A stretch of 64,000 bases of DNA from Tridacna crocea (lineage: Eukaryota > Mollusca > Bivalvia > Cardiida > Cardiidae). The position numbers and the translations under genes were made by a program. The notes below the pieces were generated by a model that was given only the letters and a program-made list of their open reading frames with translations, was not told where the DNA came from and ran no database searches. The stretch covers positions 36,116,619-36,180,618 of the forward strand of contig OX031071.1 in the NCBI GenBank assembly GCA_943736015.1, in the 5' to 3' direction. Of the stretch, positions 1 to 64,000 are shown in pieces. How positions within the stretch are numbered: the stretch's first letter is position 1; every line of letters starts with the position of its first letter.

Positions 1-835
1 CTTGTTTACGCGAAAAAGTCTCCATTTTTTGTCAGATTTTCACGAACCTTACACAAATTGTTTATCTTATCAATAGCTCCAACCCTATTGATTTTGAGAA
101 AAATCCAACAAACAATATGGGAAAATTAGCCATTTCAAGTTGAAAATTTCAAATTCTTGTTTACGCGATAAAGTCTGCATTTCTCGTCAGATTTTCATGA
201 AACTTGCACAGTTCATTAAACTGATCAATAGTTTCAACCCTTTTGATTTTGAGAAAAATTAAACAGATAGTATGAGTGAAGTAGCTATTTCCAGTTGAAA
301 ATTTCAAATTCTTGTTTACGCAATAAAGTCTGCATTTATTGCCAGATTTAAGTGAAACTAGCTCATTTTGTTTCTCACATCAATAGCTTCATCCCGATCG
401 ATAAAGTCTGCATTTATTGCCAGATTTAAGTGAAACTAGCTCATTTTGTTTCTCACATCAATAGCTTCATCCCGATCGATTTTGAAAAAAAGTACAACAA
501 ACAGTATGGAAAAAGTAGTCATTTCAAATTGAAAATTTCAAATTCTTATGTACACGATAAAGTCTGCATTTCTTGTTAGATTTTCAAGAAAATCAATCAG
601 TTTGTTTATCATATCAGTAGCTTCAACCCTACTGATTTCGAAAAATCCAATAAACAATATGGGAAAGTAGCCATCATAAGTTGAAAATTTCCAATTCTTG
701 TTTACACGATAAAATGTGCATTTTTAATCAGATTTTTGTGAAACTTGCACAGTTTGTCTCATCAATAGCTTCAACCCTATGGATTTTGAAAAGAATCCAA
801 CAAACAGTATGGGAAAAGTAGATACATCAAGTTAA
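1..835. repeat. ~155-bp tandem repeat array (5 units)
   Basis: Units begin with CTTGTTTACGCGATAAAGTC-like sequence at 1, 156, 311, 545 and 697. Each carries a TTTTCATGAAACTTGCACAG-like block and a CAATAGCTTCAACCC block. Spacing is 155, 155, 234 and 152 bp; the long third unit is explained by an internal duplication. The array runs off the left edge of the window. No coding potential is visible. Confidence 0.9.
323..478. repeat. Exact 78-bp tandem duplication inside the array
   Basis: Positions 323-400 and 401-478 read identically, from ATAAAGTCTGCATTTATTGC to CATCCCGATCG. Surrounding array units differ from each other at many positions, so this duplication is much younger than the array. Confidence 0.93.
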
Positions 836-1211
836 CTGCTAGTAGAGCATATTCAGACCCTTGAGGGCCTTCTAGTTTAATCTTTTTTGTCGATTGCAAG
901 TTAGATAAAAGTTGTCAGAATAATAACAACACAAGGTTAAAGCAGATACATGTTGCAAAGACTTGGAACAACAGTTACTTATTAGTTTATATAGCTCCAT
1001 TTTGTACCACTTTAGTGTTCAATGATTGATTGGTAGGCAAGCTAAACGTTAGCTAGTATTCATTTTCTCGGCAAGATCTCACAAGAGTAAAAGTGGATCA
1101 CACCGAGTGTACAAGAAGAGGGTCCCAAGGACAAATCCTAGAAATACAGTTTACTCCAGCGACCACATTTGAGTTCAGTAATCATGATAATTGGTGAGAT
1201 TTTTTGTCATA
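836..1211. other. Intergenic stretch with nothing recognised
   Basis: No long open frame, hairpin or SINE box was seen. It lies between the 155-bp array and an inverted-repeat element. Confidence 0.6.
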
Positions 1212-1394
1212 CGTATTCACCAACCATCCTTAAGAATATTCGTAGTGTTGTTCTTCAGAACTCTGTTAATCTGAAAGTAACAGAACTTCTGATTGGCGAA
1301 ACCAAATGGTTTAGCCAATCAAAAGTTCTGTTATTTCACAGATTTTCTTGAAGAACAATACAAACAATGTTCTTAAGAATGGTTGGTGAATACG
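1212..1394. mobile_element. Fold-back element, TAACAGAACTTCTGATTGGC arms
   Basis: The left end CGTATTCACCAACC is matched by GGTTGGTGAATACG at the right end. The arms continue inward (CTTAAGAA, GTTCTTC, AACAGAACTT, GATTGGC) to a centre near 1300, so nearly the whole element is one imperfect palindrome. The central part recurs as a cleaner hairpin at 34718-34773. Confidence 0.8.
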
Positions 1395-1429
1395 GACCCG
1401 GGTTTGAATATAAGTAACGTCAGATAACG

Positions 1430-2375
1430 TTACAGGGACAAATCTTAGAAACGTTTTGTTCACCATAAAAAGGCCCTATTTTAGTTCCCAAACCCATGAA
1501 AGTTTTTCGGAACGTTTGCCTTGATGATTTCTTGGACAAATTCAAAAATTGCTCCTGTCGAATAAAAAAGTAGACTATTAGGACAAGACTTGGAAATCTG
1601 GTTAAATTTACGAGGCCATTGTTTACAGCCCTTTACCCATAAAGTTGGTCAGATTGTTTTTCTTAATGAATTTTGAACGAGTAAAAAATTCTCATGTTGG
1701 GTCAAAACCTAGGTCATTTGAACAAATCCTAGGGATAGAAAACAAACTCGTATACACTCTAGATGTCACATATTGAGCGCAGTACTCGTGAAACTTAGCT
1801 TGAATGGTTTTCTGGATGGTATCTCAGAGGCGTTTTAAAAAAGATCTCATCAGGTCAAAGAATAGGTCAGTAGGACAAATCTGTGAAAACTTTTGGTGTA
1901 CTCTAGAGGATATATTTACAGCCCTATACTCTTGGAGGATGTTTTGATTGTTTGTGTAGGCTATATCTTTAACATGTATGAAATGGTTCAAGTCGGATCC
2001 AAAAGTAGGTCGCTTGGACAAATCTGTGAAAACCTTGGGTGTACTCTAGAGGATATACCTACAGCCCTATACTCTTGGAGAATGTTCTGATTGTTTGTGT
2101 AGGCTATATCTTTAACATGTATGAAATGGTGTATGTCGGACCCAAAAGTAGGTCGCTTGGACAAATCTATGAAAACCTTTGGTGTACTCTAGAGGCTAAA
2201 TTTACAGCCCTATACTCTTGGAGGATGTTCTGATTGTATAGGATAGAATATTTGGTATCTTGGAAATGTATGAAAATGGTTCAAGTCGGACCCATAAGTA
2301 GGTCACCAGGACAAATCCAAGAAAAAAAAAAATGTATTCAATCTGGAGGTCACATTTTCAGTTCATACTTCTTGA
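1430..2375. repeat. 143-bp tandem repeat (CTCTAGAGG type)
   Basis: The block GTAGGTCGCTTGGACAAATC, or a close variant, occurs at 1862, 2005, 2148 and 2298, giving periods of 143, 143 and 150 bp. Each is followed by GTGTACTCTAGAGG, CAGCCCTATACTCTTGGAG and ATGTATGAAATGGT. Older units extend left to about 1430. Small open frames here arise from the repeat and are not genes. The pattern matches tandem repeats common in bivalve genomes as I remember them. Confidence 0.88.
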
Positions 2376-2379
2376 TCAC

Positions 2380-2714
2380 TTAACGCTTATAGTGCAACAT
2401 GAAATAAAATTTCTTAACAGAAACTGTTGATAACTAAGCTTTATAACGATATGATTTGTACGTTTCTAACCGACCCGAAACTCCTTTGATGTCTATCTTG
2501 AAATTATTAAATGATACTTTTGTTAGTTTCCTGAAAAAGAGAGGCACTTCTTATCTCCCTTTTCAATAAGAATGTAGTGGTTTTAGATTCTATGAAAGGA
2601 AAAAATGGCTCGATTAATGTAGTACAATAATACTCATTTTTTAATCATAGCAAATTTTGTAGTATAATATTATAGTGGAAATAGCTGTTTTCCATTAGGA
2701 GGGTTCTACGTTAA
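2380..2714 (+). mobile_element. TR-G element, copy 1
   Basis: It starts TTAACGCTTATAGTGCAAC, has the family blocks TGTCTATCTTGAAATTATT and GTGGTTTTAGATT, and ends GTGGAAATAGCTGTTTTCC then TACGTTAA. Its left end looks worn compared with other copies. Confidence 0.75.
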
Positions 2715-2779
2715 GATATATCGCAGGAAAAAAAATTGTGTGCAATCAATATATTCATCAGTTATTTGTTTTGATAGTT

Positions 2780-3210
2780 TGAGAGTTTTCAAAACTTAGT
2801 AACCTTGGTTCAAACATTTATGAAACCTTTGCCGCGCTTTAAAGGTCATATTTCCAGAAAGTAATCATGAAAGTAGTCACCCTTTTTTATTGTCTTGGTA
2901 ATAATTCGGACAGCTTTGAAAATGTCATTTTTCAGGTTAAAGAAAAAAAGGTCACTATTTTTGAGACAAACTTATGAAAACCTTGTATACTTTCTAAGGC
3001 TACATTTTCAATCTCGTGTTCATAAAACTTGTGCGGAGTTTTTGTGTTAATGATATTCATGACAAATTGAACGTGTGTAGGGTTGGAGAAAATGTAGGTA
3101 CATGTATCTTTCAGGGAGCTTTGGCAAACATTTTGTACACTCGAAAAGCCTATTTTTTTCTATCGAATGGCCATGAAACTTTATCAAAACGTTTGCCGTG
3201 ATGTCTTGCA
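2780..3210. repeat. Degenerate 143-bp tandem repeat units
   Basis: Diverged versions of the 1430-2375 unit continue here (CTTATGAAAACCTTGTATAC, GGCTACATTTTCAATCTC, CATGAAACTTTATC). About three units are readable. The array was probably split by the TR-G insertion at 2380-2714. Confidence 0.6.
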
Positions 3211-3934
3211 CCTGTTTCTCTCTTTTTTTCTGTTTATTGTCATTTTTTGCGGAATAATGTTTTGTATGTTTTTGAATGTGCATTTTAAGATTCACTGACC
3301 AAAGGTCAAGAAACTTGTGTTTTGGCGCTGTGTCCAATGTGCATGCTTCCGACTGTGCATAAATTTACGTTTATTGTAATTGTCTTTATATCTAAAGAAA
3401 GAAGGAATGAAATAAAACTGATCCAATTTCGATCAAACGTTGTATAGATAGTCAAACTATTGTCATCTTTGAATATTTTACGAATTTTGATAGATGCAAA
3501 TCGCTCGTTTGACGTCACATGGCAAAAATATTAAATTGATCGATATCCGTAATATCGGAAAAAAAAATCACCCGAAGACCATTGTGGCATTTTTTATAAA
3601 TAAGCACAAATGAACCTTTTGAACACGTCATATGCCTAGCATATTAAAGAATACTGTTTCATTCTAAATTTTGTTTCGAAAGTGAAACGTACATGCCATA
3701 GAAAAAATGTTTTGAAATCTTAAAACTAATACTTGACTAGTCTCTTATTGCGATCCTAAAATGTAGTTCTTAAACCTAAAATTGATGTGAAGGCCATAGA
3801 AACATTAAGCGATAAGGCTGTGGAGTGATACGAGGCCATCAGGCCTTCATGTTGTGACAGTGTTGTTGCCTTGTAAAGGAGAATAAATACATTTAACATG
3901 GAATACAGCTGTCCTTTTCTTTGACATGAATCGA
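3211..3934. other. Non-coding stretch before the segmental duplication
   Basis: No repeat family, RNA gene or convincing reading frame was recognised. Confidence 0.5.
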
Positions 3935-4042
3935 AATATTTGAATATCTGAATAATTTACCACCCACTTTGGCTCCTCTAGCAAAAGGCCAGCGAACTTG
4001 AGTAATTGTCCTGAACCTGGCGTTCGTTTGTTTTTAACTCTT

Positions 4043-4253
4043 TAACTCTTTACAGAACGACAAAATTTTAAACTGGTCTAAATCGAAAGCACTTATAGAG
4101 GACAAAATTTAAATGTTTGCAGCAGGGTAGAAGACATTGTAGGGGAAGGTGAAAATGCTGGTTACCAGCATTTTTGCCTTTTCCCACAATGTTTTTAAAA
4201 GGCCTCTATCTTAGGGTCGAAAAACGAGGGATTGATTTTTATTAAAGGGTTAA
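4043..4253 (+). mobile_element. HP1 hairpin MITE
   Basis: TTAACTCTTTAC at left and AAAGGGTTAA at right bracket a full hairpin (GGTGAAAATGCTGGTTACC and its complement). The paired copy at 10122-10289 has lost this hairpin. Confidence 0.88.
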
Positions 4254-4398
4254 CTCTTTAGACTCTTTACCAAACAGCCTGGCTCACAACCAACAGATCA
4301 TGCGTCAGATATGCTTATAGCCCATTAGTGTTTGTGCCTTGTAAACTGATTCCCCGTTCGGGCAGACTCTATTTCCTCTTATTGTTCGCCTTTTATTT

Positions 4399-4550
4399 TA
4401 GATGCATGTGAGAAAAGCAGCCAGTGGCGTGAAAAGTAATGTGTATAATTATAAGTATTAGTGTGAGCAAGCCAGAAAACATGCATAGGTGCACTGGTTG
4501 CTGCAGTATGACCTAATATGTTGAAACGGCGTTAAAATCGAATACTTGCG
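4399..4550 (+). mobile_element. SINE-A 3' portion
   Basis: TGTGAGAAAAGCAGCCAGTG, ATAGGTGCACTGGTTGCTGC and GTTGAAACGGCGTTAAA match the body and tail of the SINE-A copy at 16213. The tRNA-like head is missing. Confidence 0.7.
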
Positions 4551-4859
4551 AGCAAATAATCTTTACCACGCGATGAAATTTTAGACCGTTCCAAATTGGA
4601 TGGATTCGACGAATGGGAAAGAAGGGTGTTGTGTATGGCCGAGGGTACAGATTAAACTAAGCGTATTTAAACAAAAACAATTTCTTTAATTTCGACTTCG
4701 GACCCAGCCTCGTTTCTAAAACATGATTTACATAAAAACTGATGGATAACTCATACTATCTTAATGATATGTCTCTTAGTGATTAACTCCCTTGAACTAA
4801 TGGGTAATGATAAAATACTGAATACTTTGGATAAGACACTACAAATGGTCTTAGTTAAC

Positions 4860-5200
4860 CCCAACCACCCACCCCCACACACACACAACGTAGTGGAGGG
4901 GAGTATACTAGAATCGCCATGGCTGTCCGTCTGTCGGTCTGTTCTTAGACACAAATTTGTGTAGAGCAATACTCCTATAGTTTTTCACGTACTGAACTCG
5001 AATTTACACACAGGGTTATGAAGTTGTGCATGTGCAATTTTCATGATCCTGCTTTCATTTATTAAAGAATTATCTCCCGTTGAACTTTTCAACTCTTACT
5101 TCTATACCAGACCATTCTGCATTCTGTGACAAAACCCTGTTTTTGTGACAAGGATGTGGTGGGTGAGGGGTATAATCACGTGATAGCTCTAATTAAAAGT
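4860..5200 (+). repeat. GTATACTAGAATCGCC-type interspersed repeat
   Basis: A C-rich/CA tract precedes GGGGAGTATACTAGAATCGC and CTGTCCGTCTGTCGG. A further block, TTATGAAGTTGTGCATGTGC, follows. The same arrangement occurs at 10895-11215 (segmental copy) and, more diverged, at 52895-53170. Repeats with a GGTATACYGGAATC start followed by CTGTCCGTC runs are widespread in bivalves. Confidence 0.65.
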
Positions 5201-5206
5201 CAAACC

Positions 5207-5276
5207 TTTTGTGGGAAAATGAGAAAATGCTGATTACCAGCATTATATTCTTTCCCCAGAATGTTTTCAAAAGCCT
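5207..5276 (+). mobile_element. Degenerate HP1 hairpin core
   Basis: TGTGGGAAAATGAGAAAATG, GATTACCAGCATT and CCCCAGAATGTTTTCAAAAG are the HP1 core with several unpaired changes. Its ends are not recognisable. Confidence 0.6.
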
Positions 5277-5505
5277 TCTCTTTTTGTGTCGTTTGAGGTG
5301 AGCATTGCTTAGTAAAATATTAATCTATCGAACTGTAGCTACTCTTATTGCTTCATGCCAAATATTTGGCGGATGGAAAAAATCATTTTTGGAGTATGTG
5401 TCGCCCAATCGTATATATCACATGATGCTATTAACTTGATTCTTTACAACCCTTTTCTTGCAAATAATTGAGGCAAGCAAAGAATGGAGTCGAGATACAT
5501 GCAGG

Positions 5506-5705
5506 TGTAATGCAGAGAAATTACCATCCCGTACAAAATGACCCATGGGTCATTTCACTACGTAGAGGAATGACCCGGGTCATTTTTCTACGTAGAGAAA
5601 TGACCCTAGACTGCAGAGAAAGGACCCTCTCTAGCTGTTGTAGAATGACGTTGTGAAATGATCCATGGGTCATTTTGTACGGGAGGGTAATTTCTCAGCA
5701 TTACA
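5506..5705. mobile_element. FB1 fold-back element
   Basis: The ends are TGTAATGCAG and CAGCATTACA. The element is flanked by direct CAGG at 5502-5505 and 5706-5709, showing that the 4-bp flank is a target duplication and not part of the inverted repeat. The interior is a run of short palindromes such as ATGACCCATGGGTCAT, ATGACCCGGGTCAT and CTACGTAG. Confidence 0.85.
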
Positions 5706-5766
5706 CAGGCTTACTCTACAAATGTTTGCTATCGCAATAATCTAGGTCACATAAACACAATGCCGG

Positions 5767-6081
5767 TGTAATGCAGAAAAATGACCCTCTCCTACAAAGT
5801 GACCCTCTGGGGTCATTTCTCTACGTAGAATAATGACCCGGGTCATTTCTCTAAGTAGTGAACTGACTTCAGGGGGTCATTTCTCTACGTAGAATAATGA
5901 CCCGGATCATTTCTCTAAGTAGTGAACTGACTTCAGGGGGTCATTTCTCTACGTAGAATAATGACTGATCATTTCTCTAAGTAGTGAACTGACTTCAGGG
6001 GGTCATTTCTCTACGTAGAATAATGACTCTGATCATTATTCTACGTAGATGAATGACCCACGGGTCATTTTCTGCATTACA
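5767..6081. mobile_element. FB1 fold-back element with expanded interior
   Basis: TGTAATGCAG and CTGCATTACA ends are flanked by CCGG at 5763-5766 and 6082-6085. The interior repeats a GGGGTCATTTCTCTACGTAG / AATAATGACC / AAGTAGTGAACTGACTTCA block about four times with a period near 60 bp. The segmental copy at 11783-12036 has fewer blocks. Confidence 0.87.
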
Positions 6082-6395
6082 CCGGTTTGCTCTTCAGCAT
6101 CTGTTGAAATATCGGGAGTGCAGCTGACATATCTCTAAGATTATACATAGAACTATATAGGTTCAGTTTATGTGCTTAAATTATTGACGTACCAGTAAAA
6201 ACGGAGGGAAGATCTATACGACCCTTTAGCCTAAGGTAAAAAAATATTTTGCAGATTTGAAACAGTTGAGAAATAGCATAGGTAAGATGTATATATTAAA
6301 AGTATAAATTCTTGAAATATATTGGTAAAATCCCTTTTGATATTATCTATAGTTGTCACGTTCCGACTACACACGAAAATTAACGACAAGTAATT

Positions 6396-7135
6396 ATACC
6401 CCCCCCAACACACACAAACAAAGTTGGCGGGGGTATTCTGGAGTCACCCTGTCCGTCCGTCCATCACGAAATCTTGTCCGGAGCATAACTTCCAAAGTTA
6501 TTGCTCTTTGTACATTTTATCTTTTTGTCTGGGACGTAACTTCAACAGAGAAGAAACTAGCAACTTCAAACTTCACATACAAGTAGATTACATCAAGGAG
6601 AAGTGCAGTGTACAAGAACCATAAATCTATTCCAACTATTTTGGCTTATTGCCCTTTGTAGATGTTAATATTGGATTTTTGTCCGGGGTATGGCTTTCAA
6701 AATAAAAAAGCTAGTAACTTCAAACCCCACTTAGATTGCACTAAGGGGAAGTGCAGAGTACAAGAATCATGACTCTATTCCAACAATTTTTGAGTTATTG
6801 CCCTTTGTAAATTTTAACTTCGGATTTTTGTCCAGGGTATAACTTGCAAAGTACCAAAGCTAGTAACTTCAAACTTCATGTAGAATTAGATCACCATAAA
6901 GCAAAGTTCCCTTTAGAAGAACCATAGCTCTCTTCCACTATTTTTAGAGTTATTTCTCTTTGTAACTTTTTATTGTTTATTTTTATCCGGGCATAACTTC
7001 CACAGCATAAAATCTAGTGACTATAAACTTCATATTATACAGATAGACCCCATTAACATGAAGAGCAGAGTACAAGAACCATAAGTCTGTTCCTACTATT
7101 TTTCTTTTTACGCTTTGTTTTTGCACTAAATCATT
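6396..7135. repeat. ~150-bp GCATAACTTC tandem repeat, unit A
   Basis: A TATACCCCCCCC start leads into units carrying TTGTCCGGAGCATAACTTCC, a TAACTTCAAACTTC block, AGTGCAGAGTACAAGAACC and GAGTTATTGCCCTTTGTA. Unit starts lie near 6473, 6523, 6676, 6827 and 6980. The first unit is shortened by about 100 bp relative to the segmental copy. This is a repeat I associate with bivalves. Confidence 0.8.
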
Positions 7136-7189
7136 CTGTTACAAAGAGCTGTTTTGTGACAAGGAGCTGGTTGGGGTAATTAGAATATC

Positions 7190-7381
7190 CCAAACTCAAA
7201 GCGTTTGCATATGACAATTTTGAATCTGATGAGAATTTCATAAAGTTTTCCAATAGGCTGGAAAACACTGTGGGAAAAGGAGTAATTGCTCGTTACGAAC
7301 AATTTCTCCTTTTCCCATATTGTTTTCTAAAGACTTATACTGCAGACACGTAAAAACCAGGGCTTGTTTTGGAAAGAGTTA
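7190..7381 (+). mobile_element. HP1 variant with TTGCTCG hairpin core
   Basis: The core reads GGAGTAATTGCTCGTTACG / CAATTTCTCC instead of the usual AAATGCTGG/CCAGCATTT. The right side, ATACTGCAGACACGTAAAAA to GGAAAGAGTTA, matches the reverse of the variant at 49255-49483. Confidence 0.78.
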
Positions 7382-9122
7382 AAAGATAATGAATTTATAA
7401 ACTGTTGTCTGTCTAAATAGGTCATGAAAGATTTCGGTGGAAGTTTTGATTATTTCGCCTTTTTGTGGCATTTTTCGAAGATGAATTCAATATTGAATTT
7501 TAGGCCATGTATCGTATTTTGTGCAAAGCCGAAGGAGATAAGCCCAATTTAACTCAAGTTTTCTTTGACAAATGAGTTTTTCGATAGTACTCAGAAATAT
7601 AATTGAAAATGGCATATTGAAATTCACTGAGTGTGGCCATCGACCGTGGAAATACTTCAGTTTGATTGAAGAAAAAAAAACTTCAGCTGCTCATTTACTT
7701 CTATTTGTGCAATGATACACACAGAATTTGTCTACCGACTGCTTGGTCCCGGGCTTTTCGTTCCAAAACCAGTTCTTCTCATGGCTCGTTCATCCTATGA
7801 TTGTTTGCTGCTCTATTTGATGATGCATGAATATTTACAGATCGAAATAATTTATTTCATGTACAAACTTGAGTCAATACTTTATATCTATATGGTTTCT
7901 CTTTTTCCCCTGATGCAGCTTATTGTCAAGGGACATTTTTCTTGACTCCTGCTGACTGATCAAAAGGAAACCACCAATATACAAATAATCCTCACTTTGT
8001 CAGGCGCTGTCTGCCTACAACAAAAAGAGATATTAATTTGCCTAGTAGGTTGACTTTCTAGCCATTGTTCGAATAGTATCTCTTTTCTTCTTTAGTTTAT
8101 AAACTCCAGTCAATGACTTCCTTGACAAAAGCAACTCCAGCGTTTTCAACTCTTTGATTTTTAGGTGGAGCTCTATGAATTTCAGCATTCAAAGCGCCGA
8201 TAGGAACGTCAACACCGCCAATCCAATCTAAATTACGTTTAGTTAAACTTTTTTTTTGTTTGCCATCAACAGCTACATGTAAGTATCTTTTCCAGAAGTC
8301 ATCTTTTTATAATTTTGAGAAACAACCCACCCACGAGAGCTTAATATCTCGGCCTATTTGTTGGAGTTTTGTCAAAGTTACCCCATCCCACTTAACCTTG
8401 ACTTTGAATTCGATCTTTCACATTCCTGGTCAATCCATCTATTTTCATCGATAAATTACAACATACTGCTATATAGCGGGTTTCAAGCTCGTAAATACTT
8501 ACGCAATAGAAAAAAAATTCCTCTACTTGCAATATTCATTTCGAAAATTGACAGTTTCTTCTGAAGAAAGTAACTTGTAAAAGCGTCTTTCTGACTTAAA
8601 TGTTCAAAATGATTCGAATTTATCCGCAAAAACTAGATTAGCAGTGATTTTAATTTCCACCCCTTTGTATCTCAACATCGCTTTTTTTTAAACCTTGGAT
8701 CTCTCATATGCAATTAGCACCCACACAATCTCTTGGGAAATTAAGATATGTCGGTATCGTCACAGAGAAAAGACAAAATTTAACTCTAATCCTGCTTAAG
8801 AACTAAAATGATTTTTTATTTCGATAGTTAAACCAAAGTATTGCTATACTTACAGGAGACCACTCCTGCATGCACAGATTTAATCAAATTTATTAAAAAA
8901 AAAAAATCCTACGAAACAAGAGAAAATAAAAAGATTTGTATGAGAATTTCAAAGATTTCGTGGATTTAGCGTTCAATTACACGAAAGGGAACCATTAATT
9001 GTTTCTTGCATCTTCTGATTACAAACAAAATAAGCCCAATCATGCACGCGCATGTCACTTTTTATTGATACAAAACAAACGCAACATCTCTGGAATGCGA
9101 TTATCTGCCTTGGAATTAAGCC
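7382..9122. other. Non-coding stretch of unit A
   Basis: The only open frames are short. The longest, 7712-7945, is paired with a related frame at 14062-14247 only because both lie in the segmental duplication; the two frames end differently and contain non-matching changes, so neither is supported as a gene. Poly-T and poly-A runs occur near 8247, 8680 and 8895. Confidence 0.55.
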
Positions 9123-9351
9123 TTAACCCTTTACCCCATTAGGCATTTCTATGGTATCCCTAATTGACCCTAAATAACAGCAAGGATGAAGCCATTTCTT
9201 ATGTGTATATGACACCTTTTGATAGCATAGAAAAAATTGTGACAAAATGTGAAATTGCTCGTCTCGAGCAATTTCACCTTTTGCCACAATGTTTTCCAAA
9301 GGCTCCTACAAGCAATGCGTAGAAATGAGGATCTATGAAGTAAAGGGTTAA
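9123..9351 (+). mobile_element. HP1 variant (GGTGAAATTGCTCG core)
   Basis: TTAACCCTTTACCCC at left and AAAGGGTTAA at right bracket a hairpin with GTGAAATTGCTCG / CGAGCAATTTCACC arms. Copies at 15559 and 43183 belong to the same subfamily. Confidence 0.9.
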
Positions 9352-9355
9352 CTGG

Positions 9356-9658
9356 TAAACCCTTTACCAGAAGACGAATTGAAAGCATTTGCAGACGACA
9401 ATTATAATGTGGCCAAAATGGCGGAATTTTTCTTTGATAGTGTAGAAAACATCATGGGAAAAGGAGAAAATGCTGGTTAACCAGCATTTGCAGACGACAA
9501 TTATAACGTGGTCAGAATGGCGGAATATTTCTTTGATAGGGTGGGAAACATCGTGGGAAAAGGAGAAAATGCTGGTTAACCAGTATTTTCTCCTTTTCCC
9601 ACTATGTTTCAAAAGGCTTCTTTTCCCATGGTCGTTAAAATTCGATGTTGTGTTTAAA
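9356..9658 (+). mobile_element. HP1 with tandemly duplicated left arm
   Basis: The 99-bp block 9385-9483 is repeated at 9484-9582 before the right hairpin arm. The segmental copy at 15792-16013 has a single arm. About 20 bp (AAATTTTTGCCTTGTCCAA) present in the segmental copy are missing here. Confidence 0.88.
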
Positions 9659-9751
9659 AGCGTCAGCAAGTGAAATGAAACTTTCACACCGATAATTAAA
9701 GACAAAATTTTGTAATTTCAAAATTATGTTTTTCCGAAAATTATCTCGTTA

Positions 9752-9810
9752 TCGGACAGTGTAGATCAAAGATCAGACTGCACGTTCTGATCTTGATCTA
9801 CGCTGTCCGC
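9752..9810 (+). mobile_element. PAL2 palindrome with deleted loop
   Basis: TCGGACAGTGTAGATCAAAG is followed by GCACGTTCTGATCTTGATC and GCTGTCCGC. Eight to nine bases present around the centre of the segmental copy (16107-16174) are gone. Confidence 0.8.
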
Positions 9811-9850
9811 GAAAGTTCCTCGAGTCGTGCAGAACGACCAAGAGAAAACA

Positions 9851-10014
9851 GCCGAGCCCCGGTAGCTCAGTCGGCAGTGTGCGGGACTTGATGAGGCGGG
9901 GTCCGGGGTTCGATCCCTGGCTACGATCCCTGGCTCGGCAAATTTCTTTCCGAGAATTGATGATAGTCAGTGCGACAGGACTCATTCCTCTCCAACCGCC
10001 GAACATTGTTTCAA
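9851..10014 (+). mobile_element. SINE-A head, truncated at duplication junction
   Basis: It shows an RNA polymerase III A-box-like TAGCTCAGTCGG and a B-box GGTTCGATCCC, followed by the family body (TCTTTCCGAGAATTGATGAT, TCATTCCTCTCC, CATTGTTTCAA). It is cut off where unit B begins, whereas its paralogue at 16213 continues. Confidence 0.85.
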
Positions 10015-10121
10015 TATTTTGAATATCTGAATAATTTATCACCCGCTTTGGCACCTTTTGCAAAAGGCCAGCGAATCTATGTAATTGCCCTGTTCCTGGC
10101 GTTCTTTTGTTCTGTAACTCT

Positions 10122-10289
10122 TTAACTCTTTACAAAACGACAAAATTTTAAACTGGTTAAAATCGAAAGCACTTAAAGAGGTCAAAATTTAAGTGTTTGC
10201 AGCAGGGTAGAAGACATTCCCACAATGTTTTTAAAAGGCCTCTATCTCAGGGTCGAAAAACGAGGGATTGATTTTTCTTAAAGGGTTAA
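10122..10289 (+). mobile_element. HP1 lacking its hairpin
   Basis: AGAAGACATT joins directly to CCCACAATG; the 40-odd bases of hairpin present in the paired copy at 4043-4253 are absent. Both TTAA-bearing ends remain. Confidence 0.85.
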
Positions 10290-10439
10290 CTCTTTAGACT
10301 CTTTACCAAACAGCCTGGCTCACAACCAACAGATCATGCGTCAGATATGCTTATAGCCCGTTAGTGTTTGTGCCTTGTAAACTGATTCCCCGTTCGGGCA
10401 AACTCTATTTCCTCTTATTGTTCGCCTTTTATTTTAGAT

Positions 10440-10585
10440 GCATGTGAGAAAAGCAGCCAGTGGCGTGAAAAGTAATGTGTATAATTATAAGTATTAGTGT
10501 GAGCAAGCCAGAAAACATGCATAGGTGCACTGGTTGCTGTAGTATGACCCAATATGTTGAAACGGCGTTAAAATCGAATACTTGC
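10440..10585 (+). mobile_element. SINE-A 3' portion, segmental copy
   Basis: It matches 4399-4550 with only a few substitutions (for example GCTGTAGTATGACCC for GCTGCAGTATGACCT). Confidence 0.7.
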
Positions 10586-10894
10586 GAGCAAACAATTTTT
10601 ACCACGCGATGAAATTTTAGACCGTTCCAAATTGGATGGATTCGACGAATGGGAAAGAAGGGTGTTGTGTATGGCCGAGGGTACAGATTAAACTAAGCGT
10701 ATTTAATCAAAAACAATTTCTTTAATTTCGAATTCGGACCCAGCCTCGTTTCTAAAACATGATTTACATAAAAACTGATGAATAACTCATACTATCTTAA
10801 TGATATGTCTCTTAGTGATTAACTCCCTTGAACTAATGGGTAATGATAAAGATGCTGAATACTTTGGATAAGACACTACAAATGGTCTTAGTTT

Positions 10895-11215
10895 ACCCCC
10901 CCCCCCCACAGACACACACAACGTAGTGGAGGGGAGTATACTGGAATCGCCATGGCTGTCCGTCCGTCTGTCTTTTCTTAGACACAAATTTGTTTAGAGC
11001 AATACTCCTATAGTTTTTCACGTACTGAACTCTAATTTATACATAGGGTTATGAAGTTGTGCATGTGCAATTTTCATAACCCTGCTTTCATTTATAAAGG
11101 AGTTATCTCCCCTTGAACTATTTCAACTCTTACTTCTATACCAGACCATTCTGCATTCTATGACAAAACCCTGTTTTTGTGACAAGGAGGTGATAGGTGA
11201 GGGGTATAATCACGT
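10895..11215 (+). repeat. GTATACTGGAATCGCC-type repeat, segmental copy
   Basis: This is the paralogue of 4860-5200, with an expanded poly-C tract at its start. Confidence 0.65.
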
Positions 11216-11539
11216 GATAGCTCTAATTAAAAGTCAAACCTTTTGTGGGAAAATGAGAAAATGCTGATTACCAGCATTATATTCTTTCCCCAGAATGTAT
11301 CCAAAAGCCTTCTCTTTTTGTGTCGTTTGAGGTGAGCATTGTTTAGTAAAAGATTAATCTATCGAACTGTAACTACTCTTATTGCTTCATGCCAAATATT
11401 TGGCGGATGGAAATAATCATTTTTGGAGTATGTGTCACCCAATCCTGTATATCACATGATGCTATTAACTTTACTGTTTACGACCCTTTCCTTGTAAATA
11501 ATTGAGGCGAGCAAAGAATGGAGTCAAGATACATGCAGA

Positions 11540-11721
11540 TGTAATGCAGAGAAATTACCATCTCGTACAAAATGACCCATGGGTCATTTCACTACGCAGA
11601 AAAATGACCCGGGTCATTTTTCTACGTAGAGAAATGACCCTAGACTGTAGAGAAAGGACCCCCTTCAGCTGTTGTAGAATAACGTTGTGAAATGATCCAT
11701 GGGTAATTTCTCTGCATTACA
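11540..11721. mobile_element. FB1 element, segmental copy of 5506
   Basis: TGTAATGCAG and CTGCATTACA ends; flanks are CAGA at left (one substitution from CAGG) and CAGG at right. It is shorter than its paralogue because part of the right inner arm is missing. Confidence 0.83.
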
Positions 11722-11782
11722 CAGGCTTACTCTACAAATTTTTGCTATCGCAATAATCTAGGTCACACAAACACAATGCCGG

Positions 11783-12036
11783 TGAAATGCAGAAAAATGA
11801 CCCTCTCCTACAAAATGACCCTCTGGGGTCATTTCTTTTACTTAGAATAATGACCCGGGTCATTTCTCTAAGTAGTGAACTAACTTCAGGGGGCCATTTC
11901 TGTACGTAGAATAATGACCCAGGTCATTTCTCTGAGTAGTGAACTGACTTCAGGGGGTCATTTCTCTACGTAGAATAATGACACTGATCATTATCCTACG
12001 TAGATGAATGACCCCTTGGTCATTTTCTGCATTACA
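11783..12036. mobile_element. FB1 element, segmental copy of 5767
   Basis: Flanked by CCGG at 11779-11782 and 12037-12040. It contains fewer internal 60-bp blocks than the copy at 5767-6081, so block number changed after the duplication. Confidence 0.85.
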
Positions 12037-12339
12037 CCGGGTTGCTCGTCAGTATCTGTTGAAATATCGGGAGTACAGCTGACATATCTCAAAGATTATA
12101 CATGGAACTATATAGGTTCTGTTTATTTGCTTAAATTATTGACGTTCCAGTAAAAAGGGAGGGAAGATACGATCCTTCAAGATAAAAAAATCTTTTGCAG
12201 ATTTGAAACAGTTGACAAACAGCATAGGTAAGATGTATATATTAAAAGTATGAATTCCTGAAATATATCGGTAAAATCCCGTTTGATATTATCTATAGTT
12301 GTCACGTTCCGACTACACAAGGAAATTAAGGACAAGTAA

Positions 12340-13248
12340 TTATACCCTCCAAAGTTTGCGGGGGGGGGGGGTTATTTTGGAGTCGCCCTGTCCGTCCATC
12401 ACGAAATCTTGTCCGGAGCATAACTTCCAAAGTAGAATAGCTGTTGACTTCATATACAGATAGATCACATTGAGGAGAAGTGCATTGTACAAGAACCATA
12501 ACTCTCTTCCAACTATTTTTCGAGTCATTGCTCCTTGTACATTTTAATTTTTTGTCTGGGGCGTAACTTCGACAGAGAAGAAGCTAGCAACTTCAAACTT
12601 CACATACAACTAGATTACATCAAGGAGAAGTGCATTGTACAAGAACCATAATCTATTCCAACTATTTTTTGAGTTATTGCCCTTTGTAGATTTTAATATT
12701 GGATTTTTGTCCGGAGCATATCTTTCAAAATAAAAAAAGCTAATAACTTTAAACTCCACCTAGATCACATTAAGGAGAAGTGCAGAGTGCAAGAACCATA
12801 CTCAATTCCAAATTTTTTTTGAGTTATTGCCCCTTGTAAATTTTAACTTTGGATTTTTGTCCAGAGTATAACTTGCAAACTTCAAACTTCATGTAGAATT
12901 AGATTACCATAAAGCAAAGTTCCCTTTAGAAGAACCATAACTCTCTTCCACTATTTTTAGAGTCATTTCTCTTTGTAATTTATCATTATCTTTTTGTCCA
13001 GAGTATAACTTGCAAACTTCAAACTTCATGTAGAATTAGATTACCATAAAGCAAAGTTCCCTTTAGAAGAACCATAACTCTCTTCCACTATTTTTAGAGT
13101 CATTTCTCTTTGTAATTTATCATTATCATTTATTTTTATCTGGGCATAACTTCCACAGCATAAAATCTAGTGACTTTAAACTTCATATACAGATAGACCA
13201 CATTAACATGAAGAGCAGAATACAAGAACCATAAGTCTGTTCCTACTA
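12340..13248. repeat. ~150-bp GCATAACTTC tandem repeat, unit B
   Basis: This is the paralogue of 6396-7135, retaining the full first unit and containing an exact extra duplication at 12854-13127. Confidence 0.8.
12854..13127. repeat. Exact 137-bp tandem duplication
   Basis: 12854-12990 and 12991-13127 appear identical, beginning TTTTTGTCCAGAGTATAAC and ending TATCATTATC. Unit A has only one copy, so this followed the segmental duplication. Confidence 0.9.
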
Positions 13249-13499
13249 TACTCTCTCAAAAAAGAAACGCAACATACAGAAAATAGGAAATTTACTTCAT
13301 ATATTATTTTCATAATTTATGATATAAATAATTTACACAGGAATGCAAAAATTGGCACACTTCTTGTTCATGAGTTCTTTTACCTTGGAATATCACAGTT
13401 TGTCACATATTGTCAATAAATCACTCATAAATTGTCAATATCTGGTATAATATTTCAAAAAGATAATCTGATGTTGCGTTTTTTTTTTTTGAGAGAGTA
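13249..13499. mobile_element. Tc1/mariner-type MITE with TA target duplication
   Basis: Inverted ends TACTCTCTCAAAAAAGAAAC and a T-rich ...GAGAGAGTA flank 251 bp. TA lies outside both ends (13247-13248 and 13500-13501). At the matching place unit A reads CCTACTATTTTTC with a single TA, which is the empty site. No transposase is encoded. Confidence 0.93.
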
Positions 13500-13599
13500 T
13501 ATTTTTCTTTTTACGCTTTGTTTTTGCACTAAATCATTCTGTTACAAAAAGCTCTTTTGTGACAAGGAGCTAGTTGGGGTAATTAGAATATCCCAAACT

Positions 13600-13736
13600 C
13601 AAAGCGTTTACAAATGACAATTTTGAATTTGATGAGAATTTCAGAAAGTTTTCCAATAGGCTAGAAAACACTTTGGGAAAAGGAATAATTGCTCGGTACT
13701 TGTACTGCAGACACGTAAAAACCAGGGCTTGTTTGG
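13600..13736 (+). mobile_element. HP1 variant, hairpin partly deleted
   Basis: GGAATAATTGCTCG joins directly to GTACTTGTACTGCAG. The right hairpin arm present at 7190-7381 is missing. Confidence 0.75.
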
Positions 13737-15558
13737 GAAAGACTTAAAAGATAATGAATTTATAAACTGTTGTCTGTCTAAATAGGTCATGAAAGATTTC
13801 GGTGGAAATTTTGATTATTTCGCCTTTTTCTGGCATTTGTCGAAGATGAATTCAATATTGAATTTTAGGCCATGTATCGTATCTTGTACAAAGCCGAAGG
13901 AGATAAGCCCAATTTAACTCAAGTTGTCTTTGACAAATGAGTTTTTCGATAGTTGTCCGAAATATAATTGAAAGTGCCATATTGAAATTCACTGAGTGTG
14001 GCCATACTTCAGTCCAATTAAAAAAAACAACTCCAGCTGCTCATTTACTTCTATTTGGGCAATGATACACACAGAATTTGTATACCGACTGCTTGGTCCC
14101 TGGCTTTTCGTTCTAAAACCAATTCGTCTCATGGCTCGTTCATCCTATGGTTGTTTGCTGCTCCACTTTATTGTGGATGAATATTTACAGATCGAAATAA
14201 TTGATTGTAATGTTAGAAATTATATTTTGAACGACCAAAGATATTAAAATAATCATAGTTTTCAGGTACAAACATGAGTCAATACTTTATATCTATATGG
14301 TTTCTCTCTTTTTCCCTAATGCAGCTTATTGTCAAGGGACATTTTTCTTGACTCCTGCTGACTGATCAAAAGGAAATCACCAATACACAAATAATCCTAA
14401 CTTTGCCAGGCGCTTTCTGCCTTCAACAATTAAAAAAATGTTAATTTTCTTAGTAGGTTGACTTCCTAGCCAATGTTCGAATAATATCTCTCTTCTTCTT
14501 TAGTTTGTAAACTCCAATCAATGACTTCCTTAACAAAAGCAACTCCAGTGTTTTCAACTCTTTGATTTTTAGGTGGAGTTCTATTACTTTCAGCATTCAA
14601 AGCGCCGATCGGAACATCGTCACCGCCAATCCAATCTAAATTACGTTTAGTTAAACGTGTTTTTTTTTTCGTTCGCCATCAACAGCTAAGTATAGTTTCC
14701 AGAAGTAATCTGTTTAAAATTTTGAGAAACAACCCACCGACCCAACTACTACGAGAGCTTTATATCTCGGCCTATTTGTTGGAGTTTTGTCAAAGTTAAC
14801 CCCTCCCACTTAACCTTGACTTTGAATTCGATCTTGCACATTCCTGGTCAATCCGTCTATATTCATCGATAAATTACAACATACTGCTATATAGCGGGTT
14901 TCAAGCTCCTAAATACTTACGCAATAGAAAAAAGTTCCTTTACTTGCAATATTCATTTCAAAAATTGACAGTTTCTCCTGAAGAAAGTAACTTGTTAAAG
15001 CGTCTTTCTGACTTAAATGTTCAAAATGATTCGAATTTATCGGCAACAAACGGAATTAAAAAACTAGCTTAGCAGTGATTTTAATTTCCACCCCTTTGTA
15101 TCTCAACATCGCTTTTTTTTTTTAAACCTTGGATCTCTCATATGCAATTAGCACCAACACAATCTCTTGGGAAATTAAAATATGTCGGTATCGTCACAGA
15201 GAAAAGACAAAATTTAACTCTAATCCTGCTTAAGAACTAAAATGATTTTTTATTTCGATATTTAAACCAAAGTATTGCTATACTTACGGGAGACCACTCC
15301 TGCATGCACATATTTAATCGATCAAATTTATTAAAAAAAAATCCTACAAAACAAGAGAAAATAAAAAGATTTGTATGAGAATTTCAAAGATTTCTTGGAT
15401 TTAGCGTTCAATTACACGAAAGGGGAACCATTAATTGTTTCTTGCATCTTCTGATTACAAACAAAATAAGCCCAATCACGCACGCGCATGTCACTTTTTA
15501 TTGATACAAAACAAATGCAACATCTCTGGAATGCGATTATCTGCCTTGGAATTAAGCC
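13737..15558. other. Non-coding stretch of unit B
   Basis: This is the paralogue of 7382-9122. It has indels in homopolymer runs and a few substitutions, but no conserved reading frame between the copies. Confidence 0.55.
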
Positions 15559-15787
15559 TTAACCCTTTACCCCATTAGGCATTTCTATGGTATCCCTAAT
15601 TGACCCTAAATAACAGCAAGGATGAAGCCATTTCTTATGTGTATATGACACCTTTTGATAGCTTAGAAAAAATTGTGACAAAAGGTGAAATTGCTCGTCT
15701 CGAGCAATTTCACCTTTTGCCACAATGTTTTCCAAAGGCTCCTACAAGCAATGCGTAGAAATGAGGATCTATGGAGTAAAGGGTTAA
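15559..15787 (+). mobile_element. HP1 variant, segmental copy of 9123
   Basis: TTAA-bounded at both ends, with a complete GTGAAATTGCTCG hairpin. It is separated from the next HP1 by only CTGG. Confidence 0.9.
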
Positions 15788-15791
15788 CTGG

Positions 15792-16013
15792 TTAACCCTT
15801 TACCAGAAGACAAAATTTTTGCCTTGTCCAAATTGAAAGCATTTGCAGACGACAATTTCAATGTGGCCAGAGTGGCGGAATTTTTCTTTGATACAGTAGG
15901 AAACATCGTGGGAAAAGGAGAAAATGCTGGTTTATCAGCATTTTCTCCTTTTCCCACAATGTTTCAAAAGGCTTCTTTTCCCATGGTCGTTAAAATTCGA
16001 TGTTGTGTTTAAA
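15792..16013 (+). mobile_element. HP1, segmental copy of 9356
   Basis: It carries a single left arm (CCAAATTGAAAGCATTTGCA) and an intact hairpin GGAGAAAATGCTGG / TATCAGCATTTTCTCC. Confidence 0.88.
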
Positions 16014-16106
16014 AGCTTCAGCAAGTGAAATGAAACTTTCACACCGATAATTAAAGACAAAATTTTGTAATTTCAAAAACATGTTTTTCAGAAAATTATC
16101 TCGTTA

Positions 16107-16174
16107 TCGGACAGTGTAGATCAAAGATCAGACTGCACGTTGTGTGCAGTCTGATCTTGATCTACGCTGTCCGC
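16107..16174 (+). mobile_element. PAL2 palindrome
   Basis: TCGGACAGTGTAGATCAAAG, centre GCACGTTGTGTGCAG, and GATCTACGCTGTCCGC form a hairpin of about 30 bp per arm. Confidence 0.85.
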
Positions 16175-16212
16175 GAAAGGTCAAGTCGTGCAGAACATCC
16201 AAAGAGGAAACT

Positions 16213-16545
16213 GCCGAGTCCCGGTAACTCAGTCGGTGCAGGACTTGATGAGGCGGGTCCGGGATTTGATCCCTGGCTACGATCCCTGGCTCGGCAAATT
16301 TCTTTCCGAGAATTAACGATAGTCACTGCGACAGGATTCATTCCTCTCCCACCGCTGACCATTGTTTCAACGATGATCATGTGGGAAAGCAGCCACTGGG
16401 TAGGTAAGAAAATTGTGAAAGGTACTGGTAAAAGAAACTCCAGGAACCCATGGATAGGTGCACTGGCCGCCGCAGTATAACTGAAATAATGTTGAAAACG
16501 GCGTTAAACACCATCCTATCTATACAATCAACCAAAGAGAAAACT
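16213..16545 (+). mobile_element. SINE-A, near full length
   Basis: The tRNA-like head has a TAACTCAGTCGG A-box region and a GATTTGATCCC B-box region. The body runs through GTGGGAAAGCAGCCACTGG and CATGGATAGGTGCACTGGCC. The tail, GTTGAAAACGGCGTTAAACA, leads to a loose CAAT-rich end. This is the best template for other SINE-A fragments in the window. Confidence 0.88.
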
Positions 16546-16641
16546 TTTACAGCGACAGATAAATTATCTTAAACTTTGTGAAGGTTAAAAGATCATCCTA
16601 AAGAAAGGTACAGGCAGATTCAAAAATCTATTTAGGTTTCA

Positions 16642-17149
16642 TTAACCCTTTCCCAAACGACGAATTTTTGGTTGGTTGGTTGTGTTTGGGTTTAACGCCA
16701 CTTTAACAGCTAAAGTCATATCATGGCGGTCGGTGACGCACATGTGTTTCCTGGCTTTCTCACACCAGTGCTAAAACAACTTTCTGTCCAAAGCCACCGA
16801 CTATTTTTCTCACATGCTTCAGCAGACGTGAGAGGCGAAAATGCGCCGGAAAGAAAGTTTGCCTCAACCGGGAATCGAACTCACAACCTCCAGATCATGA
16901 GTCCAACACGCTCACCACTGAGCCACCCGAGCGGGCCGACAAATTTTTGGACTAGGCCAAACTGGAAGCATTTGCAGACTACAATTCAATTCTTGCTGAA
17001 AAGATGATTTCTGTCTATGATAGTGTAGAAAATATTGTGGGAAAAGGAGAAAATGCTGGTTACCAGCATTTTCTCATTTTCCCACAATGTTTTAAAAAGG
17101 CTACTATTCCAGACCCGTAAAGACTAGGGATTGTTTGGGAAGGGGTTAA
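16642..17149 (+). mobile_element. HP1 interrupted by SINE-C
   Basis: TTAACCCTTTCCC at 16642 and GGAAGGGGTTAA at 17149 are the ends of one HP1. A 266-bp SINE-C with 13-bp target duplications sits in its left arm. The hairpin (GGAGAAAATGCTGGTTACC and partner) is intact. Confidence 0.92.
16672..16937 (-). mobile_element. SINE-C with 13-bp target duplications
   Basis: Read on the minus strand the head has TGGCTCAGTGGT (A box) and GAGTTCGATTCCC (B box), a tRNA-derived promoter. GACGAATTTTTGG (16659-16671) and GACAAATTTTTGG (16938-16950) flank it, as expected for LINE-mobilised SINEs. The open frame across it is an accident. Confidence 0.9.
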
Positions 17150-17163
17150 ACAAGCGGATGATA

Positions 17164-17220
17164 TGAACCAAGATCAGACTGCACGTCGTATGCAGTCTGA
17201 TCTTTGTCTATAACGTCCGC
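17164..17220 (+). mobile_element. PAL2 palindrome, end lost
   Basis: AGATCAGACTGCACGTCGTA / TGCAGTCTGATCTTTGTCTA. The outer left arm is missing. Confidence 0.7.
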
Positions 17221-17447
17221 GAATGCCCCATTTTTTTGTAACGCCTGCTAAAAGCATTAATCGACCATCAAGTTATTTCTAGACACGAATGTTGTGGGTG
17301 GAGTATTGAAAAAAAATTGTTGCACTGTTTGAGTACGGCAGACTTTTATCCCAGCAAGTTTTTAATACGTCCTTTTGTTTGATCTATATTAGTCTCTTGT
17401 ATCTAACCCTCTGGCTTCTTTCCCACATATAAATGCCTTCAAATACC

Positions 17448-17735
17448 GAGCCCTCAGCTCAGTAGGTACCGCACAGGGTCTGCAACCAGGCGATACTGGT
17501 ACGAATCCCTACTTGAACAATTTGTTTCCGAGGCATGTTGGTTGTTGTTGCGACAAGATTCATTTCTCTCTATTCGCCGATCTATATTTCGACATTATTG
17601 ATGTGGGAAAGCAGCCAGTAGCTTTGACAGAATACCATGTGAAGGAAGGTGTACTTACCTCGGTGATATAATAGATACAATGATGTAAAAGGCGTTGAAA
17701 CTAAGCACACAAGCAAAAATAAACAAAAAAAAAAC
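17448..17735 (+). mobile_element. SINE-A, diverged copy
   Basis: CAGCTCAGTAGG (A box), GGTACGAATCCC (B box), then the family blocks GATGTGGGAAAGCAGCCAGT and AAAAGGCGTTGAAA with an A-rich end. Confidence 0.8.
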
Positions 17736-17759
17736 ATTAACACAAAATCCGATGAGAAC

Positions 17760-18294
17760 TTAAAGGTGGCCCTTCAGAATTTGGGGCGAAAATTTTACAA
17801 AAATACAAAAATATCACCCTTATACTCCCTAGTCTTAAAATTGTCATTTATAAAACCCCAGTAGTCGAACACCATCAGACAGCAAGAGAAATTAGAGATT
17901 TACTACGGTACAGGTCGACATCGACGGAAAAGACATTCTATTTTTACATGAGCAACTCGCTCCTTTAACTACCGGAAATACACAGACGAAGGTTCATATA
18001 TAGCGTCCGAAGAAGATTTTATGAAAAATAATTACATGTTTGTTATGTACTGGTATTTAAGCGTCATGAGCCAGTCACGTAACATTCCCACAATGCTTTT
18101 TTTTAATTTTTGGCGCGAAATCTAAAAATAGCTTAAGAGGCTACGTAGCCTTTTAAGGAAATACCATCATTTTTTTTTGTAATTATATGAACCTTAATTA
18201 TTGATGATTTGTATTGTTTTTTTCATATAAATTTCAGCGATATAGGTATATTTTTATTTGGTGTGATGTGAAAATTCTAAATACCCACCTTTAA
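17760..18294. mobile_element. Putative TIR element, TTAAAGGTGG ends
   Basis: TTAAAGGTGG at left and CCACCTTTAA at right are exact inverted repeats that include TTAA. The 515-bp interior has no reading frame. It abuts the TR-G copy at 18291, sharing the TTAA. Confidence 0.6.
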
Positions 18295-18660
18295 AGGTTA
18301 TAGACCCCTTATATCGCTAGTGCTGCATTGCATAAAGTTTCTTTATAGTCGATAAATACGGATTTATACAGGTATAATACTTTTGCACATTTTAACGGAC
18401 CAAAAATGTATTTATGCCTATCTTGAAATTACTTGTAGATACTTTTGTTAGTTTCCAGAAAAGGGAGGTAATTACTATCTCTCTTTGTAATGAAAATATG
18501 GTGGTTTTAGATTTATAAATGATAATTCTAGAAAACACAAAAAGGGAAAAGTGGCTTGGTTAAAGCAGAACAATAATACTCTTTTTTTAATCATAGCAAA
18601 TTTTGTAGGATAATATTATTGTGGAAATAGCTGCTTTCTATTAGGGGTCTATTACGTTAA
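18291..18660 (+). mobile_element. TR-G element, copy 2
   Basis: The left end is TTAAAGGTTATAGACCCCTT and the right end is AGGGGTCTATTACGTTAA. Both ends share ATAGACCCCT, which other copies lack. Family interior blocks TATCTTGAAATTACTTG, GGGAGGTAATTACTATCTC and AGCAAATTTTGTAGGATAA are present. Confidence 0.85.
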
Positions 18661-18818
18661 ATCACATTCTTTGTAAAGCATGATAATATCAAAAGGAAGT
18701 AAGGGTTTCATATAGGTCAACTTATGGGGAGAAGGAATTCCGAATGCGACAATGGAAGAAACTGAATTTCTGCTTTTGCCAAAATGTCTTGTAAAGTTGG
18801 TTCGTCTCGCAGACTGCT

Positions 18819-19047
18819 TTAACTGTTTACCAAACGACATTTTTTTGGACTGGACCAAATTGAAAGCATTAGCAGACGACAAATTAAATGCGACTGAAAA
18901 ATTGAAATATGTCTGAGAAGGGTAGAAAACATTGTGGGTAAAGGAGAAAATGCTGGTTACCAGCATTTTCTCCTTTTTCCACAATGTTTTCCAAAGGCTG
19001 TTTTCTCAGGGTCGTCAAAAGTAGGGATTGTGTGGTAATGGTTATTA
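18819..19047 (+). mobile_element. HP1 hairpin MITE
   Basis: TTAACTGTTTACCAAACGAC to TGTGGTAATGGTTATTAA. The hairpin is complete, with one GGGTAAAGGAG change in the left arm. Confidence 0.88.
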
Positions 19048-19186
19048 AGTCACTAGAATTAAGTTTGCAAACTCTAAATGTATACAGCTATGTGAACAGT
19101 TGATACGGATGAGATTGCGTATGACTTAGAATCTAATCTGCTACCAAGACTGACCCAAAGGGAGAGATCTGTCGAACATAAGGACT

Positions 19187-19568
19187 TTAAGGTAAGACCT
19201 GTGTAATGCACTTCCGGTGAACATTTGGCAAAGATTCTAATTGGTTGTTAAATAAGGATAAATAAAGAGTTATGCAGAAATAACATTTTTGCACATTTCT
19301 AACGGATCAGAAATTCCGTTTATGTCTATCTTGAAACTATTTTTTGATAGTTTTGTTTGTTTTCTAAAAAGGGAGGTAATTATTATCTCTTTTTCAACTG
19401 GGAATATAGCGGTTTTAGATTTATAAATGATAATTCAAAGAAGGAAAAAAAGGAAAAAAATGAAAAGGTGAAAGTAGTTCAATAATAGTCATTTTTAATT
19501 ATAGCTAATTTTGCATGATGATATTTTAGTGGCAATAGCTGTTTTCCATTACACAGGTCTTACCTTAA
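19187..19568 (+). mobile_element. TR-G element, copy 3, perfect 22-bp ends
   Basis: Positions 19187-19208 and 19547-19568 are exact inverted repeats, beginning TTAAGGTAAGACCTG and ending CAGGTCTTACCTTAA. TTAA at both ends is compatible with a TTAA target. The interior matches the other copies (TGTCTATCTTGAAACTATT, GGGAGGTAATTATTATCTC). Confidence 0.9.
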
Positions 19569-19647
19569 CAGTATTCCTTTTTTCCCGAAAGCAAGGTTTG
19601 TATCATTTTATTTGTTCCTAAGGTTTATTGTCCTTGCTGAACGAAAA

Positions 19648-19677
19648 TAATAAATAAAAAAAAAAAAAAAAAAAAAT
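19648..19677 (+). repeat. Poly-A tract
   Basis: AATAATAAATA followed by more than 20 consecutive A. It could be the 3' tail of an old retroposed sequence, but nothing upstream identifies the source. Confidence 0.6.
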
Positions 19678-19929
19678 GTAGATCCTTATAAGTATTTGTA
19701 AAAATGTCGGTAATTATCTGTAATTAAAAAAAGGGAAGTTCTTGTGTTCATTGGCACCTATATTTGGTATGAACTTCTTATTGAGTAGACACACACCCCG
19801 GTATAATTGCAATCTTCAGCTGGAGTGTAAAGTTTGATATTAAAAATAACGTTTTTATTTTCTTGGCTTAATTTTCTTTTTTTTTATAATGCAGAACTCT
19901 GTACAAAATAATAGCGTCGTCACCCCGTC

Positions 19930-20065
19930 GTGTTATCTTGAGCCTGAGGGAAAACACTTTTGAAAACATTGTGGGAAAAGAAGAAAATGCTGGTCGCCAG
20001 CATTTTCTTCTTTTCCCACAATGTTTTCTGCCTTATCAAAGTTAACTTCCATCATTTTAACTCCA
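19930..20065 (-). mobile_element. HP1 core, paired substitution
   Basis: The hairpin has AAAAGAAGAAAATGCTGG on the left and CCAGCATTTTCTTCTTTT on the right. The usual GGAG/CTCC is GAAG/CTTC in both arms. Outer ends are diverged. Confidence 0.8.
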
Positions 20066-20069
20066 TTTT

Positions 20070-20689
20070 ATTTAATGGATCGGGACAAATCTATATTTCG
20101 CTGATCTGGTAAAGTGTTTCTAAAATTGTACTGTTACTGTAATTATGTGCCATTTATAATAAAGGGTTAAAAAAACTACAACAACACGTATCAAAATGTT
20201 AATGATTATGTACTGTACGACGTTTCGGCACTTGCCTTCCTCAGGAGTACATAATAAAATAAATATTTTTCCATTAAATGAATATTTTTCCATTTATTAT
20301 AACACAGTCGAGCGATTCGGGGCCATTATGGCTCTCTTGCTTCATTTGTCACAAGGGTATCGTCATTTGTCATAAACGAAAATTTTCATAATAAAAAGCG
20401 TGGCAAGGAGGCGGAAAAGTAATAAATGAAAAGGGAGATAACTTTGATGAGAATAATTGGATCCTTACGAGATAGTGTTATCAGATTATCAGCCGCACAA
20501 ACAATCCGAATTGTGATGATGAATTTAATGTGAGATGTGAGATTTTTGGTTTATCATTCCTACAGGCATGTTATTATCGGTCATTAGAGACTGCAAAACG
20601 AGCAAGAAATAATCGAGTACAAAGTTTTTAGTTTATTTATCGTCGTTTAGGTTGCCCATAATGGCGACGCCCCAGGAAGACTATATTAG
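20070..20689. other. Stretch without gene
   Basis: It contains CGACGTTTCGGCACTTGCC near 20219, a phrase of the kind seen in transposon-derived repeats, and a TATTTTTCCATT direct repeat at about 20263-20300. Nothing else was recognised. Confidence 0.45.
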
Positions 20690-21316
20690 TTGAACGGTCA
20701 TGTGGTAGGGGACTTGGAAATTTGTTATACTGCAAAGAAAATTTCTCATGATCTGATTGGTTAACATGCCGGGAACATAATATCATGTTCCCTGGCTAAA
20801 ACCACGTAAAACCAGTTTCCCTTTTGAGTGCCCCGTAAACATCACTACACGTGCAACACAACATCCAAAATGGCGGCCTCGATCGATCACCAGACTACAC
20901 ATTTATGCACCAAACTGCACGTTTTAGTGACGTCATTTTCCAGTGACGTCAGTTTTCATTGAATTGGGGCACACAGAAGGGAATTTCTATTTTGTCAGCA
21001 TACTCGTTTCGTGAAATCATAAAACAGGAAAATTTCGCTTAACAGTATAATAAATTCGTTTTACGGTCAGGTAGCAGGGGACTTGGAAACTTGTTTACGG
21101 CTGTGGTGAATCATGTTTACTCCTCGCCTTCGGCTCGGGGCTACATGATTAACCACAGCCGTAAATAAGTTTTTAAGTCCCCTGCCACCTGACCGTACAA
21201 CTAATTTTGTTCACGGCTGTGGTGAATCATGTCGCCCCGAGACGAAGGCGAGGTGGCGACATGATTCACAACAGCCTTGAGCAAGTTTCTGAGTCCTCTG
21301 CCACATGACCGTACAA
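20690..21316. mobile_element. Nested TIR elements (ACGGTCAGGTGGCAGGGG type)
   Basis: Outer ends TTGAACGGTCATGTGGTAGG and CCACATGACCGTACAA are inverted repeats. Inside lies a TATACTGCAAAG-started block (20726 onward) containing AACATCCAAAATGGCGGC, then a second complete palindrome at about 21059-21200 (ACGGTCAGGTAGCAGGGG to CCCCTGCCACCTGACCGT, centre CTCGCCTTCGGCTCGGGG). The same modules recur at 26143-26642 and 44911-45343. Confidence 0.8.
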
Positions 21317-22485
21317 TTATTTTATCATACTACCAAGTTTTACCATTCAAACGTTTGTGAAGCGAATTTTTGTTCTGTTTTCTTTTGTTTAAGGAATTGA
21401 GTACACTGAAGAAATTAGAATTTTCCTTCATGCCCCATTTGAATGAAAAATGACGTCACTGGGAACTGACATTTTTGAAACCTTAGTAATACGTGCCAAA
21501 ACTTGCAGCTTGGCTCATAATCTAGAAATCTAAAAATCAGTATTTTCACTGGTCGCAACCATGAAATATCGAAAAAAAAAATTAAATTACCGTTATTTCT
21601 TGATAACCTACTGTAGAGCATGGGCTAAAATCTCATCATTTTCAATGCCATGGGCTTCTTCAGACAGCATAGATCTTGGATTTATGGCTGTTACGTCGAA
21701 TTGAGTATATCACAGCGACATCATACAATAGCTTGATAACTCATGCATGTGTCCTCATTCGTCGCAACTCGGTCGATTCCATATTTACATGTACATCTAG
21801 CCTCGTCCGAATCAATGTGATTTCCATTTCGGAATGAGAATCACGTGATTATATATATATAGCGCACCATTGACAGATGAAGTTATTCATATCTGTCTAT
21901 TTTTCGGCGAAAACTTCAATCGGAATTGATAAACTTCGTTAAAAAATGAATGTACAAACTGTTTGTAAACTAAAATATACTTAGAAAGATTTTGATAGAA
22001 AATTGAAACCAAAATGTTCTTTTGTAAGAGGAGCCTTACAATGTTCAGAACGGTAAACCGGCGTATTTCCGGGCGATGAATGTACCAATCTGAGGCATAT
22101 CAATCCACCAGTTACAGCCGAGGGATATGATGGCTCCCATCACCCGAAGTATGCTGAATGGCTTGTCCTAGGTTTCCCTATTACTAGGCTAGCGCTTTCA
22201 GGATTCTTGTCAAAGGACATTCACCATTGCAAACCAGAGTACACTAAACAAAGGTTACGAAGTTCTGGAAATTACCGATTCGCTAACAGGTGAAAAGAAC
22301 ACAAATAAAACCCAGTGTCCTTTAATGTTTAATGTATAACATAAACTCTCGGGATTACAGGAAAAATGTGCTAACTCTATATGAATACAATATGCAAATA
22401 GAGCCTTTTTCTTGCAGCCCCTTGGAAGTAATTGTAAGTGTTATTTATGGCTGAAGCTTTCTTGAAAGGCAGCTGTTTAGAGGAA
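21317..22485. other. Stretch without gene
   Basis: It has a short TA run at about 21851-21863. ATTACTAGGCTAGCGCTTTC near 22182 resembles the minus-strand SINE-like sequence at 54557. No supported reading frame. Confidence 0.45.
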
Positions 22486-22729
22486 TTAACTCTTTACCAC
22501 ACAACACCAAGATTTAACCATCCTGTAAAAGAAGACTTTTAAAAATATTGTAGGGGGAAAAAGGAGAAAATGCTGGTAACCAGCATTTTCTCCTTTTTTC
22601 CCCCACAATGTTTTTTCTTTATTCCTATCAAAGACAGAAATCATCACATCAGCTGCAGTAAAAAATTGTCGTCTGCAAATGCCTTAAATTTGGATCAATT
22701 GAATATGTTGTCCTAAGGGGAAGAGTTAA
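22486..22729 (-). mobile_element. HP1 with paired homopolymer expansion
   Basis: TTAACTCTTTACC to GGGGAAGAGTTAA. The hairpin stem has GGGGG and AAAAA on the left and TTTTTT and CCCCC on the right, against GGG/AAAA in the usual form, so both arms expanded. Confidence 0.88.
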
Positions 22730-22896
22730 GGGCCATTAAAACTCCACAATGTGCATGTGCCAGGCTTTGGAGTAGGCGACATAAAAACGCAATGAAATGT
22801 AACAATAATTCTAGAATGTGTCTGGCTTTTTGTGTATGCCTGAAGCTTTATTTACAGTCGAGAGTTCGGGGCAAACGACTTTTAAACGCGGTTAAA

Positions 22897-23530
22897 TTAA
22901 GAAATAATCCTCTTTCTATCGTGGTATATCGTTCATTCTAACATGACACGCGACTTTGGCTCCATAAACACAGTGCAAGGAAAACGTGGTAAAATCTGCA
23001 ACAATCCATGTAGAGTGACGTCATACTATATCGAGTGACGTCATTCAATGAGTGAGTTATTCAATGGAACATAATCTTCATCCGCGTTTTTACTCTAAGT
23101 TTGAACTTGTTTTCGTTTCACTAAGAATTTTCCATGTTAGAATCGAAATAATCTTCTTTCTATCGCCCTCGTGGATTATTTATTGTGCCGCATAACTCAC
23201 AACTGTGGTTTATTGAACGATATACCACGATAGAAAGAAGATTATTTTTTAATTCTAACATGACACGCGACTTTGGCTCTATAAACACAGTGCAAGGCAA
23301 ACGTGGTGAAATCTGCAACAATCCATGTAGAGTGACGTCATTCAATGAGTGAGTTATTCATTGGAACGTAATCTTCATCCGCGTTTTTACTCTTAATTTG
23401 AACTTGTTTTCCTTTCATTAAGAATTGGCCATGTTAGCTATCGCCCTCGAGGATTATTTATTGTGCCTCATAACTCACAACTGTGGTTTATTGAACGATA
23501 TACCACGATAGAAAGAAGATTATTTCTTAA
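22897..23530. mobile_element. TIR element in tandem, TTAAGAAATAATC ends
   Basis: The left end TTAAGAAATAATCCTCTTTC and right end GAAAGAAGATTATTTCTTAA are inverted repeats extending about 38 bp (through TATCGTGGTATATCGTTCA). An internal right end sits at 23215-23250, and the body (TTCTAACATGACACGCGACT) occurs twice, at 22936 and 23253. It looks like a tandem dimer sharing one terminus. Confidence 0.8.
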
Positions 23531-23574
23531 ATAAACCACATTTGTACTTCTTACTTCCTTTAGTGGAGCCGAAC

Positions 23575-23755
23575 CCCAAATGATCAGTCGGTGGCGTGCA
23601 GGACTTGAGAATACAGAATAGGTGGACGCGGGTTTGATCTCTGGCTCGGTCATCTTTTTTTTTTTTCTTCAAGGATTGATGATAATCATTGTGACAGGAT
23701 TCTTGCCTCTCCAACCGCTGACCATTGTCCCGACAATGCTTAATTTCTCTCAAAG
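23575..23755 (+). mobile_element. SINE-A head and body (plus strand)
   Basis: GATCAGTCGG and GGGTTTGATCTC sit at A/B-box positions, followed by GATTGATGATAATCATTGTG and CCGCTGACCATTGTC. It ends where an inverted copy begins. Confidence 0.75.
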
Positions 23756-23932
23756 CTATTGGCTGCTTTCCCACATAGCCATCGACCAGACAATGGTCAG
23801 CGGTGGTAGAGGAATGAATCTTGTTGCAATGACTATCATCAATCCTCGGAAAGAAATTGGCCGAGCCCTGGATCGAGCCCACGACCGCCTGTTCTCAAGT
23901 CTTGCACTGAGCTATCGGGGCTCGGCGTTCTT
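23756..23932 (-). mobile_element. SINE-A head and body (minus strand)
   Basis: CTGCTTTCCCACATAGCCATC, ACAATGGTCAGCGG, CGGAAAGAAATTGGC, GGATCGAGCC and GAGCTATCGGGGCTCGGC are the family read backwards. With the preceding copy it makes an inverted pair. Confidence 0.8.
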
Positions 23933-23998
23933 GAGACTAGTTGGTGAATATATACCCCAGGGTTCTGCTTTCAAAACGCCTCTTCACTCCGATCTTGC

Positions 23999-24227
23999 TG
24001 AACTCATTACCAAACGACATAATCTTAGGTTTGTCCGAATCGAAAGCATTTGCAGACAACAAGGTAAAAGTGAATGAAAATCTAAAATTTGTTTAGTGAA
24101 GGATAAAAATATTGTGGGAAAAGGAGAAAATGCTGGTTACCAGCATGTTCTCCTTTTTCCACAATGTCTTTTTAAAGGCTTCTATTACAGGGTCGTCAAA
24201 AGTCGTCATAGTGTGGTAAAGGGCTAA
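23999..24227 (+). mobile_element. HP1 hairpin MITE
   Basis: ACTCATTACCAAACGACATA to GTGTGGTAAAGGGCTAA; CCAGCATGTTCTCC has one unpaired change in the right arm. Confidence 0.87.
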
Positions 24228-24264
24228 TGAATCAAATTAAACTGTCAAGCCGATGGGAAGAAGC

Positions 24265-24475
24265 GTGGTGTCCGTGGCTGTGAGGTAGAGCGTCCGCCTC
24301 GTAACCATAAGGTTCTGAGTTCGATACTCGGGAGCAGGTGTCAACTTTGGGATTTTTCATTGGCCCACACATTCGGCGCGAGTTCTGGTGTAGTTCCCGG
24401 GAAGCAGAATCGAGAGAGATTAGTATAAATTGTAAGAACTTGTTTCTCAATCGATGTAAACTATATATGTTTAAA
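24265..24475 (+). mobile_element. SINE-B (tRNA-derived)
   Basis: GTGAGGTAGAGCGTCCGCCTC and GAGTTCGATACTC are A- and B-box regions. The body has TTTGGGATTTTTCATTGGCC, ACACATTCGGCGCGAG and AAGCAGAATCGAGAGAGATT, ending AAGAACTTGTTTCTCAATCG. Confidence 0.85.
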
Positions 24476-24530
24476 CTAACCCGAAAGACTTTTCTTAAAG
24501 TTCATAATGTGGAAGAAAATATTTTTCTTA

Positions 24531-24599
24531 TCAGACATTGTGGATCAAAGATCAGACTGCACGTTTCGTGCAGTCCGATCTTTGGTCTACATTGTCTGC
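24531..24599 (+). mobile_element. PAL2 palindrome
   Basis: TCAGACATTGTGGATCAAAG / CTTTGGTCTACATTGTCTG with centre GCACGTTTCGTGCAG. Confidence 0.82.
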
Positions 24600-24639
24600 A
24601 TAAGGTCAGTAAGTCGTGCTTAGCAGCTAAGGTGTTCAA

Positions 24640-24935
24640 ATAGACTAAACTATCGTTGTAATTCATAACATGATTCTAGACTGGTACAGATTGAAGCCTA
24701 GGTGTTCAGATAGACTCTTGTAAACTATTGTTGTAATACATGGCATAATTCTAGACTTGTACAGATTGAAGCCGAGGTGTTCAGATAGACTCTTGTAAAC
24801 TATCTCTCTAATACATGGCAAAATTCTAGACTTGTCCAGATTGAAGCCTAGGTATTCAGATAGACTCTTGTAAACTATTTTTGTAATACATGACAATTCT
24901 AGACTGTACAGATTGAAGCCTAGGTGTTCAGACAA
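24640..24935. repeat. 75-bp tandem repeat derived from an HP1 arm
   Basis: ACAGATTGAAGCCTAGGTGT-like blocks start at 24686, 24761, 24836 and 24908. The unit (CTAGACTTGTACAGATTGAA then GTTCAGA) matches the HP1 left arm (TTAGACTGGTCCAAATTGAA then TTTGCAGA). The last unit continues as HP1 (CAGACAACAAAATAAATGTG) to about 25080, where a worn hairpin follows. Confidence 0.78.
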
Positions 24936-25080
24936 CAAAATAAATGTGGATCAAATGGATCTAATGTACGTTATCTTTTAAGGCATAGAAAACATTGTAG
25001 CGAAAGAAAGAAATGTCGGTTAATCGCATGTTCTTCTATTTGCATCAAGTTTTCATTAGCCATCTCTTTCAGGGTTGTGT

Positions 25081-25296
25081 TTAACCTTGATCACACAATG
25101 ACGACTTTTAACGCCCCGGAGAAAGAAGCCTTTTGAAAACATTGTGGTAAAAGGAGAAAATGCTGGTCTCCTTTTCGAACAAAGTTTTCTACCCTATCAT
25201 AGCAAATTTGCGCCATTTGTGCCACTTTGAAATTGTCATCTGTAAATGCTTTCAATTTGGTCAGGTCTAAAATTTTGCTTTGTGGTAACGGGTTAA
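25081..25296 (-). mobile_element. HP1 lacking one hairpin arm
   Basis: GGAGAAAATGCTGGT joins directly to CTCCTTTTCGAAC, so most of the right arm is gone. The rest (AAATTGTCATCTGTAAATGC, GTGGTAACGGGTTAA) is typical. Confidence 0.83.
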
Positions 25297-25398
25297 TTAA
25301 AACGAGGGACTATTGTTATAAAGGACGTTGCATGGAAGTGAGTTTAGTGTCCGAAATGGGCCTGCAACACGCGACAAGGGGCATTTGGACATTTGCGT

Positions 25399-25561
25399 AA
25401 AGTGTCGTCTCGGCTCAGCCTGCGCAATCCACAAAGACACTTTCCGTTTGTTATGTAAATTTCTGTTTTGCGGAAGTCTACTGAAGTACACAGTCTAATG
25501 TAGTCGTAAAGTGCCGTTTCGGATTAAGCTCGTCCGCGCAGGCCGATCCGAGACGACACTT
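25399..25561 (+). mobile_element. PAL3 double-palindrome element
   Basis: Two imperfect hairpins (AAGTGTCGTCTCGGCTCAGC at left; GTGCCGTTTCGGATTAAG / CCGATCCGAGACGACAC at right) are separated by TAAATTTCTGTTTTGCGGAA and TCTAATGTAGTCGTAAAG. The same two-hairpin layout recurs at 48957-49140. Confidence 0.75.
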
Positions 25562-25611
25562 CAGGCAAATGTACGAATGCTCCTTTTCCCGTTTTGTAAG
25601 CTAGTTATGTG

Positions 25612-25785
25612 ACGCAGCGTCGGCCTCGTAATCATAAGGTACTGAGTCCGATACCCGGGAGCGGATGTCAGTTTTAGGACTGTTCATTGGCACACACATT
25701 CGGTGCCAGTACTTGTATAATTCCCTGGAAGCAGAATCGAGAGGGAATAGTGTAAGTTGTTAGAACTTGTTTCTCAAAAGATATT
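25612..25785 (+). mobile_element. SINE-B, head truncated
   Basis: GCGTCGGCCTCGTAATCATA and GAGTCCGATACCC followed by the family body and AGAACTTGTTTCTCAAAAG. Confidence 0.8.
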
Positions 25786-25794
25786 GAGGTAGAT

Positions 25795-26142
25795 CTAGTA
25801 GACCCGTAACACTCCTAGTACAACATGGAATAAAATTTCTTGGTAGTTGATAAATACGGATTTATACAGATATAATATATTTGCACATTTTCAACCGATC
25901 AGAAATTCCTTTGATGTCTATTTTGAAATTATTTGCTGGTATTTTTGTTAGTTTTCAGAAAAGGGAGGTAATTCTTATCTCCCTTTCTAATGAGAATATA
26001 GTGGTTTTAGATTTATAAATGACAATTCTAAGGAGAAAAAAAAAGGGAAAAAGTGGTTCGGTTAAAGTAGATCTAGTACAATAATACCCATTTTTGATTG
26101 CAGCAAATTTTGAAGGATAACATCACACTGGAAATAGCTTTT
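25795..26142 (+). mobile_element. TR-G element, copy 4, right end interrupted
   Basis: GTAACACTCCTAGTACAACA, TGTCTATTTTGAAATTATTT and GGTAATTCTTATCTCCC are family blocks. The right end stops at GGAAATAGCTTTTTTTTT, where a TATACTGCAAAG element begins. Confidence 0.8.
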
Positions 26143-26642
26143 TTTTTATTATACTGCAAAGAAATTTCTCGTGATCTGATTGGTTAACATACCGGGAACA
26201 TAATATCATGTTCCCTGGCAAAAACCACGTAAAACCAGTTTCCCTTTTGAGTGCCCCGTAAACATCACTACACGTGCAATACATCATCCAAAATGGCGGC
26301 GTCGATCGATCACCAGACTGCACATTTATGCACCAAACTGCACGTTTTAGTGACAGAAGTTTCCAGTGACGTCAGTTTTCATTGAACTGGGGCACACAGA
26401 AGGGAATTTTTATTTCGTCAGCAATCTCGAATCGTTAGAGTATACAACAGGAAAATACGCGCCTTGAAAGGGTAAAACTTTGCAGTATAATAAATTCGTT
26501 GTACGGTCAGGTGGCAGGGGACTTGGAAACTTGTTCACGGCTGTGGTGAATCATGTCGCCACCTCGCCTTCGGCTCGGGGCGACATGATTAACCACAGCC
26601 TTGAACAAGTTTCCAAGTCCCCTGCCACCTGACCGTACAACT
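26143..26642. mobile_element. TATACTGCAAAG element plus ACGGTCAGGTGG palindrome
   Basis: ATTATACTGCAAAG (26147) and CTTTGCAGTATAAT (about 26479-26492) are exact inverted ends of the first module. It is followed by a large palindrome, TACGGTCAGGTGGCAGGGG to CCCCTGCCACCTGACCGTA. Sequence between them includes AAAATGGCGGCGTCGATCG and AGTGACGTCAG. It is related to 20690-21316. Confidence 0.85.
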
Positions 26643-26744
26643 AATATTGTATTACGGGTACACTACCTTGAATAAATATGCTGAAGCTAGGAATACAATG
26701 AAATATAAGGAAATCAGTTTTATTTTTGAACATAAAGATGCCAT

Positions 26745-26750
26745 TTTATT
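26745..26750 (-). promoter_or_regulatory. Putative polyadenylation signal for the GPCR
   Basis: AATAAA on the minus strand about 41 nt after the GPCR stop codon. A second AATAAA-like site lies at 26718-26723. Position fits, but the motif is common in AT-rich DNA. Confidence 0.45.
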
Positions 26751-26790
26751 GTTAAAAAAAGACAATAAAAACACAAACAAAACAATGATT

Positions 26791-28074
26791 TTACTCGCGA
26801 GCGGAAACAAGAGTTTTAATACTTTCAAAAAGACGTTTTACACCATGTCTAAAATTCTGATTGTAAAAACAATAAATAATTGGATTCATTGCACAATTGA
26901 TTAGATATGATCTAAGAAAGAAGTGGTATGCCATTTTACTTCCGGTTGACATCTGATCGTACATATTCGGGTACTGGTTCCTTAAACTAACTATAACAAG
27001 ATACGGAATGAAACTTACTTCGAATACGAATGTTACTAAAAATAGCATGCATGTCAATCGTTTTGTTCTGAAAATATGTCCGCCATGTTTTCGTGAAAGA
27101 CTGAGATCGATTGTTGATTGGCTGCTGGATGTCCTTGACACCTTTCTCGGATTTCCTCGGCCGTCATCGACGTCCTGCTGTCGTATGCTCGTATGTTTCG
27201 TACTAAATGAGAGCACAGAATAAGAACTGTTTTGTCTTTGAAGTAAAATACTTTGAGATGATTTTGACATGTCCGAGTTTTGAAATTTATGCTGCAACAC
27301 AAGCTTCCTGGCGATGCATATATACAAAAAAGCTAACACAATGAAAACAACGATATGCCCTACAAAGAAATAAATCAACAAGAAATTGGGATATGACGTA
27401 TTTCTTACGTCATCGTCTATGAGACAGGTTTTCCCATGAACTGTGACGTTGTACACAGTAACTGTATACGTGAATGTACCATAACCCCACACCATAGGCA
27501 AGGCAGACAAAATGGCGGCCGTTGCTATGGATAAGCAGATCATTTTAGTGAAGAATGACGTGTAACGTGGTTTTAATGGTGTACAAATAGAACGGAACCT
27601 CTCCACTGCAATTGCAACCAGGACAAAAGAAGATGTGTTGTTCATGGCGGCCGTTAGAAAGCGAGACAACTTGCACAACCATGGAACGTCGAATGTACTG
27701 AAATGAGTGATCAGGTACATTTCCATTGGCAAACTAACTAAACAATTAGTTAAATCGCTGAGTGCCAGAGTTATTATGAAATAACCGGCGGTGCTACGTT
27801 TCATCTTTGTTATATAAACCATGACAGCAATCATGTTTCCGGGAACTCCCAATACTAACAGTATACACGCTAAAATAAATGACGGTGTCAATATGTGAAA
27901 TTGCGATTGATTCATTATCTTCAACACTTCCGTCACGCGCTCGGTGTCAGTTCTCCCGGATGTGTCCGGATTATAAACATCCGGGAGGCTTGAATTTCCA
28001 AGCATGTTTCCAATTTCGCTGATAACTATGTCTGTGGAATTAATCCCCATGTTAGCGTTATTGGAGAGTGCCAT
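26791..28074 (-). CDS. Class A (rhodopsin-like) G-protein-coupled receptor, orphan
   Basis: Predicted plasma-membrane receptor that would signal through heterotrimeric G proteins; the ligand is unknown. Counting from the chosen Met, TM1 spans about 64-88 with G79-N80. TM2 has LALSDL with D107. C134 before TM3 and C217 in the second outer loop could form the usual disulphide. The DRY position reads E158-R159-F160. TM6 has S-F-I-P (354-357) where CWxP is usual, and TM7 has NPIIY at 397-401, followed by a short helix-8 segment. N12, N27, N55, N209 and N225 are NxS/T sites on the outer side. The third inner loop is long (about 84 residues) and serine-rich, with a PKA-like R-K-V-S at 310-313. The frame is intronless. 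It stays open to a GTG at 28119, but a stop lies immediately before that; the first ATG is at 28074 (purine at -3, G at +4), giving 427 aa. A peptide-type receptor is likely from overall pattern; subfamily is uncertain. An upstream non-coding or short coding exon is possible. Confidence 0.93.
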   Translation of the reverse strand: MALSNNANMGINSTDIVISEIGNMLGNSSLPDVYNPDTSGRTDTERVTEVLKIMNQSQFHILTPSFILACILLVLGVPGNMIAVMVYITKMKRSTAGYFIITLALSDLTNCLVSLPMEMYLITHFSTFDVPWLCKLSRFLTAAMNNTSSFVLVAIAVERFRSICTPLKPRYTSFFTKMICLSIATAAILSALPMVWGYGTFTYTVTVYNVTVHGKTCLIDDDVRNTSYPNFLLIYFFVGHIVVFIVLAFLYICIARKLVLQHKFQNSDMSKSSQSILLQRQNSSYSVLSFSTKHTSIRQQDVDDGRGNPRKVSRTSSSQSTIDLSLSRKHGGHIFRTKRLTCMLFLVTFVFEVSFIPYLVIVSLRNQYPNMYDQMSTGSKMAYHFFLRSYLINCAMNPIIYCFYNQNFRHGVKRLFESIKTLVSARE

Positions 28075-28119
28075 TTCACATGTAACAGGTTTAACAAACA
28101 ACACAGTTTTAGTTTCCAC

Positions 28120-30221
28120 TTAGTTGATGAAAATTGCTGTCCTCGACCGGCAGTGAAAGGCAACGCAATTTCCAACCAATGAAACTTTATACCTTCTGAT
28201 TGTTTCACATTATCTCGCTCCCGGGTGTTCTCGCGGGAATCACCTAAATAGACAGGCCTTTATACTGGAATGAAAATGAAATACTTCCAATTGATAGTTT
28301 CCTCTGTTAATTTGTGAGGCAAACCGTTTTCCTGGTCTGACAAGATTAATTCTATATTATAAAGTGCATTTAGCTGTATCTCTCCAGTCAGTATCTAATG
28401 AAAAGTTAATTTCTATGTCTACGAACGTCGGTTTAACATATCGCAAACATGGAATTGGATAGCATAAACCAATCTAATTAGTTGTCTGAATATTTCCGAG
28501 TTTTCACACTAATATACCTGATTATACGTCCCTCATGTACCATTTATAGAGGGTAACGTCTTGGAAGTCTTATAAATGTTCAATAAAATGTCTTTGGTGT
28601 TATGAAATATTCAGATGATGTAAGTTCAGCTTCCGGTGATAGTTGGTGCCTGGTAATATCGTCTTACATCAATGTCGTAAAACTATTGTCTTTAATGCAA
28701 GGGCGTGATTAGAAAATAGTCTGTAAACACAATCCTTAAACACTTTGCCACGAGTCAAACTTCGCAAGCAGCTCCTTCAAAAAACACTCAATGGTTCAAA
28801 CTACTTGATAATTAATTGCTTTTGTAATTTGAGACTGTCAGGAAAGAGCACAAAAATTTGGGATGTTAATTCAGTTCATACCGTGATAGCATTAACATGA
28901 CTGGTAGTCTATTATTTCAGTGTCGAACTAAGTGCCTGCGTGTAACTGATTACTTGTTCTACACTTGCTCTGTAGTTGGCACTCAGTCGCTTTATAGTTT
29001 CTTTGCAGCAAACTGCTCCATACTGGTGATATGTTTTGTTCGTTATCAATAAAAGAACATGCGACACAACATGTGCCCTAAGTGTATCTAATGGATGTCG
29101 GTCATTTTTGAGTCCTCGGGGAACCTCTGGATCACAAAACTCAAGGTTTAAGTTTCTCAGGAGCATTTGTTCCTAGACCATAGATGTCTCTGAGGTTTGT
29201 GACGACTGTAGAGCAAAGCTACACACGTCAATCGAATCTTGTTTCAAATATTCCCACTTGGAGTATTTCTGTTATAAAAGAGGCACACAATGCAGTTTCA
29301 ACGTTTCCTGACTTCGTTCATTGTTACATCATGGAGTTTTAAGTATCCGAATTCGGCCCCAACTTGATGCAAATTCCTTGAACACTTTTATACCTCAGAA
29401 TCTTCTTCTGACACAAACAGCGTTTCAAGTATGCACAAAAACCAAATCTCATTTAATTCTTCTGATCAACAAATCTAAATTTCACCATCAGTTTTTGAAA
29501 AATATTTTAAGCCATTTTAGGAAGATGCTTTTGAAAACGAGACGATAACGACACTTAAATAGCTTTCAATTCCAGACAGTTTTAGCCTTTGTCGCAGTAA
29601 ATGTGATAATGTCGTTCCCCTCGAGATATTACAGAGTTAATTTTGCGGGAAAAATCTCTGTTTAGAGTTCCTGTCACGGATTTCCATATTCATACGACAT
29701 TTCCGAGAACATCTTGGGTTGCAAAGTAATCACAAAAAAAGTAGTTCCATATAATAACACTTTCTTCCTTTCATTTAGAGATATTCATCCGATTACAGAG
29801 ACATGATATTTGGATCCCAATTTCCATCACTTTTAATCGTATTCATGAGAAAAAACAGCAAATAAGCTTAACTTCAACGAGGCCAGTGTTTCACTTAGTC
29901 ACTTTTCTGTGAACATTTGGAGCGTCATCCAAATATCAAGGTCGCTCTCTCTAAGCCAAATGTAGTCTTGATAAAGTTGTCATCTGAAGACAGTTTTCAG
30001 AAATAACTCGAAAATCATAACTAGCTCTGAAATGTCTCACTTATAGATAATGACGTCACATTATGTCGTTGGGGAACTTGTCAGTGCGCTCTGACTGTAA
30101 CCATATGCCCTGTAATAAAAATAGAACACAGTAAACCTTACAATAGTACAACACGAATTCAACTCATTAACTTTTTAAACGAACTTACCCTGAGTTTGAA
30201 ATTTTATGATTTTGACTCATG
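28120..30221. other. Apparently single-copy 5' flank of the GPCR
   Basis: None of the window's repeat families was recognised in this 2.1-kb stretch, unlike almost everywhere else. A minus-strand 84-aa open frame (28912-29166) has no recognisable domain. Promoter elements for the receptor are expected here, but none could be identified with confidence. Confidence 0.55.
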
Positions 30222-30300
30222 TCGTCGGTTTACTTCGAAAACCTCGTAAATACAGCTTGTCACAAGCTGTAGTTACGAGGTTTTCGAAGTAAACCGACGA
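30222..30300. mobile_element. PAL4 palindrome, nearly perfect
   Basis: TCGTCGGTTTACTTCGAAAA to TTTTCGAAGTAAACCGACGA, with arms of about 38 bp and a two-base centre; one AA/GT mismatch near CCTCGTAAATACAG. Confidence 0.88.
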
Positions 30301-30392
30301 TATCCAACTGAATAAGATGAAACTTTCAAATTGATAGTAAAAATCCAGATTGTGTTATTTCGAAGGTATTTTAGGGGAAATAAATCTCCTTA

Positions 30393-30575
30393 TCGGACAG
30401 TGTAGACCAAGATCAGACTGCACGTTCTTTGCTGTCTGGTCTTGCATCTACACTATCCACATAAAGATCTTTTGGTCGCACATATCAGCCAAAGGGTTTA
30501 TTTTCAATGATTTACAATTTGCTCTTACTAACGAGCGGAAGGTATTTATAATTATAGACTTGCAGGTATAAAACA
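30393..30575 (+). mobile_element. PAL2 palindrome with 3' body
   Basis: The hairpin (30393-30459) has several mismatches. The following GTCGCACATATCAGCCAAAG, ATTTACAATTTGCTCTTACT and GCGGAAGGTATTTATAATTA recur inverted at 43505-43612, so PAL2 hairpins can be part of an element of about 180 bp. Confidence 0.78.
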
Positions 30576-30601
30576 ACCATGCATAAAGATATTTGAACAA
30601 A

Positions 30602-30961
30602 TTAAGGAAATACCATCCAAACGCTTCTAGTGCAACATGCAGTGAAATTTCTTATTAGTTGATAAATAAGGATTTATACATATAATAGTTGTGTACATTT
30701 CTAACATTTCCTTTGATGTCCATCTTGAAATCATTTGTTGATATTTTTGTTAGTTTTGAGAAAAGGGAGGTAATTATCATCTCCCGTTGTAATGAGAATA
30801 GAGTGGCCCAAGATTTGTAATTGATAATTCCAAGAAGGACAGAATAGAAAAAGTGGCTCGGTCAATGTCGTACAAAAATACTCATTTTCAATCATATCTA
30901 CTTTTTTAGGATAAATTTATAGTGGAAATAACTGTTTTCCATTAGTATGGTACCACGTTAA
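30602..30961 (+). mobile_element. TR-G element, copy 5
   Basis: TTAAGGAAATACCATCCAAA at left and ATGGTACCACGTTAA at right share TTAA, G and TACCAT in inverted order. Interior family blocks are intact. Confidence 0.85.
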
Positions 30962-31083
30962 ACCCAAAGTGAAACGGCAACCCGGCAAAAGGAGGTTTAA
31001 TGTATCTTTGTAACGCTTGATTTATTGATTGAATGGCGATTTACGCCGCTTTCAACATTTATTTTAGTCATACCATGTTGCAC

Positions 31084-31302
31084 TTAACCCATTACCACAC
31101 AATCCCTACATTAACGACCCCGTAAAAGAAGCCTTTAGGGTTAAAGGAGAAAATGCTGGTAACCAGCATTTTCTCCTTTTCCCACAATGTTTTCCACCCT
31201 TCACAAATCAAAAATTCAAATTTTCAGTCACTTTTATTTTATCGTCTGCAAATGCTTCCGATTTGGACAAATCTAAGGTTTTGTCGTTTGGTAAAGAGTT
31301 AA
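31084..31302 (-). mobile_element. HP1 hairpin MITE (first of an abutting pair)
   Basis: TTAACCCATTACCACACAAT to GGTAAAGAGTTAA. The left hairpin base is altered to CCTTTAGGGTTAAAGGAG; the right arm is normal. Confidence 0.88.
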
Positions 31303-31526
31303 CCCTTTACCAAACAATCTCTGCTTTTTACGACCTTGAGATAGAAGCCTTTTGAAAACATTGTTGGAAAATGAGAAAGTGCTCGTCGCCAGCATTTTCT
31401 CCTTTTTCCACAATGTTTTCTACCTTTCACAAAACAAAATTCAAATTTCCAGCCATTTTATTTTGTCGTCTGCAAATGCTTCCGATTTGGAAAAGCCAAA
31501 AATTTTGTCGTTTGGTAATGAGTTAA
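31299..31526 (-). mobile_element. HP1 hairpin MITE (second of pair)
   Basis: It begins at the same TTAA (31299-31302) that ends the preceding copy and runs to GGTAATGAGTTAA. The left core reads GAGAAAGTGCTCGTCGCC, the right CAGCATTTTCTCC. Confidence 0.88.
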
Positions 31527-31797
31527 GATACCCACCGCTCCTTACTGTATTTGAATTGGCAAATTACGTAATACGGGTGTAAAAACGCCTTTTATAAACA
31601 ATAAACAAAGATAGGAGCCAGCCATGGAAAAAGGGGCTTTCGTGTACGTTAGTGACGCAATATACTAAGCAACTCATCACATAATAAGGGGAACCATTAA
31701 CCGTTATTCTGTTAAATAACTGACAGGAGATTTTGAATTTGATATTAAACACCAAAATATTGCCATTTCGAAGTAATGTTTTGAGGAACAATTCATG

Positions 31798-32038
31798 GGC
31801 GTATTTCTTTCGCTACTCCAAACACTCCGAACATGTTCTAGGTCAATGGAGTATTTCGGAACACTGTGCTGTGTTCTTTAGAACATGCTCTGACTGTTTT
31901 AATTAACTCGAGGTGCAGCACACCTGCTGAAGGGTTGCTAGGTGATACAAGATGGCTGAAAGACGGACAAATCTTCAAACCAAAATTTGCAATTGTTCTT
32001 TTTTACGATATGAATGCCATAAATAGGGGAAGAGTAGA

Positions 32039-32081
<43 letters not shown>

Positions 32082-32308
32082 AGCTAATTATATCCTCAAC
32101 TAACACAGCTAAGACAGTAGCTCTTGCAACAGCCATCATGCCAATGTACTTTCCTTTCGATATGGTTTAGGAAAATGTTCCGAACATGTTCCATTTAGAA
32201 CATACTTCTGGAACAGTGTATTGTGATCTGAAATATTCCTTTCGCATATTCCAGAACATCATTACAGAACACAGAACATTGTGCCAGAACAGGTGAAAGG
32301 AATACGCC
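31798..32308. mobile_element. TIR element with GAACATGTTC motifs
   Basis: GGCGTATTTCTTTCGC at left and GTGAAAGGAATACGCC at right are inverted. Inside are repeated GAACATGTTC-type palindromes and GGAACAGTGTATTGTG / GGAACACTGTGCTGTG. A CT microsatellite at 32041-32079 lies in the middle. No transposase. Confidence 0.72.
32041..32079. repeat. (CT)n microsatellite
   Basis: Uninterrupted CT dinucleotides, about 18 repeats. Confidence 0.95.
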
Positions 32309-32321
32309 TAATATCTCTTTA

Positions 32322-32389
32322 TCGGACAGTGTAGATCAAAGATCAGACTGCACGTTCTGTGCAGTCTGATCTTGATCTGCACTGTCCGC
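32322..32389 (+). mobile_element. PAL2 palindrome
   Basis: A clean hairpin from TCGGACAGTGTAGATC to GATCTGCACTGTCCGC, followed by the common GGTCAGTGAGTCGGGCTTCG extension. Confidence 0.87.
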
Positions 32390-32629
32390 AAAAGGTCAGT
32401 GAGTCGGGCTTCGCATCCAAAGGGTTAAATCTACTAAATCTCTAACAATAAACAGAAACCGGCGGTAGAATGGTTATTTGACATGCAGACAATCTATAAA
32501 TAGCTCAGAGTTTAGACCAAGATTGGCTTGCAAGGTCTGTGAAGGCTGACCTGGGTCAAAACTTCTAGAAAATTCATTAAGCCCCCTTCTCACAGAGTAT
32601 GTATATTTCTATGCAACCCTTTTCGGCCC

Positions 32630-32860
32630 TTAACCCATTACCACACAATCCCTACTTTTGACGACCCTTAGAAAGATGCCTCTTGAAAACATTGTGGGAA
32701 AAGGAAAAAATGCTGGTAACCAGCATTTTCTCCTTTTCCCACAATGTTTTCTACCCTTCACAAAACAAATTTCAAATTTTCAGTCACTTTTATTTTGTTT
32801 TGTCTACAAATGCTTTTGATTTTGACAAGCCTACAATATTGTTGTTTGGTAATGAGTTAA
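32630..32860 (-). mobile_element. HP1 hairpin MITE
   Basis: TTAACCCATTACCACACAAT to TTGGTAATGAGTTAA. The left stem has GGAAAAAATG against TTTTCTCC on the right, one unpaired change. Confidence 0.9.
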
Positions 32861-33104
32861 AACTTTCGATTTTTTTACCCCTTTCCTTAATGCTAACGAA
32901 AATATATTGGTAACTTTATCAGGAATTGTTTAGCTAAAGTTAATACTGATGTTGGGATAAGTCTACATCAAAGATACAGACTGTCGGTTTGGAGAAATTT
33001 GTAAATTTGGGCGAGTATGTCTTTGTGTGCGTGTGTATGTGCGTGTTTGGGTGTATTATTATGTGCGTGTCTGCGTATGGTTGTGTTTATGTATTTCTGT
33101 GTGA

Positions 33105-33110
33105 GTGTGT

Positions 33111-33166
<56 letters not shown>

Positions 33167-33239
33167 AAGAGACACAGAGTCAGAGTCAGAGAGACAGAGA
33201 GAGATAGCGAGAAAGAGAGAAAGAAAACAGACAGAAAGG

Positions 33240-33270
<31 letters not shown>

Positions 33271-33365
33271 GGAGTGAGAAAGAGGGAGACAGACAGAGAG
33301 GAGAAAGAAAGAAAGGAAGGAGAGAGAGAGACAGACAGAGAGACAGAGAGAGAGAGAAAGAAAGA
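33105..33365. repeat. Compound GA/GATA/GACA microsatellite
   Basis: A (GA)n run at 33113-33162 leads into GACAGAGA variants, (GATA)n at 33241-33270 and more GA-rich sequence. Long open frames on both strands across this region are simple-sequence artefacts. Confidence 0.93.
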
Positions 33366-33610
33366 GAAAAGACAAATTCTGACAAAAACAAAACAAGAAA
33401 GAGGACAAATTCACAAACACTGAAAAAAAAAAACTCATTCCAAAACAGCGCTGTCTCCGAAATTTCAATTACAAGCAATTTTACCCGTGGGAAAGCATTT
33501 AACTAAAACCATCTGTGGTGCCTTTCTTCCGTAAACATTAGAGACCTGAAGGAAACACGTGACCTATCCTCTGTGAAAAAGGGGGGGGGGTTGGGGGGCT
33601 TAAGGCATCT

Positions 33611-33677
33611 GCAAAAAGTGTCCACCCAGGTCAGCCTGCGCAGTCCGCGCAGGCTGACCTGGGTCGACACTTTTTGC
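33611..33677. mobile_element. PAL3 palindrome
   Basis: GCAAAAAGTGTCCACCCAGG / CCTGGGTCGACACTTTTTGC around GCCTGCGCAG-TCC-GCGCAGGC; only the CA/CG position is unpaired. Confidence 0.87.
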
Positions 33678-33689
33678 GATCGGTCGATT

Positions 33690-34100
33690 TTTCTGCATGT
33701 CAAAGGACCCGTTTATCTCATTATTCTGTCGATTGTTATATAAAATGGAATTTACAGATCTATACATCTAATTAAATGTCGACTTGCTATGTATATTGCA
33801 TTAAGCCCCCTTTTTTCAAAGCAATAATTATATAAGCATTTTCTTTTCTTCTTTCTGCAGAGGTCGCATGTCCTAGGACCAAGACACCTTATGATTCTGT
33901 CCTTTGATATGCGAAACTGATTTTACGAACCTATGATTATAATGTGACCCATCACGCAAATAGAGACTATCTGGGTATTCTGTACATCAATTAGATGAAA
34001 ACAGATTAATGATAATGCAGGTCAATTTAAAGTTGATAATTCAAAGATCTTTGTATAACAAGGTACAATGACTACTTTTCATACAGAAAATGTCATTAAA
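33690..34100. other. Stretch without gene
   Basis: Nothing recognised. Confidence 0.5.
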
Positions 34101-34101
34101 G

Positions 34102-34167
34102 CGAAAAGTGTCAAACCTGGCCAGACTGCGCGAATTCGCGCAGTCTGACCAGGGTTGACACTTTTCG
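34102..34167. mobile_element. PAL3-related palindrome
   Basis: CGAAAAGTGTCAAACCTGG / CCAGGGTTGACACTTTTCG, centre CTGCGCGAATTCGCGCAG. Same plan as 33611-33677 but with different stem sequence. Confidence 0.85.
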
Positions 34168-34717
34168 AGGTTTCCATAAGGTCCCTTTTTTTGCGTGATG
34201 GATCACAATTGTGTAGAATTCCCGTCCCCCCTCCATTTTACCGAGTTTTTTATCATCATATATATATCATATATCATCATATGGTACTGTATAGATACAG
34301 ATTAGACTGCACAGAGGGTGACGTCTGATCTTGAAAATTATCTGTCAAGAAATATGCGGATAGAAAATAGTCCTCCAGGACGAAAGTAAGATACAATCGC
34401 AACGTAATAAAGTGAGCATGTCCATAGTAACACAGTTCTTGTAGATTTCTGGATAGAGAAAAATAATATTATGAAGGAAGGAACGAACAAACGAACGAAG
34501 GAAAGAAAGAGAGAAGGAAGGAATAGACAGTATGAGAGAAATATTTTTCATCCATTTTCCCCATTGTTTAACCAGAACATGTTGGCCAGACATTGAATAG
34601 TAAAAAATATTGACGTTCAGATTCAAGATCAGACCGCACATCTAAATTGCAATTCATAAACTTTTCCTAAGAACAACTGTTTTAGTCTTTGTATCTGATT
34701 TTTTCTAAAATTGAAAA
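34168..34717. other. Stretch without gene
   Basis: It holds a worn PAL2-like sequence (GATTAGACTGCACAG, CGTCTGATCTTGA) near 34295-34335 and a GAAC/GGAA-rich run at about 34475-34530. Confidence 0.5.
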
Positions 34718-34773
34718 TAACAGAACTTCTGATTGGCTAAACCATTCGGTTTAGCCAATCAGAAGTTCTGTTA
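34718..34773. mobile_element. Perfect 26-bp-arm hairpin (AACAGAACTTCTGATTGG)
   Basis: TAACAGAACTTCTGATTGGC and GCCAATCAGAAGTTCTGTTA pair perfectly around ATTC after GCTAAACC / GGTTTAGC. It is the core of the element at 1212-1394. Confidence 0.92.
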
Positions 34774-34989
34774 CTTTTATATTTAGAAATGTTGGTAATA
34801 CAGGCCGCAATGTTGATGTAGGTATACAATTCGCAAAAGCAGCTGATATTCAACAGCTATCCCCTGAACTAAAGGCGACATACGAAAGTAATTTATGAAA
34901 TGTTAGCAATTTTATACTGCGGATAAACCGGGAACAAGTTCATTTACTCTCCCCAGATGTCAGTTTTATCGTGTAGCAAGCCAGGTTGA

Positions 34990-35343
34990 AAACGTTTTTG
35001 CAATAGAGAAATTCCGTGAGTGATTGACTGATCGACCCACCGATCGACCGATTGACTGCCTGTTTGATTGTTTGACAGACTGACTGACTGTTTGACTGAC
35101 TTGACTGACCGTTTGACTGGCAGACAGACTGCCAACTAACTAACTAACTAACTAACTAACTCACTCACCCACTCACTCACTAACGGACGGACGAACGAAC
35201 GAAATAACTAACTAACCAACGAACGAACTAACTAAGTAACTAACTAACTGACGAACGAACGAACTAACTAACTAAATAACTAACTCACTCACTCACTCAC
35301 TGACGAACGAAGTAACTAATTAACTAACCAACTAACTAACCAG

Positions 35344-35380
<37 letters not shown>

Positions 35381-35425
35381 GAACGAACGAACGTACTCAC
35401 TCACTCACTCACTCACGCATCGACC
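34990..35425. repeat. Tetranucleotide-rich tract (ACTA, ACTC, ACGA, GACT)
   Basis: A long imperfect run of TGAC/GACT then AACT/AACG/ACTC units, changing unit type along its length. Confidence 0.9.
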
Positions 35426-35969
35426 GACGAACGGACTGATTATACCCCAAGTTACGTTGACAAAGTTGAGTAAGATCTTCCTGTGTTCTAAAAACTTGTC
35501 AAATTCATGGAGTCATGATGAATGCAGGAAAAAAAACCCCAAAGATTTCCGGTTAGCCCTGTCTTAATAACGCCCGTGGTAGAATGCCATTGCGTCAGGA
35601 ATTTTCAATTTGTTTAAAATTCACCGACGTCAACCAAGATCAAAATGATTGCGTCACATCGTTATTGGTTTCCGCTACGTTACGTCTACGTCAAACACGT
35701 TCGTGCTGTGTTGGACCGGTTTTTACGTCATTGACGTTGTGAAACTTTCATCTAGCGTGAACGAGATTTAACCAACCAAAGTAAAGATAAGATAAGATCA
35801 TTATTTAGCTTTTTAAACCATAATTCTGCGTGATATAGTGGGAACTCGGTGTAGCGTGAAAATGATTAAGTAACCAAATTAAAGGCACGTTATTTAACTG
35901 AAACATTGGTCTAGCATGAATGAAATTCAACTAACAAAACTATTTTATTTTAACTAGATTATTTTTACC
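35426..35969. other. Stretch without gene
   Basis: Several ACGTCA-containing motifs occur between 35620 and 35750. No repeat family or frame recognised. Confidence 0.5.
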
Positions 35970-36205
35970 CTTTCACCCATTACCACTCAATCCCTACTTT
36001 TGACGACCCTGAGAAAGAAGCCTTTAGAAAACATGGTGGGAAAAGGAGAAAATGCTGGTAACCAGCATTTTCTCCTTTTCCCACAATGTTTTCTATCCGT
36101 CAAAAAAAACAACAAATTTCAAATTTTCAGTCACTTTTATTTTGTCGTCTGCAAATGCTCTCGATTTGGACAAGCCTAAAATATTGTAGTTTGGTAACGA
36201 GTTAA
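35970..36205 (-). mobile_element. HP1 hairpin MITE
   Basis: CACCCATTACCACTCAATCC to TTGGTAACGAGTTAA. The left TTAA is mutated; the hairpin is complete. Confidence 0.87.
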
Positions 36206-36230
36206 ACCATAATACTCGGGATTTTTATTT

Positions 36231-36262
36231 GGCGGGGATGGGGGTGGGGAGGGGGGAGGGAT
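36231..36262 (+). other. G-run cluster, potential G-quadruplex
   Basis: GGCGGGGATGGGGGTGGGGA then GGGGGGAGGG: at least four closely spaced G runs on the plus strand, immediately right of an HP1 copy. Confidence 0.75.
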
Positions 36263-36688
36263 ATAATTCAACAATTAGGCCCAAATAAACGCAAAACAAA
36301 TTTTCATCCTAAAAATTTAACGGCAATGATTGCAATTTCAGGTTTGCTTAAATTTCTCTATAGAGTATCAGAATCGTATCAGTTGAAACAGACACTGCAG
36401 ATCAAATATCTGCAAAATCACGGAGTGAAAGATTACAAAGTAGAACAAATTTTATCACTTCTTGCTTTGAATCAAAAAGGAAGTTTTATATAAGTCTGTC
36501 TATGTTACTAAACAAGCTTTCATGCGGAAACCTTGCATAATGAATGCGCAATAATTAAAAATGCATTTGTCATGCATTATTGTACTGGGCAAACGAGGTG
36601 GTTAAAAGGCAAACCGCACCATATCTTTGTGATACAGTTTTCTGTACAAAATAAAATTGAAATTATTCTAATATCATATTAATGTGAT
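36263..36688. other. Stretch without gene
   Basis: Nothing recognised. Confidence 0.5.
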
Positions 36689-36881
36689 AACGTTTAATTG
36701 ATTGATTGATTGATCGATTGATTTATTGGTTGGTTGATTGGTTGGTTGGTTGATTGATTGATTGATTGGTGGGTGGGTTGGTTGGTTGGTTGGTTGGTTG
36801 GTTGATTGATTGATTGATTGGTGGGTGGGTGGGTGGGTGGGTTGGTTGGTTGGTTGGTTGGTTGATTGATTGATTGGTTGG

Positions 36882-36922
<41 letters not shown>

Positions 36923-36925
36923 GCT
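36689..36925. repeat. (TTGA/TTGG/GTGG)n microsatellite
   Basis: Blocks of TTGA alternate with TTGG and GGTG runs over about 235 bp; the plus strand is T/G rich. A 168-aa minus frame across it is an artefact. Confidence 0.92.
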
Positions 36926-36961
36926 TATCCCGGTTTTCAACATTATCTCAGGTATGTCTCT

Positions 36962-37160
36962 TGTGGTGTCCGTGGCGCGTGAGGTAATGCGTCGGCCATA
37001 ACCAAAAAGTCCTAAGTTCGATACCCAGGAGCGGGTGTTAACTTTGGGATTTGTTTTTGGCCAACAGATTGGCTGGGGTACTGGTATAGTTCCTAGGAAG
37101 AAGACTCGAGAGAAATTAGTATAAGTTGTAAGAACTTGTTTCTCAATTGCTGTAAAATTA
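36962..37160 (+). mobile_element. SINE-B
   Basis: GTGGTGTCCGTGGCGCGTGA, AAGTTCGATACCC, TTTGGGATTTG, GACTCGAGAGAAATTAGTAT and AGAACTTGTTTCTCAATTGC. Confidence 0.82.
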
Positions 37161-37164
37161 AGGT

Positions 37165-37315
37165 TTATCGCGGCAGCCAATGAACCTATCTATACTTTCC
37201 CAGAGGTTCTTTTACCAGTACTCCACACAATGTTCGTTCCTAGCCACCGGCTGCTTTCCCACATAACCATCGTCGAAACAACGGTCAGCAGTGAGAGAGA
37301 AATGATTATCTCATG
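37165..37315 (-). mobile_element. SINE-A fragment (minus strand)
   Basis: CGGCAGCCAATGAACCTATC, AGGTTCTTTTACCAGTACTC and GGCTGCTTTCCCACATAACC are the reversed body; the head is absent. Confidence 0.7.
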
Positions 37316-37339
37316 CTTTCAGGTAGGATATCGAGAAAT

Positions 37340-37745
37340 AGCAGTGAAAATATTTTTCGATCTTACACTGGTACCACCAGTGAAAATACCGATTTTCACG
37401 TTTTTGTTGCCTAGGTAAATTGCCCGTGCCTGGCAACCATATGGAAATATGACGTCATATACCGTATATTTCTCGCGCTTGACGTAATATTGTAATGCGT
37501 TGCTATGCGGGAGAGGTACGCCACGGGGAATGACGAAAAAGAACTGCATTGGATTTTGATAAAGCTCCTCCCAGAAAGGGTTAAAAGCATGAAATAAACA
37601 GAATATTTTTCTTTTTCGGTGAAAGATCGAAATTTATTTCATCTCGTGGACACCATCGGCAATATTTTCACTCGTGGCTGCGCCACTCGTGAAAATATTA
37701 CCAATGGTGTCCACTCGATGAAATAAATTTCGACCTTTCCCCGAA
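37340..37745. mobile_element. Repeat with ATTTATTTCATCTCGTGG palindrome
   Basis: Left part GGAAATATGACGTCATATAC, TTTCTCGCGCTTGACGTAAT and GGGTTAAAAGCATG. Right part is a palindrome at 37620-37740 from GATCGAAATTTATTTCATC to GATGAAATAAATTTCGACC around ACTCGTGGCTGCGCCACTCGT. A second copy at 43020-43480 carries an HP1 in its TTAA. Confidence 0.8.
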
Positions 37746-38160
37746 AACGACAAATATCCTCTATATCCTGTCGCAATGACTATCGTCATTCGTTGGACAG
37801 AAATTGGCCAAATAGGTTTAAAATCTGTCATATTGTTACACTGATAAAAATAAACCCAAACGCTTGTAGAACTCGATGTTTTTGATGCAATACTGTACAG
37901 TTCTGAGGTATACCGCTATAGTAAATATATCGCACTGATCCTTATCAAACTTTGAGTAGTATACCATATTGGTATCTATGTTTTTTTAATGACAGAATAT
38001 TTCCGTTTCGCCGATTCCGTGATCGTAAGATTAAATTCATTAACTTTTCTACGATTGAATCCCCGGAGATTTAGAACAAAATGGAACCCCGTGAAGCGAA
38101 ACTGGTAAGTGTGACAAGTCAGTTATTAACTTCTTACTCTGTAAAGCTCGATTCACTGAC
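37746..38160. other. Stretch without gene
   Basis: Nothing recognised apart from CTGTCGCAATGACTATCGTC near 37769, a SINE-A-like phrase read in reverse. Confidence 0.45.
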
Positions 38161-38166
38161 TTTTTG

Positions 38167-38233
38167 CGGACAGTGTAGATCAAGATCAGACTGCAAAGAA
38201 CGTGCAGTCTGATCTTGGATCTACACTGTCCGA
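38167..38233 (-). mobile_element. PAL2 palindrome
   Basis: CGGACAGTGTAGATCAAGAT / GATCTACACTGTCCG with centre CTGCAAAGAACGTGCAG; loop order GAACGT shows reverse orientation. Confidence 0.85.
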
Positions 38234-38302
38234 TAGTGGTCACATGTTCCCCCACCCCAAATATCGGAATTTGTTTGTTTTTTTTATTTTTACCATCGGC
38301 TT

Positions 38303-38386
38303 TTAAGGTGATACCATTCTAATGGAAAACAGCTATTTCAGGTCGAACAAATTTCCACTATAATATTATCCTAAAAAATATATATA
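38303..38386 (-). mobile_element. TR-G right-end fragment
   Basis: TTAAGGTGATACCATTCTAA, TGGAAAACAGCTATTT and TTTCCACTATAATATTATCC are the reversed right end of the family. Confidence 0.75.
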
Positions 38387-38425
38387 TGTTTAAAAATGAT
38401 TATTGTTGTACTACTTTCACCGAGC

Positions 38426-38427
<2 letters not shown>

Positions 38428-38468
<41 letters not shown>

Positions 38469-38515
38469 ACAGAGACAGAGAGACGGACAGACAGACAGGC
38501 AGGCAGGCAAAGACG

Positions 38516-38551
<36 letters not shown>

Positions 38552-38663
38552 GACAGAGCGGGGAAAGATAGATGGGAAAGACCGAGAGAGAGAAAGAGCA
38601 AGATAGAGGGGACAGAGAGACGGACAGACAGACAGATAGACAGGCAGGCAGCAGGGGACGGTC

Positions 38664-38696
<33 letters not shown>

Positions 38697-38715
38697 GACA
38701 GAGAGAGAGCATACG
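38428..38715. repeat. (GA)n / GACA / GGCA compound microsatellite
   Basis: GA runs at about 38429-38465, 38518-38550 and 38665-38690 are separated by GACGGACAGACAGACAG and GGCAGGCAG blocks that occur twice. Long frames on both strands are artefacts. Confidence 0.92.
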
Positions 38716-39048
38716 AGTCGAGAGTAGATACAGGATTAGGTTGATCCACATTATATACAAAAAATTATTCTAAATTTAGCTTTTTACTTTTCGCAGTTGC
38801 ATCAAACCCTTTTTTGACAGAGCATAGTTGATATCTATATCTGCATAGTCAACTTTACAATACAGATTGTATATTTCGCTAATGTAATAACATCATGTAT
38901 TATATAACTACTATTATAAAGTGTAGTACACAGAATCACACGAAAAAAGTCGACATATATATATAAAAGCAATTCCAACTAGGAAGCTGACCATTAAAAA
39001 GTAGCATTTTTATTGTAAGTGCTTTATATTATCGTAAGTGGATTTATA

Positions 39049-39430
39049 AACCTTTGCCAGATGACAACAGTTTAAAACTGGTTCACGATGAAAGCATTTA
39101 CAGATGACAAGTTAGATGTAATAAACATCATCAACGATTTTTTTTTGCAACAAACCCTATGTTGTGGGTACTCATTAGAATCGTCTCGAGGAGACGATTC
39201 TAATGAGTACCCACAACATAGGGTTTGAATAAGCAATAATGGATTTAGAATACCATCTCTTCCCCTTACCTGGAGCTCTGTAAAATATGATTGTCAAAGG
39301 ATAGCATTTGCCTGCATAGATTATTAAAAAAAACAACACACAGACAGCGCGGTAAAAAGAATTTTCTCATTTTACCATATGGTCCTTAAAGGATCCTTTC
39401 CTGAAGTTTATCAAGTTAGGTCGTGTTTGT
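39049..39430 (+). mobile_element. Degenerate HP1 split by a palindromic insert
   Basis: CCTTTGCCAGATGACAACAG, GAAAGCATTTACAGATGACA (left arm) and GGTAAAAAGAATTTTCTC / CATTTTACCATATGG / GTTTATCAAGTTAGG (right half) are recognisable. About 200 bp including a perfect palindrome lie between. Confidence 0.6.
39151..39227. repeat. Perfect 37-bp-arm palindrome
   Basis: CAAACCCTATGTTGTGGGTA... runs to 39187, then a GAG loop, then the exact complement to ...TACCCACAACATAGGGTTTG at 39227. No mismatch in 37 pairs. It does not match another palindrome family in the window. Confidence 0.95.
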
Positions 39431-39431
39431 A

Positions 39432-40215
39432 TAATGGGGGTTACCTACAGGATCACTTTTGTTACTAACAGGCGTCACATTGCATTACTTACAGGCAGGC
39501 GTCACGTTGCATTATTTACAGGTGTAACTTTGCATTACTTACAAGCGTCACCTTCTATTACTCACAGGCGTCACTTTGTATTACTTACAGGCACCACTTT
39601 GCATTACTTACAGGCGTAACTTTCTATTACTCACAGGCGTCACTTTGCATTACTCACAGGCATCACTTTGCATTACTCACAGGCGTCACTTTCTATTACT
39701 CACAAGCGTCACTTCTATTACTTACGGGCGTCACTATATATTACTTACAAACAGCCGTTACAACGCATTACTTAAAGGCGTTACTTACAGGCACTGAGAG
39801 ATGTTACCCTCTATTAATTTTACTTACAACAGACATTACCCTGCATATACTTAGTCGTCGCCCTGACATTACACTGCAATTCTCACAGACATCACCCTGC
39901 ATTAATTACAAATGTCACCCTTCATTTCTTACAGGCATCACCCTGCATTTATTACAAGCGTCATCATCTAAACTTACATGATCATCCTGCTTTACTTACA
40001 GGCATCATCCCGTATTAGTTATACATGTGAGTCTGTATTACTTACAGGTGTCACCCTGCTTCAGTCTGCATCATTTGTAGGCGTCACCCTGCGTCAGTCT
40101 GTATTAGTAACAGACGTCACCCTGCGTTACTTAAAGGCGTCATCATGTGTTACTTACAGCTGCAAACCGCTTACTACTTACAGGTGCAACCATGCATTAC
40201 TTACAGCGTCGCCCT
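39432..40215. repeat. 23-bp minisatellite
   Basis: CACTTTGCATTACTCACAGG plus CGT repeats at a 23-bp spacing (for example CAGGCGT at 39611 and 39634, CAGG at 39657). Units become more variable to the right (CACCCTGCATTA). Roughly 30 units. Confidence 0.9.
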
Positions 40216-40249
40216 TAATAACAAATCGGTGTCAATAGCTCTAATCAAC

Positions 40250-40311
40250 GGACCAAACTGCACATTCTGTGCAGTCAGATATCAACATGATATTTATTCA
40301 TACTGTTTGCA
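40250..40311 (+). mobile_element. PAL2 palindrome, worn
   Basis: CCAAACTGCACATTCTGTGC then AGTCAGATATCAACATG; most of the outer stem is mismatched. Confidence 0.55.
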
Positions 40312-40391
40312 AAAGTGCATCAGCTAACCTGGGTAACTCTGTAGTTACATGTAGTATATATGACTCGTAACCTGGTGATTGTGAATTCCAT

Positions 40392-40450
40392 ATGGTCGGT
40401 TTACTTCAAAACCTCGTAACTACAGCTTGTTCAAGCAGTAGTTACTCGGC
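40392..40450. mobile_element. PAL4 palindrome, partial
   Basis: GGTCGGTTTACTTCAAAACC TCG arm with CAGCTTGTTCAAGC centre; the right arm breaks off after AGTAGTTACTCGG. Confidence 0.7.
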
Positions 40451-40561
40451 AATATATAGTTTAGACAAACTTCTTTTCCGCCATTCCTTTCTGATGCATG
40501 TAGTACCGGTAAGCAAATAAAAAACTTTAGTGACTTTGAAAGAAAATCGTGTCAGAGCCGG

Positions 40562-40764
40562 TGTAATGCAGTGAAATGACCCACTCCTACAAAATGACCC
40601 ATGGGTCAGAAATGACTTCTGGAGTCATTTCTCTACGTAGAATAATGTCCCCAGTCATTCGTCCACGTAGTGAAATGACTTCTGGGGTCATGTCTCTACG
40701 TAGAATAATGTCCCGGGTCATTCGTCAACGTAGTGAAATGACCCATGGGTCCTTTTGCATTACA
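40562..40764. mobile_element. FB1 fold-back element
   Basis: TGTAATGCAG and TTGCATTACA ends; flanks CCGG (40558-40561) and CTGG (40765-40768), one substitution apart. Interior repeats ATGACTTCTGGGGTCAT and CTCTACGTAGAATAATG blocks. Confidence 0.85.
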
Positions 40765-40768
40765 CTGG

Positions 40769-41138
40769 CGTGAGAAAGTCAGGAAACACATGTGTAGGTA
40801 AGCTAGCATTCGCGATAAGGTCTGTAAAAATTATTTTAAACCCCTATACTAAAAAAAAAAACAAGCATAAGTGCATAAAGGCGCACTAAGTAGGTGATAC
40901 ATAAATGAAATTAAGTCCAGACACTGCCCCCCCCCCCCAAAAAAAAAAACCGCTAAGTACACGAAGGGGTGGGGGATATCCTGTTAACCAGAGGTCACCT
41001 TTTACGACAAGTGGCATTGTACGTTACGTATTTGTAGATACACGTAATAATGCCAATATTTGGCGACGACAAACATTCACATATGTCGAAACTGTCAATG
41101 GAAACAATTAATTTTAAACCCGATTTACAAAACCTTCT
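40769..41138. other. Stretch without gene
   Basis: Poly-A at about 40851-40861 and C10/A10 runs at about 40928-40949; nothing else recognised. Confidence 0.5.
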
Positions 41139-41369
41139 TAAAACCTATATCAAACGAAAAAATAATGGACTCGGCCAAATTCAAAGCATTTTTTGGACAC
41201 AAATTAGATGTTCATAAGATTATATTTGCTGTCTTTGATAGAGTAGAAAACTTGGCAGGAAAAGGAGAAAATGCTGGTTTCCAGCATTTTCTCCTTTTCC
41301 TACAACGTTTTCAAAAGCCTTCTTCTTCAGAATCGTTAAAAGCCGGGATTGTGCGGTAAAAAAGTTAAA
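41139..41369 (+). mobile_element. HP1 with paired stem change
   Basis: ATCAAACGAAAAAATAATGG to GTGCGGTAAAAAAGTTAA. The stem reads GCAGGAAAAGG and CCTTTTCCTAC, so the usual GGGAA/TTCCC became AGGAA/TTCCT on both sides. Confidence 0.85.
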
Positions 41370-41552
41370 CACTGCATGAAATGACACAAATTTAGACGAA
41401 TCCAAATCAAAGCATTTTGCTGACAAGAAATCTCATTGTAACTCAAATGAACGTAGAAAACTATTCTGGGTAAAAGAAAAAATGCTTGTTACCAGCATTT
41501 TCTCCTTTTCCCACAATATTTTTAAGAGCGTTTTTTTTCCCACTATGACCTT
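41370..41552 (+). mobile_element. HP1, right end truncated
   Basis: CACTGCATGAAATGACACAA, CCAAATCAAAGCATTTTGC, hairpin AAAAAATGCTTGTTACCAGC / CATTTTCTCC. It abuts HP1 copies on both sides. Confidence 0.75.
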
Positions 41553-41780
41553 TGAACCCTTTACCACACAGCAGAATTATGGACCTATCCAAATCGAGAG
41601 AATTTGCAGATGATAATTTCATATTGGCTCAAATGATTCAATTTTTCTTTGGTACAGAAGAAAACTTTATGGGAATAGGAGAAAATGCTGGTTATCAGCA
41701 TTTTCTCCTTTTCCCACAAAGTTTTCAGACGGCCTCTTCCTCAGGGTCGTTAAAAGTCGTCATTCTGTGGTAAAGGGTTA
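41553..41780 (+). mobile_element. HP1 with paired stem change
   Basis: TTGAACCCTTTACCACACAG to TGTGGTAAAGGGTTAA. GAAAACTTTATGGG and CCCACAAAGTTTTC share the CTTT/AAAG change relative to CATT/AATG. Confidence 0.88.
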
Positions 41781-41966
41781 AATAATACATAGTGTGGCAA
41801 AAGGTTAGATAAAGAGGATTAAAGAAAACAAGAGAAGAATAATAATGTGAACAAGATTACTAATGGTCAATTGATATAAGGACATTGGTCAAATCTTAGA
41901 GAGCTTAAGAGGTCAAAACGTGGTCAAGATGGTTGACTTAAAGAAATACAGGATATTTGTTTCTTT

Positions 41967-42078
41967 TTCGGTGAAAGATTGAATTTCATTACATTGAGTG
42001 AACATCATCGGTAATATTTTCACGAATATTAAAATATTGTTAAAATATTACTGGTAATGTTCATGAGATGAAATATAC
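41967..42078. mobile_element. Palindrome related to 37620-37740
   Basis: TGAAAGATTGAATTTCATTA, ATCGGTAATATTTTCACG and CTGGTAATGTTCATGAGATG form a worn version of the same fold-back. Confidence 0.65.
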
Positions 42079-42277
42079 AGTCAGACATCAGTTAAGCATC
42101 ACCAGAACAAATTTAGTCATAATTTTTTCAATGGATATCCATTTATTTGGTATATTTTCTAGCTATACACGCACCCATTAGACAAGTAACAGGCTGCTTT
42201 ATGAGCCAAATGAAAGGATGGCTACGAGAAAATTTTTCGAAGCCCACAATATAGATTTCGATCCAAAAAAACCCAAA

Positions 42278-42408
42278 TCGTCGGTTTACTTAAAAAACCT
42301 CGTACCTACAGCTTGTTATGAATATTTCGTCGGTTTGCTTCAAAAACCTCGTAACTACAGCTTGAAACAAGCTGTAGTTACGATGTTTTTTGAAGCAAAC
42401 TGACGAAA
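42278..42408. mobile_element. PAL4, one and a half copies
   Basis: A single arm (TCGTCGGTTTACTTAAAAAA CC... AGCTTG, 42278-42316) is followed by a complete hairpin (TTTCGTCGGTTTGCTTCAAA to TTTGAAGCAAACTGACGAAA, 42326-42408) with an AAA loop. Confidence 0.83.
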
Positions 42409-42448
42409 TATTAATTTCGTACTTCTTATTCCCCTCCTTTTTTTTGTG

Positions 42449-42482
42449 TACGTGTGGGGGGGAGGGAGGGGTGGTTGGGGGG
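42449..42482 (+). other. G-run cluster, potential G-quadruplex
   Basis: GTGGGGGGGAGGGAGGGGTGG then TTGGGGGG: four or more G runs within about 35 bp. Confidence 0.65.
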
Positions 42483-42484
42483 TT

Positions 42485-43019
42485 TACATCAATTAGATCA
42501 GGGGTAACAACCTATGTCATAGCATATGTCATCGGAGACATTTTAAATCCGCCATTTTCGTTTTAAAAGGTAAGTTTTTCAGCTTGTACATTATTGTTAT
42601 TGAAGATCTGTCCAAACACAGCAGTGCATATGGTACCTGACAACTTTTTTCGTTAGTATACATTAATATTTTGTTCATTAGTTTCGATGATTTTGCAATT
42701 ACCTCCGCACAATTTTCGAAGCCGGTGACACATGTGCGATTTAAAAATAGATGTCGTATACAATGCCGTTAAGAATAATTGTGTTGAAGTGTTTAGAGCT
42801 ACAACATTGTTTCATGGCATTTTGATTTCACAAATAGGACAAATATATTTACCGTCACCAGATGACGTAGGTATTCTAAGTAAATTTTAGAAAAATATAT
42901 CTTTTTAAAGTAATTAATCTGCACTTTGCGCACAAAATGGTGGCTATTCTGACACCTCTGCTATGACGTAGGTTGTCACTCTTGATTGTTACGACCACTT
43001 TTTATAATTCTTATTCTTC
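42485..43019. other. Stretch without gene
   Basis: CCTATGTCATAGCATATGTC at 42513 and CTATGACGTAGGTTGTCACTC at 42960 look loosely inverted (GTAACAACCTATGTCATAGC vs GCTATGACGTAGGTTGTCAC), so a TIR element of about 480 bp at 42505-42985 is possible; no frame. Confidence 0.5.
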
Positions 43020-43480
43020 AATTGAAGCCTTACAACCAGACGGAAATATGACGTCATTTAGCTTACATTTCTCGCGCTTGACGTAACATTGTAATGCGTT
43101 GTAATGCAGGAGGGGTACGGCACGGGGAATAACTGAAAAAACTGTACTGGATTTTGGTAAACATCCTCTCAGAAAGGGCTAACCCTTTACTCCATAGATA
43201 CTCATTTCCACGCATTGCTTGTAAGAGCCTTTGGAAAACATTGTGGCAAAAGGTGAAATTGCTCGTCACGAGCAATTTCACCTTTTGTCACAATGTTTTC
43301 TATGCTATCAAAAGGTATAATATACACATAAGAAACAGCTTCATCCTTGCTGTTATTTAGGGTCAATTAGAGATACCATAGAAATGCCTTATGGGGTAAA
43401 TGGTTAAAAGCATGACATAAATAGAATATTTGCGGTTTTTTTCGTTAAAAGATCGAAATTTATTTCATCTCGTGAATGAG
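43020..43480. mobile_element. Copy of the 37340 repeat, carrying an HP1
   Basis: CGGAAATATGACGTCATTTA, TTTCTCGCGCTTGACGTAAC and AGAAAGGG match the left part of 37340-37745; AAAGCATGACATAAATAG and GATCGAAATTTATTTCATC resume after the HP1. It ends early at CTCGTGAATGAG. Confidence 0.85.
43183..43403 (-). mobile_element. HP1 variant inserted at TTAA
   Basis: Between CTAA (43179-43182, one substitution from TTAA) and TTAA (43404-43407) lies CCCTTTACTCC to GGGGTAAATGG with a GTGAAATTGCTCG / CGAGCAATTTCACC hairpin. The unoccupied site is AAAGGGTTAAAAGCATG at 37577-37591. Confidence 0.93.
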
Positions 43481-43504
43481 TTTAATTTGTTCAAATATCT
43501 TTCT

Positions 43505-43612
43505 GCATGGCTGTTTTGTACCTGCAAGTCTATAATTATGAATAACTTCCGCTCATTAGTAAGAACAAATTGTATATCAATGAAAATAAACCCTTTGGTT
43601 GATATGCACGAC
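43505..43612 (-). mobile_element. PAL2-family 3' body without hairpin
   Basis: TAATTATGAATAACTTCCGC, AGTAAGAACAAATTGTA and AATAAACCCTTTGGTTGATA are the reverse of 30465-30575. Confidence 0.7.
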
Positions 43613-43840
43613 TTAACTTTTTACCAAACGACAGAATTTTAGACTAGTCCAAATCGAAAGCATATGCAGACAACACAATAAACATGACTGAAAAATTGAA
43701 ACTTGACTTTAGAAGAGTAGAAAACATTGTTGGAAAAGGAGAAAATGCTGGTTACCAGCATTTTCTCCTTTTCCAACAATGTTTTCAAAAGGCTTCCTTT
43801 TCAGGGTCGTGAACACCAGGGATTGTTTAAGAAAGGGTTG
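43613..43840 (+). mobile_element. HP1 with paired stem change
   Basis: TTAACTTTTTACCAAACGAC to TTTAAGAAAGGGTTGA. The stem reads ATTGTTGGAAAAGG and CCTTTTCCAACAAT, i.e. both arms changed relative to ATTGTGGG/CCCACAAT. Confidence 0.9.
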
Positions 43841-43851
43841 AAGACTCTCTG

Positions 43852-43919
43852 CGGACAGCGTAGATCCAAAAACAGACTGCAGAGAACGTGCAGTCTGATC
43901 TTGATCCACACTGTCCGAT
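43852..43919 (-). mobile_element. PAL2 palindrome
   Basis: CGGACAGCGTAGATCC, centre CTGCAGAGAACGTGCAG, and GATCCACACTGTCCGATAAGG. Confidence 0.82.
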
Positions 43920-44009
43920 AAGGAGAAAATCCCCCCCACACACACACACACATACAAACAAAAGAAAAAATGCTTTTGGAATTGCAAAAATTAAAATCAT
44001 ACTATTTGG

Positions 44010-44550
44010 CTTTTAAGTTTACCTATGTACACATCTTCGCGAGCCAAGGTTATGATCACTACGTGGATCTTACCTTGGCTGATGGAGTCTGATTTCGAGA
44101 TTCCTGCGATGCACCCTCTATTGGATGCTGGTTATCGGCCCCTTTACATAATATTTCTGAAAGCCGATGAAGTGTCGTTTTACAAACCGCTTTCGAATAC
44201 AATCATTCAACATGAAGCGATAAGCAGACATTCACGTGGGTTTCCATGTTTACCTTCTATTCGAACGGTCGCGACCTTATTCTATTTTTATCAAAGATGA
44301 AATGCTACGAGCGATTTCATTCGTTGCAGCTAGAGCTGGCTGCATCCAATGAAAAAGCGTATGGGGGACTGTAAAAATCAAGCTCGATCCGCCAAGGGTC
44401 GAGTAGCGTAGTGAATCGTCAGCCTTGGCTTGCAAAGATGCTATGTACAGCATTAACCACGCCCCTCCAAGATCTTCGACCCTCAAATCATCGGTAAACA
44501 TCGACGTTTTTCGTAAATACCATTCGGCTTATCTCGGCAATTTCCGTCTT
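44010..44550. repeat. Interspersed repeat with GTAAACATCGACG motif
   Basis: ATCGGTAAACATCGACGTTT, CGTAAATACCATTCGG and ATCTCGGCAATTTCCGTC near 44488-44550 recur twice at 47578-47745. The rest is unassigned; open frames (for example 44025-44300) show no domain. Confidence 0.55.
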
Positions 44551-44780
44551 TTAACCCTTTACCAAACGTCAAAATTTTACACTGCTCCAAATTGAAAGCA
44601 CATGCAGACGACAAAATAAACGTAACTCAAAAAATGAAATTTGTTTCCAGCAGGGTAGAAAACCGTGTGGAAAAAGGAGAAAATGCTGGTTACCAGCATT
44701 TTCTCCTTTTCCCACAATGTTTTCAAAAGGCTTCTATCTCAGGGTCGTAAAAAAACAGGGATTGTTTGGTAAAGGTTTTA
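44551..44780 (+). mobile_element. HP1 hairpin MITE
   Basis: TTAACCCTTTACCAAACGTC to GTTTGGTAAAGGTTTTA. A consensus-like hairpin with a GTGTGGAAAAAGG change in one arm. Confidence 0.9.
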
Positions 44781-44910
44781 GACGAAAAGGAAATGCATTT
44801 TTTCTTAAGACCTTAAAAGAAGTCGCTTATGCGTCGTTTCCGGTTTTTAATCGGAGATTTCCTTCATATGTACTTATCCCTCTCACCATATCTATCGATA
44901 ATTTTACTTG

Positions 44911-45343
44911 ATTATACTGCAAAGAAATTTCTCGTGATCCGATTGGTTAACATGCCCGGGAACATATATATCATGTTCCCTGGCAAAAACTACGTAAAGC
45001 CACTTTCCCTTTTGAGTGCCCCATAAACATCACTGCACTTGCAACACAACATCCAATATGGCGGCGTCGATCGATCACCAGACTGCACCTTTATGGACCA
45101 AACCGCGCGTTTTAGTTTCCAGTGACGTCAGTTTTAATTGAATTGAGGCACTCAGAAGGGAATTTCTATTTCGTCAGCATACTCGATTCGTGGGATTATA
45201 AAACAGGAAAAATTCGCTTAACGCGCTTTGAAAGCTTTGCAGTATAATAAATTTGTTGTACGGTCAGCCGAAGGCGAGGTTGCAACATGATTTGACACGG
45301 CCGTGAACAAGTTTCCAAGTCCCCTGCCACCTGACCGTACAAC
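44911..45343. mobile_element. TATACTGCAAAG element, third copy
   Basis: ATTATACTGCAAAG at 44911 and CTTTGCAGTATAAT at about 45235 bracket the first module. The following ACGGTCAG palindrome is collapsed: the left arm joins CCGAAGGCGAGG directly, leaving only the right arm to CCTGACCGTACAA. Confidence 0.82.
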
Positions 45344-45419
45344 CAATAATGTTTACTCAGCAAATTCTGAACCATTCTTCAGTCTTTAAAATTGAGGAAG
45401 CGTTGTTTCTGTGACTGTA

Positions 45420-45640
45420 GCAATATATCTTTTAAACGTATCAAACTTGGTTGGTTTGATTGTTCGTTTGGTTTTTTCACGCAGTTTCAACATCGTTTCG
45501 ATTATATCACAGCTACAAGTTCGCATATACATATGTACATGCTTCTCTTGAATATTTATTCCACCAATATTCTACATACCATTCATTCCAAATCAGTGGC
45601 TTCTTTCCCACATAAGCTTCATTGAATTGTGCTAAAACGC
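45420..45640 (-). mobile_element. SINE-A, degenerate (minus strand)
   Basis: CAGTTTCAACATCGTTTCGA, TATATCACAGCTAC and CAGTGGCTTCTTTCCCACAT follow the order of reversed SINE-A. Confidence 0.5.
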
Positions 45641-45814
45641 TACTTTTCCCTATCATTTCAGTAAGTGCAACTACCCACGCTTTTCTAGCGCCGCATTAGC
45701 GGCCGCACTATATTTTTTAGGCTACATTTTAGACTGCTAGAACGCCCCACTTTATTTTCATTTGGTTTTGAGAAGTACCTATGGAGGCAGCCATATTGTT
45801 TACTCGGCTTCAAG

Positions 45815-45975
45815 ACATTTCGTAACTGGGTCATTTCGTCTGATTTTTGGTATTTTCGTATCAACTTATTATTTACATTTTGGTCATTTTGTACTAACTT
45901 CGATCATTTCGTACCGACTATGGTCATTTCATATCCACTTTTCAATATCGATTTGGTAATTTAGTACCTAGTTTT
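45815..45975. repeat. ~25-bp minisatellite (GGTCATTTCGTAC)
   Basis: Blocks like GGTCATTTTGTACTAACTTC, GATCATTTCGTACCGACTAT and GGTCATTTCATATCCACTTT repeat about six times with drift. Confidence 0.75.
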
Positions 45976-46324
45976 AATACTATATTCTAGTGTTGTTTCT
46001 CGAATGACAACTGCTTTTGTACATAGTTCCAATTGATATTATGTTAAATTTCGCCGAAGAATGCTTATGATTATGTCCCACCATTATTGGTTCTTTTTTT
46101 TTTTTAAATTGTAAGTTGCATTCTATGGAATGTTTAGGACTTCTCAGTTCATTTCTCTCTTAGTTTTGAATAAATCTACTTTGGTTAATTTGAAAAGCTG
46201 TAATGTGCCTTATTTCAGAAACAACTGATTTGCAGCGCCATTGACGTTATGTATCGATATTTTCTAGTATTATCATGTAACCAGAATTGCAAAAAAAAAT
46301 TATCTAAACCAGTGGCTGGATTCC
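45976..46324. other. Stretch without gene
   Basis: T-rich run near 46096; nothing recognised. Confidence 0.5.
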
Positions 46325-46575
46325 CGAATAAGCTGGATTATATAACTCCGTTTTCAAAATTGTTTCAACTATATTACGACTACCACTGCAACTATCCATG
46401 CTTTCCTGAAGTTTTTTGTCACTCTTACTATAGTATTTGGCACACTATTCTTCCCATGCAACTAGCTGCTTTCCCACATAAGCATCGTCCAAACAACATT
46501 TAAGAGTGAAAGGGGAAGAAATCCTGATGCACTGATCATAATCAATTCTCTGAAATAATTCGACAGACCTGAAAA
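46325..46575 (-). mobile_element. SINE-A, degenerate (minus strand)
   Basis: CAACTATCCATGCTTTCCTG, AGCTGCTTTCCCACATAAGC and ATCATAATCAATTCTCTGAA follow reversed SINE-A order. Confidence 0.6.
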
Positions 46576-46824
46576 TTGATTCAGCGAGCCTCGACTCATG
46601 TTAGGGAAACCGTTTCCTGGATTTAACTTAAAATATTGGGAATGTACGTAGCAATTGCTTCAAACTCTTTCCTAGATGTTTACTAAACATGCCCTGTTGT
46701 ATTTTTCCTCAGAAATATATATCTACTCTATAACCTCTATAAAACACGACATAGGTTCAACATTGTTTAGATTTAAGGTATTCGAAGAGAAGAAACTTAA
46801 TGCAGCTCATATGCAGAAACTCGT

Positions 46825-46958
46825 TTCTGAAACCTTCTAAAAACATGGTGGGAAAAGGAGAAAATGCTGGTTACCAGCATTTTCTCCTTTTCCCACAATG
46901 TTTCTAGAAGCCTTCTTCCTAAGGGTCGTTAAAACTCGAACTTGTTTGGTGAGACATT
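46825..46958 (+). mobile_element. HP1, left end worn
   Basis: ACATGGTGGGAAAAGGAG, GCTGGTTACCAGC, CTCCTTTTCCCACAATG and AGGGTCGTTAAAACTCG are intact; the left terminus is unrecognisable. Confidence 0.75.
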
Positions 46959-47104
46959 TTAGACAGAGCGTTGTGTCGTGACAAACGTATTCCGCAATAT
47001 AGTTTATCATAATTTGTCACATTTTTCTTTTTCTTTCGCTCTCATAATCACCATTTAAGGCGAGTTATAACAGAAAAAAAAAGTTGCAATTTTGTCGTTA
47101 AAAC

Positions 47105-47156
47105 AAACTGATGATTGGCGAAGTTGTGAGACTCACTCAGTCACTCACTCACACCA

Positions 47157-47190
<34 letters not shown>

Positions 47191-47215
47191 CCAACCAATC
47201 AACCAATCAAATAAC
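47105..47215. repeat. (CAAT)n with CACT-rich flank
   Basis: ACTCACTCAGTCACTCACTC followed by about ten CAAT units and CAACCAATCAACC. Confidence 0.88.
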
Positions 47216-47349
47216 TTTCTGTAAATTCTATGCAAGCGTATAAGAATGGACTATTTAATTGACAGTTCACTCGGTTATCCCCCACAGACGTCTTTCGTAA
47301 GGATATTTTTTGAAAAATTGTGGCAAAGTGAAAACTTTCTACATACTTG

Positions 47350-47559
47350 AATTTACTCATTACCAAACGACAAAATTTTAGGATTGTCCAAATCGAAAGC
47401 ATTTGCAGACGACAAAATAAAAGTGACTGAAAATTTGAAATTTGTTTTCTGAAGACTAGAAAACATTGGTTATCAGCAATTTCTCCTTTTCCTAAAATGT
47501 TTTCTATAGGCTTCTTTCTCAGGGTCGTCAAAAGAAGAGATTGTATGGTAATAGGTTAA
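47350..47559 (+). mobile_element. HP1 with shortened hairpin
   Basis: CTCATTACCAAACGACAAAA to TATGGTAATAGGTTAA. GAAAACATT joins GGTTATCAGCAATTTCTCC directly, so most of the left hairpin arm is missing. Confidence 0.83.
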
Positions 47560-47577
47560 GGCCTAACGCCCCTCATT

Positions 47578-47780
47578 CATCGGTAAACATCGACGTTTTC
47601 ATAAAGATTATTCGGCCAATCTCGGCAGCTTTTGCCTTTTAATATGAGAGTTAGGGACTGTAGACTCACTAAATTATTGGTAAATATCGGGTAACATCGA
47701 CGTTTTTCGTAAAGACTATTCGGCCGATCTCGGCAGCTTCCGTCTTTTAATATTTGAGTAAGGGAGTAAACCTTACGTCA
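47578..47780. repeat. Two copies of the GTAAACATCGACG motif
   Basis: ATCGGTAAACATCGACGTTT / TCGGCCAATCTCGGCAGC at about 47578-47632 and GGTAACATCGACGTTTTTCG / TCGGCCGATCTCGGCAGC at about 47690-47735; related to 44488-44550. Confidence 0.65.
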
Positions 47781-47785
47781 TACTC

Positions 47786-47971
47786 TGTACTCTTTACTAA
47801 ATGACAAAGTTTTAAACTTGCCCAAATTGAAAGCAATTGTCTTTGAATTGGTAGAACATTGTGGGAAAAGGAGAAAATGCTGGTTACCAGCGTTTTCTCC
47901 TTTTCTCACGATAATTTCAAAAGCCTTTTTTATGCCCATGACAACTCCGGATTGTTTGGTAAAAGGTTTAA
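47786..47971 (+). mobile_element. HP1 hairpin MITE, short left arm
   Basis: ACTCTTTACTAAATGACAAA to TTTGGTAAAAGGTTTAA. About 30 bp are missing between AAGCAATTG and TCTTTGAATTGG. Confidence 0.83.
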
Positions 47972-48129
47972 CCAAGAGCAATTAGAGACCCGCGATTTAT
48001 TAAGTGAAAAAACTTCATAAATTATTGAATTCACAATAAAACCACAATTAACAAAACGTGCTTGCAGTTTAATCTCTTTACCTAATCTACGAACCGTTTC
48101 GTTCCTTATCAAACAGTATGTTCTATGAC

Positions 48130-48265
48130 CGTTAAGATTGATTGATTGACTGATCGAATGAATGAATGAATAATAAATAAATGAATGATCGAATGAATGA
48201 ATGAATGAATAAATAAATGAATAAATTAATGAATTAATGATTTATTATATGACTGATTGATTGAT
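48130..48265. repeat. ATGA/AATA tetranucleotide tract
   Basis: GATTGATTGACTGATCGAAT then many AATG/AATA units, ending TTGATTGATTGATTAATC. It is probably the tail of the adjacent minus-strand SINE-A. Confidence 0.85.
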
Positions 48266-48269
48266 TGAT

Positions 48270-48837
48270 TAATCAATTGATCGTATGGTGTGTTTAACAC
48301 CGCTTTCAACATTATTTCACTTATATGGCGGCGGCCAGTGCACCTATCCATGCGTTCCTGGAGTTTCTTTTGCCGGTGTGATGCAGAAAAAATGACCCCC
48401 ATTACAAAATGACCCCCGGGTCATTTCTCGACGTAGAGGAATGACCCATGGGTCATTTTTCGACGTAGAAAAATGACCCGGGTCATTATTCTACGTCGAG
48501 AAATGACCCATGTGTCATTTCTCGACGTAGAGAAATGGCCCAAGGGTCATTCCTCTACGTCGAGAAATGACCGTGGGTCATTTTATAATGGGGGTCATTT
48601 CTCTGAATTACACCGGGACTACGCACAAATTTCTTTCCAAGCCACTGGCTGCTTTCCCATATAACCATCATCGAAGCAATGGTCAGCGGTAAGAGACGAA
48701 TGAATCCTGTCGCAGTGACTATCTTCAATCTTCGGAAAGAAATTGGCCCAGCCAGGGGTCATAGCCAGGGATCGAACCCTTGACCCCGTGTTCTCAAGCC
48801 CTGCACAGTAACTACTGAGCTACCGGGGCTCGGCGGA
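48270..48837 (-). mobile_element. SINE-A, full length, interrupted by FB1
   Basis: Read on the minus strand: GCCGAGCCCCGGTAGCTCAG head, GGGTTCGATCCC B box, body GACAGGATTCATTCGTCTCT, then after the insert GGAACGCATGGATAGGTGCA and GAAAGCGGTGTTAAACAC tail with the tetranucleotide run beyond. FB1 occupies 48377-48612. Confidence 0.9.
48377..48612. mobile_element. FB1 fold-back element inside SINE-A
   Basis: TGTGATGCAG and CTGAATTACA ends with CCGG flanks (48373-48376, 48613-48616). The interior uses CGACGTAG/CTACGTCG in place of CTACGTAG, and ATGACCCATGGGTCAT palindromes. Confidence 0.92.
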
Positions 48838-48905
48838 GAAAAAATGCATGTGGCTAGAATTTTCTCCTTTTCCCACAATTATTTCTACCCTTTCAAAAAG
48901 AAAAC
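48838..48905 (-). mobile_element. HP1 core fragment
   Basis: GGAGAAAAAATGCATGTGGC, AGAATTTTCTCCTTTTCCCA and ATTTCTACCCTTTC only. Confidence 0.6.
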
Positions 48906-48956
48906 TTTAATTCTTAAGTCACATTTGGCTTACGACACGGGAAAAGTATCATTTAG

Positions 48957-49140
48957 ACGAGTGTTGTAATGGATCGGCCTGCGCAGTCCACGCAGACTAA
49001 TCCGAAACGACATTTTACTTTTTTTTTACATAATTTTCTATTTTGCATAAGTCTACTGTAAAACTAAATCTAATGTAGTCGTAAAGTGCCGTCTCGGATT
49101 AGCCTGCGCAGACTGCGCAGGCTGATCCAAGACGACACCT
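48957..49140 (+). mobile_element. PAL3 double-palindrome element
   Basis: The first hairpin (GGATCGGCCTGCGCAGTCC / ACGCAGACTAATCC) is worn. The second (GTGCCGTCTCGGATTAGCC TGCGCAG / CTGCGCAGGCTGATCC) is nearly perfect. Linker TTTTCTATTTTGCATAAGTC matches 25399-25561. Confidence 0.82.
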
Positions 49141-49254
49141 TACGCAAATGTCCCAATGTCCCCTTTATGCGCGTGCAAGCAATTTAGGACCTTTTCCAAA
49201 CGAAAGCCCAAGAAAACCACAATTTAAAAGTGGCTCAAATGAGGACATGTTCTC

Positions 49255-49483
49255 CTAACCCTTTCCCAAACAAGCCCTGGTTTTTACCTGTCTGCAGTAT
49301 AAGTCTTTTGAAAACACTGTGGAAAAAGGAGAAATTGCTCGTAACGAGCAATTTCTCCTTTTCCCACAGTGTTTTCTACCCTTCTTGAGAACGTTTTGCC
49401 ATTTTCTCCAAATCTAAAATTGTCGTCTGCAAACTCTTTTGGTTTGGAAGAGTCCAAAATTTGTCCTTTGGGGAGAGGGTTAA
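49255..49483 (-). mobile_element. HP1 variant with TTGCTCG core
   Basis: CTAACCCTTTCCCAAACAAG to GGGAGAGGGTTAA; hairpin GAGAAATTGCTCG / CGAGCAATTTCTC, with CACTGTGG / CCACAGTG paired at the base. Its TTAA is also the first base pairs of the following TR-G. Confidence 0.9.
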
Positions 49484-49956
49484 GGTAGTGGGCCCCTAAC
49501 ACTTCTAGTGCAACATGGAATAATATTTCTTGATAGTTGAAAAATACGAATTTATACAGATATAATACTTTTGCACAGTTTTAACGGACCAGAAATTCCT
49601 TTGATGTCTTATCTTGAAATTATGTGTCGATATCTTTGTTACTTTTCAGAAAAGCGAGGTAATTATTATCTCCCTTCGTAATGAGAATGGAATGGTCCTA
49701 GATTTATAAATGATAATTCAAATAAGGACAATCAGCATTTTCTCCTTTTCTCACAATGTGTTCTACTCTACACAAAACAAATTTAAAATTTTTAGTCACT
49801 TTTACCTTGTCGTCTGCAAATGCTTTCGATTTTGACAAACCAAACATTTTGTCATTTGGTAGTGAGTTAAAGTAGTAAAATAATAGCAAATTTTGTATGT
49901 TATATATAATATCATAGTGAAAATAGTTGATTCATATTACGGCTCCAAAACCTTAA
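49480..49956 (+). mobile_element. TR-G element, copy 6, carrying an HP1 fragment
   Basis: TTAAGGTAGTGGGCCCCTAA at left and ATTACGGCTCCAAAACCTTAA at right. The interior follows the family until AAATAAGGACA (49731), where a partial HP1 (49735-49870) replaces or interrupts it. Confidence 0.85.
49735..49870 (-). mobile_element. HP1 right-half fragment inside TR-G
   Basis: CAGCATTTTCTCCTTTTCTC, TTTTACCTTGTCGTCTGCAA, TTGGTAGTGAGTTAA. The left half and first hairpin arm are missing. Confidence 0.8.
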
Positions 49957-49974
49957 AGCGGTGAAAACATTTAG

Positions 49975-50190
49975 TTTAAACATATTTATTTTACATCGAT
50001 TGAGAAACAAGTTCTTACAACTTATACTAATCTCTCTCGATTCTGCTTCCTGGGAACAACACCAGTACTCGCGCCGAATGTGTGAGCCAATGAAAAATCC
50101 CAAAGTTGAAACCCGCTCCCGGGTATCGAACTCAGGACGTTTGGGTTATGAGGCCGACGCTCTACCTTACGACCATGGACACACACAAAA
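49975..50190 (-). mobile_element. SINE-B (minus strand)
   Basis: CGATTGAGAAACAAGTTCTT, AATCTCTCTCGATTCTGCTT, TTGGGATTTTTC reversed as GAAAAATCCCAAAG, and B box GTATCGAACTC, A-box region GACGCTCTACCTTAC. Confidence 0.83.
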
Positions 50191-50194
50191 CATT

Positions 50195-50412
50195 TAGAGG
50201 TAAGGAGAAAGTGCTGGTTAACAGCATTTTCCCCTTTCCCCACAATGTTTTCTAAAGACTTCTTCCCAAGAATCCATAAAACATCGGCTTATTTGGAAAA
50301 GAGTTAAACAAGCAATTATGCAACCCGCCCCATTTTCTCCTGTCCCTAAAATGTTTTTAAGACTTCTTCCTCAGGACCAATAAAACTTCGGCTTATATGG
50401 AAAGTGTTAAAC
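50195..50412 (+). mobile_element. Two partial HP1 copies
   Basis: First (50195-50308): GAGAAAGTGCTGGTTAACAG, CCCCTTTCCCCACAATG, TTTGGAAAAGAGTTAA. Second (50328-50411): ATTTTCTCCTGTCCCTAAAA, ACTTCTTCCTCAGGACC, ATGGAAAGTGTTAA. Their right ends match each other (AAAACATCGGCTTAT / AAAACTTCGGCTTAT), suggesting a local duplication. Confidence 0.75.
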
Positions 50413-50551
50413 GAGTAATTATTCAACCTGCCTCTTTCTTTTCAATAATTGAAAATTTGGCTAATTGACAGTGAAACCACATTTAACCACATTAAACAAA
50501 ATTCAGATGGATCAGGTTCTATGAAAAAAAAGGTGGGTGGGGGTGGGGGGC

Positions 50552-50780
50552 TTAACCCTTTCCCAAACAATCCCTGGTTTTTACGACCCCGAGATAGAAG
50601 CCTTTTGAAAACATTGTGGGAAAAGAAGAAAATGCTGGTAACCAGCATTTTCTCCTTTTCCCACAATGTTTTCCACCCTTCTGGAAACAAATTTCAATTT
50701 TTGAGTTGTGTTTATTTTGTCGTTTGCAAGTGCTTTTAGATTGGACCAGTCTAAAATGTTGTCGTTTGGCAAAGAGTTAA
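50552..50780 (-). mobile_element. HP1 hairpin MITE
   Basis: TTAACCCTTTCCCAAACAAT to TTTGGCAAAGAGTTAA. Left stem AAAAGAAGAAAATG against TTTTCTCCTTTT, one unpaired change. Preceded by a G-rich run (GGTGGGTGGGGGTGGGGGG). Confidence 0.9.
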
Positions 50781-50789
50781 TATAAATAC

Positions 50790-50862
50790 AAAGAGTATCG
50801 ACTCAGGTCAGCTTGCGCACTCCGCGCAGGCTATCCTGGGTCGAAACTGTTCGCTACTGATC
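50790..50862. mobile_element. PAL3-related palindrome, worn
   Basis: AGTATCGACTCAGGTCAGC TTGCGCAC / GCGCAGGCTATCCTGGGTCG. Confidence 0.7.
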
Positions 50863-50872
50863 AATTTTCTTG

Positions 50873-50985
50873 ATTGATTGTATGGTGTTTAACGGCGTTT
50901 TCATCATCATTTCAACCATATCGCAGCGGCCAGTGCACCAACCCATGCGTTCCTGGAGTTTCTTTCACCAGTGCTTAACAAAATT
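50873..50985 (-). mobile_element. SINE-A tail (minus strand)
   Basis: TTGATTGATTGTATGGTGTT, AACGGCGTTTTCATCATC, CGGCCAGTGCACCAACCCAT and GGAGTTTCTTTCACCAGTGC. Confidence 0.8.
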
Positions 50986-51210
50986 TCCTTGACCATACAA
51001 TCCCAAATTCTAACGACCCTGAGAAAGCAGCCTTTAGAAAACATTGTGGGAAAAGGAGAAAATGCTGGTAACCAGCATTTTCTCCTTTTCCCACAATGTT
51101 TTCTACCCTTCACAAAAACAAATTTCAAATTTTCAGTCACTTTTATTTTGTCGTCTGCAAATGCTTTCGATTTGGACAAGCCCAAAATTTTGTGGTTTGG
51201 TAATGAGTTG
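50986..51210 (-). mobile_element. HP1 hairpin MITE
   Basis: CTTGACCATACAATCCCAAA to GTTTGGTAATGAGTTG; perfect consensus hairpin. It lies between two oppositely oriented SINE-A tails. Confidence 0.87.
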
Positions 51211-51261
51211 AAAAAAAATTATACAAGAGTTTATCCATTCTGCGTTTTATCAACTGAACTC

Positions 51262-51480
51262 TGGGAAAGCAGCCAGTGGCTTGGAAAGAATATTGTGTGG
51301 AGTACTGCTCACAGAAACTCCAGGAAAGCATGGATAGGTGCACTGGCCGCTGCGATATTACTGAAATAATGTTGAAAACGGCGTTAAACACCATACAATC
51401 AATCAATCAATCAATAATCAATCAATCCATCCATCCATCCATCAATCAGTCCAATCAATCAATCAATCAATCGATCAACT
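51262..51480 (+). mobile_element. SINE-A tail with (CAAT)n/(CATC)n end
   Basis: GGGAAAGCAGCCAGTGGCTT, AAGCATGGATAGGTGCACTG, GTTGAAAACGGCGTTAAACA, then CAATCAATCAATC and CATCCATCCATC. Confidence 0.87.
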
Positions 51481-51752
51481 GAACTCAAACAAACAAAAGT
51501 ATTGAAGAAATCGTGAAAATGGCATTAAAACCGTAAATTAAAACTATGCAAAATAAAAAATCTTACCTGACCATTTAACCGTTTAAAAACCAATTCAAAA
51601 CTGAACCAGAAAATTATCCCAACTATGTATACGTCGATTATTAAATATTTTCATGACTACATTCATAAAACAAGATTTTTAAACGACTATGAATAAATTT
51701 CCGATGCAAGATGAATTGACATTATTAGTTACACTCAAGAGCTGAATAATAG

Positions 51753-52845
51753 GCAGTGTGAATCGGAGATCAGACAGCACATTCTGTGCAGTCTGATCTT
51801 GATCTACATTTTTCACAAAAAACTTCATGTGTCTTCAATAGTAATGAAATAACTATAAGCCAAAATACTTCAAAGTACATCTTAAACCTGACAGTGTAGA
51901 TCAGAGATCAGACTGCACGTTCTGTGCAGTCTGATCTTGATCTACACTGTCCATATCAGTCTGATCTGAATCTACACTGTTCAATAAAAAAACTTCTTGT
52001 GTCCTCAATAGTATTAATATAACTTTAAGCCAAAATACTTGAAAATACAACTTAAACCTGACAGTGTAGATCAGAGATCAGACTGCACGTTCTGTGCAGT
52101 CTGATCTTAATCTACACGGACCAGATCAGCTTCTTCAGCCGTCAATTGTAATGAAAAAGCTTACAGCGAACATATTTTTACAAGTTTAGAAGTTTAACTA
52201 CCTTCACTGTTTCACAGCGTTACACAAAATGACGTTTTCTCTCTGTTTCACTATACTTGCATAAACGACTGAAATACCAAGTCTCAATAAATCTCTGGGC
52301 GTAGACAGTCGTCGAGTGGGTTTTCGCTCGTTGTTATTAATTCTTTCGGCTGCTAATGCATGACTAAATACGCCTTTTGCAGACAGTGTAGATTAAGATC
52401 AGACTGCACAGAACGTGCAGTCTGATCTTTGATCTACACTGTCTGTTTGCTAGCTACACATTTTGATGAATAAATCCTTAAAATGACAGTATCATTCCTA
52501 TGTTACTGACTCCGAATGTCCAGTTTATTCATTTAGCATAACAAGAAATGGTTTTTTAACTACTCAATACTCTTTTGCGGGCAGTGTAGGTTCAGATCAG
52601 AGTGCACAGAACGTACAGTCTGATCTTGGATGTACACTCTCTGTTTCCTTGCCAGATATTTTGATTAAAAAAACAGCTTTGATATTGCAATTTATTCATT
52701 CTTAGTTCGGACTGAGAGTGTCTATTTAAACTGATTCAGGATCACGCGGGCTAATCTTCAATGACTCTCTGAGATTTTGCAGACAGTATAGGACAAGATC
52801 AGGCTGCACAGAATGTGCCGTCTCATCTTTGATCAATACCATCTG
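51753..52845. repeat. Cluster of six PAL2 palindromes
   Basis: Hairpins at 51753-51810, 51890-51952, 52060-52122 (loop order CACGTTCTGTG), then 52381-52445, 52578-52643 and 52780-52845 (loop order CACAGAACGTG), plus an extra half-arm at 51957-51981. The second and third come with a shared upstream block (TAAGCCAAAATACTT ... CTTAAACCTG) at about a 170-bp spacing. Confidence 0.9.
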
Positions 52846-52894
52846 ATACAGTAAAGTTTTCGACTTCAAGAAAAAAAGTTGAAATAGCAATTAT

Positions 52895-53176
52895 TTTATA
52901 CCCCCCTCAAAACGAATGTTTTCGGGTGTATACCGGAATCAGCCTGTCTGTCCGTATCCGTCCATCCGTGTGTCCATCTGTGTACAAAATACTAGTAAAT
53001 TTGTGTCGCAAACTCCTCCTACAGTTTTCGTTCAATTGTATTGAAACTTTGCACATATATTGATCATATGTTGCCGATTAGCAAGACACAATTTTCAACT
53101 GTCAACTCTACCTGGTTGAGGAATTATCTTCCCTTGAACTTGACATTTTTTCTCTGTCAAAGGGCTGGAGGGGGTA
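52895..53176 (+). repeat. GTATACCGGAATC-type repeat
   Basis: ATACCCCCCTCAAAACGAAT, GGGTGTATACCGGAATCAGC, CTGTCTGTCCG and ATTGTATTGAAACTTTGCAC; ends GGCTGGAGGGGGTATTAA, so C-rich and G-rich ends are roughly inverted. Confidence 0.7.
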
Positions 53177-53384
53177 TTAACCCACACAATCCCTACTTTT
53201 GACGCCTTTAGAAAACATTGTGGGAAAAGGAGAAAATGCTGGTAACCAGCATTTTCTCCTTTTCCCACAATGTTTTCTACCTTTCACAAGACAAATTTCA
53301 AATTTTGGATCACTTTCATTTTGTCATCGGCAAATGCTTTCGATTTGGACAAGCCTAAAATATTGTCGTTTGGTAATGAGCTAA
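53177..53384 (-). mobile_element. HP1 hairpin MITE
   Basis: TTAACCCACACAATCCCTAC (short left end) to TTGGTAATGAGCTAA, perfect hairpin. Its TTAA coincides with the end of the preceding GGGGGTATTAA repeat. Confidence 0.88.
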
Positions 53385-53462
53385 GTCACATTCAGTGACA
53401 GCTGTAGTTTTTTTTCTTCTGCTCTAAGCTTAGATTTTTATTTAGTATACTCAGATGTAGCA

Positions 53463-53540
53463 GTTTTGTGCAGTCTGATCTTGATCTATACATTGTCCGC
53501 ATAGGGCTCAGTGAATCGTGTTTAGAAGATAAAGAATTAA
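53463..53540 (+). mobile_element. PAL2 right half with extension
   Basis: TTTTGTGCAGTCTGATCTTG, CATTGTCCGCATAGGGCTCAG and GTGAATCGTG; the left arm is missing. Confidence 0.7.
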
Positions 53541-53622
53541 AACTGTAATTGTAAAACCCTCAAAATTTGAAACACATGGTTCATCCTGTCCCATTTATTT
53601 GTAACCAATCCCTGTTTTCTGT

Positions 53623-53853
53623 TTTACCCATTACCACATATTCCCTACTTTTGACGCCCCTGAAAAAGAAGCCTTTTGAAAACATTGTGGGAAAAGGAGA
53701 AAATGCTGGTAACCAGCATTTTCTCCTTTTCCCACAATGTTGTCTTTCCTAATCAATTAACAATTGCACCTTTTGAGCCAGACTGAAATTGTCGTCTGCA
53801 AATGCTTTCAATTAAGACAGAACAAAAATTTTGTAGTCTGGAAAAGAGGTAAG
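53623..53853 (-). mobile_element. HP1 hairpin MITE
   Basis: TTACCCATTACCACATATTC to GTCTGGAAAAGAGGTAA, complete hairpin. Confidence 0.87.
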
Positions 53854-53981
53854 CCCCCACTCCCCGCTGTCCCCCATCCTTCACCCCTTTCCCCATCATT
53901 GTTTTTTTCCCCTCACGAATTTCACTGCATATATATCCCAGAAAAGCTCTTTGAAAAAGGGGCGTTTATTAATTACTTATT

Positions 53982-54256
53982 GATTGACTGACTGATTGTA
54001 TTGGGTTTTAACGCCACTTTAACAGCTAAGGTCATATCATGGCGGTCGGTGAACGCACATGTTTTTCCTGGCTTTCTCACACCGGTACTTATGCTACTTT
54101 CTTTCCAAAGCCACCGACTACTTTTCTCACACGCTTCAGCAGAGGTGAGAGGCGAAAATACGCCGGAAAGAAAGTTCGCTTGAACCGGGTATCGAACTCA
54201 TAACCACCAGATCATGAGTCGGACACACTCACCACTGAGCCACCCGGGCGGGCATA
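53982..54256 (-). mobile_element. SINE-C with 11-bp target duplications
   Basis: AATTACTTATT at 53971-53981 and 54257-54267 flank it. On the minus strand the head reads GCCCGCCCGGGTGGCTCAGT with B box GAGTTCGATACCC. It inserted at the left edge of the following HP1. Confidence 0.9.
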
Positions 54257-54258
54257 AA

Positions 54259-54477
54259 TTACTTATTACCAAACGAAAAAAAAAAGGTTTGTATAGACCG
54301 AAAACATTTACAGACGACAAAATAATAGTGACTTAAATCTGCTTTTTGAAGGGTAGAAAACATTGTGGGGAAAGGGGAAAATGCTGGTTACCAGCATTTT
54401 CTCCTTTTCCCACAATGTTTTCAAAAGGCTTCTATCTCAGTGTCTTCAGAAGTAGGGGTTATGTGGTAATGGGTTAA
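54259..54477 (+). mobile_element. HP1 hairpin MITE
   Basis: ACTTATTACCAAACGAAAAA to GTGGTAATGGGTTAA; one GGGGAAAGGGG change in the left stem. Confidence 0.87.
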
Positions 54478-54665
54478 TTGATTGAAAAGTATTTTACGCC
54501 ACTTTCAACAATATTTCTGTCAAATCACATATTCATAAATTTCCTTGGTTTCACTAGTACTAGGCTAGTGCTCTGAAGTATCTTGCCGAAGGACTCCCTC
54601 ACGAAATCCCGTGGATCAGGCGAGGCTCGAGCCCGGGTCCCCACTGAGCCACGCAGGACTCCGAC
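54478..54665 (-). mobile_element. tRNA-derived SINE-like sequence, diverged
   Basis: TTTTACGCCACTTTCAACAA tail and CTCGAGCCCGGGTCCCCACTGAGCC head-like end (reads GGCTCAGTGGGG on the minus strand). TACTAGGCTAGTGCTC also occurs near 22182. Confidence 0.65.
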
Positions 54666-54682
54666 AATGGGAACATATAGCC

Positions 54683-55543
54683 ATTATCTCCCGCTAGATG
54701 GCATTCTGCATTAATCATCTATCTAATTGGGACATCCTAGGTACAGACTCGGACTACTTTGAAATTCAAACTAAAATCAACGTTTACTGACTAAAACCTA
54801 CCTGGTACGATTCACTCAACTATGATCAGCAGTTTAGAGAAATCTGGAGCTAAAACAGGCCTGATTTTTCTTCAAAACGTATTCATAAAAAACATTTTCT
54901 CCATTGCTACTTTATAGCACGTATTACTGCAATCTCCTCAATATCGGGGAGAGTGATGCGTCATATAAAACAGGTGGAATCCCCGAAGAATATGACATGC
55001 ATAGACAACTCTATGCATCGACCATTTATTAAAACAGCTTCTACACGCTTAGGTAATAGGCTAATAGCTTCGGTATAAGCGCTACTTTTCCCAGGTACAC
55101 GGGGGCGGGTGATACGTCGTAGCAGACAGGTCGAATCTTCGAAGAATATGACATATGACAACGACGGTATAGTACTGGGTTTTAAAGACACTGAGAAACT
55201 ATAGACTCGTTGTCTGCGCATGTCATATTCTTCTATTACGCACCATTCCCCTATATTGGGGGAATTGTAGTAATACGCGCTATAAACTTAGTAGCAATGG
55301 AGAGAATGGCATTTATCAATACGTTTGAAGAAAAATCAGGCCTGTTTTAGCTCCAGATTTCTCTAAACTGCTGATCATAGTTTGATGAATCGCAAGGGCT
55401 AGAGTGTTATCGAGTAAGGATTTTATTTTAGTTTGAAAAGTAACGGTTGTCGCGTAGAAAAGTAGTCCGGTTCTGTACCCAGGATGCTCAAATTAGATAT
55501 TTGTGGATGAGTATTTGTGGAATGCCATCTAGCGAGAGATAAT
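54683..55543. mobile_element. Long-TIR element (arms ~300 bp)
   Basis: ATTATCTCCCGCTAGATGGC at left and GCCATCTAGCGAGAGATAAT at right are inverted. Arms continue through TGATCAGCAGTTTAGAGAAA / TTTCTCTAAACTGCTGATCA and CAGGCCTGATTTTTCTTC / GAAGAAAAATCAGGCCTG to about 54985 and 55215. The centre holds two GAAGAATATGACAT phrases. Confidence 0.88.
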
Positions 55544-55545
55544 GA

Positions 55546-55735
55546 AACTAGACTTCTAAAAACTTTGAGAGGAAGAAAAAATAATGCTGGTAACCAGCAT
55601 TTTTTTTTCTCTTTCCCACTCTTGTTTATCCTTTCTAGAACAAATCACATCATTTCAGTTTGGTCTAGTTTGTCTTCTGTAAAATATTTCAAAATGGAAG
55701 AGATGAAATTTTGTCGTCTGCTACCTACAAAGTCA
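55546..55735 (-). mobile_element. Degenerate HP1
   Basis: AGAGGAAGAAAAAATAATGCTG, GGTAACCAGCATTTTTTTTT, TTTGTCTTCTGTAAAATATT, GAAATTTTGTCGTCTG. Confidence 0.65.
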
Positions 55736-55962
55736 ATCCTTTATCAGATCACAAGTTTCAGGCTGATCTAAATCGAAAGTATTTGCAGACGACAAATTAA
55801 ATGTGGTTCAAAAGAATAAACTTGTCCATCAAAAGAAAAAAAAAAACATTGTGGGAAAAGGAGAAAATGCTGGTTACCAGCATTTTCTCCTTTCCCCACA
55901 ATGTTTTCAAAAACCTCTTTTATCATGTTCTTTAACTTTCGGGAAGCACATGGTAAAGGGGG
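55736..55962 (+). mobile_element. HP1 hairpin MITE
   Basis: CCTTTATCAGATCACAAGTT to ACATGGTAAAGGGG; A-run expansion just before the hairpin (AAAAGAAAAAAAAAAACATT). Confidence 0.8.
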
Positions 55963-56094
55963 TGACAGGAAATTACGTTATGTAAGGCAGTGAAATATGA
56001 GTAGCTTAAATAGATGGATAAACTATTGAAATATATCTGTTTTTTTTTCGCCTCGCAACGTGACTTTGATGGTTTATTGTTATTGTAAATAACT

Positions 56095-56438
56095 GCTTTC
56101 GTTCGTTCGTTCGTTCGTTCGTCCATCTGTTCGTTCGTTCCTTCCTTTCTTCCTTCCTCTCTCTCGCTTTCTTTCTCTCCCCATTCTTTTTCTTCCCTCT
56201 CCATCCCTGTGTATCTGTCTGCCCGTTGGTCTATCTGTATGTATGCATCTTTCTCTCTGACTCCTTCTCTCTCTCTCTCTCTCTACACCTCTGTTGCTCT
56301 ACATTTATTATCTATTTACTCTTCTTCCATCTGTACCTCTCTTTCTCTCTACATTTCTAACTATCTCATTCTACTCTTCTCTGTCTCTTTTCCTCCCTCT
56401 GTTCCCCCACCCCTCTCCCTCTTCCCCCCCCTTCCCCC

Positions 56439-56480
<42 letters not shown>

Positions 56481-56660
56481 TTACCCCTACACCTCTCATT
56501 CTACTATTCTCTATATATCTTCCTCCCTCTATCCCTCTCTCTTCTCTCTGTCTCTCTCTCTCCACCTCTCTCTCTCTACTTTTTGTACCCCTCACTCTAT
56601 TTTTCTCTATCTCTCTTCCTCTCTTCCTCCCTCTGTCCCCCCCTTTTCTCTCTCATAATC
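56095..56660. repeat. Polypyrimidine tract (TTCG, TTCC, CT, C runs)
   Basis: (TTCG)n at 56098-56122, TTCC/TTTC, then CT-rich sequence with long C runs near 56427-56448 and (CT)n at 56449-56476. Plus-strand frames of 149 and 203 aa (Ser/Leu/Pro only) are artefacts. Confidence 0.93.
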
Positions 56661-56770
56661 CATCCTTCTACACCACAATGATTTTTTTCAAACTAAATGA
56701 ACTTCAGTTTCATCCAAATTCGTTTTACTTTATTTTACACAAGAAGCCTTCAAGCTTATTTGCACTATTA

Positions 56771-57018
56771 AAACCCTTTCCCGCACAATGGCGGCTTTTG
56801 ACAACCATAGGAAAGAAGCCTTTTGAAAACATTGTGGGAAAAGGAGAAAATGCTGGTAACCAGCATTTTCTCCTTTTCCCACACTGTTTTCTACCCTGTC
56901 AATAAACAATTGCACCATTTAAGCCACATTAAAATTGTCGTCTGCAAAATTATTCTTTCAATTTGGACAGGGCTAAAATTTGTTCGTCGCCTTCCAAAGA
57001 AAGTCAGATAAGAGTTGA
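56771..57018 (-). mobile_element. HP1 hairpin MITE
   Basis: AAACCCTTTCCCGCACAATG to CAGATAAGAGTT; hairpin complete except CACACTG at one base. Confidence 0.85.
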
Positions 57019-57101
57019 CAGGTGAATAGCATTCTTGAACATGTTGTATAAATAAAGGTGTGTGCACTCGGAGATATGCATTACACATGCATCGGCGACC
57101 C

Positions 57102-57487
57102 TTAACCCTTTACCACACAATCCCAAATTTTAACCCTTTACCAAACAATCCCTAGTTTTTACAACCCTCAGATAGAACCATCTTGAAAACACATTGTGAG
57201 AAAAGGAGAAAATGCTGGTAACCAGCATTTTCTCCTTTTCCCACAAGGTTTTCTACCCTGCTGGAAACAAATTTCAATTTTTGAATAACATTTATTTTGT
57301 CGTCTGCAAATGCTTTCAATTTGGACCGGTCTAAAATTCTGTCGTTTGGTAGAGTTAACGACCCGAAGAAATAAGGGTTTTGAAAGCATTATGTGAAAAG
57401 AGGAAAATGCTGGTAACCAGCATTTTCTCCTTTGTACACATTATTTTCTCCCCTTCCCTAAACAAAGTTCAATCTTTCAGTCACATC
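57102..57487 (-). mobile_element. HP1 host split by another HP1
   Basis: Host parts are 57102-57133 (TTAACCCTTTACCACACAAT CCCAAATTTTAA) and 57359-57487 (CGACCCGAAGAAATAAGG, hairpin AGAGGAAAATGCTGGTAACC / CAGCATTTTCTCC). The host is broken on the right at GTTGTCTGC, where a long-TIR arm begins. Confidence 0.9.
57134..57354 (-). mobile_element. HP1 inserted into the TTAA of another HP1
   Basis: CCCTTTACCAAACAATCCCT to GTTTGGTAGAG lies between TTAA at 57130-57133 and TTAA at 57355-57358. Removing it restores the normal HP1 order CCCAAATTTTAACGACC. Confidence 0.93.
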
Positions 57488-57786
57488 GTTGTCTGCGCAT
57501 GTCATATTCTTCGAAGACTCGATCTGTGTACTATGACGCAGTACTCCCAATACTGGGGGGATTGTAGTAATACGCACTGTAGAGTAGCAATGGAGACAAT
57601 GGCATTTATCAATACGTGCGGAGAAATCAGCTCCAGATTTTTCTAAACTGCTGATTATAGCTGAATGTATCGCACCAGGTGGTGTTTTATTGAGTAAATA
57701 GTTATTTCAGTTTGAATTTTAAAGTAACGGTTGTCGCGTAGAAAAGCAGTCCGGTTCTATACCCAGAATACCAAAATTAGATTGAG
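57487..57786 (+). mobile_element. Single right arm of the long-TIR element
   Basis: TTGTCTGCGCATGTCATATT, GGGGGATTGTAGTAATACGC, TTTTTCTAAACTGCTGATTA and AACGGTTGTCGCGTAGAAAA match 55209-55490. No left arm is present. Confidence 0.83.
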
Positions 57787-58105
57787 AAAGTTGACGTGGA
57801 AAAGACAAGCGAATTTCTGGAATATGAAGTAAATTCATTGGTTGAAAAAGTGTGTCAAAAACAAAAGAGGAAGTTTCCGTGAAAAAGACAGGCGTGAATT
57901 TGCAAAATGGAGCGATTTCATTGGTAGAAAAAGTATGTCAAAAACCAAGGTGCAAGTTTATGTGAGAAAGACAGGGGAATACTCATAAAATGGAGCGATT
58001 TCATTGGTTAAAAATGTGTGTCAAAAACCAAGAAGCAAGTTTATGTGAAAAGGACAGGCGAATACTCGTAATAATAGAGCGATTTCATTGGTTGAAAAAG
58101 TATAT
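57787..58105. repeat. 83-bp tandem repeat (4 units)
   Basis: TTCATTGGTTGAAAAAGT-like blocks at 57834, 57917, 58000 and 58084, each with GTCAAAAACCAAG, AAGTTTATGTGA and AAAGACAGGCGAATA. Confidence 0.9.
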
Positions 58106-58356
58106 GTCAGAATCCTAATTTCTCAGAAACGTTGCATGATGGAAAAAGATAAATAATATAACTTAATTCCTCGGGGATTATCATCCATGAGAAAAAAATA
58201 TGAGTACAAGATAAATCTGTGAAAATTATTCTGACATGGTGTCATGGCAGCGGTAACTAAAACAGAAACACGAGAAATCCCCTACTGATATCATGCCGAG
58301 TATTTATTTTTTTTAATCCTTTTTTTTGACACCAAAGTTGATATTCTATAGCGATT
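58106..58356. other. Short stretch without gene
   Basis: Nothing recognised. Confidence 0.5.
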
Positions 58357-58423
58357 GCGGACAGCGTAGATCAAGATCAGACTGCACATTCTGTGCAGTC
58401 TGATCTTGATCTATACTGTCCGA
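58357..58423 (+). mobile_element. PAL2 palindrome, near perfect
   Basis: GCGGACAGCGTAGATCAAGA / TCTTGATCTATACTGTCCG around GACTGCACATTCTGTGCAGTC. Confidence 0.88.
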
Positions 58424-58764
58424 TATTTGACCTATATAGCTTTGACAGAAAATTGTTTTGGTATTTCTGTAGATCTTTATTCCATAGTTCTTCCGGAAAA
58501 GCCGGGTTTCTTTTCATATTGCGGTAAATAAAATCCCATGAATGTCATAATGACATGTATTTGTTTAGCCCCGTGTGTTGTACATGATAAATTATTTACA
58601 TAGCCTTGGATTGACGAAAACGCACTTTTGGAAGAACTGTGCTTCTTAGAACTGATGTCCAAAAGTTCAAACATAGGAAATGATTACATGAGAACTAAGT
58701 GGCCTTTGCTCATTTGGAACATGTTGCTCTTTGCGTTTTGGACGTGGTGTTGGATGAATTTCAT
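58424..58764. other. Stretch without gene
   Basis: A short plus frame from 58628 enters the downstream CATC tract; its first 50 residues have hydrophobic, Trp-rich sequence but no recognised domain, and I do not call it a gene. Confidence 0.5.
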
Positions 58765-59160
58765 TTATACATCCATTGCTCCATCCATTGCCCTATCCAT
58801 CCATTTATCCATCGTGCTGTCGGGTGAATTTCATCCATCCATCCATCGCTCCATTTATCGCTCCATCCATCCATACATGCATCCATCCATCCAGCCAGCC
58901 AGCCAGCCTGCCTGCCTGCCTGCCATCCATCCATCCATCCATCCATCCAGCCAGCCAGCCAGCCAGACAGCCAGCCTGCCGGTTGGTCGGTCGGTCCGTC
59001 GTTCCGTCAGTCGTTTCCCTCATTCTCTCCAACTATATACCAGTAAATCAATAAGTCAGCTTGTAGCTTGGTTAGTCGGTCGTGTCGGTCGGGTATGTCC
59101 GTCAGATCCTTCAGTCAGTTAGTCGGTCGATCGGTCAATCAATAAGTATGTATCTCTGTC
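58765..59160. repeat. (CATC)n/(CCAG)n/(TGCC)n then (GGTC)n tract
   Basis: CATC blocks with CCAGCCAGCCAG and CTGCCTGCCTGCC, then GGTTGGTCGGTCGGTCCGTC and TTAGTCGGTCGATCGGTC. Confidence 0.93.
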
Positions 59161-59427
59161 AGTCTCACAGAGATTTAGTGAATCGGTCAAATTCCGGACA
59201 AATCAGTGTAGACAAGAGTCCCCAGTAGTGCACCGTACCTCAAGTTGTACTTTTGGGACATAATCACTTATCAAAACTAATACAAAGGAAAATATTTACA
59301 GAAAATAAAAACGTCCTCTTTGAATGAGAATGCAAATATCTCGAGGATTGGCGCGTTTGCTTGTTACAAATAGTTGGTGCAATTCCCATAATTCTTCTAA
59401 AAGCTATGCACTGCATATGTCTTTGTG

Positions 59428-59656
59428 TTAACCCTGTCCCAAACAATCCCTGGTTTTTACAGGTCAGGAATAGAAGCCTTTTGAAAACATTGTGGGAAAA
59501 GGAGAAAATGCTGGTAACCAGCATTTTCTCCTTTTCCCACAATGTTTTCTACCCTGTCTTATAGAAAAATCATCTTTTTAGCAACTGTTAATTTGTCATC
59601 TGCAAAATCCTTTCAATGTGGTCTGGTTCAAAATTTGCCGTTTGGAAAAGGGTTAA
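59428..59656 (-). mobile_element. HP1 hairpin MITE
   Basis: TTAACCCTGTCCCAAACAAT to TTTGGAAAAGGGTTAA, perfect hairpin. Confidence 0.9.
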
Positions 59657-59759
59657 ACAATTTAGACATATCGACATGATTACGTATTTTCCGAACATTT
59701 CTCTAGAAATTCTCGTTACAACTCGGTCAGTTCCGTCAATACATCTAACCCCGTCCGTA

Positions 59760-59978
59760 TTAAACTCTTACTTAAAGACAAAATTTTAGATTGGCTCAAA
59801 TTGAAAACATTTGCAGGCGACAAAATAAAAGTGATTGAAAATTTGAAATTTGTATCGAAGAGGAGAGAAAACATTGTAGGAAAAGGAGGAAATGCTGGTT
59901 ACCAGCATTTTCTCCTTTTCGCACAATGTTTTTAAAAGGCTTCGTTCTCAGGGTCGGCATTGTTTGGTAAAGGGTTAA
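59760..59978 (+). mobile_element. HP1 hairpin MITE
   Basis: TTAAACTCTTACTTAAAGAC to GTTTGGTAAAGGGTTAA; left stem GTAGGAAAAGGAGGAAATG carries two unpaired changes. Confidence 0.87.
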
Positions 59979-60284
59979 AGATGTTTCCGTCTTGGGATAC
60001 TGAATATCTTAAACATGGCGGCATTCATAAAAATCGATTAGTTACGACAATATTCAACCGCCACAATGAAATTATACACATCTATCAACTTGTCGAAGAA
60101 AACGGTCAACGAAAATGGGGGAAACAAGTTAAGAATTAATAAACAACATTTTTGTCGACCGAATTGTACTGAGAATAATTTCGATAAAAATGACCCATTG
60201 TTTCTTTTTTTTTAGGTGAAGCCTGATAAAGATTTTAAAGACTGTTAAGCGTTCCATTACCGGCGATGAAATGTTAAGAAAGAA
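59979..60284. other. Stretch without gene
   Basis: Nothing recognised. Confidence 0.5.
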
Positions 60285-60289
60285 AGTTG

Positions 60290-60323
<34 letters not shown>

Positions 60324-60370
60324 CAGATAGATTAAATATAATTATGACATCGTAAAAGCACTATACGAGC

Positions 60371-60409
<39 letters not shown>

Positions 60410-60556
60410 TATAAAATATAATAATGACATCGTAAAAGCACTTTACGAGCATAGATAGTAGGTAGATAGATAGATAGATAGATAAAATATAATTATGACA
60501 TCGTAAAAGCACTATACGAGCATAGAACGATAGATAGATAGATAGAACGATAGAAC

Positions 60557-60589
<33 letters not shown>

Positions 60590-60625
60590 AATATAATTAT
60601 GACATCGTAAAAGCACTATACGAGC

Positions 60626-60659
<34 letters not shown>

Positions 60660-60697
60660 TAGATATAATTATGACCTTGTAAAAGCACTACACGAGC

Positions 60698-60740
<43 letters not shown>

Positions 60741-60891
60741 TATTAGATATATAAAATATAATTATGACATCGTAAAAGCACTTTACGAGCATAGAAAGTA
60801 GGAAGATAGATAGATAGATAAATAGATAGATAGATATATATAATTATGACATCGTAAAAGCACTATACGATCATAGAACGATAGATAGATC

Positions 60892-60924
<33 letters not shown>

Positions 60925-60960
60925 AATATAATTATGACATCGTAAAAGCTCTATACAAAC

Positions 60961-60999
<39 letters not shown>

Positions 61000-61147
61000 T
61001 AATTATGACATAGTAAAAGCATAGATAGATAGATAGATAGATAGATTAGATATAATTATGACCTCGTAAAAGCACTACACGAGCATGGATAGATAGATAG
61101 ATAGATAGATAGATATAATTATGACATCGTAAAAGCTCTATACAAAC

Positions 61148-61180
<33 letters not shown>

Positions 61181-61215
61181 ATATAATTATGACATCGTAA
61201 AAGCACGATACGAGC

Positions 61216-61257
<42 letters not shown>

Positions 61258-61285
61258 GACATCCTAAAAGCAGTATACGAGCATG
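60285..61285. repeat. Compound array: (GATA)n plus a ~41-bp spacer
   Basis: Runs of GATA (roughly 4 to 11 units) alternate with AAATATAATTATGACATCGT AAAAGCACTATACGAGCAT, about a dozen times. Spacer copies differ by few bases (TAAAAGCACTACACGAGCAT, AAAGCTCTATACAAACAT), while GATA run length varies freely. Confidence 0.95.
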
Positions 61286-61429
61286 AGACCAAATGCACAT
61301 GTTTATGAAATTATGTCTTATTATCTTTTAATCGATCGATTAAATGATTCTCCGGTTAATTCCTCTATAGATTTATCCACTTATTCATTCAATCAATGGA
61401 CTTATTTTAGGTGTCTGCTTATTATTGCA

Positions 61430-61813
61430 AAATAATGTAATGTGTAAACTTTGCGATCGTTCTGTAGTAGAATCTGAGTATCACTTTCTTTGTATATGCG
61501 GTAAATTTAGTGATCATAGAACTAAGTACCTTTCCCGTACTAGGCCTAATATCAGTAAATTTATCCGCATCTTATCATCAAAAAACAAGAGAATACAGAT
61601 AAATACTGCAAAATTTATAAAGGAAGCTTTACAAAGAAGGAAATCTTTAATTACGCTGACTAATAACGAATAAACATTTTGGTAATTAATGTTATATAGA
61701 TATGTATGTGTACTTTATATATTTCTCATTGCCATATATCCATGTTCTTTTTTTGTAAATGGCCAATGGCATATTTGTTTGCCGAATGCCAAATAAAGTT
61801 GAGTTGAGTTGAG
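61430..61813 (+). mobile_element. 5'-truncated LINE (non-LTR retrotransposon) 3' end
   Basis: Flanked by TTATTATTGCA at 61419-61429 and 61814-61824. It contains the end of a reverse-transcriptase ORF, a 3' UTR, AATAAA at 61791-61796 and a (GTTGA)n tail. The exact target duplication shows it was inserted already truncated. Confidence 0.92.
61431..61673 (+). pseudogene. C-terminal fragment of a LINE ORF2-type protein
   Basis: About 80 residues remain. C-K-L-C-D followed by V-E-S-E-Y-H-F-L-C-I-C is the Cys/His cluster (CxxC then ExxHFLxxC) found after the reverse-transcriptase domain of many non-LTR elements; a lysine-rich end S-K-N-K-R-I-Q-I-N and the stop at 61671-61673 follow. In the intact element this region would help the reverse transcriptase act on template RNA. 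No promoter or start belongs to it; the ATG at 61425 lies in host target sequence. CR1/L2/Jockey-like clades are possible. Confidence 0.82.
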
Positions 61814-61824
61814 TTATTATTGCA

Positions 61825-62657
61825 GGCCTTCATTATCTAATTTTGAAATATTCTGAGGCCCATGTCAGTCTCGCGTTTCGTTTTCGTTGCAAGGTCTCCC
61901 TTTTTGATTCATATTTTCCTTTTACCTTTTTTTGTCCTGTTTCACTTCTGTATTTCGTACCATGGGTTTGAACAATGTGCAGCCACATTCTAACCAGGGA
62001 AGGGTTTTTGCGTTTTTGTCCTTTTATTGTAAGGGTCTTTTTCGGGTCGCGGAGTATGGCCGTACATTGTTTTTCTTTCTTTTTGACATATACCGAATAT
62101 TTTTGACATATACCTAATATTTTTTACATATACCTAATATTTTTGGTTATCTCTTTCTTCATTCTTATTGTTTTCCTTGTATCTTTATTGTATAATGCTC
62201 GCCATTTTGCCGCAAAAGCAGTAAAATAATATTATATACAAAGGATGACACAAAAAGGGGTTATAAACCCCTAAAGGGCTATGCATACAGAATCGGTAAA
62301 AGTCTGCCATCCGCTAAGATATGTCAAAAAAAGCCTGTCATATCGATGTGGTTAGGGATTTTCTCAAAAATTCACATACAAATACTTGATCGAGTAGTAA
62401 ACAATACACGAGTTTATTCCCAATCAAACGAAGTTAACTGTGACTTCGATTGGCACTGCGGTACAACATTACGCCTGTTGAACTCGATAGGTGGTTACAA
62501 AAATAGAAACGTACTTTTGTTTTTGCGGAACGATTTCAGACATTTATTAGATCTACCTTGCCAGATGTTTAGAGGTAAAATAGTCCACCCTTTTATTATG
62601 TTCCTATCAGTGAATTATTTGGGATTTCACGATGAATTACACCAATGGTGATGAGAA
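61825..62657. other. Stretch without supported gene
   Basis: It includes a short 22-bp tandem repeat (TTTTGACATATACCTAATAT) at about 62082-62145. A 101-aa plus frame at 62346-62651 has no recognisable domain and is not supported. Confidence 0.5.
62082..62145. repeat. 22-bp tandem repeat, 3 units
   Basis: TTTTGACATATACCGAATAT, TTTTGACATATACCTAATAT and TTTTACATATACCTAATAT. Confidence 0.9.
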
Positions 62658-62887
62658 TTAACCCATTACCACAAATCCCTACTTTTGACGCCCCTGAGAA
62701 AGAAGCCTTTATAAAACATTGTGGGAAAAGGAGAAAATACTGGTAACCAGCATATTCTCCTTTTCCCACAATGTTTTCTACCCTTCACAAAACAAATTTC
62801 AAATTTTTAATCACTTTTATTTTGTCGTCTGCAAATGCTTTCGATTTGGACAAGCCTAAACTAGTGTCGTTTGGTAATGAGAATTAA
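62658..62887 (-). mobile_element. HP1 hairpin MITE
   Basis: TTAACCCATTACCACAAATC to TTTGGTAATGAGAATTAA; arms GGAGAAAATACTGG / CCAGCATATTCTCC carry one unpaired change each. Confidence 0.88.
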
Positions 62888-62913
62888 GGTATCAGAGCTA
62901 CTGCCATTATAGT

Positions 62914-63142
62914 ATAACTCATTACCAAACGACAATATTTTAGGCTTGTTGAAATCGAAAGCGTTTGCAGACGACAATATAAAAGTGGCTGAGAACTTAA
63001 AGTTTGTTTTGTGAAGGGTAGAAAGCTTTGTGGGAAAAGGAGAAAATGCTGGTGACCAGCATTTTCTCCTTTTCCCACAATGTTTTCTAAAGGCTTCTTT
63101 TTCATAGTCGTCAAAAGTAGGGATTGTGTAGTAATGGGTTAA
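62914..63142 (+). mobile_element. HP1 hairpin MITE (inverted relative to previous)
   Basis: TAACTCATTACCAAACGACA to GTGTAGTAATGGGTTAA; loop is GGTGACC instead of GGTTACC, both strands consistent. With 62658-62887 it makes a large inverted pair. Confidence 0.9.
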
Positions 63143-63155
63143 GAATGTTTGCCGG

Positions 63156-63549
63156 TGTAATGTAGAGAAATGACCTACAAAATGACCCATGGGTCATTTC
63201 TCTACGTAGACGAATGACCCGGAACATTTTTCTACGTAGAGAAATGACCCCAGAAGGTCACTACTCTATGTAGAATTATGACCCTGGGGTTATCTCTCTA
63301 CATGGAATAATGACCCTGAGGTTATTTCTCTCTACGTAGAATAATGCCCCTGGGGTTATTTCTCCAAGTAGAATGATGACCCTGGGATCATTTCTCTATG
63401 TAGACTAATGACCCTGGGGTCATTTTTCTACGTAGAATAATGACCACGAGGCTATTTTTTCTACGTAGAGGAATGACCCGGGTCATTCCTCTACGTAGAG
63501 AATGACTGATGGGTCATTTTGTAGGGGAGGGTCATTTCCCTGCATTACA
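63156..63549. mobile_element. FB1 fold-back element, longest copy
   Basis: TGTAATGTAG and CTGCATTACA ends with CCGG flanks (63152-63155, 63550-63553). The interior has about nine CTACGTAG-type blocks alternating with ATGACCCTGGGGTTAT-like blocks. Confidence 0.92.
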
Positions 63550-63799
63550 CCGGTCCAAGTATTAGTCGATGACCAGAAAATGAACTCTAAACCAGGTAGG
63601 AAGTGTTTTTAAAAGATAGAGAGGATTGGCAACCTTTGACCTACTTTTAAATGCATTTTACTGTCAACTTCTAACACTTAGGCCAACCACACAATCACAA
63701 ATTGTCACATTTTCAATAATGTCTTATATTTGAGATGGTAGATTTAAGATCTAAATGCATTTCACCATCCGCATTATTGAATTTGTGTCGCTATGAATA

Positions 63800-63870
63800 C
63801 CTTAACCGTTTCCCACACAAAGACGACTTTTTTAACGCCCTTTAGGAAAGAAGCATTTTGAACACATTTT
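63800..63870 (-). mobile_element. HP1 left end, truncated
   Basis: TTAACCGTTTCCCACACAAA, GACGACTTTTTTAACGCCC and AAGAAGCATTTTGAACACAT, then it breaks into unrelated sequence. Confidence 0.75.
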
Positions 63871-64000
63871 TGAGGTCTTGAGAGACTCGGAGATAAAGAG
63901 TCGGGCTCGTAATCTTCAGGGTCCCGGTTTTGAGCCACGTTGAAAGCACTGGTGTAATTCATGGGGATGTCCTTAGGCAAGACACCTCAAAGACATAGCC
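63871..64000 (+). mobile_element. tRNA-derived SINE-like sequence running off the window
   Basis: GAGTCGGGCTCGTAATCTTC and GTCCCGGTTTTGAGCC resemble a tRNA-like head with a worn B box; CCTTAGGCAAGACACCTCAA is typical of bodies of such SINEs. Weak and incomplete. Confidence 0.45.

Follow-up and report, generated by a model that had tools for sequence, protein, structure and literature searches.

HP1, an element of the Tridacna crocea genome, resembles the CMITEs of Acropora corals, which have been linked to a piggyBac-like transposon, in its short, apparently non-coding body, its TTAA duplications, its tandem arrays, and an internal region that is more conserved than the terminal repeats (PMC2872659). 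According to the parts of that study on which this comparison draws, CMITEs carry CCCTTT tips in most families; they are about 100 bp long and were estimated at about 1,600 copies in one species, whereas HP1 is about 229 bp long and has both arm stretches intact at more than 100,000 places. The conserved core of HP1 is a near-perfect palindrome; the CMITE core is described, in the same parts of the source, without a statement on palindromy (PMC2872659). TTAA target duplications are also found in Kolobok transposons, among which KolobokP is rich in bivalves, but Kolobok tips read RR..YY in the sections of the source used here, and those of HP1 are mostly YY..RR (PMC9587614). The palindrome itself recalls template-switch correction of quasipalindromes, a process that makes the two halves of an imperfect inverted repeat identical and whose expected signature is matching changes, sometimes several together, in both halves (PMC8604942, PMC8794818). 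The cases covered by the excerpts of these reports considered here concern genes in strains, stems of microRNAs and rRNAs, and bacterial assays, whereas HP1 is a repeat of very many copies; HP1 further differs from these cases in that its unpaired changes greatly outnumber the paired ones and neither inversion of the loop nor rewriting of a whole arm is clear.

Structure and conservation of HP1

The window, a 64,000-nucleotide stretch of contig OX031071.1, contains 83 matches to the 13-mer GTGGGAAAAGGAG with at most two mismatches, as compared to 1.4 expected. HP1 is the central 67-bp palindrome of an element of ∼229 bp with TTAA borders and consists of two 33-bp arms and one central base; arm positions are numbered 1 to 33 from the outside inwards. 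With a profile built from 19 copies, 59 non-overlapping pieces were detected in the window, of which 44 span the palindrome, and both arms with an intact 13-nt stretch are present at 117,086 places in the 1.05-Gb genome. A full element lies at 43614..43840 on the plus strand (nhmmer model 2–228), with the palindrome at about 43720–43786, and an element with consensus arms lies at 53181..53383 on the minus strand, its arm region folding as a 34-bp DNA hairpin. TTAA is present at the left end of 17 and the right end of 21 of the 29 full-length window copies, the others being eroded or different. The element at 57131..57354 (minus strand) sits inside another HP1 (pieces 57355–57501 and 57103–57134), with TTAA on each side and the host sequence GGGTCG-TTAA-AATTTGGG resuming beyond the insert, which demonstrates a 4-bp target duplication. 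Read inwards, the right tip of the 21 copies with TTAA is CCCT in seven and CCCA in six; the left tip of the 17 copies with TTAA is CTCT in five and CCCT in three, the commonest thus having T at the second place. The tip motif of the piggyBac superfamily is given as CC[C/T]T at both ends in the consulted part of the coral study (PMC2872659). Assignment as a Kolobok MITE was rejected, as the commonest HP1 tips are CT/CC and GG rather than RR..YY. Judged by these sequence features, HP1 is a very abundant, apparently non-coding DNA transposon of the MITE type, with TTAA duplications and roughly piggyBac-like tips. No recognized description of the element was found in the literature searched on MITEs, piggyBac, molluscs, palindromes, and template switching, a coverage that excludes most subscription journals.

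Conservation is higher in the palindrome than in the flanks and tips. Divergence from consensus in 30 full window copies is 4.5% in the arms, 17%/14% in the terminal 16 bp, and 21%/17% in the other flank; the corresponding values in 146 copies are 8.7%/10.0%, 16.2%/15.0%, and 22%/26%, figures that favor the palindrome, since only copies spanning it were counted. Exact arm stretches were absent from the viral and bacterial collections searched. Derivation of the arms from the terminal repeats was considered and set aside as too weak (four local comparisons against shuffles, p = 0.05 to 0.37). A rhodopsin-type receptor gene was also observed in the sequence analyzed.

Matched changes in the two arms

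The initial annotation had named six copies with matching changes in both arms and three with unpaired changes, and all of these are present in the sequence. The paired cases, by center of the palindrome, are G20A at 19994 (19940..20116, minus strand, end eroded), G12A at 41278 (41142..41360, plus strand, with additional unpaired changes), A7T at 41692 (41554..41780, plus strand), a private G12T at 43752 (the full element above), a G/A run longer by 4 nt in each arm at 22577 (22487..22728, minus strand), the lengthened runs not being letter-for-letter equal, and T8C at 49342, outside the range that the annotation gave for itself (49257..49482, minus strand, a GCTCGT-subfamily member with A26T and G31C also paired). 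Only the copy at 43752 is without an unpaired arm change. The unpaired examples are G22A at 32717, T9G at 36059, and G20A at 50639.

Within copies, matching changes of the two arms are more numerous than chance predicts and also more in excess than a non-matching control. The 44 window copies contain 27 paired changes, as compared to 5.75 when right arms are shuffled among copies, together with 69 changes in the left arm only, 73 in the right arm only, and 6 doubles that do not match. After removal of eight subfamily or duplicate copies, 10 paired changes remained versus 3.4 expected (p = 0.0025), and with edge position 1 also left out, 7 versus 2.6 (p = 0.013); position 1 was excluded from later tests because of edge misalignment. 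A larger set began with 219 palindrome-spanning copies from 309.8 kb and was reduced to 200 by removing 15 copies fetched for paired G12T and four of five tandem L011 copies, to 182 by removing copies with more than eight arm gaps, and to 156 by removing 26 copies with any A26T or G31C mark. The main test used the 100 of these 156 with at most six arm changes: matching doubles numbered 21 versus 4.8 with arms re-paired, and non-matching doubles 8 versus 5.1. The corresponding values were 13 versus 3.2 and 6 versus 3.8 without position 8, and 9 versus 2.5 and 3 versus 2.5 without positions 7, 8, and 12.

At position 12 the genome-wide counts covered consensus copies, single and paired G12T, single G12A, and one class of non-matching doubles, and at position 17 they covered doubles; only position 12 was counted fully, and expectations there assume that the arms change independently. 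Both arms are consensus at position 12 at 63,231 places, G12T occurs in one arm at 5,820 and G12A in one arm at 7,807. Matched G12T was found at 879 places versus 134 expected, while the non-matching control (T in one arm, A in the other) was found at 604 versus 359, or 1.7-fold over. Matched G12T is thus 3.9-fold over its own control, which leads one to expect roughly one in four G12T pairs by coincidence. Of the 85 doubles at position 17, 30 were listed with their letters, and 20 of these were complementary (counted by eye), with all three substitutions represented; the complementary fraction expected from base frequencies is 0.375 or 0.345 (p = 0.001 and p = 0.0003, respectively).

Pure chance is ruled out by the non-matching control. 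A refined form of coincidence, in which uneven age or mutability causes the same site to be struck in both arms of old copies, would fit the surplus of non-matching doubles and the lack of a pair excess in the 18 most diverged copies (at least 11 changes; 12 versus 14.1). Age should, however, affect matching and non-matching doubles alike, contrary to the 3.9-fold ratio, and among the 156 copies it is those with the fewest changes that show the strongest excess (9 versus 1.9 at 0–3 changes; 12 versus 3.6 at 4–6; 17 versus 11.5 at 7–10), which makes this explanation extremely improbable.

Indels occurred in one arm 26 times and in both arms six times among 197 copies (including the 15 fetched G12T copies); of these six, two have matching or nearly matching arms and four do not. 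Copy W_22607m carries the 4-nt lengthening as a near-matching paired indel, and L033_2202p, with an inserted C and G14A in both arms, provides one clear two-change tract. Template switching can invert the central base; A stands there in place of T in 10 of 52 copies that carry pairs and in 13 of 108 that lack them, a difference that is not clear (the 15 fetched copies again included). An inner 23-mer that is perfectly palindromic occurs in 25 of 47 paired-G12T copies, in 56 of 95 with the change in a single arm, and in 61 of 96 of the consensus class; the paired-G12T copies are thus not cleaner elsewhere and give no sign of whole-arm rewriting.

Inheritance and probable arm-to-arm copying of paired changes

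Two explanations had been offered for the pairs, templating of one arm by the other and spread from a few source copies, and both find support. Spread from source copies accounts for some pairs, which are inherited within subfamilies: A26T and G31C are both paired in 18 of 146 copies, the five such copies placeable in a 97-copy flank tree all fall on one internal branch, and paired T8C characterizes another group of related copies. Inheritance alone would require two ordinary mutations in a source element, multiplied by transposition and involving no arm copying. Besides these groups, clear cases of it are HP1b, a diverged family whose element at 43181..43314 (minus strand) has G14C, A21T, A26T, and G31C paired and G13A unpaired (its right flank aligns to HP1, the left not above chance), and L025 and L027, both G12T-paired and separated by a flank distance of only 0.12, so that part of the G12T excess is inheritance. 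Paired events also form a larger share of internal-branch than of terminal-branch arm changes, with 4.5 among 33.6 internal and 19 among 354 terminal in the 97-copy tree, and about 5 among 28 and 4 among 132 in a 41-copy window tree.

Other pairs look scattered rather than clustered by flank. On a 137-tip flank tree the 14 G12T-paired tips need 13 changes, as compared to 13.5 for random tips (lowest of 500 draws, 11), and five young G12T-paired copies of the youngest subfamily share flank changes no more than five random members do (p = 0.42). G12T-paired copies are nonetheless slightly closer to each other, at 0.272, than to other copies, at 0.304, the five young ones are 0.099 apart versus 0.144 for young copies in general, and two flank variants are each present in four of these five versus 15 of 36 others, so some G12T-paired copies may have a shared recent source. 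On the terminal branches of the 97-copy tree, coincidences at paired sites numbered 32.5 versus 16.3 at shifted sites (highest, 24). Two copies, W_41667 and L032_2256, have a both-arm change which is unpaired in the majority of their closest relatives. Of the six copies in the set that are most closely related to the element at 41554..41780, five show A7T solely in the left arm, and within a group of relatives with left-only A7T two copies have it in both arms (p = 0.018 for a group chosen after seeing it; p = 0.065 over all 16 copies with left-arm A7T). The excess, moreover, persists without GCTCGT-marked copies and position 8. Matched changes thus exceed chance, and the G12T scatter supports an excess beyond shared descent, although descent is possible in some cases. 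A full explanation of the pairs by subfamilies, which the annotation had named as a refutation, is not borne out on present evidence: subfamilies explain some pairs but probably not all of them, and inheritance alone is a rather unlikely account of the whole.

Scatter over flank clades would also be produced by gene conversion between elements, with whole palindrome haplotypes copied into unrelated flanks, which would at the same time account for the low arm divergence. Unpaired haplotypes should then travel equally, and conversion by itself gives no preference for complementary doubles; the youngest subfamily, furthermore, has private changes at 3.6% of arm sites (5.8% in the flanks). We consider this explanation very improbable. 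Nor was the low arm divergence taken as proof of local homogenization, since terminal branches include source evolution.

The paired changes are best accounted for by inheritance plus infrequent arm-to-arm copying (probability roughly 0.58). Some pairs would arise in transposing source elements and then multiply as subfamilies; others would arise copy by copy, a mismatch in one arm being copied onto the other. The selective complementary excess, the G12T ratio to its control, and the spread of G12T copies over the flank tree argue for the second route, which probably proceeds through template switching, most simply by a polymerase in an extruded hairpin during replication (quasipalindrome correction).

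Persistence of unpaired changes and the conserved core

Most within-copy changes fall in one arm. The suggestion that each hairpin is a self-correcting sequence fails on this predominance, unpaired changes outnumbering paired ones by ∼13 to 1 (646 to 50 in 156 copies), and on mismatches kept in duplicates, which together rule out a fully self-correcting hairpin. The HP1b element at 15653..15786 (plus strand) is a segmental duplicate of 9217–9350, and the pair (centers 9283/15719) kept three identical unpaired mismatches in both copies, none resolved; duplicates 5262/11299 kept eight, none resolved, the elapsed time being short in these cases. Relatives also have unpaired changes in common, namely A7T in a group with only the left arm affected, G12A in the right arm alone of three related copies, and G13A in HP1b; unpaired mismatches survive both segmental duplication and transposition. 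The excess G12T pairs amount to ∼11–13% of single-arm copies, indicating that once a hairpin has inserted, its arms for the most part diverge.

Selection for an intact hairpin, as an RNA stem or protein-binding cruciform, could favor compensatory second changes. As DNA, the arm region has a folding energy of −39.3 kcal/mol, and three subfamily consensuses differ at 0 of 66 arm sites and at 19, 31, and 35 of 152 flank sites. The sequence is conserved, however, and not pairing alone; relatives tolerate the common unpaired changes listed above; and the window has no match to Rfam families. Selection on single copies of so abundant a repeat is, in our judgment, implausible, and although it might act on source copies, many pairs are seen in single copies. 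We regard this explanation as quite improbable. A more far-reaching proposal, which we hold to be doubtful, is that the two halves of the palindromic core serve as mutual backups, whereby low, steady template switching would allow one-step changes of both arms in a source element, so that the core would tend to evolve symmetrically while staying the most conserved module of the transposon, ahead of its ends.

The time for which the arms of a hairpin stay matched is a long-standing question that has mostly been addressed through rare events in genes. The same palindrome at more than 100,000 places in one genome makes it a counting problem, in which a comparison of matching with non-matching doubles against the flank phylogeny can tell mutation, arm copying, and inheritance apart. 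HP1 is a further case, beside the coral CMITEs, of a TTAA-type MITE with a middle more conserved than its ends, and raises the question of what role that middle has. If the two arms do act as mutual backups, this genome would contain an exceptionally extensive natural archive of copying between arms.

The HP1 element and its palindromic core

Alignment of HP1 copies with their surroundings showed the palindrome to be the middle of a larger element rather than a free hairpin, with a unit of ∼229 bp that starts roughly with TTAACYCWTTACCAAACG and ends with GGTAAWGGGTTAA. The window holds 59 non-overlapping HP1 pieces (∼12.7 kb in total), 44 of them across the palindrome, and 16 of twenty 10-kb stretches elsewhere contain the family, with 115 palindrome-spanning copies. 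A 13-nt stretch of each arm is intact at 117,086 places among the 1,048,827,098 bases of the genome; scaling from 115 copies per 200 kb, a small and non-random sample, suggests ∼600,000 copies genome-wide. At 57103–57501, one HP1 element is inserted in another, and TTAA is duplicated in the interrupted host sequence. Among 29 full-length window copies, TTAA is found at the left end in 17 and at the right end in 21. Most element tips are YY..RR, arguing against assignment to Kolobok, whose tips are RR..YY in a published description (PMC9587614). The tips would roughly favor piggyBac, although CTCT, not CCCT, is the most frequent sequence at the left end.

Divergence from consensus was lowest in the arms. 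In 30 full window copies it was 4.5% in the arms, 17% and 14% in the terminal 16 bp, and 21% and 17% in the other flank; in 146 copies of a larger set it was 8.7 to 10.0%, 15 to 16%, and 22 to 26%, respectively. Core conservation is exaggerated in both sets by the use of only palindrome-spanning copies. Three subfamily consensuses are identical in the arms (0/66 differences) and differ at 19, 31, and 35 of 152 flank sites. The left flank of the diverged family HP1b aligns to HP1 no better than chance (p = 0.41), while its right flank is still alignable and its palindrome carries four paired differences. The core therefore seems conserved among copies that transpose, an oddity shared with the coral CMITEs, published piggyBac-linked MITEs (PMC2872659).

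Palindrome instability and neighboring features

A ∼6-kb segment is duplicated head to tail (3935–10014 and 10013–16370; 84–90% identity in three aligned blocks), inner HP1 copies included. Among these segmental duplicates, the counterpart of the element at 4043–4251 (10123–10287) lacks 44 bp of the palindrome center, and 9375–9653 contains a tandem duplication with its junction at AGCATTT. Center loss and tandem duplication are consistent with a hairpin disturbing replication, and template switching has been described under such conditions (PMC8604942, PMC8794818). In one stretch outside the window (L011), five copies with equal arm and flank change counts lie at ∼1.85-kb steps (∼888, 2740, 4592, 6446, and 8301), a spacing that apparently reflects the incorporation of an HP1 element into a tandem array.

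Other palindromes in the window include a separate family of type GGGTCATTTCTCTACGTAGAGAAATGACCC, often in ∼64-bp steps (5532–6091, 11566–12046, 40607–40748, 48403–48607, and 63139–63553), and two near-perfect long palindromes without HP1 arms (∼30225–30297 and 39153–39225; 29/30 pairs). Nine copies of a further family (GGACAGTGTAGATCAAAGATCAGACTGCACGTT...) are listed at 9742, 16097, 17143, 24521, 32312, 43841, 51739, 51877, and 52047; here an unpaired feature seems to be inherited, because several copies have the same one-base arm length difference. The window also contains a minus-strand ORF with a rhodopsin-type seven-transmembrane receptor domain (26791–28119; Pfam PF00001, E = 6e-31) and dense short tandem repeats, mostly in 8–12-bp and also 23-bp steps (60269–61285, 35118–35465, 36650–36969, and 39466–39966).

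Paired arm changes against chance

Reading the consensus stem and nine places from the window confirmed all six paired and three unpaired changes named in the initial annotation. Arms also match within copies beyond chance, with 27 paired changes in the window versus 5.75 expected when arms were shuffled between copies, alongside 142 unpaired changes. Much of this excess reflects related groups sharing A26T and G31C (arm positions numbered inward); after removal of eight copies from these groups and the segmental duplicates, 10 pairs remained versus 3.4 expected. Among 100 copies of the enlarged set with six or fewer arm changes and neither mark, complementary doubles numbered 21 versus 4.8 expected and non-complementary doubles 8 versus 5.1 (13 versus 3.2 and 6 versus 3.8 without position 8). 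Copies with 7 to 10 arm changes held 17 pairs versus 11.5 expected, and the most mutated copies showed no pair excess (12 versus 14.1).

G12T, the change in the palindrome at 43752, was the one change fully counted genome-wide, with consensus required at the 15 remaining positions of the 16-base stretch in each arm; the counts are given as complete but may be lower bounds. Both arms matched consensus at 63,231 places, A stood in one arm at 7807, and T in one arm at 5820 (2910 on each strand, an equality apparently due to chance, as strand counts are unequal for T/A doubles and single-arm A; were the figure a total rather than per strand, the pair excess would be larger). T occupied both arms at 879 places and T and A opposite arms at 604, versus 134 and 359 expected for independent arms. 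With the non-matching class as age control, 225 matched pairs are expected, a 3.9-fold excess; the 650 to 750 excess pairs equal ∼11 to 13% of single-arm copies. At position 17, 85 places were changed in both arms, and 20 of the 30 with letters shown were complementary, representing all three substitutions.

Inheritance and probable arm-to-arm copying

The description of each hairpin as self-correcting did not hold: 156 copies carried 298 left-only and 348 right-only changes, 50 pairs, and 40 non-matching doubles. Old mismatches persist in segmental duplicates (eight common to palindromes 5262 and 11299, three to 9283 and 15719), and related insertions share unpaired changes (left-only A7T, right-only G12A, and G13A in HP1b). 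Paired-G12T copies were no cleaner elsewhere in the stem (perfect inner palindrome in 25/47 versus 56/95 single-arm copies), and central base inversion was not clearly commoner in copies with pairs (10/52) than without (13/108). Arm copying, if it caused the pairs, would therefore be infrequent and probably short-tract.

Inheritance alone, with paired variants spreading from source copies, accounts well for some groups. In a 97-copy flank tree, A26T and G31C fall on one internal branch with five tips; HP1b copies with both marks had no assignable position there. A second group, of six closely related copies, has T8C in both arms, and some neighbors of these copies carry it in the right arm only; two G12T-paired copies from elsewhere (L025 and L027) are close relatives (flank distance 0.12). 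As a full explanation, inheritance meets difficulty in the G12T pairs: 14 of 16 such copies had usable flanks and required 13 changes on a 137-tip flank tree, as for random labels, and five from the youngest subfamily showed no excess of common flank changes. These five are nonetheless mutually closer than young copies in general (0.099 versus 0.144), so they may derive partly from one source. A7T is left-only in six near relatives and paired in W_41667 (window) and L032_2256 (elsewhere), a pattern only suggestive against inheritance alone (p = 0.018 for the chosen group, 0.065 over all copies). Indels affected one arm in 26 of 197 copies and both in six; in four of the six the arms do not match. 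In L033_2202p each arm bears a C insertion plus G14A, and in W_22607m each is lengthened by 4 nt, the trace expected from one arm copied onto the other.

Because only one change was fully counted, inheritance alone is still the main rival. The likeliest account, at a probability a little under 60%, retains from the initial interpretation both the spread of inherited variants (the A26T/G31C and T8C groups) and arm copying (the scattered G12T pairs), and drops self-correction given the dominance of unpaired changes: some paired changes would have been inherited from related copies, and others would have arisen by infrequent copying of one arm onto the other.
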